A stretch of 64,000 bases of DNA. Origin: Amycolatopsis sp. 195334CR (GTDB lineage: Bacteria > Actinomycetota > Actinomycetes > Mycobacteriales > Pseudonocardiaceae). This document shows positions 1 to 64,000 of this stretch, one piece after another. Position 1 is the stretch's first letter. Each line of letters begins with the position of its first letter. The stretch lies in the NCBI RefSeq assembly GCF_017309385.1, contig NZ_JAFJMJ010000001.1, positions 3,968,001 through 4,032,000 of the forward strand, given 5' to 3'. Under the pieces are notes generated by a model, which saw nothing but the letters and a program-made list of their open reading frames with translations, was not told the origin of the DNA and did not search any database. The translations under genes were made by a program, and so were the position numbers.

Positions 1-1862
1 GCAACCGCTACACCGACGCCGAAGACCGGTACGCCGACGCCGTGGCCCGGCTCTGCGCGACCTTCGCCGTGGACAACGCGGATTCGTTGTGGGACAGGCT
101 GTTCGAGGTCGAGCCACCGGACGGTTTGCCCGAGCGGCTGACCGCCTACTTCGACCTGCTGCGCGGTGAATCCGAAGCGAGTGAGGACGACGCGGCACGT
201 GAGCGCTACATGGCGTCGTGGGTGCGGGCCGCGGTCGCCGACGCCGGTGCGGCGCCGGTGGTCGTGGTCACCGGCGGTTTCCACCGGCCCGCACTGGAAC
301 GCCTGGCCGCGGGCGAATCCGACGGCTGGCCGGAGGTCCCGGCCCCGCCGCCGGGCGCCACCGGGGAGAGCTTCCTGGTGCCGTACTCGTTCCGGCGGCT
401 GGACGCGTTCACCGGCTACCAGTCCGGCATGCCGTCGCCGGAGTATTACCAGCTCCTGTGGGAAGGCGGGCCGGAAGCGGCGGCGGCCGGGTTGATCGAA
501 GCCGTGGTGACCCGGCTGCGCCGCCGTGGCCTCCCGGTCTCCACCGCGGATCTGGTCACCGCGCACGCGCTGGCTGCCGGGCTGGCGAACCTGCGCGGGC
601 ACCCGCGTCCCGCGCGCGCCGATATCCTCGACGCGCTCGCGAGCACGTTGATCGCGGACGACCTCGAGCAACGGCTCCCGTGGAGCACCCGAGGGCCGCT
701 GCGGGCGGGCGCGCACCCGGCCGTGGTCGAGATGGTCGCCGCGCTCAGCGGGGACCGCACCGGCCGTCTGCACCCCGACACCCCGGCGCCACCGCTGGTC
801 CGCGCGGTCACCACCGAACTGGCCGAACTCGGGCTCGACGGCGACGGTCCGGTCCGCCTCGATCTCGGTCGCGACGGGCGGCGCAGCCGCGTCCTGCACC
901 GGTTGCGCGTACTGGAGATCCCGGGTTTCGAACGGCAGCGCGGCCCCGGCTCGGGCGCCGATCCGGTGTGCACCGAACAGTGGCGGCTGACCGTGACGGA
1001 GCTGCGCCTGCCCATGTTGATCGAGGCGGGCGCGTACGGCGGCACCCCGGCCGACGCGGCCGCCGCGGTGCTCGCCGAACGCGCTGCGGGCGCGGAGGTC
1101 GGCGAGTTGGCCGGTGTGCTGTTCGACGCGGTGCTGTGCGGGGTGGTCGACCTCGCCGAACAGCTCACGGCCGAGTTGCGGACCGGCCTGGCTGCCGCGG
1201 CCGATCTCGGTGCGCTGGGCCGGGTGCTGGCGGTGGTGCTCGGCCTGTGGCGGCATGGTGACCTCTGGCAGACAGCGGGCAGCGATGCGCTGGCCGAGGT
1301 GCTGACCGCCGCCGTGCCCAGGCTGTTGTGGCTGGCCGAAGGCGTGCGCGGTGGTCCGGCGCCCGCCGACGCCGATCGGCTCGACGCGATGGTGGCCCTG
1401 CGCGACGCCCTGCGGTACGCCACGCCGATGCTCGATCCGGCGGCCGTGCTCGCGGCGTGCCGTCGGATAGCCGCCGATCCGGGCGCGCCACCCGATCTGC
1501 GCGGTGCGGCCTCCGGTCTCGTCTGGTCTTCAGGGGCAGGCGATCCGGTCGGCGCGATCCCCGGCGGACCGCACACCGTCGGCGATTGGCTGGCCGGGCT
1601 GTTCGCGGTGGCCAGGGCGCAGGTGCTCGCCGGGAACCAGGTGCTGACCGTGCTCGACGAGCTGGTCGGCGGGATGGCGGACGAGGAGTTCCTGGTCGCG
1701 TTGCCCGCGCTGCGCCAGGCGTTCGCCTACTTCCCGCCGTACGAACGCCGTCAGCTCGCCGCCGCACTGCGCCGCGAACCACCGGCGGCGCCACCGGTGC
1801 CCGCCGACCCGTCCATCGAGTCCACAGTAGACGCTTTACTCAGAGCGGAGGGCCTGTGCTGA
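1..1862 (+). CDS. DUF5682-family protein (5' end outside window)
   Basis: The reading frame is open from base 3 and the start codon lies outside the window, so this is a C-terminal part of at least 619 residues. The protein is acidic and rich in Ala, Leu and Arg, with no signal peptide or membrane segment. Near residue 90 of the visible part is a hydrophobic strand ending in GGFHRPAL. Its general look and its partners match the family called DUF5682, which I know as a member of gene sets with a MoxR-type AAA+ ATPase, a VWA protein and a SWIM-domain protein. The GGFH motif recalls the EreA/ChaN-type fold (inference). The stop overlaps the next start by 7 bases, indicating translational coupling. 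The MoxR-type partner should lie just upstream, outside the window. The biochemical function is unknown. Confidence 0.72.
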   Translation, partial: NRYTDAEDRYADAVARLCATFAVDNADSLWDRLFEVEPPDGLPERLTAYFDLLRGESEASEDDAARERYMASWVRAAVADAGAAPVVVVTGGFHRPALERLAAGESDGWPEVPAPPPGATGESFLVPYSFRRLDAFTGYQSGMPSPEYYQLLWEGGPEAAAAGLIEAVVTRLRRRGLPVSTADLVTAHALAAGLANLRGHPRPARADILDALASTLIADDLEQRLPWSTRGPLRAGAHPAVVEMVAALSGDRTGRLHPDTPAPPLVRAVTTELAELGLDGDGPVRLDLGRDGRRSRVLHRLRVLEIPGFERQRGPGSGADPVCTEQWRLTVTELRLPMLIEAGAYGGTPADAAAAVLAERAAGAEVGELAGVLFDAVLCGVVDLAEQLTAELRTGLAAAADLGALGRVLAVVLGLWRHGDLWQTAGSDALAEVLTAAVPRLLWLAEGVRGGPAPADADRLDAMVALRDALRYATPMLDPAAVLAACRRIAADPGAPPDLRGAASGLVWSSGAGDPVGAIPGGPHTVGDWLAGLFAVARAQVLAGNQVLTVLDELVGGMADEEFLVALPALRQAFAYFPPYERRQLAAALRREPPAAPPVPADPSIESTVDALLRAEGLC

Positions 1863-2965
1863 CCGAACCTTCCCGCTGGCGGCTGGTCCTCGGCGAACCA
1901 GCCGCCCCGCACACCTGCCCGCTCGACGCCGAGGCCGCCGAGCGCGACGCCGCACTGGATTGGCTGTACGGCCGGGATCCGGCGCGGGCCGAACGCGGCG
2001 AGCGCCGCGGTGGCTCCGGCCCGTCCGCACTGACCACAGTGGACTGGCTCGACGGCATCCACCGGCTGTTCCCGCGCGCCACCGTGGAACGGCTGGAACG
2101 CGACGCCGTCGAACGCTACGAGATCCACGAGGTGGTCACCGATCCGGCGGTGCTGGCCAGGATCGAGCCGAATCCCACCCTGCTGCGGGCGATCCTGCGC
2201 ACCAAGCACCTGATGCACGAGGGCGTGCTCGCGCAGGCGCGGCGCATCGTCGAGGCGGTGGTCGCGGACCTGACCGGCAAGCTGGCCACCGAACTCGGCC
2301 GGGCCTCCTCCGGTGCCAGGACGAGGCGGCCGTCGCGGTTCCGGCAGGCCCGCGACTTCGACTTCCACGGCACGATCCGGGCCAATCTCGCGCACTACCG
2401 GCCCAGCAGCGGGCGGATCGCGATCGCGCAACCGCGGTTCGTCTCCCGGACGCGCCGCCACGCCGAGCGCTGGCAACTCGTCCTGCTCGTGGACCAGTCC
2501 GCGTCGATGGCCGGTTCGGTCATCCACGCGGCCGTCACCGCCTCCTGCCTGTGGCGGCTGCCCGGTCTGAGCACGCATCTCGTGGCCTTCGACACCGAAC
2601 TCGCCGATCTCACCTCGGAGGTGACCGATCCAGTGGAACTGCTGATGAAGGTGCAACTCGGCGGCGGCACGGACATCGCCCGCGCCGTCGCCTACGCCGC
2701 CACCCTGGTCGAAAACCCGCGACGCGCCATCGTCGCGGTGATCAGCGACTTCTTCGAAGGCGGCAACGAACAGGAGCTGGTCCGCTCGGTGGCCAGGCTG
2801 ACCGGACAGGGCACGCGCGTGCTCGGGCTGGCCGCGCTCGACGAGGAGGCGAACCCGGCCTACCACCGCGAACTCGCCCAGCGACTGGCGAACGCCGGTG
2901 CCCGGGTCGGTGCGATGACCCCGGGTGAGCTGGCCGGCTTTGTCGCGGAACGGATCGCCCGATGA
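1856..2965 (+). CDS. VWA-domain protein (MoxR/VWA-type system)
   Basis: A 369-residue cytosolic protein with a von Willebrand A domain in its C-terminal half. The MIDAS motif DQSASM starts at Asp213, and the second metal-loop element GGGTDI is also present, so metal binding looks intact. The GTG start was chosen because it overlaps the stop of the DUF5682 gene and the protein begins directly with the conserved-looking VLTEPSRWRL. An ATG start in the same frame would lie far downstream. It overlaps the SWIM gene by 4 bases (ATGA). VWA proteins of this class usually act as the adaptor of a MoxR AAA+ ATPase, presenting or remodelling a substrate protein; which substrate is not visible here. Confidence 0.85.
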   Translation: MLTEPSRWRLVLGEPAAPHTCPLDAEAAERDAALDWLYGRDPARAERGERRGGSGPSALTTVDWLDGIHRLFPRATVERLERDAVERYEIHEVVTDPAVLARIEPNPTLLRAILRTKHLMHEGVLAQARRIVEAVVADLTGKLATELGRASSGARTRRPSRFRQARDFDFHGTIRANLAHYRPSSGRIAIAQPRFVSRTRRHAERWQLVLLVDQSASMAGSVIHAAVTASCLWRLPGLSTHLVAFDTELADLTSEVTDPVELLMKVQLGGGTDIARAVAYAATLVENPRRAIVAVISDFFEGGNEQELVRSVARLTGQGTRVLGLAALDEEANPAYHRELAQRLANAGARVGAMTPGELAGFVAERIAR

Positions 2966-5109
2966 CCCGCCAGGACCTGCTCGCCCTCACCCCGGCCGCA
3001 CTGGTGGCGCTCGCCAATCGCGGTCTGGTCAAGCGTGCGGTCAAGGAGTTGGACGCGGGCGCGATCCCGTCGCTCGACCTGTCGGCGGATGGCGCGCTGC
3101 ACGGCCGGTTCGCCGACGGTTCGGAGACCGTGCTGCCCGCCGACGCGGGATTCGACGGTGCCGGGTGTTCCTGTGGAGCGGTCGGGACCTGCCGTCACCG
3201 GGTCGGCCTGGTGCTGGCGTACCAGCGTCGCCATCCGCCGGGGGAGCTGGTGGTCACATCCCCCGGCGCGATCACCGACGAGGAGTTGGTGGCCGCCTTC
3301 GGCAACCGGGCGCTGGCGGCGGCGCGGCGGGTGCACCGCGCCGGGTACTCGGCACGTATCCGCCGGGCGAGCGCGGACGATCCGGTGGCGGAGGTCGAGC
3401 TGCCCGCGTGCACGGTCCGCTTCCTGGTGCCGGGGGAGTTGGGTTACGTGCACACCGAGGCGACCGAGGCGAAGCGTGAGCAGACGATCGTGCTGGCGGT
3501 GTGGGCGTGCCGGGCCGCCGACGAAACCGCGCCCGAGGTGCCGGAACTACGGCTGGACGTCGGTGGTGCCGAGGTGCGGTCGGCCACCGGGTTGGAACCC
3601 GCGCTGGTGGTGGCCGAGCGCCTGCTGCTCGAAGGCGCCGCCGATGCCGGTCCGGTCCTGCTCGCGAGCCTGGACCGGTTGCGGGCGGACCTCGAAGCCG
3701 CCGAACTGCGCTGGCCCGCCGCGGCGGTCGCCGAACTGGGGGAGCAGCTCGGTTACCACCGGTCGCGCAGCGCGCACTACCGCGCGAGGCGGTTCGCCGA
3801 GTTGCTGACGGAACTGCACGCGCGCCACCGGGCGGCGCTGTCCGGGACGAGCCCGCGCTCGCGGGTGCTGGGCACCGGCGAGCCGGGGGAGACACCGTTG
3901 CGGCGGGTGCGCCTGACCAGCCTCGGTTGCCGGATCTCCGGCGTGCCGGGCGGGCGGCTGGCGGAGATCTACTTCGCCGACGCCCGCAGCGCCACGGTCC
4001 TAGTGCTGCGGCGAACCTTCCCGGTACCCGACGGCGAGACACGCACCGGGCACGACCTCGCCACGCAACGGATCAACGGCACGTCGTTGCTCGCGCTGGC
4101 GGGCTCGAACGTGGTTTCGGAATCGGCCTACCGCAGCGCGAGCCGCGTCCTGCGCCTGGCTTCGGCTCGCGTCGCCCAAACCACCACCACCCCGGTCGGC
4201 AATTCGTGGGCTCGGCTGCCCTCTTCGCTGGTCATCCGCGACTACCGGGCCTTCGCCGCCGAACTCGCCGCGCTGCCGCCGTCCCTCATCCGCCCCCGCG
4301 TGGCCGCCGAACAGGTGCGGGTCCTCCAAATCGCCGGCGTGCGCCACCTCACCTACCACCCCGGCGACCAACTCCTGGAGGCCGAAATCACCGACGCCCA
4401 GGGTGTCTCAGGCACCATCCGGGCCCACCACTCCGAACACCGCCCAGGCGCCCTGGATGCCCTAGCCGCTGCCCTCTCCGCAACCCCCCACTACCTAAGC
4501 GGCTCCGTCCACCAGGTCCGAGGTGCCCTGGTCGTCGACCCCATCGCCGTCCTGACCTCCACTCCCCAGCCCACCTCTGCCCAACCCACTCCCGCCCAAC
4601 CCACTCCCGCCCAACCCACTCCCGCTCTGACCGCCCCTGCCCTGACCACTCCCGACCAAACCGCGCCCGCCCAACACACCCCTGCCCAAACCATCCCCGC
4701 CTTGACCGCCCCCGCCCAAACCACTCCCGACCAAGCCGTCTCTGCCCAAAGCACCCCTGCCCTGGCCACTCCCAACCAAGCCGCCCAGGCCCTGACCACC
4801 ACCCTGATCCACCCAGACCTAGCCCCCACCACCCACCCGATCCGCCTCCCCCTGGCTCCCGCACTCACCCCAGACCCGATCACCACCGCCCTAACCCTCC
4901 TCGCCGATGCCGCCCACCAGGGTCTCCTGCACACCACCCCCGCCGACGCCGCTCTCACCCAGACCGTCTCCGCCCTGACCGATGCGGGCTACCCCTCGGC
5001 CGCCAAGGCACTGGCCGCCTTCGCCACCTCCCTCCGCACCCGAACCGACCTCCCCGTCACCTGGCTCGCGGCCTACCTGCGCCTGACCCTCACCACCCCG
5101 CACCCATGA
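2962..5109 (+). CDS. SWIM zinc-finger protein
   Basis: A 715-residue protein with a SWIM zinc-binding motif of the form C-x-C-x5-C-x-H at Cys69, Cys71, Cys77 and His79. SWIM fingers bind DNA or protein. In this gene neighbourhood (VWA, DUF5682) they are standard third partners. The rest is a long alpha/beta region without a motif I can name. Residues about 530-615 are a Pro/Thr/Ala/Gln-rich tract made from repeats (see the repeat entry), followed by a conserved-looking helical tail of about 100 residues. The start ATG overlaps the VWA stop, so the three genes are one transcript. The low-complexity tract probably forms a flexible linker and is likely variable between strains. Confidence 0.82.
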   Translation: MTRQDLLALTPAALVALANRGLVKRAVKELDAGAIPSLDLSADGALHGRFADGSETVLPADAGFDGAGCSCGAVGTCRHRVGLVLAYQRRHPPGELVVTSPGAITDEELVAAFGNRALAAARRVHRAGYSARIRRASADDPVAEVELPACTVRFLVPGELGYVHTEATEAKREQTIVLAVWACRAADETAPEVPELRLDVGGAEVRSATGLEPALVVAERLLLEGAADAGPVLLASLDRLRADLEAAELRWPAAAVAELGEQLGYHRSRSAHYRARRFAELLTELHARHRAALSGTSPRSRVLGTGEPGETPLRRVRLTSLGCRISGVPGGRLAEIYFADARSATVLVLRRTFPVPDGETRTGHDLATQRINGTSLLALAGSNVVSESAYRSASRVLRLASARVAQTTTTPVGNSWARLPSSLVIRDYRAFAAELAALPPSLIRPRVAAEQVRVLQIAGVRHLTYHPGDQLLEAEITDAQGVSGTIRAHHSEHRPGALDALAAALSATPHYLSGSVHQVRGALVVDPIAVLTSTPQPTSAQPTPAQPTPAQPTPALTAPALTTPDQTAPAQHTPAQTIPALTAPAQTTPDQAVSAQSTPALATPNQAAQALTTTLIHPDLAPTTHPIRLPLAPALTPDPITTALTLLADAAHQGLLHTTPADAALTQTVSALTDAGYPSAAKALAAFATSLRTRTDLPVTWLAAYLRLTLTTPHP
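4558..4800 (+). repeat. In-frame Pro/Thr/Ala/Gln minisatellite in the SWIM gene
   Basis: Three exact copies of a 15-base unit (coding TPAQP-like residues) occur between about 4576 and 4625. They are followed by degenerate copies with a longer period in which PAQ, PAL and PDQ triplets alternate. All units are multiples of three and keep the frame. The coding strand is C-rich and nearly free of G, unlike the flanking gene. Confidence 0.85.
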
Positions 5110-5272
5110 CCACACCCGCCGCCGCCTCATTACCGAAGGAGCCCATGCACCCGAAGAAGCCCCTCACACTCGCCACCGAGCAGCCCATGCCCTCGCACTC
5201 CCCACCGAGGCAGCCCATGCACTCGACCCCATGCCCTCGCCCTCGCACCCCGGGCCTGCGCCACCGCGCCTC

Positions 5273-5305
5273 TCGCCCGCCGCGGCGTAGCGCGAAGGCG
5301 GGCGA
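5273..5305 (+). terminator. Hairpin downstream of the SWIM gene
   Basis: Nine-base arms (5273-5281 and 5297-5305) pair perfectly around a 15-base loop, 160 bases after the SWIM stop. There is no U-tract, as is usual in GC-rich actinomycetes. The stretch 5110-5272 before it holds short degenerate repeats of a CCCATGC-containing unit and no convincing gene. Confidence 0.45.
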
Positions 5306-5375
5306 GCCACCCAGCCAGCTACCCGAGGCGCCGCCGCCTTCGAGCCCCAGGGCCCGCGGCTGTCTCACCTCCCGC

Positions 5376-5397
5376 CCACCCCGAACCGTCGGGGTGG
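5376..5397 (+). terminator. Short perfect hairpin just before the molybdoenzyme gene
   Basis: A 9-base perfect stem (5376-5384 with 5389-5397) with a 4-base ACCG loop ends 18 bases before the chosen start codon of the next gene. It could be a second terminator for the upstream operon or a leader hairpin that affects translation of the molybdoenzyme. Confidence 0.4.
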
Positions 5398-5415
5398 CTC
5401 GGTAGCGTGGCGGAT

Positions 5416-7677
5416 ATGAGCAGGCCACACCTGACCCACTGGGGCGCCTTCCAGGCGAGCTCCGACGGCACCCGCCTGACCGAGGTCCGCCCCTTTCCCG
5501 GCGACCCCGAGCCCAACGAGCTCATCCACAACGTGGCCTCCGCCCAGCACCACCCGACCAGGGTCGACCGCCCCTACGTCCGGGCCGGGTGGCTCGAGCA
5601 CGGCCCCGGCAGCGCGCCCCGCCGAGGCACCGAGCCCTTCGTGCCCCTCGACTGGGCGCGCGCCGAGGAGCTGCTCGGCGCCGAACTGCGCAGGGTGTAC
5701 CGCGAGCACGGCGGCACCTCCGTCTTCGGCGGCTCCTACGGCTGGGGCAGCGCCGGCCGCTTCCACCACGCCCAGAGCCAGGTCCACCGCTTCCTCAACA
5801 CCCTCGGCGGCTACGTCCGCTCCTTCGGCACCTACAGCTACGGCACCAGCGAGGCCCTCCTCCCGCACATCCTCGGCGACGCCTGGGCGATCATCCGCGG
5901 CTCGACCTCGTGGGAACAGATCGAGCGCCACACCGACCTGGTCGTCGCCTTCGGCGGCATTTCGGCCAAGAACTCCATGATGTCCTCCGGCGGCGTAGCC
6001 CGGCACCGGATTCGGGAGCGGCTGGCGCGCGTCAAGAAGTCCGGCACCCGCGTCGTCTCGATCAGTCCGATCGCCGACGACACCCCGCCAGAGGCCGACG
6101 CCGAGTGGCTCGCCCCGCGACCCGGTACCGACGCGGCGCTGATGCTCGCCTTGGCCCACGTCCTGATCACCGAGGAACTCGTCGACCACGCCTTCCTCGA
6201 CCGCTACACCACCGGCTACGGCAAGTTCGCCGCCGACGTCATCGCGCACGGGCGCACGCCGGAATGGGCCGAAACCCAGACCGGCCTGCCCGCCCAGCGC
6301 ATCAGAACCCTGGCCAGGGAAATGGCCGCCGGGCGCACGATGATCTCGGTGAGCTGGTCCCTGCAACGGTCCCGCTTCGGCGAGCAACCGCTGTGGCTCG
6401 GCGTGGTGCTGGCCGCGATGCTGGGCCAGATCGGCCTGCCCGGCGGCGGGTTCGGCCACGGCTACGGTTCCTCCGCCTACCCCGGCGAGGGCGGTTCGGC
6501 GATCTCGCTGCCCGCGCTGCCCCAGGGCCACAACCCGGTCCGTGAGTTCATCCCGGTCGCCCGCATCGCCGACATGCTGCTCCACCCCGGCGCCCCCTAC
6601 GACTTCAACGGGCGCCGACTGTCCTATCCGGACATCCGGCTGGTCTACTGGTGCGGCGGCAACCCGTTCCACCACCACCAGGACCTGGCCCGCCTGCGTG
6701 AGGCGTTCACCAGGCCGGAAACGGTGGTGGTGCACGATCCCTTCTGGACCGCGACCGCGCGCCACGCCGACTTCGTGCTGCCCTCGACGATGACCGTGGA
6801 GCGCGACGACTTCGGCATGGGCAACGCCGACGCCGAACTGTGGGCCATGCCCGCGCTCACCGCCCCGCACGGCGAAGCCCGCGACGACTACACGATCTTC
6901 AGCGCACTGGCCGCCCGGTTCGGTGTCGAGCGGGAGTTCACCGAGGGACGCGACGCCCGTGCCTGGCTGGAGCACCTCTACACCAGCTGGAAACAGGACC
7001 GGAACCAAGACCTGCCCGACTTCGAGACCTTCTTCGCCACCGGCTTCGCCGAACTGCCGGTGCGCCCGGTGGACCAGGTCCTGCTCGGGGACTTCCGCGT
7101 CGATCCGGAAGCGGCGCCGCTGCCCACGCCGAGCGGCCGCATCGAGATCCACTCCGCGACCATCGAGGGCTTCGGCTACCCCGACTGCCCCGGGCACCCG
7201 GTCTGGCTCGACCCCGGCCCCGAACCAGCGGACCGCCCGCTGCACCTGCTGGCCAACCAGCCGAAGTCCCGCCTGCACAGCCAGCACGACGTCGGCGCGC
7301 ACAGCCGTTCCACCAAGCACCACGACCGTGAACCGCTGCGCATGCACCCGGAGGACGCCGCCGCGCGTGGTCTCGACGAGGGCGCCATCGTCCTGGTGCG
7401 GGGCGAGCGCGGGTCGTGCCTGGCCGCGGTCCGGCTGTCGGACGCGCTCCGGCCCGGCGTGGTCCAGCTGTCCACCGGCGCCTGGTACGACCCGGACCCG
7501 GCGGATCCGACATTCTGCCGCCACGGCAATCCGAACGTGCTGTTCGCCGACGCCCCGACCTCGGCCCTTTCCCAGGGGTGCGCCGGTGCGCACACGCGGG
7601 TCGAGGTCACCGCCTACGATGGGGAACTACCGCCACTGACCGTGCTTGAGCCACCCGTGAGCCATAATGGCACCTGA
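5416..7677 (+). CDS. Molybdopterin-dependent oxidoreductase, BisC/TorA/DorA type
   Basis: A 753-residue enzyme of the DMSO-reductase superfamily. The N-terminus lacks the cysteine set for a 4Fe-4S cluster, as in biotin sulfoxide reductase and TMAO/DMSO reductases. The segment GGSYGWGSAG followed by TYSYG corresponds to the region that carries the molybdenum-ligating serine; here it is Ser141. C-terminal dinucleotide-binding features (LLANQPKSRLHSQHD and the final beta-barrel) are intact. There is no Tat signal, so it is probably cytosolic like BisC, reducing S- or N-oxides such as oxidised biotin or methionine sulfoxide (inference). A GTG nine bases upstream is an alternative start; I prefer the ATG at 5416. 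It appears to be a single-gene transcript. Confidence 0.82.
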   Translation: MSRPHLTHWGAFQASSDGTRLTEVRPFPGDPEPNELIHNVASAQHHPTRVDRPYVRAGWLEHGPGSAPRRGTEPFVPLDWARAEELLGAELRRVYREHGGTSVFGGSYGWGSAGRFHHAQSQVHRFLNTLGGYVRSFGTYSYGTSEALLPHILGDAWAIIRGSTSWEQIERHTDLVVAFGGISAKNSMMSSGGVARHRIRERLARVKKSGTRVVSISPIADDTPPEADAEWLAPRPGTDAALMLALAHVLITEELVDHAFLDRYTTGYGKFAADVIAHGRTPEWAETQTGLPAQRIRTLAREMAAGRTMISVSWSLQRSRFGEQPLWLGVVLAAMLGQIGLPGGGFGHGYGSSAYPGEGGSAISLPALPQGHNPVREFIPVARIADMLLHPGAPYDFNGRRLSYPDIRLVYWCGGNPFHHHQDLARLREAFTRPETVVVHDPFWTATARHADFVLPSTMTVERDDFGMGNADAELWAMPALTAPHGEARDDYTIFSALAARFGVEREFTEGRDARAWLEHLYTSWKQDRNQDLPDFETFFATGFAELPVRPVDQVLLGDFRVDPEAAPLPTPSGRIEIHSATIEGFGYPDCPGHPVWLDPGPEPADRPLHLLANQPKSRLHSQHDVGAHSRSTKHHDREPLRMHPEDAAARGLDEGAIVLVRGERGSCLAAVRLSDALRPGVVQLSTGAWYDPDPADPTFCRHGNPNVLFADAPTSALSQGCAGAHTRVEVTAYDGELPPLTVLEPPVSHNGT

Positions 7678-7762
7678 CTGGCGCGCGCTGACCTTGTGTG
7701 ATCCCCCTCGTGTTCCGCGACCTCCGCTTGCGGTGGTGCCAATGTGATGCCATCATCGTGCC

Positions 7763-8275
7763 ATGGATCTGACGCCGTATGTCGACAACCTGCGTGCCGA
7801 GCTGGCGATGGCCGCCGAGGCTTCGGGCGACCACGCCCGCGAGCTCGCCGAGCGCCTGACCGGGCCGCTCGAGTCGGCGGTCCGGCTCACCCTGCTGGAG
7901 GCGCTGACCGCGGCCGCCGAGGAGATCACCCGTGATCTCGCGCCGGGTTCGGTGGACCTGCGCCTGCGCGGGCGCAACACGCCCAGCTTCGTGGTCTCCG
8001 CGCCCGTGGCGCCCGCCGCCGACGTGCCCGAGCCCGAAGCACCCCCGGTCGCCGACGACGACGGGCCGTCGGCCCGGATCAACCTGCGGCTGCCGGAGAA
8101 CCTCAAGCAGCGGATCGAAGAGGCGGCCGGTGCGGAGGGGCTGTCGATCAACGCGTGGCTGGTCCGGGCGGCCGCCGCGTCGCTCGCGCCCGGTGACCGC
8201 CGCGGCCGCGGACGCCAGGCTTCGGGCCAGTGGAACGGACTGGGCGGCCAGCGCCTCACCGGCTGGGTCCGCTAG
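7763..8275 (+). CDS. Ribbon-helix-helix protein with coiled N-terminal half
   Basis: A 170-residue protein. Residues 1-65 form an amphipathic Ala/Glu/Leu-rich helix, followed by an acidic Pro-rich linker. Residues about 110-145 (ARINLRLPENLKQRIEEAA, then SINAWLVRA) match the HicB/Arc-type ribbon-helix-helix DNA-binding fold. The tail is basic (RRGRGRQ). No toxin gene lies next to it; the following gene is a DUF4097 protein 39 bases downstream on the same strand, and this two-gene arrangement is common in actinobacteria. It is probably the regulator of that pair. The antitoxin label often given to such proteins is not supported here. Confidence 0.75.
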   Translation: MDLTPYVDNLRAELAMAAEASGDHARELAERLTGPLESAVRLTLLEALTAAAEEITRDLAPGSVDLRLRGRNTPSFVVSAPVAPAADVPEPEAPPVADDDGPSARINLRLPENLKQRIEEAAGAEGLSINAWLVRAAAASLAPGDRRGRGRQASGQWNGLGGQRLTGWVR

Positions 8276-8314
8276 CCCGCACACTCCACATCGGACACCT
8301 GCCAGAGGACGACC

Positions 8315-9160
8315 ATGCCTGTTTTCACCACACCCGCCCCGATCACCGTGCGCCTCGACCTCCCGGTCGGTGCGGCCAGGATCGTCGCCGGGGACCGCAC
8401 CGACACGGTGGTGGAGGTGCATCCCGGGAGCCCGGGCAAGAAGCACGACGTCGAGGCCGCCGAGCGGACCACCGTCGACTTCAGCGGCAACCGGCTGGTG
8501 ATCCGCGCGCCGTCGCCCAAGTCCTCGCTGTTCGGCCGGACCAGTTCGGTGCGGGTGACCATCGAACTGCCCGCCCACTCGACGATCCAGGCCGACGCGC
8601 AGTTGACCACGTTCAGCACCGAGGGCACGCTCGGCGACTGCCGCCTCACCACCGGCGGTGAGGTGCGCCTCGACCGGGTCGGCACGCTGTGGCTGAACTC
8701 GAGCCTCGGCGATGTGGCGGTCGAGCACGCCGATGGCGATGTCGAGGTCACCGCGGGCACGGGTGAGGTGCGCATCAGCGAAATCACCGGCGGCGGGGTG
8801 ATCCGGAACTCCTCGGGCAGTTGCTGGGTCGGCCGGGCCGGTGGGGACGTGCGGTTGAACACGGCCAGCGGGAACATCACCGTCGACCGCGCCGGGGGCG
8901 GGGTCGAAGCCAGGACGGCATTCGGCGAGATCCGGATCGGCGAGGTCTCGCGCGGCCGGGTGAAGCTGGAGACCTCGGCGGGTGAGATCGAGATCGGCGT
9001 CCGCAAGGGGGTTGCGGCGTGGCTGGATGTGAGCACCGGGTTCGGCGAGGTGAGCAGTGAGCTCGACGACGTCGGCGAGCCCACCGGCGACCCCGCGGAC
9101 ACCGTGGAGGTCCGCGCCCGCAGCGGCTACGGGAACATCCGGATCAGCCGCGCCCGCTGA
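8315..9160 (+). CDS. DUF4097-family beta-strand-repeat protein
   Basis: A 281-residue protein made almost entirely of short beta strands with a repeating pattern (VEVTAGTGEVRIS, VRLNTASGNITVD, EARTAFGEIRIG). This is the right-handed beta-helix or solenoid pattern of the DUF4097 (putative adhesin-like) family. No signal peptide or transmembrane segment is seen, so it is probably cytoplasmic. It follows the ribbon-helix-helix gene by 39 bases, likely in one operon. The family's role is not established; some members are linked to envelope stress. The last 60 bases are duplicated in decayed form downstream (see the repeat entry). Confidence 0.8.
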   Translation: MPVFTTPAPITVRLDLPVGAARIVAGDRTDTVVEVHPGSPGKKHDVEAAERTTVDFSGNRLVIRAPSPKSSLFGRTSSVRVTIELPAHSTIQADAQLTTFSTEGTLGDCRLTTGGEVRLDRVGTLWLNSSLGDVAVEHADGDVEVTAGTGEVRISEITGGGVIRNSSGSCWVGRAGGDVRLNTASGNITVDRAGGGVEARTAFGEIRIGEVSRGRVKLETSAGEIEIGVRKGVAAWLDVSTGFGEVSSELDDVGEPTGDPADTVEVRARSGYGNIRISRAR

Positions 9161-9264
9161 GACCGTGGAGGTTCGCGCGCAGCGGTTATGGGTCAACTGC
9201 GCCCGCTGGGACTCGGCGGCTCGCGCGCAGCGGTTACAGAAGTCCGGGTCCGCCCGTTGAGCGG
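9101..9264 (+). repeat. Decaying tandem copies of the 3' end of the DUF4097 gene
   Basis: The stretch starting ACCGTGGAGG at 9101, which encodes the last strand of the protein, reappears at 9162 with the same opening (ACCGTGGAGGTTCGCGC) and again in shortened form near 9215-9261. Each copy keeps the GCGCAGCGGTTA-like core and the CGCCCGYTGA-like end, but frames and spacing have drifted. The third copy runs into the stop of the oppositely oriented valine dehydrogenase gene. Confidence 0.7.
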
Positions 9265-10299
9265 CTACGGCTTGGTGCGGGTGTCGGCCAGGGCGATGGC
9301 TTCGGCCAGTGGGGTGGTCCCGTTGGCCCTGGCCCGCGTCAGCAGGAGGTCGGTGGTCTGCTCGATGCCGCCGACCTCTGCCGTGGCGTGGTCGTGGGAC
9401 AAGCCCCTGATCTCCCTGGCCAGCGTGTAGATGATGCCCCCGGCGCTCGCCACGAAATCCGGGATCCAGGTGAAGCCCTGGCTGTCGAGCCGATGGGCCA
9501 TCGAGTCCTCGGTCAGCTGGTTGTTCGCCGGCCCGACGATCAGCGGCGCGGTGAGCAGGCTGATCACCGACGGCGTCAGCACCCCGCCGACCGCGGCGGG
9601 CACAAAAACGTCGGCGGGCTCCGCGGGCGCGTCCTCGGGATGCACCCAGCCGTAGCCGAGTTCCAGCGCCCGGGCGCGGGCCGCATCGTCCACATCGGAC
9701 ACGACAACCACGGCACCGTCGGCGGCCAGCGAGGCGGCCAGTGCACTGCCCACCGCGCCGAAACCGCTGATCACCACCTTCCGCCCGGCCACCGAGTCAC
9801 TCCCGAACACGTGCCGCGCCCCGGCTCGCAGGGCGGCCAGCACGCCGACCGCGGTCGGCCCGCTCGACGAGCCGACGCCCCCGTGCGCACGGGGCAGGCA
9901 GAACACCTGCGACGCGTGACGCCGGAGGACCACCATGTCCTCCGGCCCGGTGCCGACGTCCGGCCCGGGGATGTACGAACCACCCATCGAGCCGATCAGC
10001 TCACCGAGGTCCTCCAGCGCCGCCAGCCGCAGCTCCGGTGAGGTCGACGCGGGCAGCCCGACCACGCTCTTCCCACCGCCGAACGGCACCCCGGCCACCG
10101 CGCACTTCAACGTCATCGCCTTGGCCAGCCGCAGCGCGTCGGCCAGTCCGTCCCGCCAGTCCGGGTAGTGCCGCAGCCGGCAGCCCCCGATCGCCGGTCC
10201 GAGCGACCGCGAGTGCGCGGCCACCGTGATCGGCAGCCCGGACCGGGGCCCGCGCCGGAGCACGACCTCGTCGTGCTGCCAAACTCCTGTGGTCGACAA
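9265..10299 (-). CDS. vdh: Valine/leucine/phenylalanine-type dehydrogenase
   Basis: A 344-residue NAD-dependent amino-acid dehydrogenase of the Glu/Leu/Phe/Val family. Substrate-binding Lys65 (MTLK) and catalytic Lys77 (PFGGGK) are in place. The Rossmann motif GFGAVG begins the NAD domain near residue 170. It oxidatively deaminates branched-chain amino acids to 2-oxo acids, the route that feeds branched acyl-CoA and (methyl)malonyl-CoA precursors to polyketides in actinomycetes (family knowledge). The TTG start is chosen because AGGAGG lies at proper spacing upstream and no closer ATG/GTG keeps the N-terminus. It is transcribed divergently from the Lrp gene, its likely regulator. Confidence 0.85.
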   Translation of the reverse strand: MSTTGVWQHDEVVLRRGPRSGLPITVAAHSRSLGPAIGGCRLRHYPDWRDGLADALRLAKAMTLKCAVAGVPFGGGKSVVGLPASTSPELRLAALEDLGELIGSMGGSYIPGPDVGTGPEDMVVLRRHASQVFCLPRAHGGVGSSSGPTAVGVLAALRAGARHVFGSDSVAGRKVVISGFGAVGSALAASLAADGAVVVVSDVDDAARARALELGYGWVHPEDAPAEPADVFVPAAVGGVLTPSVISLLTAPLIVGPANNQLTEDSMAHRLDSQGFTWIPDFVASAGGIIYTLAREIRGLSHDHATAEVGGIEQTTDLLLTRARANGTTPLAEAIALADTRTKP

Positions 10300-10375
10300 A
10301 TCGTCCTCCTGCTTCGAAACTGAACAACCAGGCAGCGTCGAAGCTAGTCAGAAGCGCGGCACACAGGCATGATCA

Positions 10376-10390
10376 CCGAACGATATTCGG
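10376..10390. promoter_or_regulatory. Inverted repeat in the vdh/lrp divergent promoter
   Basis: CCGAA-N5-TTCGG, a perfect palindrome with an AT-containing centre, lies 18 bases before the Lrp start and about 77 bases before the dehydrogenase start. Its place between an Lrp/AsnC gene and its likely target makes it a good candidate operator. Confidence 0.5.
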
Positions 10391-10408
10391 CACAGGAGGG
10401 CACAGGGC

Positions 10409-10873
10409 ATGCTGGACGAACTTGATTCGGCGATCGTCCGGCTTCTGCAGGAGGATGCACGGCAGTCGAACCGCGACATCGCCCGCAAGATCGGCATCGC
10501 GCCGTCGACCTGCCTGGAGCGCACGCGGCTGCTGCGTGAACGCGGGGTGATCCGGGGCTATCACGCGGACATCGACCTGCCCGCGCTCAACCGCGGCGTG
10601 CAGGCCCTGGTCACCGCGCAGGTGCGCCCGCTGAGCCGGACGGTGATCGACACCTTCTGGCAGTCGGTGGCGCAACTGCCCGAGGTGCTCTCCATCTTCG
10701 TCACCGCCGGCAGCGACGACTTCCTCCTGCACGTGAGCGCGCAGGACAACGAGCACCTGCACTCGTTCCTGGTGGACCGCCTGGCGAAGCGGCGCGAGAT
10801 CGTCAGCTTCCGTACCTCGATCGTGTTCCAGCACCTGGCCAAGAACGTGCTCGCGCCGCTCCCGGAGAGCTAA
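10409..10873 (+). CDS. Lrp/AsnC-family transcriptional regulator
   Basis: A 154-residue protein with an N-terminal winged helix-turn-helix (residues 1-60: LDELDSAIVRLLQEDAR, then STCLERTRLLRERGVIRGY) and a C-terminal RAM/effector domain with the usual beta-alpha-beta-beta-alpha-beta layout. It is divergent from the branched-chain amino-acid dehydrogenase, the usual layout for autoregulated Lrp-type control in which an amino acid is the effector. The 3' end overlaps the end of the convergent NADH dehydrogenase gene by 4 bases. Confidence 0.88.
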   Translation: MLDELDSAIVRLLQEDARQSNRDIARKIGIAPSTCLERTRLLRERGVIRGYHADIDLPALNRGVQALVTAQVRPLSRTVIDTFWQSVAQLPEVLSIFVTAGSDDFLLHVSAQDNEHLHSFLVDRLAKRREIVSFRTSIVFQHLAKNVLAPLPES

Positions 10874-12177
10874 CGGCGAAGCCGGGGCAGCTCCGGCGAA
10901 TCGGTGTCCAGCGGCACGGTGCCCGAGCGCACCAGGCCCAGCTGCACGGTCTGCCGCTTGCCCAGCGCCTCCAGTGCCCAGTCGACCGCCGTGCGCACGC
11001 GGTTGCCCGGCATCGCCATCAGGTGGTACCCGCGGGTGACCACCTTCGCCGGGAAGCCGGAAAGCGGGATGTGCAACGGGTTCGCGGCCGCCTGCCACTC
11101 ACCGAGGTCGACCACGAAGCCGAGGTCGCGGTGGCGGTACTTCTTCAGCTGCCCGCCCTTCAGCGACGCCGCCACGTTGTGGCCGGCGAGCTTGCCCTGC
11201 CGCTGCGCGTGCTGGGCGGTCATCGTGGTGATCTCGCCGGGCCTGGTCAGGTCCGGCACGGCCGCGGCGTCACCGCAGGCGAACACGTCCGGGTGACCGG
11301 GCACGTTCAAGCAGGCGTCGGTGACCAACCTGCCCTTCTCGGTGTCCAGGCCCAGCCCGGAGACCAGCGGGTCCGGGCGCACGCCCACGCACCACACCAG
11401 CGTGCGCGACGGCACGAACTCGCCGTTGGTGAGCTTGACCCCGGTGCGCTGGGCCTCGTCGATCGAGGTCTCCATGAGCACCTCGACCCCGCGGTCGCGC
11501 AGCACCCGGTCGGCCGTGCGCGAGAGGCGCGGGTCCAGCTCCGGCAGCACCTTCGGCGCCAGGTCGAGCAGCAGCCAGCGGATCGGCTGGTCCGCCAGTT
11601 CGGGGTGCCGGGCGGCCAGCGCCTTGGTGAACGCCGGTCCCTGCGCGGCCACCTCGGTGCCGGTGTACCCGGCGCCGACCACCACGAACGTGCAGCGCTC
11701 GGCGCGTTCGACCGGGTCGTCGGTGGCGGCGGCCAGCTCGATCTGCCGGGTGACGTGGTCGCGCAGGTACAGCGCCTCCGGCACGCCGCGGAAGCCGTGC
11801 GCGTGCTCGGTGACGCCGGGGATCGGCAGCAGCTTGTTCACGCTGCCCGCGGCCAGGACGAGCTTGTCGAAGCCGAGCTTGTGCTCCTCGTCCTCGGGAT
11901 CGAGGTAGGTCAGCTCGTGGGCGCCGAGGTCGGCGTCGGTCACCTCGCCCAGGACCAGCCGCACCCCGTGCAGCGTGCCGGGCAGCGACACCGACACGCG
12001 CCGCGGATCGATCACGCCCGCGGCGACCTCCGGCAGCAGCGGTAGGTAGAGGAAGTAGTCGGTGGGGTTGACCAGGACGATCTCGTGCTCGTCCCGGCTC
12101 AGTTCCTTGGCCAGTGCCTTCGCCGCGTGGTAGCCGGCGAACCCGCCGCCGACGACGACCACCCGTTTGCGTGCCAT
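10870..12177 (-). CDS. ndh: Type II NADH dehydrogenase (NDH-2)
   Basis: A 435-residue two-dinucleotide-binding flavoprotein. The FAD motif GGGFAG is at residues 10-15, the NADH motif VGAGYTGTEV lies near residue 170, and the second FAD motif VFACGDAAA is near 300. A hydrophobic or amphipathic C-terminal part around VVTRGYHLMAMPGNR fits the membrane-docking region of NDH-2. It transfers electrons from NADH to menaquinone without pumping protons. It is a single gene; the upstream gap to cobF is 62 bases on the same strand, so a shared transcript is possible but not functionally suggestive. Confidence 0.88.
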   Translation of the reverse strand: MARKRVVVVGGGFAGYHAAKALAKELSRDEHEIVLVNPTDYFLYLPLLPEVAAGVIDPRRVSVSLPGTLHGVRLVLGEVTDADLGAHELTYLDPEDEEHKLGFDKLVLAAGSVNKLLPIPGVTEHAHGFRGVPEALYLRDHVTRQIELAAATDDPVERAERCTFVVVGAGYTGTEVAAQGPAFTKALAARHPELADQPIRWLLLDLAPKVLPELDPRLSRTADRVLRDRGVEVLMETSIDEAQRTGVKLTNGEFVPSRTLVWCVGVRPDPLVSGLGLDTEKGRLVTDACLNVPGHPDVFACGDAAAVPDLTRPGEITTMTAQHAQRQGKLAGHNVAASLKGGQLKKYRHRDLGFVVDLGEWQAAANPLHIPLSGFPAKVVTRGYHLMAMPGNRVRTAVDWALEALGKRQTVQLGLVRSGTVPLDTDSPELPRLRR

Positions 12178-12239
12178 TACGCCTGCCTCCTGGAGATCGT
12201 GTCCAGTGATTCGCGTACCCGGCGGGGGTGGGGAGGAAA

Positions 12240-12980
12240 CTAGCTTCGCGCGCGGAGGAGGTAGGTGTCCATGATCCAGCCCTTTTCGGACCTCGCCTCG
12301 GCTCGGCGGCGTTCGATTTCCGGGCCGAGTTCGTCCAGCGGACCGGCCAGCAGGATCTCGTCGTCCGTGCCGAGGTAGGCGCCCCAGAAGATCTCCAGGT
12401 CTTCGCCGTAGTACTGCCGGAAGGTGCAGTGGGCGTCGAGCAGGACCACGGCGTCGCCCGGCCGGTCCTCGGCGAGGCGCCGCCCGGTGGTGAACTGCAC
12501 CGGTTCGCCGATCCGGTTCAGCGTGATGCGGTGCCGCGCGGCCAGCGTGGACACGCTGCTGATCCCGGGGATCACCGAATATTCGAGGTCCACCCGCCGC
12601 GAAACGGCTTCGACCAGGGTGATCGTGCTGTCGTAGAGCGCCGGGTCGCCCCAGATGAGGAAAGCGCCGTGGCCGTCCTCGGGCAGTTCGTCGAGGATCA
12701 GCCGGGTGTACAGCTCCACGCGCAACCGGTGCCAGTCGGCGACGGCGGCCCGGTAGTCGGCCGGACGGCGGTCGCGGTCGGGGTCCTGCGCGTGCACCAC
12801 CCGGTAGTCACGGCCGTAGCGGTCCAGGATGCCCTCGCGCAGGTCGACCAGGTCGCGCTTGGCCGCGCCCTTGTCCAGCACGAAGAACACCCGCGCCCGC
12901 TCGATCTCGCGGATCGCCTGCACGGTCAGCTGATCGGGGTCGCCCGCCCCGATCCCGATCACCGATATCTTTCGCACCAC
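12240..12980 (-). CDS. cobF: Precorrin-6A synthase (deacetylating)
   Basis: A 246-residue SAM-dependent tetrapyrrole methylase. The N-terminal VIGIGAGDPDQLT is the class signature loop and IWGDPALYDST is the second conserved loop. It methylates C-1 of precorrin-5 and releases acetate in aerobic cobalamin synthesis. Stand-alone cobF away from other cob genes is common in actinomycetes. Two consecutive GTG codons at the 5' end are equally possible starts. Cobalamin is needed by methylmalonyl-CoA mutase, a source of the methylmalonyl extender units used by the PKS in this window; that link is metabolic, not operonic. Confidence 0.88.
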   Translation of the reverse strand: MVRKISVIGIGAGDPDQLTVQAIREIERARVFFVLDKGAAKRDLVDLREGILDRYGRDYRVVHAQDPDRDRRPADYRAAVADWHRLRVELYTRLILDELPEDGHGAFLIWGDPALYDSTITLVEAVSRRVDLEYSVIPGISSVSTLAARHRITLNRIGEPVQFTTGRRLAEDRPGDAVVLLDAHCTFRQYYGEDLEIFWGAYLGTDDEILLAGPLDELGPEIERRRAEARSEKGWIMDTYLLRARS

Positions 12981-13008
12981 CGGGAGTCTGCCTTAGTAGG
13001 GTCCGGGC

Positions 13009-15213
13009 ATGACCGAGCCGTTCCGTCACGCCACGCTCGAGGCGACGCTGGAGCGGATCACCTTCGCCAGCGAGGACACCGGGTACACCGTGGCGAAGGT
13101 GGACACCGGACGCGGCGCCGACCTGGTCACCGTGGTCGGCGCGCTGCTCGGCGCGCAGCCGGGCGAGGCGCTCCGGATGCGCGGCCGCTGGGGTTCGCAC
13201 CCGCAGTACGGCCGCCAGTTCCACGTCGAGGACTACCGGACCGTGCTGCCCGCCACCATCCAGGGCATCCGCCGCTACCTCGGCTCCGGGCTGATCAAGG
13301 GCATCGGGCCGAAGCTGGCGGACAAGATCGTCGAGCACTTCGGGGTGGACTCGCTCGAGGTGATCGAGCACCACCCGGAACGGCTGATCGAGGTGCCGAA
13401 GCTGGGCCCGAAGCGCACCAAGCTGATCGCCGACGCCTGGGAGGAGCAGAAGGCGATCAAGGAGGTGATGGTCTTCCTGCAGGGCGTCGGCGTGTCCACC
13501 TCGCTGGCCGTGCGGATCTACAAGCAGTACGCCGAACGCTCGATCGACGTGGTGCGCACGGAGCCCTACCGGCTGGCCACCGACGTCTGGGGGATCGGCT
13601 TCAAGACCGCCGACACCATCGCGAAGGCGGTCGGCATCCCGCACGACAGTCCACAACGGATCAAGGCGGGCCTGCAGTTCACCCTGTCCGAGGCGACCGG
13701 CGGCGGGCACTGCTACCTGCCCGACACCGAGCTGATCGCCGAGGCGATCAAGATCCTCCAGGTGGACACCGGGCTGGTGATCGACTGCCTGGCCGAGCTG
13801 GTCGACGAGGAGGGCGTGGTCCGCGAGGAACTCCCCGACGGCGACGACCGGGTGTCCGCGATCTACCTGGTGCCCTTCCACCGCGCCGAGCTGTCGCTGG
13901 CCGGGCAGCTGATGCGGTTGCTGCGCACCAGCGCCGACCGGCTGCCCGCGTTCGCCGACGTCGACTGGGGCAGGGCGCTGGCGTGGCTGCACCGGCAGAC
14001 CAAGGCGGAACTGGCGCCGGCGCAGGAGGAGGCCGTCCGGCTCGCGCTGACCGAGAAGGTGGCCGTGCTCACCGGCGGCCCCGGCTGCGGCAAGAGTTTC
14101 ACCGTGCGCTCGATCGTCACGCTCGCCACCGCCAAACGGGCCAAGGTGCTGCTGGCCGCGCCCACCGGCCGCGCCGCCAAACGGCTCACCGAGCTGACCG
14201 GGCACGAGGCCGCGACCGTGCACCGGCTGCTGGAACTCAAACCGGGCGGGGACGCCGCCTACGACAAGGACCGGCCGCTCGAAGCCGATCTGGTGGTCGT
14301 CGACGAGGCGTCGATGCTCGACGTGCTGCTGGCGAACAAGCTGCTCAAGGCCATTCCGCCGGGTGCGCACGTGCTGCTCGTCGGCGACGTCGACCAGCTG
14401 CCGTCGGTCGGTGCCGGTGAGGTGCTGCGCGACCTGCTGGCGCCCGGCACGCCCGTGCCGCACGTCCGGCTGACGCAGATCTTCCGCCAGGCGGGCGAAT
14501 CCGGTGTGGTCACCAACGCGCACCGGATCAACGGCGGCGACTACCCGATCACCCAGGGCCTGTCCGACTTCTTCCACTTCGACGTGGACGACCCCGAGGA
14601 CGCCGCCAAGCTGACCGTGGACGTGGTGGCCCGCCGCATCCCGAAGAAGTTCGGCCTGAACCCGCGGCGCGACGTGCAGGTGCTGGCGCCGATGCACCGC
14701 GGCCCGGCGGGGGCGGGCGCGCTGAACTCCCTGCTGCAGGAGGCGGTCACCCCGCCGAAGGAGGGCGTGCCGGAACGGCGGTTCGGCGGGCGCGTCTTCC
14801 GGGTGGGGGACAAGGTCACGCAGACCAGGAACAACTACGACAAGGGCGCGAACGGCGTGTTCAACGGCACGCAGGGCGTCGTGGTCGCGATGGACCTCGA
14901 CGAGCAGACGCTGCTGGTGCGCACCGACGAGGACGAGGACGTCGAGTACGACTTCGCCGAACTGGACGAGCTGATCCACGCCTACGCGGTGAGCATCCAC
15001 CGCTCGCAGGGCAGCGAGTACCCGTGCGTGGTCGTTCCGCTGACCACGAGCGCGTGGATGATGTTGCAGCGCAACCTGCTCTACACCGCGGTCACCCGGG
15101 CGAAGAAGCTCGTGGTGCTGGTCGGTTCGAAGAAGGCGATCGGGCAGGCGGTGCGCACGGTCGGCGCCGGGCGAAGGCACACCGCCCTCGCCCACCGCCT
15201 CCGCATCGCTTAG
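13009..15213 (+). CDS. recD2: RecD2-type ATP-dependent DNA helicase
   Basis: A 734-residue superfamily 1 helicase. It has an N-terminal OB-like part and helix-hairpin-helix motifs (IKGIGPKLADKIVE), then Walker A GGPGCGKS near residue 360, Walker B VVVDEASM near 430 and motif VI region SIHRSQGSEYP near 660. The long N-terminal extension is typical of RecD2, which works without RecBC. The start ATG lies 28 bases from the cobF start on the opposite strand, so a compact divergent promoter is expected. It is a housekeeping gene not related to the cluster. Confidence 0.9.
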   Translation: MTEPFRHATLEATLERITFASEDTGYTVAKVDTGRGADLVTVVGALLGAQPGEALRMRGRWGSHPQYGRQFHVEDYRTVLPATIQGIRRYLGSGLIKGIGPKLADKIVEHFGVDSLEVIEHHPERLIEVPKLGPKRTKLIADAWEEQKAIKEVMVFLQGVGVSTSLAVRIYKQYAERSIDVVRTEPYRLATDVWGIGFKTADTIAKAVGIPHDSPQRIKAGLQFTLSEATGGGHCYLPDTELIAEAIKILQVDTGLVIDCLAELVDEEGVVREELPDGDDRVSAIYLVPFHRAELSLAGQLMRLLRTSADRLPAFADVDWGRALAWLHRQTKAELAPAQEEAVRLALTEKVAVLTGGPGCGKSFTVRSIVTLATAKRAKVLLAAPTGRAAKRLTELTGHEAATVHRLLELKPGGDAAYDKDRPLEADLVVVDEASMLDVLLANKLLKAIPPGAHVLLVGDVDQLPSVGAGEVLRDLLAPGTPVPHVRLTQIFRQAGESGVVTNAHRINGGDYPITQGLSDFFHFDVDDPEDAAKLTVDVVARRIPKKFGLNPRRDVQVLAPMHRGPAGAGALNSLLQEAVTPPKEGVPERRFGGRVFRVGDKVTQTRNNYDKGANGVFNGTQGVVVAMDLDEQTLLVRTDEDEDVEYDFAELDELIHAYAVSIHRSQGSEYPCVVVPLTTSAWMMLQRNLLYTAVTRAKKLVVLVGSKKAIGQAVRTVGAGRRHTALAHRLRIA

Positions 15214-15222
15214 GCCGACGGC

Positions 15223-15618
15223 CTATTCGACGACCTTCGTGGTTTCCCGGCAGAACACCTGGTTTCCATTGTTCCAGCCACAGGCGTCGAATGTGGCCGT
15301 GTCACCGTTCGTGAAACTGTTCGGCAGGTCGATGCAGCTCGTGTTGCCGTTGTAGGCGTGGGTGCTCTCCTTCCAGGAACCGAATCGCACCGTCAGCCCG
15401 ACGGACGTCCCGGCCGGTGAGAGGTGGTCCGTCAGGCACAGGATGTCGCGGTCGTCACCGCCGTTGCTGTCGTCCCAGGTGACGTGCCCCCAGCTGTCAC
15501 CACTGCCGATGTACCAACGCTTTCCGTCCGGCGTGTCGGCGGCCGCGGACGCCGGACCGGCGAAGGCGCCCAGTGCCGCGGCGGTCAGTGCGGCACCGAC
15601 GAGGATCATTCGCTTCAT
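15223..15618 (-). CDS. Small secreted protein with four cysteines
   Basis: A 131-residue protein with a clear Sec signal peptide (residues 1-26, KR at the N-terminus, hydrophobic core, ASA cleavage region). The mature part is about 105 residues with four cysteines (in ILCLTD, TSCID, DACGW, VFCRE), enough for two disulfides, and many Trp, Asn and Asp residues. I do not recognise the family. It is convergent with the helicase gene and is the last gene before the regulator block, so it may lie at the edge of the cluster. The 116 bases upstream (15619-15734) hold its promoter and a possible hairpin around 15650, with no other gene. Confidence 0.7.
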   Translation of the reverse strand: MKRMILVGAALTAAALGAFAGPASAAADTPDGKRWYIGSGDSWGHVTWDDSNGGDDRDILCLTDHLSPAGTSVGLTVRFGSWKESTHAYNGNTSCIDLPNSFTNGDTATFDACGWNNGNQVFCRETTKVVE

Positions 15619-15734
15619 TTTTCCCCCAGTTTCTCGAATTCGGGATGGTGCCCCGGTTCCGGTGGGGCACGCGGATCAGTGTCACCGGCGGCAGGAGCCC
15701 GGCACACCACCTTTTCCCTGGGAGGAAAAACCGG

Positions 15735-18212
15735 TCAGGAACAGGAGGACGCCTCTTCCGGGGTGACCCAGTCACCCGCGCGTGCCTGCTTTTCCGCGAG
15801 CACCCGCCGCGGCAGTTGTGAACGGGCGACCTCACGCAGGAGCGGACTCCGGAACGAATATTCGACGCGGATGCCGTCGGCCAGCCGCCGGTGCGCGCGC
15901 AGCAGGTCCCGCCGGGCCAGTGCCTCCAGCGGCTTCACCACGTCGCTCGGATCGCTCCCGCCGAGCGCGGCGACGGCCTCCGGCGTGAACGGGTCGTCGA
16001 GCACGGCCGCGTCCTGCACCACGGCCTTCTCCGCCGGAGCCAGCGAATCGAGCTGTGCCGCCAGCATCGCGTGCACGGCGGGTGGCACGGCCGGGGCCGC
16101 GCACACCGCCCACCGCGTGGCCGCGGCCAGCCACGCCGGTGAGGGCGTGGCCCCCGGTGTCTCCTGCCGCAGCACCCTGGCGTACTCGGTGGCGATCCGC
16201 GGATTGCCACCGATCCGCGGGACCAAGCGCTCGTACCGCCGGGAAGGCTGCCCGGTCAGCGTGCCGAGCAGGCGCGTGGTGGCGGCGTCGGACAACGGCT
16301 CCAGCGTCATCGTGGTGGTGTCGCGGTGCGCCGGTTCCGGTTTGCCCGCGGTGACCACCAGCAGTGGCAACCGCTGCGCCAGGTCCTCGACGAACCGGTG
16401 CACCGGCTCCCCGGCGAGGTGCAGGTCGTCCAGCAGGACCACCAGCGGCGCGCTGGCCGCGGCGGCTTCGAGCAGCGCGCGGCAGCACAGCACCGACTCG
16501 GCCAGCGCCGCGCTGCCCGGCTCCCACACCAGCGTGCGCAGGTGCGCGGCCACCCAGGCGGCCGGGGGCCCGCTGCCCACCAGCCGGTGGACCGTTTCGG
16601 CGAGCTGCGCGGCCATGGCCCCGAACGAGCCGCCCGTGTCGATCCCGGCGCACGACCGCACCAGTTCGGCGAACACCGCCAGCGGTTCCCCGCCGCGGGC
16701 CCGCACCACCCGCACCGGCTCGCGGAGTTCCTGGGCCGAACGGCCGAACTCGGCCAGCAGCCTGCTCTTGCCGATCCCCGGTTCGCCGAGGATCGCGACC
16801 AGGTGCGCGCGCTGCCACCGGCGCACCTCTTCGAGCAGCCCGTGCAGCTTGCCGAGTTCGCGATCCCGGCCGATCAGCTGCCCGGCGCCCGGCTCGGTGC
16901 TGACCAGCGTCCCGTCCACCCGCGCGCTCTCGCCGGAGACGGTGAACTCGAACGCGTGCCCGGTCGCGGCCCTGGTCGCCGCGCAGACCCGGACCTCGCC
17001 GGCCGGAGTGCGCGCGAGCAGTCGCAGTCCGGTTTCGAGCAGGCCGCCGGAGACCTCGGGTGCCCGTCGCCCGGACAGCGACACGAGCGCGTCGCCGGTG
17101 GTGACGGTGGCGTGCGCGCGGTCGAGCCGGTCACGCAGCGCGAGCCCGGTCCGCACGGCGTTGACCGCGTCGTGCTCGCCGGTGCGCGGCACGCCGAACA
17201 CCACCAGCCAGGTCGAGCCGATCGAACCGCGGACGCTGCCGCCGAACCGCCTCGCCTCGGTGTGCACCACTTCGCTCTGCTCGTCGTGCAGGTCGCCGAG
17301 GTCCTCGGGGTCGTCGGTACCGGGATCCGGGTCGGCCCGCACGAGCATCGCGCTGATCCGCTTGCGTTCGAGCGTGACGCTCGGGCGCGGGACCACCGGG
17401 AACTCCAGTCGCGCGATGCTGGCCAGCTCGGGCGAGGTCTCGCCGCGCGGGGCGGGCAGCGCCAGCGACGCGTCGTGGTTGAGGATGGCGCGCTCCAGCG
17501 CCTGCAGGTCGCGGCTGGGATCGAGGCCGAGGCTGTCCACCAGCGCGGTGCGCGTGCGGCGGTAGGCGGTCAGCGCGTCGGCCTGCCTGCCGCACCGGTA
17601 GAGCGCGAGCATCAGCTGCCCGGCGAGCCGTTCCCGCAGCGGCTCGGCCTCGGCGATGGCTTCGAGTTCGCCGATCACCTCGTGGTGGCGCCCACCGGCC
17701 AGCTCGGCCTCCATGCAGTCCTCGATCGCGGCGAGCTTGGCGTTCTGCACGGTGAGCAGTTCGGGCCAGCGGATCCCGGACTCGACCAGGTCGGCCAGCG
17801 CGGGCCCGCGCCACAGCGCGAGCGCCTCGCGCAGGGTGGCCGCCGCGGTGTCGAACGAGCGGGCGGTCAGCTCGGCGCGGCCGTGCTCGACCAGTTCGTG
17901 GAAGCGGTACAGGTCGACCTGCCGAGGGTCGATCCGGAGCAGGTAGCCGGGTGCCCTGGTGAGCAGGTCGGGCGCACCGGGACCGGCGGCGGCGAGCACC
18001 CCGCGCAGGTCGGCGATCGCGTTGTGCAGGATCTTGCGCGCGGTTTGCGGGGCGTCACCGGCCCACACCGCCTGCAGCAGCCTGCTGGTCGCCACCACGT
18101 TGTTCGCGTGCAACAGCAAAAAGCCGAGCGTCGCCCGCCGATTGTGCCCGCTGATGCCGATCGGAATATCGCCGGAGAATATCTCCAGCGGACCAAGCAC
18201 ATTGAATCGCAT
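15735..18212 (-). CDS. AfsR/SARP-type regulator with cyclase-like and ATPase domains
   Basis: An 825-residue multidomain regulator. Residues 1-92 form an OmpR-type winged helix and 95-250 a bacterial transcriptional activation (BTAD) domain, together a SARP module. Residues 281-430 resemble a class III nucleotide cyclase (ERKRISAML, then RRFGGSV, then VVFGVPRTGEHDAVNAVRTGL), but the second metal-binding Asp position reads IGST instead of IGD, so it is probably inactive. An ATPase module follows, with Walker A GEPGIGKS at 476-483 and Walker B VVLLDDLHL. The rest resembles LAL/AfsR STAND helical regions. It likely activates the cluster, with nucleotide-dependent switching. It is divergent from the LAL gene across a 520-base regulatory region. 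Confidence 0.82.
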   Translation of the reverse strand: MRFNVLGPLEIFSGDIPIGISGHNRRATLGFLLLHANNVVATSRLLQAVWAGDAPQTARKILHNAIADLRGVLAAAGPGAPDLLTRAPGYLLRIDPRQVDLYRFHELVEHGRAELTARSFDTAAATLREALALWRGPALADLVESGIRWPELLTVQNAKLAAIEDCMEAELAGGRHHEVIGELEAIAEAEPLRERLAGQLMLALYRCGRQADALTAYRRTRTALVDSLGLDPSRDLQALERAILNHDASLALPAPRGETSPELASIARLEFPVVPRPSVTLERKRISAMLVRADPDPGTDDPEDLGDLHDEQSEVVHTEARRFGGSVRGSIGSTWLVVFGVPRTGEHDAVNAVRTGLALRDRLDRAHATVTTGDALVSLSGRRAPEVSGGLLETGLRLLARTPAGEVRVCAATRAATGHAFEFTVSGESARVDGTLVSTEPGAGQLIGRDRELGKLHGLLEEVRRWQRAHLVAILGEPGIGKSRLLAEFGRSAQELREPVRVVRARGGEPLAVFAELVRSCAGIDTGGSFGAMAAQLAETVHRLVGSGPPAAWVAAHLRTLVWEPGSAALAESVLCCRALLEAAAASAPLVVLLDDLHLAGEPVHRFVEDLAQRLPLLVVTAGKPEPAHRDTTTMTLEPLSDAATTRLLGTLTGQPSRRYERLVPRIGGNPRIATEYARVLRQETPGATPSPAWLAAATRWAVCAAPAVPPAVHAMLAAQLDSLAPAEKAVVQDAAVLDDPFTPEAVAALGGSDPSDVVKPLEALARRDLLRAHRRLADGIRVEYSFRSPLLREVARSQLPRRVLAEKQARAGDWVTPEEASSCS

Positions 18213-18733
18213 GACCGTCCGCCCTCGGTCGGTGTATTTCGTGGACAGCTCTGCCCAATTCTTGACTGGCCTGCAGCGCCCGATCGGGGCGGACTTTCTC
18301 AGAAAGCTTACCGAACGCTCAACATCGTGTGAAGGGGTTCGGCGGGTGATTAACGCGCTTGGTCAATTATTTACTTAGAAAATCCTTATAACCAACCGGT
18401 TACGGTCCAGCTGTCGGGATAGCCCCGCTCGCTGGTCGTGTCGCGCGCTAATGCGGTCGCGTTCCCGGCCTGATCGGGACGGGTTCCAGTACGGAAAATA
18501 ATCGAACGTGCACCGAGAATGACTCGGCCGTTCGGGGTAATCCGACTTAGTGCAGGATCATCAGTTCGCCGGACTGGCCCGGGTCGATGTGTGCCGAATT
18601 TCCGGCCAATGGGTCGGTTTCGCCGACTTTCCTACGAAAGTTGCTAGTTTGTTCAACGGTGCAACGAGGCGCTGCTGTCAGCAGGAGGAAAGCAGCACCG
18701 TTGTGCGGTGCCGAGCGATCCGGGGGGATGGCG
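18213..18733. promoter_or_regulatory. Divergent promoter region between the SARP and LAL genes
   Basis: There are 520 bases without a convincing gene between two divergent regulator genes. A marked AT-rich island spans about 18350-18400 in otherwise GC-rich DNA. Inside it, three 5-base boxes at 18363-18367, 18374-18378 and 18385-18389 are spaced exactly 11 bases apart. Read on the minus strand they are ATAAG, CTAAG and ATTGA, like the boxes before other cluster genes. The palindrome AACCGGTT at 18394-18401 follows. The part from about 18560 to 18733 is the leader of the LAL gene and could encode an N-terminal extension of that protein, which I consider unlikely. Confidence 0.6.
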
Positions 18734-21508
18734 ATGGAACTGGTGGAACGAGAGGAGCAGCTGCGCGTACTCGGGCTGCTGCTCAACGAAACACTGGTCA
18801 GGAAAGGTCAGGTCGCGCTACTCGACGGCCCGGCCGCGAGCGGGAAAACGGAACTGCTGCGGGTGTTCGCCGAACGCGCGCAGAAATCGGGTGTGCTATT
18901 CCTGAGCGCGTTGTGCTCGCGGTCCGAGCGGGCGCTGCCGTTCGGCGTGATCAGCCAGCTGGTGCACAGCGCGGTGCTGCCGGCGGAGCTGCACGGGCGG
19001 CTGGTGCGCCTGCTCGACGAGGGCGTGGCGGAGGCGCTCGCCGCCCGGTCCCGGCCGGAGCCGCCGGAACTGGGGCAGGTGTTCCACGGCATTTCGCTGG
19101 CGCTGCTGGAACTCGCCGCGCTCGACCCGCTGCTGATCGGGGTGGACGACCTGCGGCACGTGGACACCCTGTCGCTGCAGTGCCTGCTGTACCTGATCCG
19201 GCGCCTGCGCTCGGCCAGGGTGCTGGCGGTGCTGACCGACGACACCGATCCGGTGCCGTCGCAGCGCCCGTTCGGCGCGGAACTGCTGCGCCAGCCGCAC
19301 TTCCAGCGGATCAGGGTGGGCCCGCTGTCGGAAGCGGGGGTGGCGCGGCTGCTGGCGCGGCGCGCCGACCTGCCCGCCGGACTGGCGCCGGAGTTCCACG
19401 CCGCCACCGGCGGCAACCCGCTGCTGCTGGCCTCGCTGGCCGAGGACCACCGCGAGCTGGGCACCGCCCGGCCGGAGGGCTACGGCCTGGCCGTGCTGAG
19501 CTGCTTGCACCGCGGCGACCCGGTCCGGACGCGGGTGGCCCGCGCGGTGGCCGTGCTCGGCGGGGACGGTTCCCCGGAAACGCTGGCCGCGCTGGCCGGC
19601 GCCGAACCGGACGTGGTGCGGCAGAGCTGCGCCGCGCTGACCGCGGCCGGGCTGCTCGACACCGGCGCCTTCCGGCACCCGGTCGGCAGGCAGGCGGTGC
19701 TCGACGACCTCGCCCCGGACGACCGGATCGAGCTGCACCGGCGGGCCGCGCGCCTGCTGCAGGAGGTGGGCGCGTCCGCGATGACGGTGGCCGGTCACCT
19801 GATCGAGGCCGGCGACGTCCAGCCGCCGTGGGCGGTCACCGTGTTGCTGGAGGCGGCCGAACAGGCGCTGCTGTCCGACCGGATGGAGCTGGCCGCCGAC
19901 TCGCTGCGGCTGGCCCACCGCGCCAGCCTCGGGGAGGAGGACCGGGCGGCCATCCGGGCCCGGCTGGCCTACGCCGAATGGCAGGTGAACCCGGCCGCAG
20001 CGGCCGAGCACCTCGCCCCGCTCGCCGCGGCCATGCGCGCCGACCAGCTCAACCGGCGCGATTGCATAGTGCTGATCCGGCAGCTGCTCTGGCACGGCCG
20101 CGCCGACGAGGCGATGGACCTGCTCGACCGCCTGCGTTCCTCGGTGCGCGAGCAGCACACCGAGGCCGCGGCCGAACTGCGGCACACGGAGCTGTGGCTG
20201 ACCAGCGTGCACCCGCCGCTGGCCAGCCGTCGCCCGCCCGCGCACCCGGCCGGGCCGCAGCCCGCGCTGGTCACCCCGAAGGCCGATCCCGGCCTGCAGT
20301 CCACCGCGATGCTGGCCGACGTGCTCGCGCGCGGGCGCAGCCACGAGGCGGTCGACCGGGCCGAAGCGGTGCTGCGTGACATCGACCTGAACCGCAGCAC
20401 CTCGTGGGCCGAGGAGTCGGCCATGCTCGCGCTGCTGGTGCTGATCACCGCCGGCCGGGCGAAGAACGCGGCCGACTGGTGCGATCGGCTGCTCAGCGCG
20501 GCCGAACAGCGGCGGGCCCCGGTGTGGCGGGCGATGTTCGCCAGCGCCCGCGCCACCATCGCGGTGCGCCAGGGCGAACTGGCCGCGGCCGCCGAACACG
20601 CCGAACTCGCGCTGACCCAGATGGCCCGCAAGTCGTGGGGCGTCGCGATCGGACTGCCGCTGGGCAGCCTGATCCTGGCGAAGACCCGGATGGGCCGGTT
20701 CGAGGAGGCCGCGCAGCTGGTCACCTACACCGTGCCGGACGCGATGTTCCAGAGCCGGTACGGGCTGCCGTACCTGTACGCCCGCGGGAACTACTACCTG
20801 GCCACCAACCACCACCACGCCGCGCTGGCGGATTTCCTGTCCTGCGGGGAACTCATGCAGGGCTGGCGGCTGGAGGTGGCCGGACTGGTGCCGTGGCGCA
20901 CCTCGGCCGCGGAAGCGTGGCTGCGACTGGGCAATCTGGAGCAGGCGCGGTTGCTCGTGCACGACCAGCTGGCCCAACCGGGCACCGACGGCTTCCGCAC
21001 GCGCGGGGCGTCCCTGCGCCTGCTCGCGGCGTTGAGCCCGTCACCGCGGCGCCTGCCGTTGCTCACCGAAGCACTGGAACTGTTCGAATCGGCCGGTGAC
21101 TGCTACGAACAGGCGCGCGTGCTGGTCGATTTGAGCCGCGTCCACTACGAAGCCGACGACAAGCGGCGGGCGCGGAAGGTGTTCCGGCGGGCGTGGCACC
21201 TGGCGAAGGTGTGCGACGCGCAACCGCTGTGCGCGGAGCTGCTGTCCTCCAGCAGCGATCTGTCCACAGGGGCCGGTGCCGGTGAGGACACCGCGGGCAT
21301 CACCTCGCTGACCAGTTCGGAACGCCGGGTCGCGGCACTGGCGGTGATCGGGTACACGAACCGGGAGATCGCCGGCAAGTTGCACATCACCGCGAGCACG
21401 GTGGAACAGCACCTGACCCGGGTGTACCGCAAGCTCAACGTGAAACGCCGCAACGACCTGCCGCTGGACCTGCGTGCCGAGCCGGCACCACGGATTCGCC
21501 TGGCATAA
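18734..21508 (+). CDS. LAL-family (large LuxR) transcriptional regulator
   Basis: A 924-residue LAL regulator. It opens with ELVEREEQL, the usual N-terminus of the family. Walker A is DGPAASGKTELL near residue 30 and Walker B is LLIGVDDL near 135. A long helical TPR-like middle follows. The C-terminus is a LuxR helix-turn-helix (LTSSERRVAALAVIGYTNRE, then HITASTVEQHLTRVYRKLNV). The second ATG of an ATG-N3-ATG pair was chosen because the GGGGGG ribosome site is 7 bases before it and too close to the first. Such proteins activate polyketide clusters (family knowledge). It is divergent from the large SARP; the two probably form the left regulatory border of the cluster. Confidence 0.85.
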   Translation: MELVEREEQLRVLGLLLNETLVRKGQVALLDGPAASGKTELLRVFAERAQKSGVLFLSALCSRSERALPFGVISQLVHSAVLPAELHGRLVRLLDEGVAEALAARSRPEPPELGQVFHGISLALLELAALDPLLIGVDDLRHVDTLSLQCLLYLIRRLRSARVLAVLTDDTDPVPSQRPFGAELLRQPHFQRIRVGPLSEAGVARLLARRADLPAGLAPEFHAATGGNPLLLASLAEDHRELGTARPEGYGLAVLSCLHRGDPVRTRVARAVAVLGGDGSPETLAALAGAEPDVVRQSCAALTAAGLLDTGAFRHPVGRQAVLDDLAPDDRIELHRRAARLLQEVGASAMTVAGHLIEAGDVQPPWAVTVLLEAAEQALLSDRMELAADSLRLAHRASLGEEDRAAIRARLAYAEWQVNPAAAAEHLAPLAAAMRADQLNRRDCIVLIRQLLWHGRADEAMDLLDRLRSSVREQHTEAAAELRHTELWLTSVHPPLASRRPPAHPAGPQPALVTPKADPGLQSTAMLADVLARGRSHEAVDRAEAVLRDIDLNRSTSWAEESAMLALLVLITAGRAKNAADWCDRLLSAAEQRRAPVWRAMFASARATIAVRQGELAAAAEHAELALTQMARKSWGVAIGLPLGSLILAKTRMGRFEEAAQLVTYTVPDAMFQSRYGLPYLYARGNYYLATNHHHAALADFLSCGELMQGWRLEVAGLVPWRTSAAEAWLRLGNLEQARLLVHDQLAQPGTDGFRTRGASLRLLAALSPSPRRLPLLTEALELFESAGDCYEQARVLVDLSRVHYEADDKRRARKVFRRAWHLAKVCDAQPLCAELLSSSSDLSTGAGAGEDTAGITSLTSSERRVAALAVIGYTNREIAGKLHITASTVEQHLTRVYRKLNVKRRNDLPLDLRAEPAPRIRLA

Positions 21509-21540
21509 CAGGGGTTATGGCTCGTCGGGCGGTTGAGAAA

Positions 21541-21576
21541 GCCCCCGGCGCTCGAGGGGGAGGTGGCGCCGGGGGC
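21541..21576. terminator. Bidirectional terminator between LAL and P450 genes
   Basis: Eleven-base perfect arms (21541-21551 with 21566-21576) enclose a 14-base loop, between two convergent genes. The outer flanks TTGAG and CTCAA extend the pairing across a 3-base bulge. The rest of 21577-21691 holds nothing I can identify. Confidence 0.75.
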
Positions 21577-21691
21577 TCAAGGTCGGCCGAGGGGGGTGGC
21601 CGACTTCGTCAGCGTACCGCGTGGTCTGGCTCCGTGGGGGGCGAAGGCCGGAATTCTCGATTCTCACTCACAAGTTCACCCGATGCGCGCC

Positions 21692-22900
21692 CTACCAGGC
21701 GACCGGCAGGGCGTGCAAACCGTAGACCGCGCCCTGGCGCTTGTACGGCAGGTCCTCCACCGGCGCGGCCAGGCGCAACGTGGGAATGCGCGAGATCAGC
21801 TCGCGGAACAGGATTTCCAGTTCGAGGCGCGCGAGGTTCTGCCCGACGCACTGGTGCACCCCGTAACCGAAGGCGATGTGATGACGCGCACCCCGCTGGA
21901 TGTCGAACACCTCAGGACTGGGGAAAACCTCAGGATCCCAGTCCGCGGCCCCGAGGAGCGCGATCAGGCCCTCGCCCGCCTTGATCGTTGTTCCACCCAG
22001 CTCGATGTCCTCGGTGGCGATGCGGGCCGGCACGATGTCGCCGATGCTCAGGTATCGCAGCATTTCCTCGACCGCGGACCCGACCAGTCCCGGGTCGGCG
22101 CGCAACGCGGCCAGCTGGTCGGGATTTTCCAGCAGCGCCAGCGTGCCGAGGGAAATCATGTTCGCCGTGGTCTCGTGCCCGGCGTTGAGCAGCAGCAGAA
22201 TGGTGGCCAGCAGGTTCTCCCTGGTGACCTCGCCCTTCTCCAGGTGGTTGTGCACCAGGCTGCTGACCAGGTCCTCGTCCGGGTGGCGCTGCTTCTCGCT
22301 GATCAGGTCGCCGAGGAAGGCCCTGATCTCGGTCATCGCCTTGGCCACCTCGTCCGGCGTGCTGTCGAAGGAGAGCAGCACGCCGGTTTTGTCCTGGAAG
22401 AACTCGTGGTCGGCGTAGGGCACGCCGAGCGTCCGGCAGATCACCAGTGAGGGCACCGGAAGCGCCAGGTGGGTGACCAGGTCGGCGGGCTGGGGCTGGG
22501 CCAGCAGGTGGTCGAGCTGCTCGGTGACGATCCGCTCGATGGCCGGGCGCAGCACCTTCATCCGCCGCACGGTGAACTCCGGGATGAGCATCCGGCGGTA
22601 CAGCGTGTGCTCCGGTGGGTCCTGCCGCATGAACGGCGGTTTGTGCCCCTGCTTGACGATGTCCTTCTGGATCGGGATCAGCGGCGGGAACCCGGGTTTG
22701 GTGATGTCCGCGCTGACCGTGGGGTGGGCCAGCACGGCACGCGCGTCGGCGTACCGGGTGAGCAGCCAGGCCGGGGTGCCGTCGGGCAGCTGCGCGCGGC
22801 TGACCGGTTCGGTCTCGCGCAGCTTGGCGTACTCGGACGGGGGGTCGAACGGGCACCTGCGGGCCATCGGGAACTCCGGCGTCTCCGGATCCTGGGTCAT
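21692..22900 (-). CDS. Cytochrome P450 of the tetronate operon
   Basis: A 402-residue soluble bacterial P450 (CYP105/107-like in general form). The I-helix oxygen motif AGHETT is at 240-245, the ExxR pair at Glu279/Arg282, and the heme loop FGYGVHQCVG has the thiolate ligand Cys351. All key residues are intact. It starts 9 bases after the acyltransferase stop and is the last gene of the five-gene tetronate operon, so it is probably a tailoring oxygenase of the tetronate or its polyene chain, for example hydroxylation of a methyl branch (inference). Ferredoxin and reductase genes are not in the window and would be supplied from elsewhere. Confidence 0.88.
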   Translation of the reverse strand: MTQDPETPEFPMARRCPFDPPSEYAKLRETEPVSRAQLPDGTPAWLLTRYADARAVLAHPTVSADITKPGFPPLIPIQKDIVKQGHKPPFMRQDPPEHTLYRRMLIPEFTVRRMKVLRPAIERIVTEQLDHLLAQPQPADLVTHLALPVPSLVICRTLGVPYADHEFFQDKTGVLLSFDSTPDEVAKAMTEIRAFLGDLISEKQRHPDEDLVSSLVHNHLEKGEVTRENLLATILLLLNAGHETTANMISLGTLALLENPDQLAALRADPGLVGSAVEEMLRYLSIGDIVPARIATEDIELGGTTIKAGEGLIALLGAADWDPEVFPSPEVFDIQRGARHHIAFGYGVHQCVGQNLARLELEILFRELISRIPTLRLAAPVEDLPYKRQGAVYGLHALPVAW

Positions 22901-22909
22901 CCTTGGCTC

Positions 22910-23713
22910 CTATTCGTTGGTCCCGCCGACCGGGGCGACTTCTCGGCGGTGGGGGTGGTGGGCGGGGAAACTTTCCAGGCCCTGCTTGATCTCGGCCAGC
23001 ACGTCCGCGGCCTCCGCGCCGTCGATCACGCGGTGGTCGAAGGCCAGGCTCAACCGCATCACCGGGGCGGCGGTGATCCGGCCGTCGCGCACCACCGGCC
23101 GGTCGGTGATCCGGCCGAGGCCGAGGGTCACGGTGGTGCCGCCGACGGAGTGGAAGCCGTCCACCGGGCGGTGGCCCAGCGAGGTGACGGCGAAGGTGCC
23201 GAACCGCTGGGCCCGCACTTCCAGCGGGCGCACCGCCATCGCGAACAGCACGCGCCCGAGCCACGGCGGCAGCCGGTGCAGCTTGCGGGCCCCGGCGAAC
23301 TCCGGCATGGTCTCCGCGTCACCGTCGCGGAAGTGGTCCACTCTGGACTGGATCCCGGCGAGGTCCTCCTCGTGCACTCCGTCGAGCACGGTGGACAGCA
23401 CGACGCGCCTGCCGTTGACCCGCTTGTCCAGGGTGACCTTCGCGGCCACTCCGCCGTACCTGGCCACCCTGGCGAACAGTCCACCGTGGATCGCCGCGTT
23501 CGCTTCGGGGTGCGCGGCCAGCACGCGGGCGGCCGAGTGCACCACGTAGGTGATCACGGAGATCCGCGTGCCCGCCGCCTTCGCCTGTTCGCGGTGGCCG
23601 GTCACCGCGGTCATGTCGACCTCGGTGTCCAGGAAGACCGGCGAGAACCGCCGGATCTCGCGCAGGAAGTAGAGCGTGTGCCGCCGTTCTCGGTCGATCG
23701 CCGGGAACCTCAT
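22910..23713 (-). CDS. E2-type acyltransferase of tetronate maturation (AbyA4/Agg4-like)
   Basis: A 267-residue stand-alone catalytic domain of 2-oxoacid dehydrogenase E2 acyltransferases, without lipoyl or peripheral-subunit-binding domains. The catalytic signature AFDHRVIDG contains His227 and Asp231. In agglomerin and abyssomicin pathways this enzyme type acetylates the hydroxymethyl group of the tetronate so that acetate can be eliminated to an exocyclic methylene (established for Agg4/AbyA4). The position after the ACP gene, with an ATGA overlap, matches that gene order. The eliminating partner (Agg5/AbyA5 type) is not in this operon, where a P450 takes the next place. The ATG is chosen because of the overlap; an upstream in-frame extension lies inside the ACP gene. 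Confidence 0.82.
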   Translation of the reverse strand: MRFPAIDRERRHTLYFLREIRRFSPVFLDTEVDMTAVTGHREQAKAAGTRISVITYVVHSAARVLAAHPEANAAIHGGLFARVARYGGVAAKVTLDKRVNGRRVVLSTVLDGVHEEDLAGIQSRVDHFRDGDAETMPEFAGARKLHRLPPWLGRVLFAMAVRPLEVRAQRFGTFAVTSLGHRPVDGFHSVGGTTVTLGLGRITDRPVVRDGRITAAPVMRLSLAFDHRVIDGAEAADVLAEIKQGLESFPAHHPHRREVAPVGGTNE

Positions 23714-23934
23714 GCCGCCACCAGCGAGTACACGTCTTCGAGGCTGCCCGCTTCGAGCAGGTCCGGCAGGGAAACCGGCTTGCCGGTGCGCTTCTCCACC
23801 ACGGTCAGCAGCCACAGCAGGTACACCGAGTCCCAGCCGGGCAGCTCGTCCAGGCTGCGTGCGGCGTCGGAGGTGGTGACCGGCAGGCCAAGCTCGTCAC
23901 GCACCAGCGTGACCAGATCGTCCACTGTGTTCAC
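23710..23934 (-). CDS. Stand-alone acyl carrier protein for the glyceryl unit
   Basis: A 74-residue ACP. The phosphopantetheine site is GWDS with Ser36; the Trp in place of the usual Gly-x-Asp-Ser context is typical of dedicated carriers of FkbH-type systems rather than of PKS modules. It starts at a GTG overlapping the FkbH stop by 4 bases and ends in an ATGA overlap with the acyltransferase. Its role by family is to carry the D-3-phosphoglycerate-derived glyceryl thioester made by the FkbH protein and deliver it to the KASIII-like enzyme. Confidence 0.85.
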   Translation of the reverse strand: MNTVDDLVTLVRDELGLPVTTSDAARSLDELPGWDSVYLLWLLTVVEKRTGKPVSLPDLLEAGSLEDVYSLVAA

Positions 23935-25769
23935 TGGAGTGCTCCTGGGAAGTCGAGGTCGACGTGGGCGGGGACTTCGGTGATCTCGCCGAGGTCGTGC
24001 CGGAAGCGGGTGACCCCGCCGGACTCGGGCAGCGGGGTGAACCCGTAGCGGGGGTAGAAGTCGGCGACCTTGCCGTTCTTCGCGGTGGGCCGGTAGCTGC
24101 CGAACACCTCGGTGATGCCGTGTTCGCGGGCGTGGTGCAGCAGTGCCGACAGGCACGCCTGCTCGATGCCGCGGGAGAACACCCGGCAGCTCAGGATGAA
24201 GTTCTCCAGGTGGAGTGCCCGCGCTTCGCGCCGGGCGAAGACCACCCCGACCAGACCGTTCTCCCCGAACCGGTCGCTCGACCGGATGGCGAGCACCAGC
24301 CGATCGGGGTCCTCCGCCAGTTCCCGGACCTCCGGCAGCTGCAATCGCCGGGTGGTCAGGTTGAACTGGTTGGTGCGCAGGGAGAGCTGGGAAACGCGCG
24401 GGAACTCGGCCTCGGTCGCCGGGGCGAACCGCACCCGGATGCCGAGTTCGGCCAGGTACCGCTCGATTGAGTCGAAGCTGTCCAGGAAGTCCTTTCTGGA
24501 CAGCTCCGCGCGGTACTTGTCCACCCTGGCGCGGTCCTCTGTGGTCAGTTCGCGCACGTCGAACCAGCCGTCGGCGAGCAGGGTGCCCACGTGCAGCGCC
24601 GGGTCCCCGGTCACCGGCAGCACCGCCACCGACGGCAGTTCGTCGCGGACCAGGCCGCATTCCAGCGTGTTGTCGTCGACGAAGGCGAACGAGTCCACGC
24701 CGAGGTTGAGGTCGGCGGCCAGCTGCCGGAGGTTGTCGTGCTTGGGCTGCCAGTTCGCGATGATCCGGACGAAGTCGTCCTCCGCCAGCGTCATCAGCGG
24801 GTTCTCGGTGAGCGCGCGCCGCACCGGGTCGAGGTCGTTCTTGCTCACCACGGCGAGCAACACGCCCTGTGACCCGATCTGCTTCACCACCCGCTGGAAC
24901 GCGCGGAACGCCTCGCCGTGGTGACTTTCCGCGACCTCGATGCCGTCGTGACCGTCTTCACCGAGGATGCCGCCCCACACCGTGCCGTCGAGGTCGAGCA
25001 CCAGGCACTTCTTCGTGCGCCCGGCGGTGTTCCTGGCCAGGTGCCCGATCTCGCGGGCGTAGCGGGCGAGCAGTTCCGCCGACAGGTGCATCTTCGCGTA
25101 GACGGCCAGCCTCGGGTCTTCGACCGGGATGCCTTCGGCCAGCAGCGGTTCGAGGTCGACCACCAGCACGCCCGGGTGCTGCTCGCCGAAGCGCAGCAGG
25201 CGCGCGTTGGCCTCGCGCCACAGCGCGCCGAGTTCCGCGCGGGAGCGGTGGTCGACCAGTTGCGCGGTGAACCGGTGGGGCAGCGGCAGCGTGTTCAGCA
25301 CCAGCGTGCCCTTGCTGTTCGCCTCGAAGATCGACGCCAGTTTGTCCAGAATGGACAGCTTCTCGTCGAGCGCCGCGCGCACGTCGGCCGGTCGCCACGG
25401 CACCGGCACCTCGGCGAAGACCGCCTCGGCGTCGAGCACGCAGAGGGTGAGCTCGGCCTCGGCGCGGTGGATGGCACTGTCCGGATCGGACAGTTCGGTG
25501 AGGTAACCGCCGAAGTCGCCGACCGTCGGGCGCAGCAGCAGCCCGTGCCGGGCGACCTCGGCGGTCAGCGACGGGACCAGTGGCGACAGCGTGCCGTTGC
25601 CGGTGATCGCCACCCGCACCACGGTCGCCTCGTTCTCGTCGACGTCCAACTGGGCGAGCAGCCGTCCGGCACGCGTGAGTTCCGCGGGCGCGAGGTCGGA
25701 CAGCAGCGCGGGCACGCGGTGGTAGGCCCCGGCGAGCTGCCCCTCGCGGTAGGCGGTGAAGAAGTCCAT
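23931..25769 (-). CDS. FkbH-like glyceryl-S-ACP synthase (HAD superfamily)
   Basis: A 612-residue enzyme. An N-terminal SGNH-hydrolase-like part covers residues 1-240. A HAD phosphatase domain follows, with motif I VLDLDGTVWGG (nucleophile Asp259, Asp261), and then a GNAT-like C-terminal domain (about 440-600). This long three-part form is one of the two known FkbH sizes. The family loads the glyceryl group of 1,3-bisphosphoglycerate on an ACP and removes the phosphate, giving the three-carbon unit of tetronates. It is overlapped by one base with the KASIII stop and by four with the ACP start, so the genes are strictly coupled. Confidence 0.9.
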   Translation of the reverse strand: MDFFTAYREGQLAGAYHRVPALLSDLAPAELTRAGRLLAQLDVDENEATVVRVAITGNGTLSPLVPSLTAEVARHGLLLRPTVGDFGGYLTELSDPDSAIHRAEAELTLCVLDAEAVFAEVPVPWRPADVRAALDEKLSILDKLASIFEANSKGTLVLNTLPLPHRFTAQLVDHRSRAELGALWREANARLLRFGEQHPGVLVVDLEPLLAEGIPVEDPRLAVYAKMHLSAELLARYAREIGHLARNTAGRTKKCLVLDLDGTVWGGILGEDGHDGIEVAESHHGEAFRAFQRVVKQIGSQGVLLAVVSKNDLDPVRRALTENPLMTLAEDDFVRIIANWQPKHDNLRQLAADLNLGVDSFAFVDDNTLECGLVRDELPSVAVLPVTGDPALHVGTLLADGWFDVRELTTEDRARVDKYRAELSRKDFLDSFDSIERYLAELGIRVRFAPATEAEFPRVSQLSLRTNQFNLTTRRLQLPEVRELAEDPDRLVLAIRSSDRFGENGLVGVVFARREARALHLENFILSCRVFSRGIEQACLSALLHHAREHGITEVFGSYRPTAKNGKVADFYPRYGFTPLPESGGVTRFRHDLGEITEVPAHVDLDFPGALQ

Positions 25770-26800
25770 CAGATCTTCTCCACCGCGAAGCCGGACTTGA
25801 TCCACTTGCTGGACTCGATCGCGATCCCGGCCACCCGGTCGCCCTGCGACAGCCACGGCAGCACCTTCTCCAGCTGCACGAACGGCATCGCGTTGCCGAC
25901 GTTGCCGGTCTCGGCCACACAGCTGACCTCGTGCGCGTCCGGCACACCGAGCCGGTCGACGATGGTCTCGGTCATCTTCCCGGACAGCTGCGGTGGCAGC
26001 AGGTAGTCGAGATCGCCACCGGACCAGTCCAGTTCGCCGAGCACCTCCTCCAGCGCCTCGGCGGCCAGGCCGGGCACCGACTCCTCGATGGCCTTGTAGT
26101 CCTCCAGCACCGGCGCCCGGTCGTCGTCCCGGTCGGCCACGCCGAACCACTCGACCACCTGCCCCGGCGGGCGGCCGAGGCCGACCAGCCGGACGAACAC
26201 GTGCCGCAGTTCCACCGCCTCCGGCCCCGGCTCGGTGCTCAGCACGGCCGCGCCCGCGCCATCACCGAAAAGGATGAAGTTCACCTGCTGCGCCGGGGTC
26301 AGCGCGGCGAAGTCGGTGTCGAAGTCGAGGTGCTTCACGCAGACGTCGCCGCCGAGCACGAGCGCGGTGCGGTGGCGCCCGGTGGAGAGCAGCTGCCGGG
26401 TCAGGTCGAGCGCCTGCACCGCGCCGGTGCAGCCGGATTGGAGCTGGTAGGTGGGCACCTGGTCGATGCCGAGCCGGTCGGCGATCAGGTTCACCGTGGC
26501 CGGCATCAGCTGGTCGGGGGTGGCGCTGCCCATCACCACCAGGTCGATGTCGCCGGGGGCCAGCCCGGCCCCGGTCAGCGCCCGCCGCCCGGCTTCCTCA
26601 CCGAGGTCGGCCAGCGTCGCGTGCGGTTTGCCGGTCTCCGGATCGACCGCGAGGTGGCGGGTCCGGGTGCCGATGAAGGTGTCCACCCACTGCTGCCACG
26701 CGCCGGTGGTGCCGAAGCGGGCGGCCAGCGCCGCGTTGTCCACCAGCGGCCCGGGAAAGGCCGTGCCCGCGGCCAGGACGTACGTTTGACGGGCGCCCAT
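25769..26800 (-). CDS. KASIII-like tetronate-forming ketosynthase (AbyA1-like)
   Basis: A 343-residue thiolase-fold protein of the FabH type. Nucleophile Cys124 sits in QSGCTGA. The FabH His-Gln-Ala-Asn region reads LPPQLSG (267-274), so the usual His is not where FabH has it; the Asn loop GNVGN (299-303) remains. In tetronate pathways this enzyme joins the glyceryl-ACP with the beta-ketoacyl chain and releases it as a tetronic acid, replacing a thioesterase. It is the first gene of the operon KASIII-FkbH-ACP-E2-P450 and has a GGGAGG ribosome site. A triple-box element lies 47-72 bases upstream. Confidence 0.87.
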   Translation of the reverse strand: MGARQTYVLAAGTAFPGPLVDNAALAARFGTTGAWQQWVDTFIGTRTRHLAVDPETGKPHATLADLGEEAGRRALTGAGLAPGDIDLVVMGSATPDQLMPATVNLIADRLGIDQVPTYQLQSGCTGAVQALDLTRQLLSTGRHRTALVLGGDVCVKHLDFDTDFAALTPAQQVNFILFGDGAGAAVLSTEPGPEAVELRHVFVRLVGLGRPPGQVVEWFGVADRDDDRAPVLEDYKAIEESVPGLAAEALEEVLGELDWSGGDLDYLLPPQLSGKMTETIVDRLGVPDAHEVSCVAETGNVGNAMPFVQLEKVLPWLSQGDRVAGIAIESSKWIKSGFAVEKI

Positions 26801-26846
26801 CGAGTTTCCTCCCTGCCGAGAATTCGCCCCATGCTCGATCGGTGGA

Positions 26847-26872
26847 CTAAACCGTTTCTTTCCCCGTACTTA
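26847..26872 (-). promoter_or_regulatory. Triple-box element before the tetronate operon
   Basis: Read on the minus strand, TAAG (26869-26872), AAAG (26858-26861) and TTAG (26847-26850) are spaced exactly 11 bases apart. The element is 47-72 bases before the KASIII start, the usual distance for an activator site overlapping the -35 region. Similar elements are before the tandem barrel protein, DUF5988 and efflux genes. Confidence 0.6.
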
Positions 26873-26915
26873 CGTCCGCCGGACTCAGGAACGTCTAATC
26901 GAGCTGTGCGATCGT

Positions 26916-26940
26916 GTTTCCGGTGGTTGTTTCCGGTGGT
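26916..26940 (+). promoter_or_regulatory. Direct repeat before the two-component operon
   Basis: GTTTCCGGTGGT occurs twice, at 26916-26927 and 26929-26940, separated by one base, 15 bases before the response-regulator start. A 13-base period is unusual for OmpR sites. It could be an autoregulatory site or a leader repeat. Confidence 0.4.
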
Positions 26941-26955
26941 ACGAAGGGCGGGACG

Positions 26956-27621
26956 ATGCGGGTTCTGGTGGTCGAGGACGACGTCCGCCTCGCCGAGGTG
27001 CTGTCGTCGGGACTCACGGCCGAAGGCTTCGACGTGGACGTGGTCCACGACGGGTTCGACGGTTACTGGCAGGCCCGTGAAGGCGCGCACGACGTGGTCG
27101 TGCTGGACGTGCTGCTGCCCTCGATCAGCGGTTACACGGTGGCCAAGCGCCTGCGGGCCGAAGAGGTGTGGACGCCGGTGCTGATGCTCACCGCGAAGGA
27201 CGGCGAATACGACGAGGCCGACGGGCTCGACGTCGGTGCCGATGACTACCTCCGCAAGCCGTTCTCGTTCGTGGTGCTGGTGGCCCGCCTGCGGGCGCTG
27301 GCCCGTCGCGGGGCGACGCCGCGGCCCCGGCTGCTCAGCCACGGTGGTCTCTCGCTCGACCCCGAGTCCGGGGAGTGCATGGTCAACGGCAAGCAGCTGA
27401 CCCTGCAACCGCGCGAGCGCGCGCTGCTGGAGGCGCTGCTGCGCAACCGCAACCGGGTGATGTCGAAGGACCGCCTGCTCAACGCGGTCTGGGGGCTGGA
27501 CTCGGCCGGGGACACGAACCTGGTCGAGGTGTACGTGTCGTACCTGCGCCGCAAGATCGGCGCGGCCCGCATCGAGACGATCCGCAGCCTCGGGTACCGC
27601 TTGGTGGACCCGGATGCCTAG
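26956..27621 (+). CDS. OmpR-family response regulator
   Basis: A 221-residue response regulator. The receiver domain has the acidic pair EDD at 7-9, the phospho-acceptor Asp51 (VVLDVLLP) and the Thr/Lys switch residues (LTAKDG and LRKPF). The C-terminal winged helix (ESGECMVNGKQLTLQPRE, then VEVYVSYLRRKIG) is of the OmpR type. The ATG start with GGGCGGG upstream is preferred over upstream in-frame starts. It is co-transcribed with the sensor kinase (8-base overlap) and divergent from the tetronate operon. The adjacent efflux operons are its most likely targets. Confidence 0.9.
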   Translation: MRVLVVEDDVRLAEVLSSGLTAEGFDVDVVHDGFDGYWQAREGAHDVVVLDVLLPSISGYTVAKRLRAEEVWTPVLMLTAKDGEYDEADGLDVGADDYLRKPFSFVVLVARLRALARRGATPRPRLLSHGGLSLDPESGECMVNGKQLTLQPRERALLEALLRNRNRVMSKDRLLNAVWGLDSAGDTNLVEVYVSYLRRKIGAARIETIRSLGYRLVDPDA

Positions 27622-28957
27622 GGTGCGGCCGCGTTCCCTGCGGTTGCGGTTGACCCTGGTGGTCACCCTGGCGGTCGGCCTCGCGCTGACCGTCGCCTCG
27701 TTCGTGCTGGTCAACAGCATGTCGAACACGTTGTTCGGCGGAATGGCGGAAAGCGCGGCGGCGCAGGTCGACAAGGTGGCCGAAGCGGTGGAGCGCGGGC
27801 AACCGCTGCCCCCGGAGGACCCGGCGTCGGCGACCATGATCCTGGTCGAGGACCAGGCCGGGAAGGTGGTCGCGTCGGTGCCGCAGACCGGTCAGCAGGC
27901 GGTCGAAGGCAGGCCGGTGCCGGTCGAACGGGCGCGCGCGACCGGTGCCGCCGAGGGCCGTCCGCCCGCCGAGGACTTCGAGATCGTGCCGGCGCGGCAG
28001 GTCTCCACCCCGCAGGGCGAGGTCCGCACGGTGCGGGCGATCTCGCGGTCGGGGCAGATCACCCAGAGCATCGACCTGGTGGTGAACTCGCTGCTGGTGG
28101 CCGCGCCGGTGCTGACGATCTTCGTCGGCTGGCTGACCTGGTTCGCGGTGGACCGCGCGCTGCGCCCGATCGAGGCGGTCCGGCGGCGCGCCGAGGCAAT
28201 CAGTCACTCCACTTTGGACGAACGACTGCCCGAGCAGGACACCGGTGACGAGGTCGGGAAGCTGACCAGCACGCTGAACCGGATGCTCGACCGCATCGCC
28301 TCGGGCGCGCGTCGGCAGCGGGAGTTCGTCTCGGACGCTTCGCACGAACTGCGCACGCCGCTGGCCGCGATGCGGGCGGAGCTGGAAGTTTCGCTGGCGC
28401 ACCGGGACAGCGCCGACTGGCGGAACGTGGCGACGAGGTTGTTGGACGACCACCGTCGACTGGAACGCCTGACCGGCGACCTGCTGACGCTGGCGCGGCT
28501 CGACGAGGCCGCGGTCTCCCGGCGGGCGGAACCCGTGCACCTGGACGAGATCGTGGCGGGCGAGATCACCGCGGTGCGGCACGCGGAGGTGCGCCCGTCG
28601 CTGACCCCGGTGGTGGTGACCGGCGTGGTCCCCGAACTGGTGCGGTTGGTGCGGAACCTGCTGGACAACGCGGACAAGCACGCTTCGGGCGTGGTCGAGG
28701 TGTCGCTGTCGGTGGACGCCCGGCACGCCCTCTTCACCGTCGACGACGACGGCCCGGGTGTGCCGCCGGATCAGCGGGAACGCGTCTTCGACCGCTTCTT
28801 CCGCGTCGACGGCAGCCGGGACCGGGCCAGCGGGGGCGTGGGTCTCGGGCTGGCGCTGGTACGCCGCATCGCCCGGAGCCATGGGGGCGAGGTCACCGTC
28901 ACGGCTTCGCCTTCGCTGGGTGGCGCCCGTTTCGAAGTGCGCCTACCTCGCAACTAA
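27614..28957 (+). CDS. Sensor histidine kinase
   Basis: A 447-residue membrane kinase. Transmembrane segment 1 (about 10-34) is followed by an extracytoplasmic sensor of about 120 residues, transmembrane segment 2 (about 156-178) and a HAMP region. The HisKA motif DASHELRTPL has phospho-acceptor His244. The ATPase boxes NLLDNADKHA, DDDGPGVP and GVGLGLALVRRI are intact. It forms a pair with the overlapping response regulator. The sensor domain is acidic and has no recognised fold. It probably senses an envelope condition or an antibiotic and controls the efflux genes that follow. Confidence 0.9.
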   Translation: MPRVRPRSLRLRLTLVVTLAVGLALTVASFVLVNSMSNTLFGGMAESAAAQVDKVAEAVERGQPLPPEDPASATMILVEDQAGKVVASVPQTGQQAVEGRPVPVERARATGAAEGRPPAEDFEIVPARQVSTPQGEVRTVRAISRSGQITQSIDLVVNSLLVAAPVLTIFVGWLTWFAVDRALRPIEAVRRRAEAISHSTLDERLPEQDTGDEVGKLTSTLNRMLDRIASGARRQREFVSDASHELRTPLAAMRAELEVSLAHRDSADWRNVATRLLDDHRRLERLTGDLLTLARLDEAAVSRRAEPVHLDEIVAGEITAVRHAEVRPSLTPVVVTGVVPELVRLVRNLLDNADKHASGVVEVSLSVDARHALFTVDDDGPGVPPDQRERVFDRFFRVDGSRDRASGGVGLGLALVRRIARSHGGEVTVTASPSLGGARFEVRLPRN

Positions 28958-28984
28958 ACCCCGGCTCCACGAGCCCGTGGCACC

Positions 28985-29037
28985 GCTGTGAATGTGGCTT
29001 TCACTGCCAAATCCGCAGTGAAAGCCACATTCACAGC
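28985..29037. terminator. Long perfect hairpin after the kinase gene
   Basis: Twenty-three-base perfectly paired arms (28985-29007 and 29015-29037) flank a 7-base loop. It terminates the two-component operon and separates it from the efflux operon. The AT-richer stem is unlike the flanking DNA, which suggests a family of dispersed palindromes. Confidence 0.85.
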
Positions 29038-29095
29038 AGCCCTTCGTGGCTAGCACCCCCTTCTCTCGTCGTCAATCCGACGATTCAGCTTCTCC

Positions 29096-29120
29096 TCAGC
29101 GCGGCTAAGTCCCGTCCAAG
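29096..29120 (+). promoter_or_regulatory. Triple-box element before the first efflux cassette
   Basis: TCAG (29096-29099), TAAG (29106-29109) and CAAG (29117-29120) are spaced 10 and 11 bases, followed after nine bases by CACAGT as a possible -10 hexamer. The same layout and wording (CCAAGG, GCTCGGCACAGT) recur before the second cassette at 32604. Confidence 0.6.
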
Positions 29121-29172
29121 GCCCGCTCGGCACAGTGAGGCGGACAACGAGAGAAGAGAAGGGGGTACGGCG

Positions 29173-29619
29173 ATGTCCCGCTGGTCGATGGTGGTCCTGG
29201 CCCTGTTCCTCACGGCCTGCAGCGCACCCGAGCCACCCCAGGCACCCGTCGAGGACGTGTACCTCAAGTACGCCCAGTGCATGCGCGACAACGGCGTCCA
29301 GCTCCCCGACCCCCGCGCCGGCGACCCCGGCGCGATGTACGAGGGCATCGACACCGGCGCCGCCGCGTTCGAGACGGCCGACCGCACCTGCGGCGCCATC
29401 CTCGCCAACGTCGTGCAGGAGCGGCAGAAGCAAGACCCCGAGCAGCTCAAGTTCCAGCAGGAGGAACTGCTCGCCCTCGCCCGGTGCCTCCGCGAGCAGG
29501 GCATCGAGGTCCCGGACCCGGTCCCCGGGCAGCCGGGCGGTGCCTTCGGCCCGAGCCTCGACCGCAACGACCCCGCCACGGCGGAGGCGCTCAAAACCTG
29601 CGCCACCGCCGGAAAGTAA
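29173..29619 (+). CDS. Lipoprotein of the first efflux cassette
   Basis: A 148-residue lipoprotein. The signal peptide ends in lipobox LTAC (Cys at about residue 16). The mature part has a paired motif YAQCMRDNGVQLPDP near the start and ALARCLREQGIEVPDPVPG near the end, so it looks like a duplicated half with four conserved cysteines. It is 12 bases before the membrane-fusion gene. Such lipoproteins accompany MacB-like efflux genes in actinobacteria. The function is unknown; it may be a periplasmic or surface subunit of the pump. A paralogue is at 32684. Confidence 0.78.
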   Translation: MSRWSMVVLALFLTACSAPEPPQAPVEDVYLKYAQCMRDNGVQLPDPRAGDPGAMYEGIDTGAAAFETADRTCGAILANVVQERQKQDPEQLKFQQEELLALARCLREQGIEVPDPVPGQPGGAFGPSLDRNDPATAEALKTCATAGK

Positions 29620-29630
29620 GGACTACAGCC

Positions 29631-30689
29631 ATGAAAAAGCGCACGATCGCCTTCATCGCGGTCCCGGTGGTGGTCGCCGGAGCGGTCACCGCGGTGCTGC
29701 TGACCACCGGCCGCCCCGCGCCGCCCGCCGACGCGGGGCAGGCCGCGGCCAACACCGCGCAGGTCTCGGTCCGCGACCTCAGCCGGACCGAGACGATGAA
29801 CGGGGTGATCGCCTACCGCGACGAGCGCGATCTGCCCACCGCCAAGGGCGGCATCGTGACCATGCTGCCCGGCGTCGGTGACACGGTGAAATCCGGCGGT
29901 GTGCTGATGCGCGTGGACGAGCGGCCGGTGGTGCTGTTCAACGGCACCATCCCCGCCTACCGCGACCTCGGCCCCGGCATCACCGACGGCCCCGACGTGG
30001 CGCAGCTCGAGGAAACCCTGGTGAACCTCGGCTACGGCAAGAAGTCGAGCACCTACCCCGACGCCCACTGGAACTCGGTGACCACCACCGCGCTGAAGAA
30101 GTACCAGGAGGACGTCGGCGCGGTCATCGACGGGATCGCCTCCCTCGGCGAGATCGCCTTCACCCCCGGCGACATCCGGATCGCCAAGCGCACCACCACG
30201 GTCGGCGCGCCGGTGGTGCCCGGCCAGCCGGTGCTCACCGTCTCCGGCACCGAACGCCTGGTCACCGTCGACCTCGATCCGGTGAACCGCGATCTGGTGA
30301 CGGTCGGTGCCGCGGTGAAGGTGGAACCGCCGAGCGGCGACAAGCTCGACGGCACCATCGAGGAAGTCGGCACCGCGCTCGAAGCCGGCGCCGATGGCAA
30401 GCAGGTCTACAAGCTCAAGGTGAAACTGGCCGACGCCGCCGCGGCGGGCGAGAACGTCGCGCTGGCACCGGTGACCGTCCGCTACACCACCGTGGTCGCG
30501 CAGCAGGCGCTGACCGTGCCGGTGGCCGCGGTGGTCGGCGTGCCCGGCGGCGGTTACGCCGTCGACGTGCTGCCCCCGCAGGGCGGCGCCGCCGTCCGCA
30601 CCCCGGTCGAACTCGGGGCCTGGGGCGACGGCTTCGTCGTGGTGACCGGTGGCGTGCAGGCGGGCGACAAGGTGGAGGTGCCGAAATGA
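29631..30689 (+). CDS. Membrane-fusion (HlyD-like) protein with peptidoglycan-binding domain
   Basis: A 352-residue protein with an N-terminal membrane anchor (residues 5-25). A short lipoyl/barrel-sandwich part with GGVLMRVDERPVVLFNG follows. A peptidoglycan-binding-like helical segment (about 120-165, DGPDVAQLEETLVNLGYG, then ALKKYQ) is inserted where Gram-negative HlyD proteins have a coiled coil, and a C-terminal beta-barrel completes the protein. It serves as the extracytoplasmic adaptor of the adjacent ABC transporter. The ATGA overlap with the ATPase gene shows coupling. Confidence 0.85.
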   Translation: MKKRTIAFIAVPVVVAGAVTAVLLTTGRPAPPADAGQAAANTAQVSVRDLSRTETMNGVIAYRDERDLPTAKGGIVTMLPGVGDTVKSGGVLMRVDERPVVLFNGTIPAYRDLGPGITDGPDVAQLEETLVNLGYGKKSSTYPDAHWNSVTTTALKKYQEDVGAVIDGIASLGEIAFTPGDIRIAKRTTTVGAPVVPGQPVLTVSGTERLVTVDLDPVNRDLVTVGAAVKVEPPSGDKLDGTIEEVGTALEAGADGKQVYKLKVKLADAAAAGENVALAPVTVRYTTVVAQQALTVPVAAVVGVPGGGYAVDVLPPQGGAAVRTPVELGAWGDGFVVVTGGVQAGDKVEVPK

Positions 30690-31369
30690 CCAGGCCCGTA
30701 CTGGAGATCACCGACGCGGTCCGCGAATACCCCGGGGTGCCGCCGGTCCGCGCGCTCAACGGCGTCAACCTGACCGTCATGCCGGGTGAGTGGGTGGCGA
30801 TCGTCGGCCCGTCCGGCTCCGGCAAGTCGACCCTGCTGAACCTGATGGGCGCACTGGACAAGCCGACCTCGGGTTCGGTCAGGATCGACGGCCACGAGGT
30901 CGGCAAGCTCAACGACGAGAAGCTTTCCGCGCTGCGTGGTCGTTCGCTCGGTTTTGTCTTCCAGTCCTTCCACCTGCTCCAGAGCCTGAGCGCGCTGGAC
31001 AACGTGGGCACCGCGCTGATGTACCGCGGCATCCCGGCCGCCGAACGCCGTCAGCGCGCGGAATCGGCGCTGACCAGGGTCGGGCTCGGGCACCGGCTCG
31101 GGCACCGCCCGGCGCAGCTCTCCGGTGGCGAGAGCCAGCGCGTGGCGATCGCGCGGGCGCTGGTCGGCGATCCGGCGCTGGTGCTGGCCGACGAGCCCAC
31201 CGGCAACCTGGATTCCCGCAACGGCGAGGAGATCATGCGCCTGTTCGGGGAACTGCACCACGACGGCGCGACCCTGGTGCTGATCACGCACGACGACGAG
31301 ATCGCGCGTGCCGCCCCGCGCCGGGTGCACATCCGCGACGGCCAGATAGTCCAGGGGGCACTGGTATGA
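30686..31369 (+). CDS. MacB/LolD-type ABC transporter ATPase
   Basis: A 227-residue ATPase. Walker A is GPSGSGKST (about 44-52), the signature is LSGGESQR (about 146-153) and Walker B is VLADEPTGNLD with the catalytic Glu. It is fully intact and of the family that energises MacB-type mechanotransmission pumps. It overlaps the adaptor gene before and the permease after (ATGA). Confidence 0.93.
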   Translation: MTRPVLEITDAVREYPGVPPVRALNGVNLTVMPGEWVAIVGPSGSGKSTLLNLMGALDKPTSGSVRIDGHEVGKLNDEKLSALRGRSLGFVFQSFHLLQSLSALDNVGTALMYRGIPAAERRQRAESALTRVGLGHRLGHRPAQLSGGESQRVAIARALVGDPALVLADEPTGNLDSRNGEEIMRLFGELHHDGATLVLITHDDEIARAAPRRVHIRDGQIVQGALV

Positions 31370-32586
31370 CGATCACCGAGGAGAAACCACCGCGGCTGGA
31401 GAAGTCCGTGCTGCGCTTCCGCGACGCGATCGCGCTGGGCAAGCTGGGCGTGCTCGGCCGCCGCGGCCGCGCGATGCTGACCGCGGTGGGCATTTCGATC
31501 GGCATCGCCGCGATCGTCGCGGTGGTCGGCATTTCGGCCTCCTCGCAGGCGAACCTGTTGCAGGTGCTGGACGATCTCGGCACCAACTACCTGACCGTCA
31601 AGCCCGGCCAGTCGTTCAGCAGCGACGAGGAAGCGCAGCTGCCACCCGAAGCGGGCGGCCGTCTGTCCATTCTGGACCAGGTGCAGGCGGTGGCCACCGT
31701 GGCGCAGCTGGACGTCACCGTGCGGCGCACCGACCAGATGCCCGCCACGGACACCCGAGGCGTCGTGGTGCTGGCCGCCGAGGCCGACCTACTGTCCACA
31801 TTGAACGGAAAGCTGGCGTCGGGTCGTTGGCTCGACGCGGGACTTTCCGGTTACCCGACCGTCGTGCTCGGCACCACCGCCGCGCAACGCCACGGCGTGG
31901 ACATCAGCGAGGGCGGGCAGCTGGTCTGGCTCGGTGAGCAGTGGTTCGCCGTGGTCGGCATCCTGCAGCCGATGCCGCTGGCACCGGAACTGGACAGCTC
32001 GGCGCTCATCGGCACCGACATCGCGGCGCAGAAGTTCGGTTACCAGGGCTCGCCGACCACGGTGTACGTGCGGGCCAACCCGGACGACATCAACGCGGTC
32101 CGCGACGTGGCGGGCGCGACGGCGAACCCGGAGAGCCCGCAGGAGGTGGAGGTGACCCGGCCGTCGGACGCGCTGGAGGCGCGGGCCGCCGCGGACACCG
32201 CGTTCACCACGCTGCTGCTCGGCCTCGGCGGGGTGGCGCTGCTCGTCGGCGGGGTCGGCATCGCGAACGTCATGGTCATCTCCGTGCTGGAACGGCGGAA
32301 CGAGATCGGCGTGCGGCGCGCGCTGGGCGCCACCCGGCGGCACGTGCGCTCCCAGTTCCTCGTCGAGGCGCTGGTGCAGGCCGGGCTCGGCGGGTTCGCC
32401 GGGGTCCTGCTCGGCGCGGGCGTGACGATCGTCTACGCGCTGGTGATGGGGTGGCCGATCGTGCTGCCCGTGGTCGGCCTGGCCGGCGGTGTGCTGGCCG
32501 CGCTGCTGGTCGGCGGCCTGGCCGGGCTGTACCCGGCGAGCCGGGCGGCCCGGCTCGAACCGGCGGAAGCGGTCCGGCCCGCCTGA
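31366..32586 (+). CDS. MacB-type ABC transporter permease
   Basis: A 406-residue permease. One N-terminal transmembrane helix (about 38-58) is followed by a large extracytoplasmic MacB_PCD domain (about 65-270) and three C-terminal helices (from about 280) with the FtsX motif ERRNEIGVRRALGATRRHV. The four-gene unit lipoprotein, adaptor, ATPase, permease would form a pump for a hydrophobic or amphipathic compound. The genomic place beside the cluster makes the cluster product or an envelope signal a plausible substrate (inference). Confidence 0.9.
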   Translation: MTITEEKPPRLEKSVLRFRDAIALGKLGVLGRRGRAMLTAVGISIGIAAIVAVVGISASSQANLLQVLDDLGTNYLTVKPGQSFSSDEEAQLPPEAGGRLSILDQVQAVATVAQLDVTVRRTDQMPATDTRGVVVLAAEADLLSTLNGKLASGRWLDAGLSGYPTVVLGTTAAQRHGVDISEGGQLVWLGEQWFAVVGILQPMPLAPELDSSALIGTDIAAQKFGYQGSPTTVYVRANPDDINAVRDVAGATANPESPQEVEVTRPSDALEARAAADTAFTTLLLGLGGVALLVGGVGIANVMVISVLERRNEIGVRRALGATRRHVRSQFLVEALVQAGLGGFAGVLLGAGVTIVYALVMGWPIVLPVVGLAGGVLAALLVGGLAGLYPASRAARLEPAEAVRPA

Positions 32587-32603
32587 GCCCGCTCAGGGTG
32601 TTC

Positions 32604-32628
32604 CAAGGCGCGTTAAGCCCGGTCCAAG
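32604..32628 (+). promoter_or_regulatory. Triple-box element before the second efflux cassette
   Basis: CAAG (32604-32607), TAAG (32614-32617) and CAAG (32625-32628) are spaced 10 and 11 bases; TCCAAGGCGCG occurs twice, 21 bases apart. CACAGT nine bases after the last box repeats the arrangement seen at 29096. Confidence 0.65.
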
Positions 32629-32683
32629 GCGCGATCGGCACAGTTCTTCACGAAACCCAGAAGTCCCATGGAGGTGGACGGCC

Positions 32684-33169
32684 ATGTCGAAGCGGTTGAT
32701 CAAGGGCGGCGTGCCGGTGCTGGCCCTGCTGTTCGCGTTGACCGCCTGTGGCGGGAACGAACCGGCCCAGCCGGCGCAGGACAACAAGACGCAGGACAGC
32801 CTGCTGCAGTACGCCCAGTGCATGCGGGACAACGGCGTGCAGCTGGCCGACCCGCAGCCGGGCAGCCCCGGCGCGATGTACGAGGGGGTGGACAAGGACT
32901 CCGCGGCCTTCGTCGCGGCGAACAAGACCTGCGGGCACTTCCTCGACGGGGTGGTGCAGGACCGCCAGAGCCAGGACACCGGCGACCAGGCGCAGCAGGA
33001 CGAGGAGATGCTCGCGCTGGCGAAGTGCCTGCGGGACAAGGGCATCAACGTGCCGGACCCGGTGCCGGGCTCGGACACCCCGTTCGGCGACAAGCTGGAC
33101 CGGACCGATCCGGCCACGTCCAAGGCGCTCAAGGAGTGCCAGCAGTCGGCCGCGCCCTCGCAGGGGTGA
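32684..33169 (+). CDS. Lipoprotein of the second efflux cassette
   Basis: A 161-residue paralogue of the lipoprotein at 29173. The lipobox is LTAC after a hydrophobic stretch. The shared segments QYAQCMRDNGVQLADP and LAKCLRDKGINVPDPVPG show clear duplication of the cassette. The start ATG is chosen for the complete signal peptide; the frame extends upstream into the intergenic element and is not used. It is 4 bases before the GTG start of the second adaptor protein. Confidence 0.78.
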   Translation: MSKRLIKGGVPVLALLFALTACGGNEPAQPAQDNKTQDSLLQYAQCMRDNGVQLADPQPGSPGAMYEGVDKDSAAFVAANKTCGHFLDGVVQDRQSQDTGDQAQQDEEMLALAKCLRDKGINVPDPVPGSDTPFGDKLDRTDPATSKALKECQQSAAPSQG

Positions 33170-33173
33170 GGTC

Positions 33174-34220
33174 GTGAAGCCGAAGGTCGCGGTGCCGGTG
33201 GCGCTGGGTTTGGTCGCCGTCGCCGGCGCCGCGGTCTGGTACGTGGCGGACAGCGGTGCCGAACCGGCCCCCCTCGCCGGTTCGGCACCGACCGCCGATG
33301 TGGCGGTCCGCGACCTGACCCGCACGGAGAAGCTGAGCGGCGTGGTCGCCTACCAGGACATGCGCGACCTCTCCTCGGCGCAGAGCGGCATCATCACCGA
33401 ACTTCCCACTCCCGGCACCGACCTGGTCAACGGGGACGTGCTGATGCGGATCAACGACAAACCCGTGGTCCTGCTGAACGGGGTGGTGCCCGCGTGGCGC
33501 GACCTGAAGACAGGCATCACCGACGGGCCCGACGTGCACCAGCTGGAGTCCGCGTTGCTGGCGCTGGGCTTCGGCAAGCCGAGCGCGACCTATCCCGACG
33601 ACGACTGGAGCCAGAAGACCACCGACGCGGTCCAGCAGCTCCAGAAGAAGATCGGCGCCGAGGACGACGGTGTGCTCTCGCTCGGCGAAGTCGTGTTCAC
33701 CGAGGGGAACGTGCACATCGCCAAGCTCAACGCGCACGAGGGCGGGATGACCTCGCCGTCGGCGCCGGTGCTCACCGTGCAGAGCACGGACCGGGTGGTC
33801 AGCGTCGACCTCGACCCGCTGGACCGCGACCTGATCGAGGTCGGCAAGGCGGTCGAGGTCGAACTGCCCAGCGGTGACAAGGCGGCGGGCAAGATCGAGT
33901 CGGTCAGCACCACGCTGGAGTCGAACGCCGACGGCAAGGGCGTTTTCCAGGTCACCATCTCGCTCGACGCGCCGGACCAGGTGAGCGGGCTGGCGCTGGC
34001 GCCGGTGACCGTGCACTACGTGGCGACCGTGGCGCAGCAGGCCCTGACCGTGCCGGTGTCCTCGGTGATCGGGTTGCCGGGTGGCGGGAACGCGGTGGTG
34101 GTGATCGCGCCGGACGGCACCACGAAGCAGGTGCCGGTGAAGCTCGGCGAGTGGGGCGACGGTTTTGTGCAGGTCACCGGGGATCTCCCGGTGGGGACGA
34201 AGGTCGAGGTTCCGCTCTGA
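33174..34220 (+). CDS. Second membrane-fusion protein with peptidoglycan-binding domain
   Basis: A 348-residue paralogue of the adaptor at 29631 with the same layout: N-terminal anchor (5-22), VLMRINDKPVVLLNG, peptidoglycan-binding-like segment (DGPDVHQLESALLALGFG), then the beta-barrel. GTG start. No ABC ATPase or permease follows, so it may share the transporter of the first cassette or provide an alternative adaptor for it. It ends at a convergent terminator. Confidence 0.82.
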   Translation: MKPKVAVPVALGLVAVAGAAVWYVADSGAEPAPLAGSAPTADVAVRDLTRTEKLSGVVAYQDMRDLSSAQSGIITELPTPGTDLVNGDVLMRINDKPVVLLNGVVPAWRDLKTGITDGPDVHQLESALLALGFGKPSATYPDDDWSQKTTDAVQQLQKKIGAEDDGVLSLGEVVFTEGNVHIAKLNAHEGGMTSPSAPVLTVQSTDRVVSVDLDPLDRDLIEVGKAVEVELPSGDKAAGKIESVSTTLESNADGKGVFQVTISLDAPDQVSGLALAPVTVHYVATVAQQALTVPVSSVIGLPGGGNAVVVIAPDGTTKQVPVKLGEWGDGFVQVTGDLPVGTKVEVPL

Positions 34221-34241
34221 CCCCCGCCGCGGCCGAACGAA

Positions 34242-34296
34242 TGCTATGAGTGGGGCATTACTAGCGTTCATTGCAAGTAATGCCCCATTCATAGCA
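34242..34296. terminator. Bidirectional terminator between efflux and tandem barrel genes
   Basis: Twenty-base arms (34242-34261 and 34277-34296) pair with one G:T and a 15-base loop. It sits between convergent genes and ends two bases before the stop codon of the minus-strand gene. Confidence 0.85.
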
Positions 34297-34297
34297 A

Positions 34298-35431
34298 TCA
34301 GCCGGCGGTGGGCGGGTCCCACTCCCAGTGCTCGACGAGGTCGTTGCACATGAAGACCTGGCCGTCGAGATCGGCCTGGCCGGTCACCTTGAACAGGCGG
34401 CTGCCGACCATTCCGGCGTAGCGCCCGCTGACGCCGTCGGCCCACATCGCGTGCCATTCGTAGACGTTGTTCAGCGTCAGGTTGTAGACGCCGGAAGTGC
34501 GGATCGTGCCGTCGCGGAAGGTGATCGTCTGCTGCACGAACTTCAGCCCGATGTCGTTCGCCGGGTCCTTGAAGGGCGTGTACGAATAGCCCTTCGAAAT
34601 GGCGACGAGCCTGCCGTCCTTGCGGAACTCGGATTTGTAGTGCATCGAGGAACCGGCTCCCGGTGGCCACTCACCGCCGTCGCCCGGCGCGGGTCCGTAC
34701 TCCTCGGTCAGTTCCTCGCGCAGGCCGACGTGCACCTCGCAGTCGTTCGGGGGGACCGGGCTGTCGGCGGGGTCCTTGGGTGGCTCGGCCGCCTCGAGCG
34801 CGGCCAGCGCGTTGGACTGCTTCTCCGCCAGCGTTTCCTCGGCCTTGGGCTTCTTCGGGTTCCAGTCCCAGTTCTCTTCGAGGCCGCCGCACAGGTACAG
34901 CCCGGCGTTCAGGCTCAGGCCGAGCTGGGTGATCTGGAAGGTGCGGGCGCCGATCATGCCCACGTAGCGGCCGCTGACGCCTTCCGCCGAGATGTAGTTC
35001 CACTCGTTGTAGTTGTTGGGGGTGACGCTGTAGACCCCGGAGGTGCGGATGACCCCGTCGGTGAGTTCGATGGTTTCCTGCGCGTACTGAAGGATCACGT
35101 CCTCTTTGTCGTCGCGGTAGGGGACGTAGGAGTAGCCCTTCGAGGTGGCCACCCAGTTGCCTGCCTGGTCGCGCAGCTCGGCCTTGAAGTAGACCTGGTG
35201 GCCCACCTGCAGCCTGCTGCCGACCGGGGGATTGCTCGGGTCGGGGAAGATCGGGTACTTCTCCACGATCAGTTCGCTGAGGTTGTTGTGGTTGACGCAG
35301 TCGTGCGGCACCCCGGTGGACTCGGCGGCGCCCGCTGTCGCCGGAACCACCAGCGAGACCAGGAAGAACGCGCTCGCGACCAGTGTGATCCGGCTTCTCC
35401 GCCGGCGCGCTTTCTTGCGGAAAATGTGCAT
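34298..35431 (-). CDS. Secreted tandem allene-oxide-cyclase-barrel-like protein; candidate spirotetronate cyclase
   Basis: A 377-residue protein with a basic N-terminus and a Sec signal peptide (cleavage near Ala35-Ala36). The mature part is an internal duplication: residues about 44-190 and 230-373 share SKGYSY-x-P, DG-x-IRTSGVY, an EW pair, GVSGRY-x-GM-x-G and a final C-x2-L-x-E-x-W-x-W, with a charged Ala/Glu/Pro linker between. The DG-x-I-x-T-x-G and G-x-S/T-G-x-Y-x-G-x-x-G pattern resembles the allene-oxide-cyclase barrel, the fold of the spirotetronate [4+2] cyclases AbyU, PyrI4 and VstJ (family knowledge; assignment is inference). Each half has two Cys, so one disulfide per barrel is possible. 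If cyclase, the signal peptide implies action outside the membrane. Otherwise it is a secreted AOC-like protein of unknown role. Confidence 0.62.
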   Translation of the reverse strand: MHIFRKKARRRRSRITLVASAFFLVSLVVPATAGAAESTGVPHDCVNHNNLSELIVEKYPIFPDPSNPPVGSRLQVGHQVYFKAELRDQAGNWVATSKGYSYVPYRDDKEDVILQYAQETIELTDGVIRTSGVYSVTPNNYNEWNYISAEGVSGRYVGMIGARTFQITQLGLSLNAGLYLCGGLEENWDWNPKKPKAEETLAEKQSNALAALEAAEPPKDPADSPVPPNDCEVHVGLREELTEEYGPAPGDGGEWPPGAGSSMHYKSEFRKDGRLVAISKGYSYTPFKDPANDIGLKFVQQTITFRDGTIRTSGVYNLTLNNVYEWHAMWADGVSGRYAGMVGSRLFKVTGQADLDGQVFMCNDLVEHWEWDPPTAG

Positions 35432-35468
35432 GGTTCTCCTTTCGGCGGGTCGAGGCTAGGAGCGGGCG

Positions 35469-35495
35469 CTAAACCGTGCCTTAGGTCCGTCCATA
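35469..35495 (-). promoter_or_regulatory. Box element before the tandem barrel gene
   Basis: On the minus strand, TAAG (35480-35483) and TTAG (35469-35472) are 11 bases apart. A third, weaker box TATG is at 35492-35495. TAGCCT ten bases after the last box is a possible -10. The distance to the start codon is 38 bases. Confidence 0.55.
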
Positions 35496-35560
35496 GGGGA
35501 GTAACAGGGGGCTTGGGGGCTCCCGGCAAGGCTGGCATGGTCTAGCGAGTGTTCGAACCG

Positions 35561-35687
35561 GTTTGCGTGGCGGTGCGGGTGGCGGAACCTCAGGCGTCTT
35601 CTCGCTCCGGGAGCTCCACCTCATGAATGCCGATTCACCACGGTGAAGCTGTCCTCGCGAGAAGCCGCCTGAGAACCCGCAGCGGTG
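35561..35687. repeat. 127-base repeat element, copy 1
   Basis: Almost identical to 38698-38825, with one 1-base indel and few substitutions. It contains 17-base inverted arms (35589-35605 and 35657-35673, one mismatch). It lies in the divergent region between the tandem barrel gene and the quinoprotein gene. The rest of that region, 35688-35777, contains two further short hairpins (35706-35723 and 35748-35761) in the quinoprotein leader. Confidence 0.9.
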
Positions 35688-35777
35688 CGAGCTGGCGGCC
35701 CACAGCAAGCGGCTCCGCCGCTTGGAAAACACGACCTAGCGAGCCCGCACGCGTTCGCGTGGGAGAAGAGGGAGACC

Positions 35778-37397
35778 ATGATCCGATCCAGAACGGCTCG
35801 ATGGCGCCCGGTCGGCTGGGCGATACCGGTGGTGTGCGCACTGGCGGTGCTCGCGCCCACCCCCGCGGTGAGCACCCCCAATGAGACCAGCAACGCCGGT
35901 TTCGCCGGTGGGGACTGGCCGACGTGGACCAAGGACGCCAGGGGGAGCAGGCACAACGCCGACGAACGTCGCATCAATCAGTTCACTGTGGACGACCTGT
36001 CGGTGAAGTGGGCGCACGCTTTCCCGCGCGGCACCGGCACCACCCTGCGCAGCCAGCCCGCGGTGGTCGGCGGCCGGATGTACTTCGGAGGCCCGGACGG
36101 GCTGTTCTACGCGCTGGACTCGAAAACCGGCCAGACACTGTGGACCTTCAACCTGAGCACGGTCGACCCGGCGGTCGGCGCGGCCAAGGTGGTGCGCGAC
36201 AGTCCGTCCGTCGCGAATGGACGCGTCTACTTCGGCGACGGCCGCGGTTATCTGTACGCGCTGAACCAGCACACCGGCGCGCTGGAGTGGTCCCAGCGGC
36301 TCGACCAGAACCCCGCCGCGCGCCTGACCAGTTCACCGATCCACTTCGACGGCCGCGTGTACGTCGGCGTCGCGAGTGCCGACAATGCCGGTGGAGTGGA
36401 CTCCGCGTGCTGCACCTTCCGCGGTCACGTCGACGCGCTCGACGCCCAGACCGGTGCGCTGGTTTGGCGCTACTACACGGTTCCCGAGCCCAAGGCGGTC
36501 GGAACCTGGCCCAGCGGTGCGATCCACTGGGCACCCTCGGGCGCCGGGGTGTGGAGTTCGCCGGTGATCGACCCGGCCACGCGCACGCTCTACGTCGGCA
36601 CCGGGCAGAACTACACCGGCACCGAAGGCGACGCGGACTCCGTGCTCGCGCTGGACGTGGGAACCGGGGCCGTGCGGTGGAAGAATCAGCTCACGCACCC
36701 GGACACCTGGCGCGTGCTGTGCGCCGATCCGAAGGCACCACCGGGTTACTGCCCGGGCCTGGAGAACGGGTCCGCACTGGACTTCGACATCGGCACCGCG
36801 CCCAACGTGTTCACCGTCAAGGGCCGCACCTACGTCGGCGTCGGGCAGAAGAGCGGCGTCTACCACGTCCTCGACACCACCACCGGCGCGATCGTCTGGC
36901 AGCGCCAGCTGTCCTCCGGCGACACCACCTACTCCGAGTCCGGCATCCAGTGGGGCGCGAGCTACGACGGTGAACGCCTCTACGTGGCCACGAACCAGGG
37001 CAACCCGGGCGCGTTGCACGCGCTCGACCCGGAAACCGGTGCCCTGCTGTGGAAAACGCCGAACCCGGCGGACGGCTGCTCGTGGGGTGGTGCCGCGCTC
37101 GCGCCGGCCAGCTGCCTGCTGGCGCACGCGCCCGCGGTGAGCAGCAGTCCCGGCGTGGTCTACGAGGGCAGCTCCGACGGCAAGATCCGGGCGTACCGCG
37201 CCCGCGACGGCAAGGTGCTCTGGCAGTTCGACACCATCCAGGACTTCCAGGGCGTGAACGGGCTCGTCGGCCGCGGTGGCGGGCTGGTCGCGGCCGGGGG
37301 CGCGGTGGTGGCCGACGGCATGCTCTACGTGATGTCCGGGTTCCGCCCGCTCTACCCGAGCGACAAGGGATTCGTCCTGCTGGCCTTCGGGAAGTGA
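35778..37397 (+). CDS. Secreted PQQ-type quinoprotein alcohol dehydrogenase
   Basis: A 539-residue protein with a Sec signal peptide (about 1-32) and repeated beta-propeller blades (LFYALDSKTGQTLW, LYALNQHTGALEW, HVDALDAQTGALVW, LHALDPETGALLW, IRAYRARDGKVLW), the W-motifs of PQQ enzymes. Vicinal cysteines Cys211-Cys212 correspond to the disulfide over PQQ in quinoprotein alcohol dehydrogenases; the CCTFRGHVDALD context resembles polyvinyl-alcohol-dehydrogenase-type members. It probably oxidises an alcohol outside the cell membrane. Its place in the cluster suggests oxidation of a hydroxymethyl group of the product (inference). GGGAGA precedes the ATG. PQQ biosynthesis genes are not in the window. 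Confidence 0.8.
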   Translation: MIRSRTARWRPVGWAIPVVCALAVLAPTPAVSTPNETSNAGFAGGDWPTWTKDARGSRHNADERRINQFTVDDLSVKWAHAFPRGTGTTLRSQPAVVGGRMYFGGPDGLFYALDSKTGQTLWTFNLSTVDPAVGAAKVVRDSPSVANGRVYFGDGRGYLYALNQHTGALEWSQRLDQNPAARLTSSPIHFDGRVYVGVASADNAGGVDSACCTFRGHVDALDAQTGALVWRYYTVPEPKAVGTWPSGAIHWAPSGAGVWSSPVIDPATRTLYVGTGQNYTGTEGDADSVLALDVGTGAVRWKNQLTHPDTWRVLCADPKAPPGYCPGLENGSALDFDIGTAPNVFTVKGRTYVGVGQKSGVYHVLDTTTGAIVWQRQLSSGDTTYSESGIQWGASYDGERLYVATNQGNPGALHALDPETGALLWKTPNPADGCSWGGAALAPASCLLAHAPAVSSSPGVVYEGSSDGKIRAYRARDGKVLWQFDTIQDFQGVNGLVGRGGGLVAAGGAVVADGMLYVMSGFRPLYPSDKGFVLLAFGK

Positions 37398-37406
37398 CGT
37401 GAAAAA

Positions 37407-37432
37407 GGCGGTGAGCGCCGTTGCTCACCGCC
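37407..37432. terminator. Terminator between quinoprotein and DUF5988 genes
   Basis: Ten-base perfect arms (37407-37416 and 37423-37432) with a 6-base loop lie between convergent genes. An A5 run precedes the stem, which serves as a U-tract for the minus-strand transcript. Confidence 0.85.
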
Positions 37433-37449
37433 TCACCCCCCGACGCCGG

Positions 37450-37668
37450 CTATTCGGCGACGTAGGTCCGCCCGGTCCATTCGAAGACCCGCAGCCTGCG
37501 ACCCGCGTGCAGTTCGGTCTCCGCGGTCGGCCGGAAATGTTCGTAACGATTCCCGTTCGCCAGCTTCAGCGGGTGTTCCTCGTCGTGCACGCGGTGGAAG
37601 CGCGGGTTTCCACCAGGTAACGCGAGCGGGCCGCCCCGCAGCACCACGTTGGGCCCGATATCACTCAT
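37450..37668 (-). CDS. DUF5988-family small protein
   Basis: A 72-residue protein with the family's typical parts: NVVLRGGP near the N-terminus, GNRYEHFRPT in the middle, and VFEWTGRTYVAE at the end. The family is found in or near actinomycete natural-product clusters; its function is unknown. The ATG at 37668 is preferred because the family begins there; an upstream in-frame start would add 15 unrelated residues. A triple-box element lies 60-85 bases upstream, as before the tetronate operon, supporting co-regulation with the cluster. Confidence 0.75.
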   Translation of the reverse strand: MSDIGPNVVLRGGPLALPGGNPRFHRVHDEEHPLKLANGNRYEHFRPTAETELHAGRRLRVFEWTGRTYVAE

Positions 37669-37727
37669 GGCACCGTCCTTTCCCCGGATGGTTTCGCTGG
37701 GTGACCAGGCCATCGTCCGGAGGCGGG

Positions 37728-37753
37728 CTAAAGCGGTGCTTTCGGCCTGCTTG
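37728..37753 (-). promoter_or_regulatory. Triple-box element before DUF5988
   Basis: On the minus strand, CAAG (37750-37753), AAAG (37739-37742) and TTAG (37728-37731) are spaced exactly 11 bases, as before KASIII. It may also serve the divergent SARP gene. Confidence 0.6.
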
Positions 37754-37914
37754 TCCTTCGCCCGCGGGTGCGGTCAGGGGAGTACCGGTCGGTGCGTAGG
37801 GGCGGTTTCACGGGCCGGTTAGGGGCTTGGGTGAACCTTCGAACAGTGGCAAAGTCGGCCTTACCGGCACCGATAAGGACCCGGTCGGGGGAAGACGAGT
37901 CACCGGAGGGCAAG

Positions 37915-38682
37915 TTGCGATACGAGATCCTGGGCAGACTCAGAGTGGTCGACGAGGACGGCATCACCTCGCTGACCGCGCGCAAGATGGAAACGCTGCT
38001 GGCCGTGCTGCTCGGCCGGGCGGACCAGGTGGTGACCACCGATCAGCTCATCGCGGAGATCTGGGGGGACCGTCCGCCGCAGCGCGTGAACGCCGCACTG
38101 CACGTCTACATTTCCCAGCTGCGGAAGTTCCTGGACCGGCCGGGGCGGCAGGCCAGTCCGATCGTCACCCGCCCGCAGGGGTACCTGCTGCACCTTGGCG
38201 AGGACACGCTCGACGTGAACGACTTCCAGCTGCTGGTGAACCGGGGCCGGGAGGCGGCCCAGCGGGGACGGCACGAGGAAGCGGTCGCCCAGTTCGAGGC
38301 CGCGCTGGCGCTGTGGCGCGGCCGCGCGCTCAACGACGTGCAGGACGGCCCGATCCTCTACTGGTACGTGACCTGGCTGGAGGAAGCCAGGCTGGAGTGC
38401 GTGGAGATGCTCAACGACGCGTACCTGATGCTGAGCAGGCACCGCGAGGTGGTCGGCAGGCTGTACGTGCTGACCGGCGAGCACCCGCTGCGGGAGTCGT
38501 TCTACCGGCAGCTGATGCTGGCGTTGTTCCGCTCGGAGCGACAGGCTGACGCGCTGAAGGTCTACCAGCACGCCCGCGAACGGCTCAACGCCGAGCTGGG
38601 GTTGGAGCCTTGCCGCCCGCTGAGAGAACTACAGGGCGCCATCCTCAGAGGCGACGAACTGCTCAAGCACACCGTGGCCTAG
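37915..38682 (+). CDS. Short SARP-family pathway regulator
   Basis: A 255-residue SARP. The N-terminal OmpR-like winged helix covers about 1-92 (LRYEILGRLRV, TARKMETLLAVLLGRA, AALHVYISQLRKFL) and the BTAD domain 95-245. The size is that of classical pathway-specific activators (ActII-ORF4, DnrI type), which bind 11-base-spaced direct repeats. The TTG start is chosen: GGAGGG lies five bases before it and the protein then begins at the normal SARP N-terminus; the upstream in-frame GTG would add 49 atypical residues. It is a candidate for the protein that binds the triple-box elements. Confidence 0.85.
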   Translation: MRYEILGRLRVVDEDGITSLTARKMETLLAVLLGRADQVVTTDQLIAEIWGDRPPQRVNAALHVYISQLRKFLDRPGRQASPIVTRPQGYLLHLGEDTLDVNDFQLLVNRGREAAQRGRHEEAVAQFEAALALWRGRALNDVQDGPILYWYVTWLEEARLECVEMLNDAYLMLSRHREVVGRLYVLTGEHPLRESFYRQLMLALFRSERQADALKVYQHARERLNAELGLEPCRPLRELQGAILRGDELLKHTVA

Positions 38683-38697
38683 AGATTATTGACTGTG

Positions 38698-38825
38698 GTT
38701 TGCGTGGCGGTGCGGGTGGCGGAACCTCAGGCGTCTTCTCGCTCCGGGAGCTCCACCTCATGAATAACCGATTCACCACGGTGAAGCTGTCCTCGCGAGA
38801 AGACGCCTGAGAACCCGCTGCGGTG
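38698..38825. repeat. 128-base repeat element, copy 2
   Basis: Copy of 35561-35687. The inverted arms are perfect here (38726-38742 and 38795-38811, 17 bases, 52-base loop, with an inner palindrome GCTCCGGGAGC). It lies between convergent genes and can act as a bidirectional terminator. The two copies are direct repeats bracketing about 3 kb (quinoprotein, DUF5988, SARP). Confidence 0.9.
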
Positions 38826-38837
38826 GGCCGCATAGTA

Positions 38838-40013
38838 CTAAGTGGACAGTGCGTTGAGCAGGCGGTCCACGTCTTCGCTGTTGTTGTAGTGGATGATGCT
38901 CGCGCGGACCGCGCTGCCGGAGTCCCGGATGCCCAGCGCGCCGGTGAGTTCCCACGCGTAGTTGTGCCCGTTCCACACGTTGACACGGGCGGCGGCCAGC
39001 AGTTCCGCGGTCTCCCGCGGGGTCTGCCCGTCGAAGGTGAAGTAGGCCACCGCGGTGCGCCGGGCCGGTGCGCCGTGGAGGGTGACGCCGCGGATCTGGC
39101 CGAGGCCGTCGAGCAGGCGCGCGAACAACTCCTGCTCGTGCGCTTCCGCGGCGGTCATCGAGGTGAGGAGCCGTTCGCGGCGGGTGCCCGTGGCGGTGGC
39201 GAGTCCGGCGAGGTGCTCGACCGCCGCGGTCACCCCGGCCAGATCGGCGAACGGGAGCGTTCCGGTTTCGAAGCGGTTGGGCACCTCGTCACTGGACGAG
39301 GCCAGCTTGTCCGGTCGCAGGGTTTCGAGCAACGCCGGGTCGGCGACCACCGCGCCGATGTGCGGCCCGCACCACTTGTACGCGCTGGTGGCGTAGAAAT
39401 CGGCACCGAGTGCGGTCCGGTCGGTGGGCCCGTGCGGGGTGGCGTGCACACCGTCGACGTAGGTGAGCGCGCCGGCCGCGTGCGCGGCGGCGGTGATCGA
39501 CGCGACGTCCGGCCGGGTGCCGAGCACGTTGCTCGCCGCGGTCACGGCGACCAGGCGCGTGCGGTCGGAGAGCAGCCCGTCGAACTGGTCGGCGGGCAGT
39601 TCGCCGACTGCGTCGATCTCCGCCCACTTCACCGTCGCACCGGCCTTCGCGGCGGCCTGCACCCACGGGCGGACGTTGGCGTCGTGGTCGAGCCGGGTCA
39701 CCACGATCTCGTCGCCCGGCTGCCACCCCGCCGCGAGGGTGTTCGCCAGGCGGTAGGTGAGGGTGGTCATGTTGGGCCCGAAGACAACGCCTCGCGGGTC
39801 GCCGCCGACCAGGTCGGCCACCGCGGCGCGGGCGTTCAGCACGATCTCGTCGGCGCGGTGGCTGGCGGGGAAGGCACCGCCGACGTTGCCGATCCCGCGG
39901 CGGTAGGTGTCCGCGATCGCGTCGACCACCGACGTGGGGACCTGCGTCCCGGCGGCGCCGTCCAGGTAGGCGTAACCGTCCCGCAGGGCGGGGAAAGCGT
40001 CGCGGGCGGTCAT
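38838..40013 (-). CDS. Class V aminotransferase-like / cysteine-desulfurase-like protein
   Basis: A 391-residue PLP enzyme of fold type I. Schiff-base Lys213 is in SAYKWCGPH; Asp187 and His190 in YVDGVHATPHG are the ring-nitrogen and stacking residues. The form resembles the isopenicillin-N-epimerase/cysteine-desulfurase branch. A loop cysteine of true NifS/SufS enzymes is not obvious. It is the last gene of the PKS operon, overlapping the hydrolase by 4 bases. No nitrogen or sulfur in a simple tetronate calls for it, so either the product has such a group or the two terminal genes are only passengers. Confidence 0.75.
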   Translation of the reverse strand: MTARDAFPALRDGYAYLDGAAGTQVPTSVVDAIADTYRRGIGNVGGAFPASHRADEIVLNARAAVADLVGGDPRGVVFGPNMTTLTYRLANTLAAGWQPGDEIVVTRLDHDANVRPWVQAAAKAGATVKWAEIDAVGELPADQFDGLLSDRTRLVAVTAASNVLGTRPDVASITAAAHAAGALTYVDGVHATPHGPTDRTALGADFYATSAYKWCGPHIGAVVADPALLETLRPDKLASSSDEVPNRFETGTLPFADLAGVTAAVEHLAGLATATGTRRERLLTSMTAAEAHEQELFARLLDGLGQIRGVTLHGAPARRTAVAYFTFDGQTPRETAELLAAARVNVWNGHNYAWELTGALGIRDSGSAVRASIIHYNNSEDVDRLLNALST

Positions 40014-41170
40014 GCCAGCGCCTGGTAGGCCGAGGTCCAGAAGTCCTGGTAGGGCTTGCTCAGCAACGGGAAGTCGGCGCGCTGGGTGAGCAGGACGCCG
40101 ACCAGGTCCTCGTCGGGATCGGTGGCCCACGACGTGCCGAGACCGCCGTCCCAGCCGAAGCGGCCGGGGGTTTCGAAAATGCTGTCGCGACGCGTGGTGA
40201 CCGCGACGCCGAAGCCCCAGCCGCGGTTGTCGAAGTAACCGGGGAAGAAGCCGGACACGGCTTTCTGCTCCGGGGTGAGGTGGTCGGCGGTCATCGTGGC
40301 GATCGTGGTGCGGGAGAGCACGTCCGACGCGGGGTCGAGGAACATGCGCCCGAAGGCGAGCACGTCCGCCGCGGTGGACACCAGCCCGGCCGCGGCCGAC
40401 GGGAAGACCGGTGGTTTGCTCCATTCGCCCTCGACCTCGTCGTACACCTTCAGCTCGCCGGTCTGCTGGTCGGGCATGTAGGAGACGGTGAAGCGGTCGA
40501 GCTTGTCCGCGGGCACGCTGAACGCCGTGTCGACCATGCCGAGCGGGGTGAAGACGCGGTCCGTCAGGAAGGTTTCGAGGTCCTGACCGGAGGCGCGGAT
40601 CAGCAGGGCTCCGAGAATGTCGGAGCCGGTGTTGTACAGCCAGCGCGTGCCCGGCTGGTGCATCAGCGGCAGTTCACCGAGCTTGGCGAGCCACTGGTCG
40701 GCGGTCAGCGTGGTCTTCGGCAGCGGCGGGCCGAACGGGTTCAGCTCGGCGGCGGCCTCCTGGATGGGGTGCAGCTCCGGGGAGAACGGCAGCATGCCGA
40801 AGCCGTTGCGGAAGGTGAGCAGGTCGCGCAGGGTGATCTCCCGCTCGGCGGGCACCGTGTCGTCGAGCGGTCCGGTGGGGTCGCGCAGCACCTTCGGGTT
40901 CGCCAGTTCGGGAAGCCACTCGGTGAGCGGCTCGTCAAGGCGCAGCACGCACTCCTCGACCAGCACCATCGCCCCGACCGCGGCGATCGGCTTGGTCATC
41001 GAGCTGATCCGGAAGATCGAGTCCCGCTGGAGGCCCTCACCGGTCACGTCGACGTGTGTCTCGCCCCGGCTGCTCAACGCGGTGACCGCGCCGGGCAGCA
41101 GCCCGGAGTCGACGTGGCGGGCGAGGGCGTGGTGGAGCCGATCGAGACGGTGGCGCACGAACCTGCTCAT
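40010..41170 (-). CDS. Serine beta-lactamase/esterase-fold hydrolase
   Basis: A 386-residue protein of the class C beta-lactamase/esterase family. The nucleophile motif is S-x-x-K (Ser57, Lys60 in SSMTK) and the second motif is Tyr179-Asn180 in YNTG. No signal peptide is seen, so it is cytoplasmic and more likely an esterase, acyltransferase or lyase helper than a drug-resistance beta-lactamase. Members such as LovD and EstB use this fold for acyl transfer. It starts 41 bases after the last PKS stop on the same strand, so it is probably co-transcribed. Confidence 0.8.
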   Translation of the reverse strand: MSRFVRHRLDRLHHALARHVDSGLLPGAVTALSSRGETHVDVTGEGLQRDSIFRISSMTKPIAAVGAMVLVEECVLRLDEPLTEWLPELANPKVLRDPTGPLDDTVPAEREITLRDLLTFRNGFGMLPFSPELHPIQEAAAELNPFGPPLPKTTLTADQWLAKLGELPLMHQPGTRWLYNTGSDILGALLIRASGQDLETFLTDRVFTPLGMVDTAFSVPADKLDRFTVSYMPDQQTGELKVYDEVEGEWSKPPVFPSAAAGLVSTAADVLAFGRMFLDPASDVLSRTTIATMTADHLTPEQKAVSGFFPGYFDNRGWGFGVAVTTRRDSIFETPGRFGWDGGLGTSWATDPDEDLVGVLLTQRADFPLLSKPYQDFWTSAYQALA

Positions 41171-41211
41171 GGTCGCCGAGCTTAGGACGCTCGTGCCGCC
41201 CCGCCAAGATC

Positions 41212-44200
41212 TCAGTCGGCGGCCGCCAGCGTGTCCCGCAGGTGCGCGATCACCGCGCCCAGCGTCGGCTGGTCGTAGATCGCCACCGGCGGGATCTGCA
41301 CCCCGGAAGCCACCTGCAGCCGGTTGCTCAGTTCCAGTGCGGTGAACGAGGAGAACCCGTGGTCCAGCAGGCTGTCCTCGACGCCGATCGCCTCCGGGCT
41401 GGTGTGCCCGAGCACGTCGGAGGCGTGGAACCGCACCAGTTCGGTGAGCAGCTGCTCGCGTTCCTCCCCGCGGGCCGCCAGCAACCGGTTGTCCGGCTCG
41501 ACCTCCGGCACGCCGAGGTCCAGCTCCGCGACCACGTCCGGCGCCGAAGCACCCTGCCGCAACACGACCCCGACGGCACCGAGTTCGACGCCTTCCCACG
41601 CGATCGCCACGGACGGAACCGCCCGCGCCCGTGCCCACGCGGTGGCGTCGGCCGATTGGGCGCGCGTGGTGAACACGAAGACCGTCGCGTCGAGGTCGTC
41701 CAGCTGTGCCAACGTCTCCCGCATCTCGTCGAGCGTGGCGTCGGGCGCGATGACCCGCACGACGGCGGCCACGTCCCGGCCGGTCGTCACCACGTCGACT
41801 CCCTGGGCCTCGAACCACCGGGCCGCCCACGAACTCAGCTCGTCGTCACCCGGGATCAGCACGGGCCCGTCGGGGTGCCAGTTGCCGTCGAGTTCCGCGG
41901 GTTCCAGCCGTTCGTGGGTCTTCCGGAACGCCCACCGGTGCCGCCGCTGCCACGCGTCCAGCGTCGCCCGTTGCAGCTCGCTCAGCCCGAGCACGTCCAC
42001 CGCCGAAGTCAGCTCGACCCGCGGCGCCTCCGGATCCAGCCAGTACCGCGACCGCTGGAACGCGTACGTCGGCAGGTCGACCCGCTGCGCCCCGGTGAAC
42101 CCGGCGGTCCAGTCCACCGGGACACCGCGCACGTGTGCCTTCGCCAGCGCGGTGACCAGCGTGCGTGGTTCCGAGCGGCGAGACGTCAGCGCCGGGATGA
42201 TCGCGCCGGGTTCGGCTTCCGGTACGCACGCCTGCATCGCGGGCGTCAGCACGGCGTCCGGCCCGATCTCGACGAAGGTGCGCACCCCGGAGTCGTGCAG
42301 GGTCCGCATTCCGTCGAGGAACCGCACCGGCAGGCGCACCTGCCGCACCCAGTACTCCGGCGAGGTCAGCTCGTCGGCGAGTTGTCCGGTCACCGTCGAC
42401 ACCACCGGGATGCGCGGTGCCGAATAGCTCAGCCCGCGTGCGACCCGCAGGTACTCGTCACGCATCGAGTCCAGGTGGGGCGAATGGAACGCGTGGCTCA
42501 CGGTCAGGCGTTTGGTCCGGACGCCCCGGGACTTGAACTCGGCGCCGATGGCCAGAACCGGTTCCAAGTCGCCCGCGAGCACGACCGCGTTCGGGCCGTT
42601 CACCGCGGCGAGGTTCACCGATGCGCTCAGGTACTCCGAAACCGCCGACTCCGGAGCTTCGATGGCAACCATCGCCCCGTCATCACGGGCCGCCTCCATC
42701 AACCGGCCGCGGGCGGCGACCAGAATGCAAGCGTCCTCAAGGGACAGCACACCGGCGATGTGCGCCGCGGTGAGTTCACCGATCGAATGACCGGCCACAA
42801 AGGACGGACGCACACCGTAGGACTCGATCAGCCGGTACAGCGCGGTCTCCAGGGCGAACAACGCGACCTGCGTGTACGCCGTCCGGTTCAGCAGCGCGGC
42901 TTCCGGGGTGCGCTGCCCGGCGAACAGGATCGGCAGCAGCGGCCGGTCCAGCAGGCCGTCGAACAACGCGCAGATCCGGTCCAGTTCGGCGGTGAACACC
43001 GGGAACGACTCGTACAGCTGACGCCCCATGCCCGGCCGCTGGCTGCCCTGCCCGGTGAACAGGAACGCGGTCTTCCCGGTGGTGGCCTGGCCGCTCACCA
43101 GGTTCGTCGCCGGGGTGCCGTGTGCCAGGCCGGACAGGCCCTTGACCAGTTCCTCCTGCCGGTCCCCGAAAACCACCGCGCGATGGGCGAAGGTCGAGCG
43201 CGTGGCGGCCAGCGAATGGCCGACGTCGGCGGCGGTCAGCCCCGGGTTCAGGGTCAGGTGCCCCAGCAGCCGCTCGGCCTGCCCCTTCAGCGCGGCGGGC
43301 GACTTCGCCGAAAGCACCCACGGCACCGGGCCGGGCGCCACGCACGGTTCACCGGCGGGTTCGGCCGGTGGCGCCTGCTCCAGGATCACGTGCGCGTTGG
43401 TGCCGCTGATGCCGAACGAGGACACGCCGGCCCGCCGCGGATGGCCGTTCTGCTGCCACTTGGCCGGTTCGGTGAGCAGGGCGACCGCGCCGGAACCCCA
43501 GTCCACCAGCGGGTTCGGCTCGTCCACGTGCAGGGTGCGCGGCAGCTCACCGTGCCGCATGGCCAGCAGCATCTTGATCACGCCGGCCACCCCGGCGGCG
43601 GCCTGCGTGTGCCCGATGTTCGACTTGACCGAGCCCAGGTACAGCGGTTTCTCGCCGCGCGATTTCCCGTAGGTGGCCAGTAGTGCCTGCGCCTCGATCG
43701 GGTCGCCGAGCGTGGTCCCGGTGCCGTGCGCTTCCACCGCGTCCACTTCGGACGCCGCGACCCGGGCGTTCTCCAGCGCCTGCTTGATCACCCGTTCCTG
43801 TGAAGGCCCGTTGGGTGCGGTGAGCCCGTTCGAAGCGCCGTCCTGGTTGACCGCCGAGCCGCGCACCAGGCCGAGTACCTGGTGCCCGTTGCGGCGGGCG
43901 TCGGAAAGCCGTTCCAGCAACAGCAATCCCGCGCCCTCGGCGAATCCGGTGCCGTCGGCCGCGGACGCGAAGGACTTGCACCGGCCGTCGGCGGACAAGC
44001 CGCGCTGGCGGTCGAATTCGGTGAAGACCATCGGGGTGGCCATCACCGTCACTCCGCCGGCCAGCGCCAGCGAGCAGTCGCCGTTGCGCAGAGCCTGAGC
44101 CGCCAGGTGCAGCGCCACCAGCGAAGACGAGCACGCGGTGTCGATGGTGACGGCCGGCCCTTCGAGACCGAAGGTGTAGGCCACACGGCCGGACGCGATG

Positions 44201-44751
44201 CTGCCCGCGCTCCCGTTGCCGAGGTAGCTTTCGTAACCCTGGGGCGCGCGGTCCTGCAACCGGCTGCCGTAGTCGTTGTACATCACCCCGGTGAACACGC
44301 CGGTGTCGCTGCCGCGCAACGCTTCCACGTCGATCCCGGCGCGTTCGAAGGCCTCCCAGGCGACCTCCAGCAGGAGCCGTTGCTGCGGGTCGATCGCCGG
44401 TGCCTCACGCGGTGAGATGCCGAAGAACCCGGGGTCGAAGTCGGCCGCGTCGTAGAGGAAACCCCCGGCGTGCGGGCGGTCCCGCCGGTCCGGGTCGTGG
44501 TCGTAGACGTCGGCGGGCCAGCCGCGGTCGGCGGGAAAGCCCGAGATGGCGTCCCGGCCGGAAGCGACCAGCTCCCACAGGTCCTCCGGCGAGCTGACGC
44601 CGTGCGGGAAGCGGCAGCTCATCGCCACCACGGCGATCGGCTCGCGGGCCTTCTCCTCCAGGTCGAGCAGCTGCCCGCGGGTCCGGTCGAGATCGGTGGT
44701 GACCCACTTCAGGTAGTCGAGCAGCTTCTGCTCGGTCGGGCCGGTGCTCAT
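41212..44751 (-). CDS. Modular PKS, last module: KS-AT-ACP, no thioesterase
   Basis: 1179 residues. An N-terminal docking coiled coil (about 5-32) is followed by a KS with active Cys207 (TACSSS), an AT with Ser656 in GHSIG and the HAFH signature (malonyl-CoA), and a C-terminal ACP with phosphopantetheine Ser1135 in the unusual GFSSFT (normally GFDSLT). Between AT and ACP are about 200 residues where a KR would be (400+). They contain faint KR echoes ([30 protein letters not shown]), but the NADPH motif and catalytic Tyr are absent, so the beta-keto group stays. That and the missing thioesterase fit release by the KASIII-like enzyme as an acyl tetronate. The start overlaps the upstream PKS stop (ATGA). 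Confidence 0.9.
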
Positions 44752-47700
44752 GCGGTTTCCACCTTCCTGCCGAGTTTGCCGTCGATGAAGTCGAACAGCT
44801 CGTCCGCGCTGGCCGAGCCGAGTCCGGAGTCGGTGCCGCCCGCGACGGCCAGCAGTTCCCGCAGCCGGTCGGTGACGCGCGGGTCGGACAACCCGATCGG
44901 GTCCTCCTCCAAGCCCCGCAACCGGTCCAGCACGGCCGAAGCCGGATCGGGCTCTTCGGTGCGCGGGGCGAGTTCGGCCCGCATGTACCCGGCCAGCCCG
45001 GCGAGCGTGGGGTGGTCGAACACCAGGGTCGCGGGCAGCCGGAGCCCGGTCGCGGCGGTGAGCCGGTTGCGCAGTTCGACCGCGGTCAGCGAGTCGAAAC
45101 CCAGTTCCTTGAACGCCTTCTCGGTGGGGATGGTGTCCGGATCGGTGTGCCCGAGCACGGTGGCCACGTGCCCGCGCACCACGTCGATGAGCAGGGCCTG
45201 CTGCTCGGACTCGGCCAGGTCGGCCAGCCGCTGCGCCAGATCGGCCATGCCGGCGCCCGCGCGCTTGGCCGGTGCCTTGACCAGGTTCTGGAACAACCGC
45301 GGCAGGGTGCCCGCGGTGGCTTGGTTCCGCAGCGCGGCAGTGTCCATTTTGGCCGGGACGACCACCGCGCGGCCGGTGGTGAGCGCGGCGTCGAACAGGG
45401 CGAACCCCTGCTCGGTGGCCAGCGGGACGATGCCGGCGCGGGCCATCCTGGTGTGGTCGGCGTGGTCGAGGTGACCGGTCATTCCGGTGGTCTCGGCCCA
45501 GTAACCCCAGGCGAGGCTGATCGCGGGCTTCCCCCGCGCCCGGCGGTGTTCGGCGAGCGCGTCGAGGTAGGCGTTGGACGCCGCGTAGTTGGCCTGGCCC
45601 GGCGTGCCGATCGTCGACGCGATGGAGGAGAACAACACGAACGCGGCCAGGTCGCCGGTCAGTTCGTGCAGGTTCCACGCGGCATCGACCTTGGGGCGCC
45701 ACACGTTCGCCAGCTGCTCCGGGGTCAACGCGGTGATCGTCGCGTCGTCGAGCACCCCCGCCGCGTGCACCACGGCGGTGAGCGGCCTGGTCACGGTCGC
45801 CAGGAGGGACTCCAGCGCGGTGCGGTCCGCCGCGTCACAGGCCGCGATCGTCACCTCGGCGCCGAGATCGGCCAGGTCGGCGGCCAGTCCGGTGGCGCCG
45901 GGCGCGTCGAGGCCGCGGCGGGAGGTGAGCAGCAGGTGCCGCACGCCGTGGTTGAGCACCAGGTGCCGGGCGAGGTGCCCGCCGAGCACACCGGTGCCGC
46001 CGGTGATCAGCACGGTGCCCGCCGGGTCGAGCCGGGTGTGCGTGAGGTCGGCGGTCGTGCGGGCGAGGCGGGGGACCAGCGCCTTGCCGTTGCGGACGGC
46101 GATCTGCGGTTCACCCACGGCCGGGATCGACGCCGGGGAATCGGTGTCCACCAGGGTGAACCGGTCGGGGTGCTCGTTCTGCGCGGACCGCACCAGGCCC
46201 CAGACCGCGGCTCCGGTCAGGTCCGTGACGTCCTCGCCGGGCTCGGTGGACACGGCACCGCTGGTCACGAAGACCAGGCGCCGGTCGTCGGTGATGGCCT
46301 GCTGGACCAGGCGGAGTGCGGTCGGCACGTCGTCGGCCGTCACCACCTCGGGGGTGGCTTCCGCGGCGAGTTCGGTTTCCCGCAGGGGCGACCACTCGAC
46401 GTGGAACAGCATGGAGCGATAGCCACTGGACCCGAGTCGTGCCGGGTTGATCCGGCGCGCGGTGAGCGTGTCGATGGCGGCGACCGGCGCGCCGACGCTG
46501 TCGGCCAGCGTCACGCGGTAGCTGTCGGGGCCCAGCGGCGTCAGGCGGACGCGCAGGGCCGTGGCGCCGGTCGTGCGCAGGCTCACCCCGTTCCAGGAGA
46601 ACGGCAGGCTGATGCCTTCGCCGCCCAGGGATTCGCGGGCGAGCGGGTGCAGCGCGGCGTCGAGCAGGGCGGGGTGCAGGGCGCAGCGTTCGCCGTCCGC
46701 GTGCTGTTCCTCGGGCAGGACCACGTGGGCGTAGATCTCCTCGCCCAGCTTCCACACGCCCCGCAGGCCGCGGAAGGTCGGGCCGTAGCCGTAACCCTCG
46801 TCCTGCAGGCGCTCGTAGAACTCGTCCATTTCGACCGGCACCGCCCCCGCGGGCGGCCAGGAACCGGTCAGGTCACCGGCCACCTCCGGGGCTTCGACGC
46901 TCAGCGATCCGGTGACGTGCAGGGTCCACGGATCGTCGGGCTCGGCGTCCTCGGGGCGCGAGTGGACGGTCAGGCTGCGGTGGTCGTCCTCCACCGGACC
47001 GGCGGAAACCTGGACCCGCAGCGTGCCCTGCTCCGGCAGCACCAGCGGGGCCTGGAGCAGGAGTTCCTCGATCTGCGCGCACCCCGTCCGCTCGGCGACG
47101 AACAACGCCATGTCGACAAAGGCACTTCCGGGGAGCAGGGCGGTGCCGAGCACGGTGTGGTCGGCGAGCCACGGCTGGGCGTGCGGGGATAGCCTGCCGG
47201 TGAACACCGTGCTGTCGCCCTCGGCGAGGTCGAGCGCGCCGCTGAGCAGCGGGTGGTCGGCCGCGTCGAGACCGGCCGCGGTCGGATCGGTGGCCCCGGC
47301 CGGGGCGTCCAGCCAGTACCGCTTGCGCTGGAACGGGTACGTCGGCAGGTCGACGCGCTTTGCCGTGCCGGACGGGAAAACCGCGGTCCAGTCGAGGTCG
47401 ACCCCGTTGACGTGGGCCTGGGCGGCCGAGGCGAGGAACTGCTTCCAGTCGCCGTTGTCCCGCCGCAGCGTGCCGGAAACCGTGCTGACGCCGTCCTCGC
47501 GCGTCTCGTCGAGGGTCTGCTGGATGCCGATGGTGAGCACCGGGTGCGGGCTGGTCTCCACAAAGGACCGGTGCCCGTCCCGGCGCAGGGCACGTACCGC
47601 GCTGTCGAGCTGCACGGTCTCCCGCAGGTTCCGGTACCAGTACGCGGCGTCCAGCTCGGTGGTGTCGATCGGTTCGCCGGTGACGGTCGAGTAGAACGGG

Positions 47701-50053
47701 ATCTCCGCGGGCAGCGGTTCGACGTCGGCGAGCATGTCCAGCAGCGATTCGCGCAGCGTGTCGACGTGCGGTGAGTGCGAGGCGTAGTCCACCGCGATCC
47801 GCCGGGCGCGCACGCCCTCGGCCTCGTAGCCAGCCAGCAGTTCGTCGATCGCCTGCTTTGCGCCGGAGACCACAGTGGACTCCGGGCCGTTGATCGCCGC
47901 GATGCCGAGGCGTCCGTCGAGCAGCGCGGGGTGTTCGCGGATCTGCGACGCGGGCAGGGGGACCGAGGCCATGCCACCGCGGCCGCTCAGCGCCGAGACG
48001 GCCTGGCTGCGCCGGGCGACGATGAGCGCGGCGTCCTCCAACGTGAGCGCTCCGGCGATGTGCGCGGCGGCGATTTCCCCCTGCGAGTGCCCGATCACCG
48101 CGCTCGCCTTGGCGCCGATCGACTGCCACAGCCGGGCCAGCGAGACCATCACCGCGAACAACGCGGGCTGCACCACGTCGACCCGTTCCAGCGGCGGCGA
48201 ACCGTGCGCGCCTTCGAGCACGTCCCGCAGCGACCAGTCGACGTGCGGGGCGAGTGCGTCGGTGCAGAGCTGGATCTGCTCGCGGAACACGTCCGACGTC
48301 CCGAGCAGCGGCACCGCCATGCGGGCCCACTGGGAACTCTGGCCGGGGAACACAAAAACCGGCTCGCGGGCGCCTGCGACCGGGTTCTGCGCACCGTGCG
48401 GGGTGGTGACCAGCCCGGTCGCCGACTCGCCACGTGACAGCCGGTCGAGCCCGTGCAGGAAGTCCTCGCGGTTGTCGGCGACCACCACCGCCCGGTGCGC
48501 GAAGGTCGATCGGGTGGTGGCCAGTGAGTAGCCGATCGTCGCCGGGTCCGAAGTGGACGCGACGATGTGGCGGCGCAGCTGCTGGGCCTGCACGTGCAGA
48601 GCGCGCTCACTGCGGGCCGACAGCAGCCACGGCACCGGACGCTGGTCTGCGGGCGTTTCGGGTTCGGCGGCCGCTTTCGGCGCCTCCTCCAGGATCACGT
48701 GCGCGTTGGTGCCGCTGATGCCGAACGACGAGATCCCGGCGCGGCGCGGGGTGTCGGTCTCCGGCCACTGCACCGGCTCGTTGAGCAGCGACACGGCACC
48801 GGCGGCCCAGTCGATGTGCGGGCTCGGCTGGTCGGCGTGGAGCGTGCGCGGCAGGGTTTCGTGCCGCAGCGCCAGCACCATCTTGATCACCCCGGCCACG
48901 CCGGCGGCGGCCTGCGTGTGCCCGATGTTCGACTTGATCGAGCCCAGCCACAGCGGACGGTCACGTTGTTTTTTTCCGTAGGTGGCCAGCAATGCCTGCG
49001 CCTCGATCGGGTCGCCGAGCGTGGTACCGGTGCTGTGCGCCTCGACCGCGTCCACTTCGGACGGTTCCAGACCGGCGGTGGCCAGTGCCTGCCGGATGAC
49101 CCGTTCCTGCGACGGCCCGTTCGGCGCGGAGAGCTGGCTGCTGGCGCCGTCCTGGTTGACCGCGCTGCCGCGGATCACCGCCAGCACCGGATGTCCGTTG
49201 CGCTCGGCGTCGGACAGGCGCTCCAGCAGGATCAACCCGGCGCCTTCGGCGAACCCGGTGCCGTCGGCCGAAGCGGAGAACGACTTGCACCGGCCGTCCG
49301 GGGACAGCCCGCGCTGACGGCTGAACTCGACGAACGTGCTCGGGGTGGCCATCACGGTCACCCCGCCGGCCAGTGCCAGCGTGCATTCCGACTGCCGCAG
49401 CGACTGGGCGGCCAGGTGGATCGCCACCAGCGAGGACGAGCACGCGGTGTCGATGGTGACCGCGGGACCTTCGAAGCCGAAGGTGTAGGAGACGCGGCCG
49501 GAGGCGATGCTGGGCGCGCTCCCGTTGCCGAGGTAGCCCTCGAACCCGGCGGGCGCGCGGTGCAGCCGCGACGCGTAGTCGTCGTACATCACCCCCGCGA
49601 ACACCCCGGTCCGGCTGCCGCGCAACGAAAGCGGGTCGATCCCGGCGTGCTCCAGCGTTTCCCACGCGGTTTCCAGCAGCAGCCGCTGCTGCGGGTCGAT
49701 GGCCAGCGCCTCGCGCGGGCTGATGCCGAAGAAGTCGGCGTCGAAGTGGTCCGCGTCCTCCAGGAAGCCGCCCTGGCGGGTGTAGCTGGTGCCGACGCGC
49801 TCGGGATCGGGGTCGTACAGGTGCTCGACGTCCCAGCCGCGGTCGGCGGGGAAGCCGGAGATGGCGTCCGTGCCGGAGGCGACCAGTTCCCACAGCTCGG
49901 CCGGGGAGCGCACGTCACCGGGGTAGCGGCAGCCCATCGCCACCACGGCGATCGGCTCGGTGGCGCGGCCGGAGAGTTCGGCCACGCGTTCGCGAGCCTG
50001 GCGGAGTTCGGCCGTCGCGCGCTTGAGGTAGTCCCGCAGCTTGTCTTCGGTCG

Positions 50054-50057
<4 letters not shown>
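44748..50057 (-). CDS. Modular PKS, penultimate module: KS-AT-DH-KR-ACP
   Basis: 1769 residues. Docking helix (3-30), KS with Cys206, AT with Ser658 in GHSQG and Tyr758 in YASH (methylmalonyl-CoA), DH with His967 in H-x3-G-x4-P and [10 protein letters not shown] later, KR with TGGTGVLGG, the LDD motif (B-type) and catalytic Tyr1491, ACP with Ser1656 in GFDSLT. All active sites are present. It would add a propionate unit and leave an alpha-methyl double bond. The C-terminal tail ([16 protein letters not shown]) is the docking partner of the next protein. The start ATG overlaps the preceding PKS gene's stop, so the three PKS genes are translationally coupled. Confidence 0.92.

Positions 50058-64000
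<13,943 letters not shown>

Follow-up and report, generated by a model that had tools for sequence, protein, structure and literature searches.

The 64,000-nt stretch of Amycolatopsis sp. 195334CR DNA analysed here (the window) has recurring four-base boxes ahead of tetronate biosynthetic genes and ahead of efflux genes, which raises the question of which protein reads them and whether synthesis and export are switched together. The first-pass annotation had described shared triple-box operators before six promoters and proposed one or two regulons tying tetronate genes, a candidate cyclase, DUF5988 and export together. Our results favour two regulons, and very probably there are two separate switches with the same geometry, in which a short SARP would act on the biosynthetic set and a response regulator on the efflux set.

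On the minus strand, the SARP-type operator/promoter of the KASIII-FkbH tetronate genes (26831..26875) has the boxes TAAG (26869-26872), AAAG (26858-26861) and TTAG (26847-26850) followed by a predicted -10 GAGCAT (26831-26836), and that of DUF5988 (37712..37756) has CAAG (37750-37753), AAAG (37739-37742) and TTAG (37728-37731) followed by a predicted -10 GACGAT (37712-37717). On the plus strand, the probable response-regulator operator/promoters of lipoprotein 1 (29096..29136) and lipoprotein 2 (32604..32644) read TCAG-TAAG-CAAG (29096-29120) and CAAG-TAAG-CAAG (32604-32628), each with a predicted -10 CACAGT (29131-29136 and 32639-32644). The words claimed for the triples at 26847-26872, 37728-37753, 29096-29120 and 32604-32628 were thus confirmed, as were the periods of 11/11 at KASIII and DUF5988 and 10/11 in the efflux pair. 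The triple claimed for the tandem barrel gene (35469-35495, minus strand) stood only as a two-box operator/promoter (35453..35483), with TAAG (35480-35483) and TTAG (35469-35472) in register, spaced N7, and a predicted -10 TAGCCT (35453-35458); TATG lies 12 nt away, out of register, is pushed further off by extra bases in the related genome G547 and was rejected as a third box. Nor is the third box a fixed part of the operator, being in register in 8 of 28 non-redundant relatives.

The KASIII, barrel and DUF5988 sites share the form HWAG-N7-TTAG-N10-(-10). The spacing of direct repeats in SARP operators is 11 or 22 bp, and 11 bp was found at these three sites and at a fourth SARP-type site beyond the window, before the hydrolase-PKS genes (window-frame 69277-69320, minus strand), where the proximal box is TTGG and the seed pattern (see below) is not satisfied. 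For a -10 expected about 8 bp from the 3' repeat, TTTAG is followed here at 10 nt by a predicted hexamer of the form.A...T. A -10-like hexamer lies exactly 10 nt past the last box at all five accepted window sites; this constant gap and the 69277 site had not been described in the first-pass annotation.

The boxes occur far beyond chance. Six window matches were found for [ACT]AAG-N7-[CT][AT]AG, in all six claimed places (mean 0.67 and maximum 3 in 30 order-3 Markov sequences), and HHAG triples were in modest excess (4; mean 1.03 and maximum 3 in the same null). Of 26 matches to WAAG-N7-YWAG-N15-T in the 9.93-Mb genome (71% GC; reversed pattern 223), five are five of the six claimed promoters, within 11 kb. 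HWAG-N7-TTAG-N15-T had 14 matches genome-wide, 3 in this cluster region (reversed 115), and YAAG-N7-YAAG-N15-T had 18, 2 in this cluster region (reversed 60). These genome patterns were derived from the sites themselves, and the comparisons with foreign organisms and with G547 weigh more. Where G547 could be aligned locally, 74/75 positions in boxes and -10 hexamers were identical, compared with 50/70 in spacers (p = 1.4e-6), and the KASIII boxes and -10, the two-box barrel site, the three DUF5988 boxes and both lipoprotein sites (29096, 32604) were kept.

A SARP matrix was made from 24 non-redundant KASIII promoters of other actinobacteria and is not fully independent, since the seed pattern for gathering the foreign sites was taken from the window. 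Over 163 kb, both strands, its ranks 1 to 4 were the DUF5988 (34.2), KASIII (25.6), 69277 (22.8) and barrel (21.2) sites, whereas the efflux pair scored -7.3 (29096) and -2.3 (32604), though both satisfy the seed pattern by inspection. The consensus of the biosynthetic boxes is TTTAG/WAG, the proximal box commonly being GCTTTAG. Of 80 KASIII loci, 33 had a strict site no more than 300 bp upstream, where the remaining sequence of the loci predicts 0.7 of 80, and a site scoring above 15 was present in 65 of the 80 homologous loci (32 of 47 once the 33 matrix-source loci are excluded); the other 15, in loci spanning at most 10 kb each side, had none above 15. Among 60 further sites, 55 were close to the start of a gene on the same strand, compared with 18% at random. 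The matrix picked up 2 sites in shuffled loci totalling 3.09 Mb of strand; in other loci (396 kb of strand) a single site exceeded 15 and none exceeded 20.

Operator presence appeared tied to SARP identity (33/52 vs 0/28 loci, p = 5e-9), but this association was rejected as confounded because 18 of the 28 "negative" loci with distant SARPs have sites before other genes, so that operator presence cannot separate close from distant SARPs. Co-occurrence of SARP and operator likewise proves little, because each of the 78 genomes searched has at least one SARP at E<=1e-40, and many have several. A general link between DUF5988 and the operator was also rejected: DUF5988 turned up in 7 of 396 genomes, the window's own among them, and none of the 9 matches in other genomes was preceded by a site above 15.

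The sixth place, before the large SARP (18363-18389, minus strand), has the claimed words TAAG, TAAG and TTGA, all kept in G547, but was accepted into neither operator set and was rejected as a SARP operator: TTGA does not belong to the box type, a T-ending hexamer is missing at 10 nt, and the matrix scores are -20.5/-20.9. A loose HHAG pair with 10/11 spacing occurred in 73% of shuffles of 18213-18586, a figure that does not extend to the exact TAAG-TAAG pair. Some other element is possible at this place, given that its words are conserved in G547.

The biosynthetic operators precede genes for a KASIII-like tetronate enzyme (25769..26800, minus strand, ACP_syn_III), a tandem allene-oxide-cyclase-like barrel that is a candidate cyclase (34298..35431, minus strand, two stretches of PF18678 AOC_like) and the DUF5988 protein (37450..37668, minus strand, PF19450). 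The likely candidate activator at these three promoters is the short SARP (37915..38682, plus strand, 255 aa, TTG start), a cluster-encoded protein with an OmpR-type winged helix (Trans_reg_C) and a BTAD domain and with AfsR and EmbR relatives in the PDB. It has the helix core VY[IVL]SQ[LV]R[KR], which is shared by 57 of the 70 distinct SARP segments in the fetched loci and absent from 13, and its recognition helix differs from that of the large SARP (15735..18212, minus strand, 825 aa, BTAD and AAA_16), which reads ILHNAIADLRG. The position equivalent to AfsR R92 is Q in the short SARP and, by manual reading, Y in the window response regulator.

The efflux genes all lie on the plus strand: the OmpR-type response regulator (26956..27621, Response_reg and Trans_reg_C), a sensor histidine kinase (27614..28957; HAMP, HisKA, HATPase_c), lipoprotein 1 (29173-29619, lipobox-like start, without Pfam match), a membrane-fusion protein (29640-30689), an ABC ATPase (30686-31369), a MacB/FtsX permease (31366-32586) and a duplicated pair of lipoprotein 2 and membrane-fusion protein (32684..34220). 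A receiver and winged-helix regulator and its kinase thus adjoin the efflux operon, an order kept in L198 and L199, where relatives of the regulator (81% and 76%) stand by the same gene set. In these two orthologous systems, the only close ones available, TAAG/CAAG-N7-TAAG-N10-hexamer precedes the lipoprotein, and there were no KASIII, FkbH or short-SARP hits within 5-6 kb on either side. The repeats before the target are kept with the regulator in L028 and L029, where the layout is similar to that at lipoprotein 1, and in G547, the close independent systems numbering two. HAAG-N7-YAAG matched eight times across 29 homologue loci, 196 kb of strand in all, and each match lies at most 200 nt upstream of where the lipoprotein is extrapolated to start; the pair is absent from 21 of the 29 loci, and distant homologues have other helices. 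A relative of the window response regulator (E<=1e-6) was present in the fetched flanks of just 1 of 80 KASIII loci. When 397 genomes of the order were searched strictly for response-regulator orthologues (7 candidates per genome scored), the hits outside the window's own genome and G547 were 57-62% identical and were left unused, and a literature search brought up nothing specific on this efflux system. Because the efflux sites score negatively on the SARP matrix and similar sites occur in orthologous systems without KASIII or FkbH nearby, the response regulator is the likely candidate binder of both lipoprotein promoters.

From these observations we infer the binding proteins, the activation and the start sites of the following model. 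The short SARP would bind side by side on two, sometimes three, HWAG-N7-TTAG direct repeats spaced 11 bp apart, which would lie near -40 and -29 relative to the expected start and end 10 nt ahead of a weak -10. By analogy with AfsR, it would substitute for the missing -35 contact and recruit RNA polymerase at the KASIII genes, the tandem barrel, DUF5988 and the hydrolase-PKS genes, the last from the site beyond the window. The response regulator, switched by its kinase, would bind TCAG/CAAG-TAAG-CAAG in the same position before both lipoprotein/membrane-fusion sets and thereby turn the pump on. The earlier naming of these two proteins as candidates is likely right, each for its own set, as is the view of the boxes as one-turn direct repeats of the type read by OmpR-type winged helices; the tie between tetronate genes, barrel and DUF5988 is likely right too. 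The earlier word "shared" goes too far, the evidence favouring a separate regulon for export.

A single regulon, with one of the two proteins on all sites and synthesis and export directly coupled, would fit the common xxAG box type, similar period and identical 10-nt distance to the -10, and AfsR and PhoP, a response regulator, reportedly recognise the same direct repeats at afsS (PMC10972967). It is nonetheless improbable, as the SARP matrix splits the two sets, the helix residues Q and Y differ, and the two types of site occur apart, efflux-type sites in response-regulator-lipoprotein systems away from KASIII and FkbH and SARP-type sites in KASIII loci that lack the response regulator. Activation of the biosynthetic set by the large SARP is also improbable. 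In its favour, this SARP lies in the cluster, and the distant SARPs of many KASIII loci resemble the two window SARPs to about the same degree; but its helix is without the core common to the short SARP and most of the segments, and ChlF2, which acts on chlM, is small, at 262 aa (PMC7471628). AT-rich words are expected to gather between genes at this GC content, which can account for the 18363 site and would agree with the modest excess of loose triples, but it is very improbable that the other boxes are chance words or ordinary sigma-factor promoter parts, given that the proximal box falls between the usual -35 and -10 positions and that the sites are rare in the genome (14 of the TTAG form), conserved above spacers in G547 and recurrent at foreign gene starts.

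With two separate switches, the export pump would be set apart as independently controlled, and DUF5988 and the candidate cyclase would join the tetronate and PKS genes in a single proposed regulon of this cluster. The SARP matrix finds probably co-regulated promoters in tetronate-type clusters, and a concrete operator can be proposed for ChlF2-type SARPs, which is of relevance to waking silent clusters and to the timing of self-protection. More tentatively, and with the balance somewhat against it, one operator code could extend across tetronate-type clusters of distant actinobacterial genera, with VY(I/V)SQ(L/V)RK SARPs reading TTTAG repeats. If so, any such SARP could activate a silent tetronate cluster of foreign origin, and the helix would reveal the code. 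A hint comes from two Frankia-type genomes of one lineage, in which the best-matching SARPs, putatively the acting ones, have MVSNLRK (Q to N) and the KASIII sites have ACGTTAG, not GCTTTAG.

Among known systems, the AfsR box at afsS of Streptomyces coelicolor consists of two 11-bp direct repeats in a 22-bp box centred at -29.5, with the upstream repeat at -40 to -30, a suboptimal -10 and a poor -35, and the window boxes share this register if the hexamer is set at -12, a placement of our own (PMC10936776). The AfsR sequence CGTT(T/C)ATCGNN (PMC10972967) differs from HWAG/TTTAG, and an R in AfsR takes the place of the short SARP's Q. The PimR operator at the pimM promoter similarly has three heptamers with 4-nt spacers, an 11-bp period, but its consensus is CGGCAAG, its sole target is a regulator gene and it is clear of the -35 (PMC5930380). 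Here TTTAG boxes precede structural genes and a third box may be lacking, and a triple operator of PimR type, with three CGGCAAG heptamers, was therefore rejected. Chlorothricin ChlF2, which is small like the window's short SARP, comes from a spirotetronate cluster, where it activates the promoters of chlM and of five more sets of structural genes; chlF2 itself is driven by the chlK promoter, which was not a target (PMC7471628). The chlM/chlD homologue abyA1 is tabled as a ketoacyl-ACP synthase (PMC3625739). The passages on ChlF2 give no binding sequence, "direct repeat" and "consensus" having no occurrences in the main text (PMC7471628), and no published operator for ChlF2-type SARPs was found in the openly licensed literature searched.

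The free-standing systems L198 and L199 (response regulator, kinase, lipoprotein, membrane-fusion protein, ABC transporter) resemble the window in gene order and in having similar repeats before the lipoprotein, and differ in that the window has a duplicated lipoprotein-membrane-fusion pair adjoining tetronate genes. The oxytetracycline cluster is of the type II polyketide kind. Its OtcR sites are 11-bp repeats before several cluster promoters, with the 3' repeat 8 bp from the -10 and one 9-nt repeat reading CGGTCGAAG (PMC4393881). The box sequence and the kind of antibiotic cluster are unlike those of the window, but in both cases repeats 11 bp apart precede several promoters of one cluster.

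The window (C1:3968001-4032000 in a genome of 9.93 Mb in seven contigs) lies in a region that holds a tetronate-type polyketide cluster. On the minus strand are the KASIII gene (25769-26800), a gene within 23931-25829 whose product had no Pfam match and is putatively FkbH-like by resemblance, and a 2-oxoacid-dehydrogenase-type acyltransferase and a P450, both assigned by family search. Further genes encode a tandem AOC-like barrel (34298-35431), DUF5988 (37450-37668), a short SARP (from 37915), a large SARP (15735-18212) and a putative LuxR-type (LAL) regulator (18587; named without family search). A response regulator (26956), a kinase, two sets of lipoprotein and membrane-fusion genes and an ABC exporter are located between these genes. 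The lipoprotein and membrane-fusion pair is duplicated together with its promoter (29173-30689 and 32684-34220, 72-77% DNA identity in blocks), giving two adaptor sets for one exporter.

The first-pass annotation had proposed a shared operator of four-base boxes before six promoters. The predicted operators are probably real, judging from the sequence comparisons below, and would form two regulons, with one site (18363) dropped and one (69277-69320) added. Four of the six sites were as described when the sequence was re-read; at the barrel gene two of the three boxes were right and the third (TATG) was not. TATG is displaced in G547, a relative in the same genus. The plain pair [ACT]AAG-N7-[CT][AT]AG occurred six times in 64 kb, all at the six claimed places, as compared with 0.67 matches in Markov sequences. 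Restricting the first letter to W and adding a T 15 nt on gave 26 matches in the genome, five of them in the window. Given that the reversed pattern gave 223 matches, composition alone is no guide. When five sites were aligned on the last box, a hexamer (GAGCAT, TAGCCT, GACGAT, CACAGT and CACAGT) began exactly 10 nt after that box in each, which would be the expected place of a predicted -10 element.

The best 80 of 139 KASIII homologue loci, from named genomes, were examined for the same arrangement. HHAG-N7-YHAG was present within 250 bp upstream of KASIII in 36 loci and a strict form including the -10 within 300 bp in 33, the latter having 95 matches per 3.06 Mb strand elsewhere in the loci. 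The commonest form was HWAG-N5-GCTTTAG-N10-GANNAT; the seed specified nothing beyond the ends of the boxes and two letters of the -10, and GC-TTT and GANNAT came out of the sites themselves. A SARP matrix built from 24 non-redundant sites ranked, in 163 kb around the window, the DUF5988 site highest (34.2), followed by KASIII (25.6), a new site (22.8) and the barrel (21.2). The next was a palindrome far outside the cluster, GGTTAACGCGGGCTTAACC (122258-122304 when the window numbering is extended), with 16.6 and 13.5 on its two strands, and nothing else exceeded 8. The two efflux sites satisfied the seed, yet their scores were -7.3 and -2.3, which makes them a useful internal control.

The new site (C1:4037277-4037320, minus strand; 69277-69320 in extended numbering, outside the window) ends 6 nt upstream of the start codon of a hydrolase-like protein, with giant PKS genes next, and the predicted hydrolase-PKS transcript would be leaderless. 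The protein had no Pfam match in the family search and resembles the alpha/beta-hydrolase of tetronate clusters. Also outside the window, CAAG-N7-TAAG-N10-TACCTT (76272-76315, minus strand) has the common geometry immediately 5' of a GTG codon and a matrix score of only 6.2.

A site scoring above 15 was present in 65 of the 80 KASIII loci, including all 33 that supplied the matrix, and in 32 of the 47 outside the matrix set. Further sites were near a same-strand gene start in 55 of 60 cases (random places, 18%). Block-shuffled loci had 2 sites per 3.09 Mb strand and other loci 1 site per 396 kb strand. From these counts, many of the clusters carry the SARP-type element at more than one promoter. 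The cluster is also present in G547, where DNA identity is about 79-91% across the main collinear blocks, and in the locally aligned parts of the four SARP-type sites 74/75 box and -10 positions were identical as compared with 50/70 spacer positions; the distal box was retained at KASIII and DUF5988. G547 alignments break at both copies (35560-35687 and 38690-38825, 97%) of a palindromic MITE-like element of about 130 bp, which suggests a recent insertion; 12 near-full copies (95-100%) were among the 20 genome matches listed.

The sixth site, claimed before the large SARP, was not borne out: it failed the matrix, lacked the -10 distance and lies in AT-rich DNA, where loose HHAG pairs arose in 73% of shuffles. 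G547 conserves the three words of this site as well as the DNA around them, so another element may lie there. Positions 18330-18400, an AT-rich stretch separating the genes of the large SARP and the LAL regulator, are strongly conserved in G547 and fit neither operator.

For the efflux set, the order response regulator-kinase-lipoprotein-membrane-fusion protein-permease was also found in two other genomes (response regulator 81% and 76%, permease 72% and 71%). In these two genomes, a search of 5-6 kb of flanking DNA on either side gave no hit to KASIII, FkbH or the short SARP. Their lipoprotein promoters carry TAAG or CAAG-N7-TAAG, with CAGAGT and AAGTGT 10 nt downstream. Among 29 lipoprotein homologue loci HAAG-N7-YAAG had eight matches across 196 kb of strand, some from close relatives, each no more than 200 nt upstream of where extrapolation places the lipoprotein start; the pair was not found in 21 of the 29. 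Both efflux sites are kept in G547 as islands of identity. Since the response regulator helix differs in distant systems, this reading rests on the two close systems and G547. A hairpin between the kinase and the first lipoprotein gene (28986-29036; GAATGTGGCTTTCACTGC / GCAGTGAAAGCCACATTC) is covered by a G547 alignment gap (28944-29067).

As to what binds the biosynthetic set, a relative of the window response regulator was found in the fetched flanks of one of 80 KASIII loci (L120, 40% identity). SARPs at E<=1e-40 were found in 78/78 genomes searched, and such co-occurrence proves little. An association between the operator before KASIII and SARP identity (33/52 vs 0/28 loci) was not used because 18 of the 28 carry the operator before other genes. 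The recognition helix is more telling than co-occurrence: the core VY[IVL]SQ[LV]R[KR] was present in 57 of 70 distinct SARP segments of the fetched loci, was kept in 17 of 19 segments below 47% identity, and is shared by the short SARP; the corresponding helix of the large SARP is ILHNAIADLRG.

The system is of a known kind, and no earlier description of this operator, or of how widely it occurs, was found in the literature searched. The AfsR box has the same register (cryo-EM study, PMC10936776), placing the window boxes at about -29 and -40 if the hexamer is the -10. AfsR has an arginine where the short SARP has Q, corresponding to R92 if the paper's numbering is matched by spacing, and R92 is described by the authors as contacting DNA (same paper). 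The small SARP ChlF2, which like OtcR (PMC4393881) proved insoluble, is reported to activate the chlM promoter (PMC7471628), and AbyI and AbmI are SARPs of abyssomicin clusters that are required for production (PMC3625739, PMC5819245).
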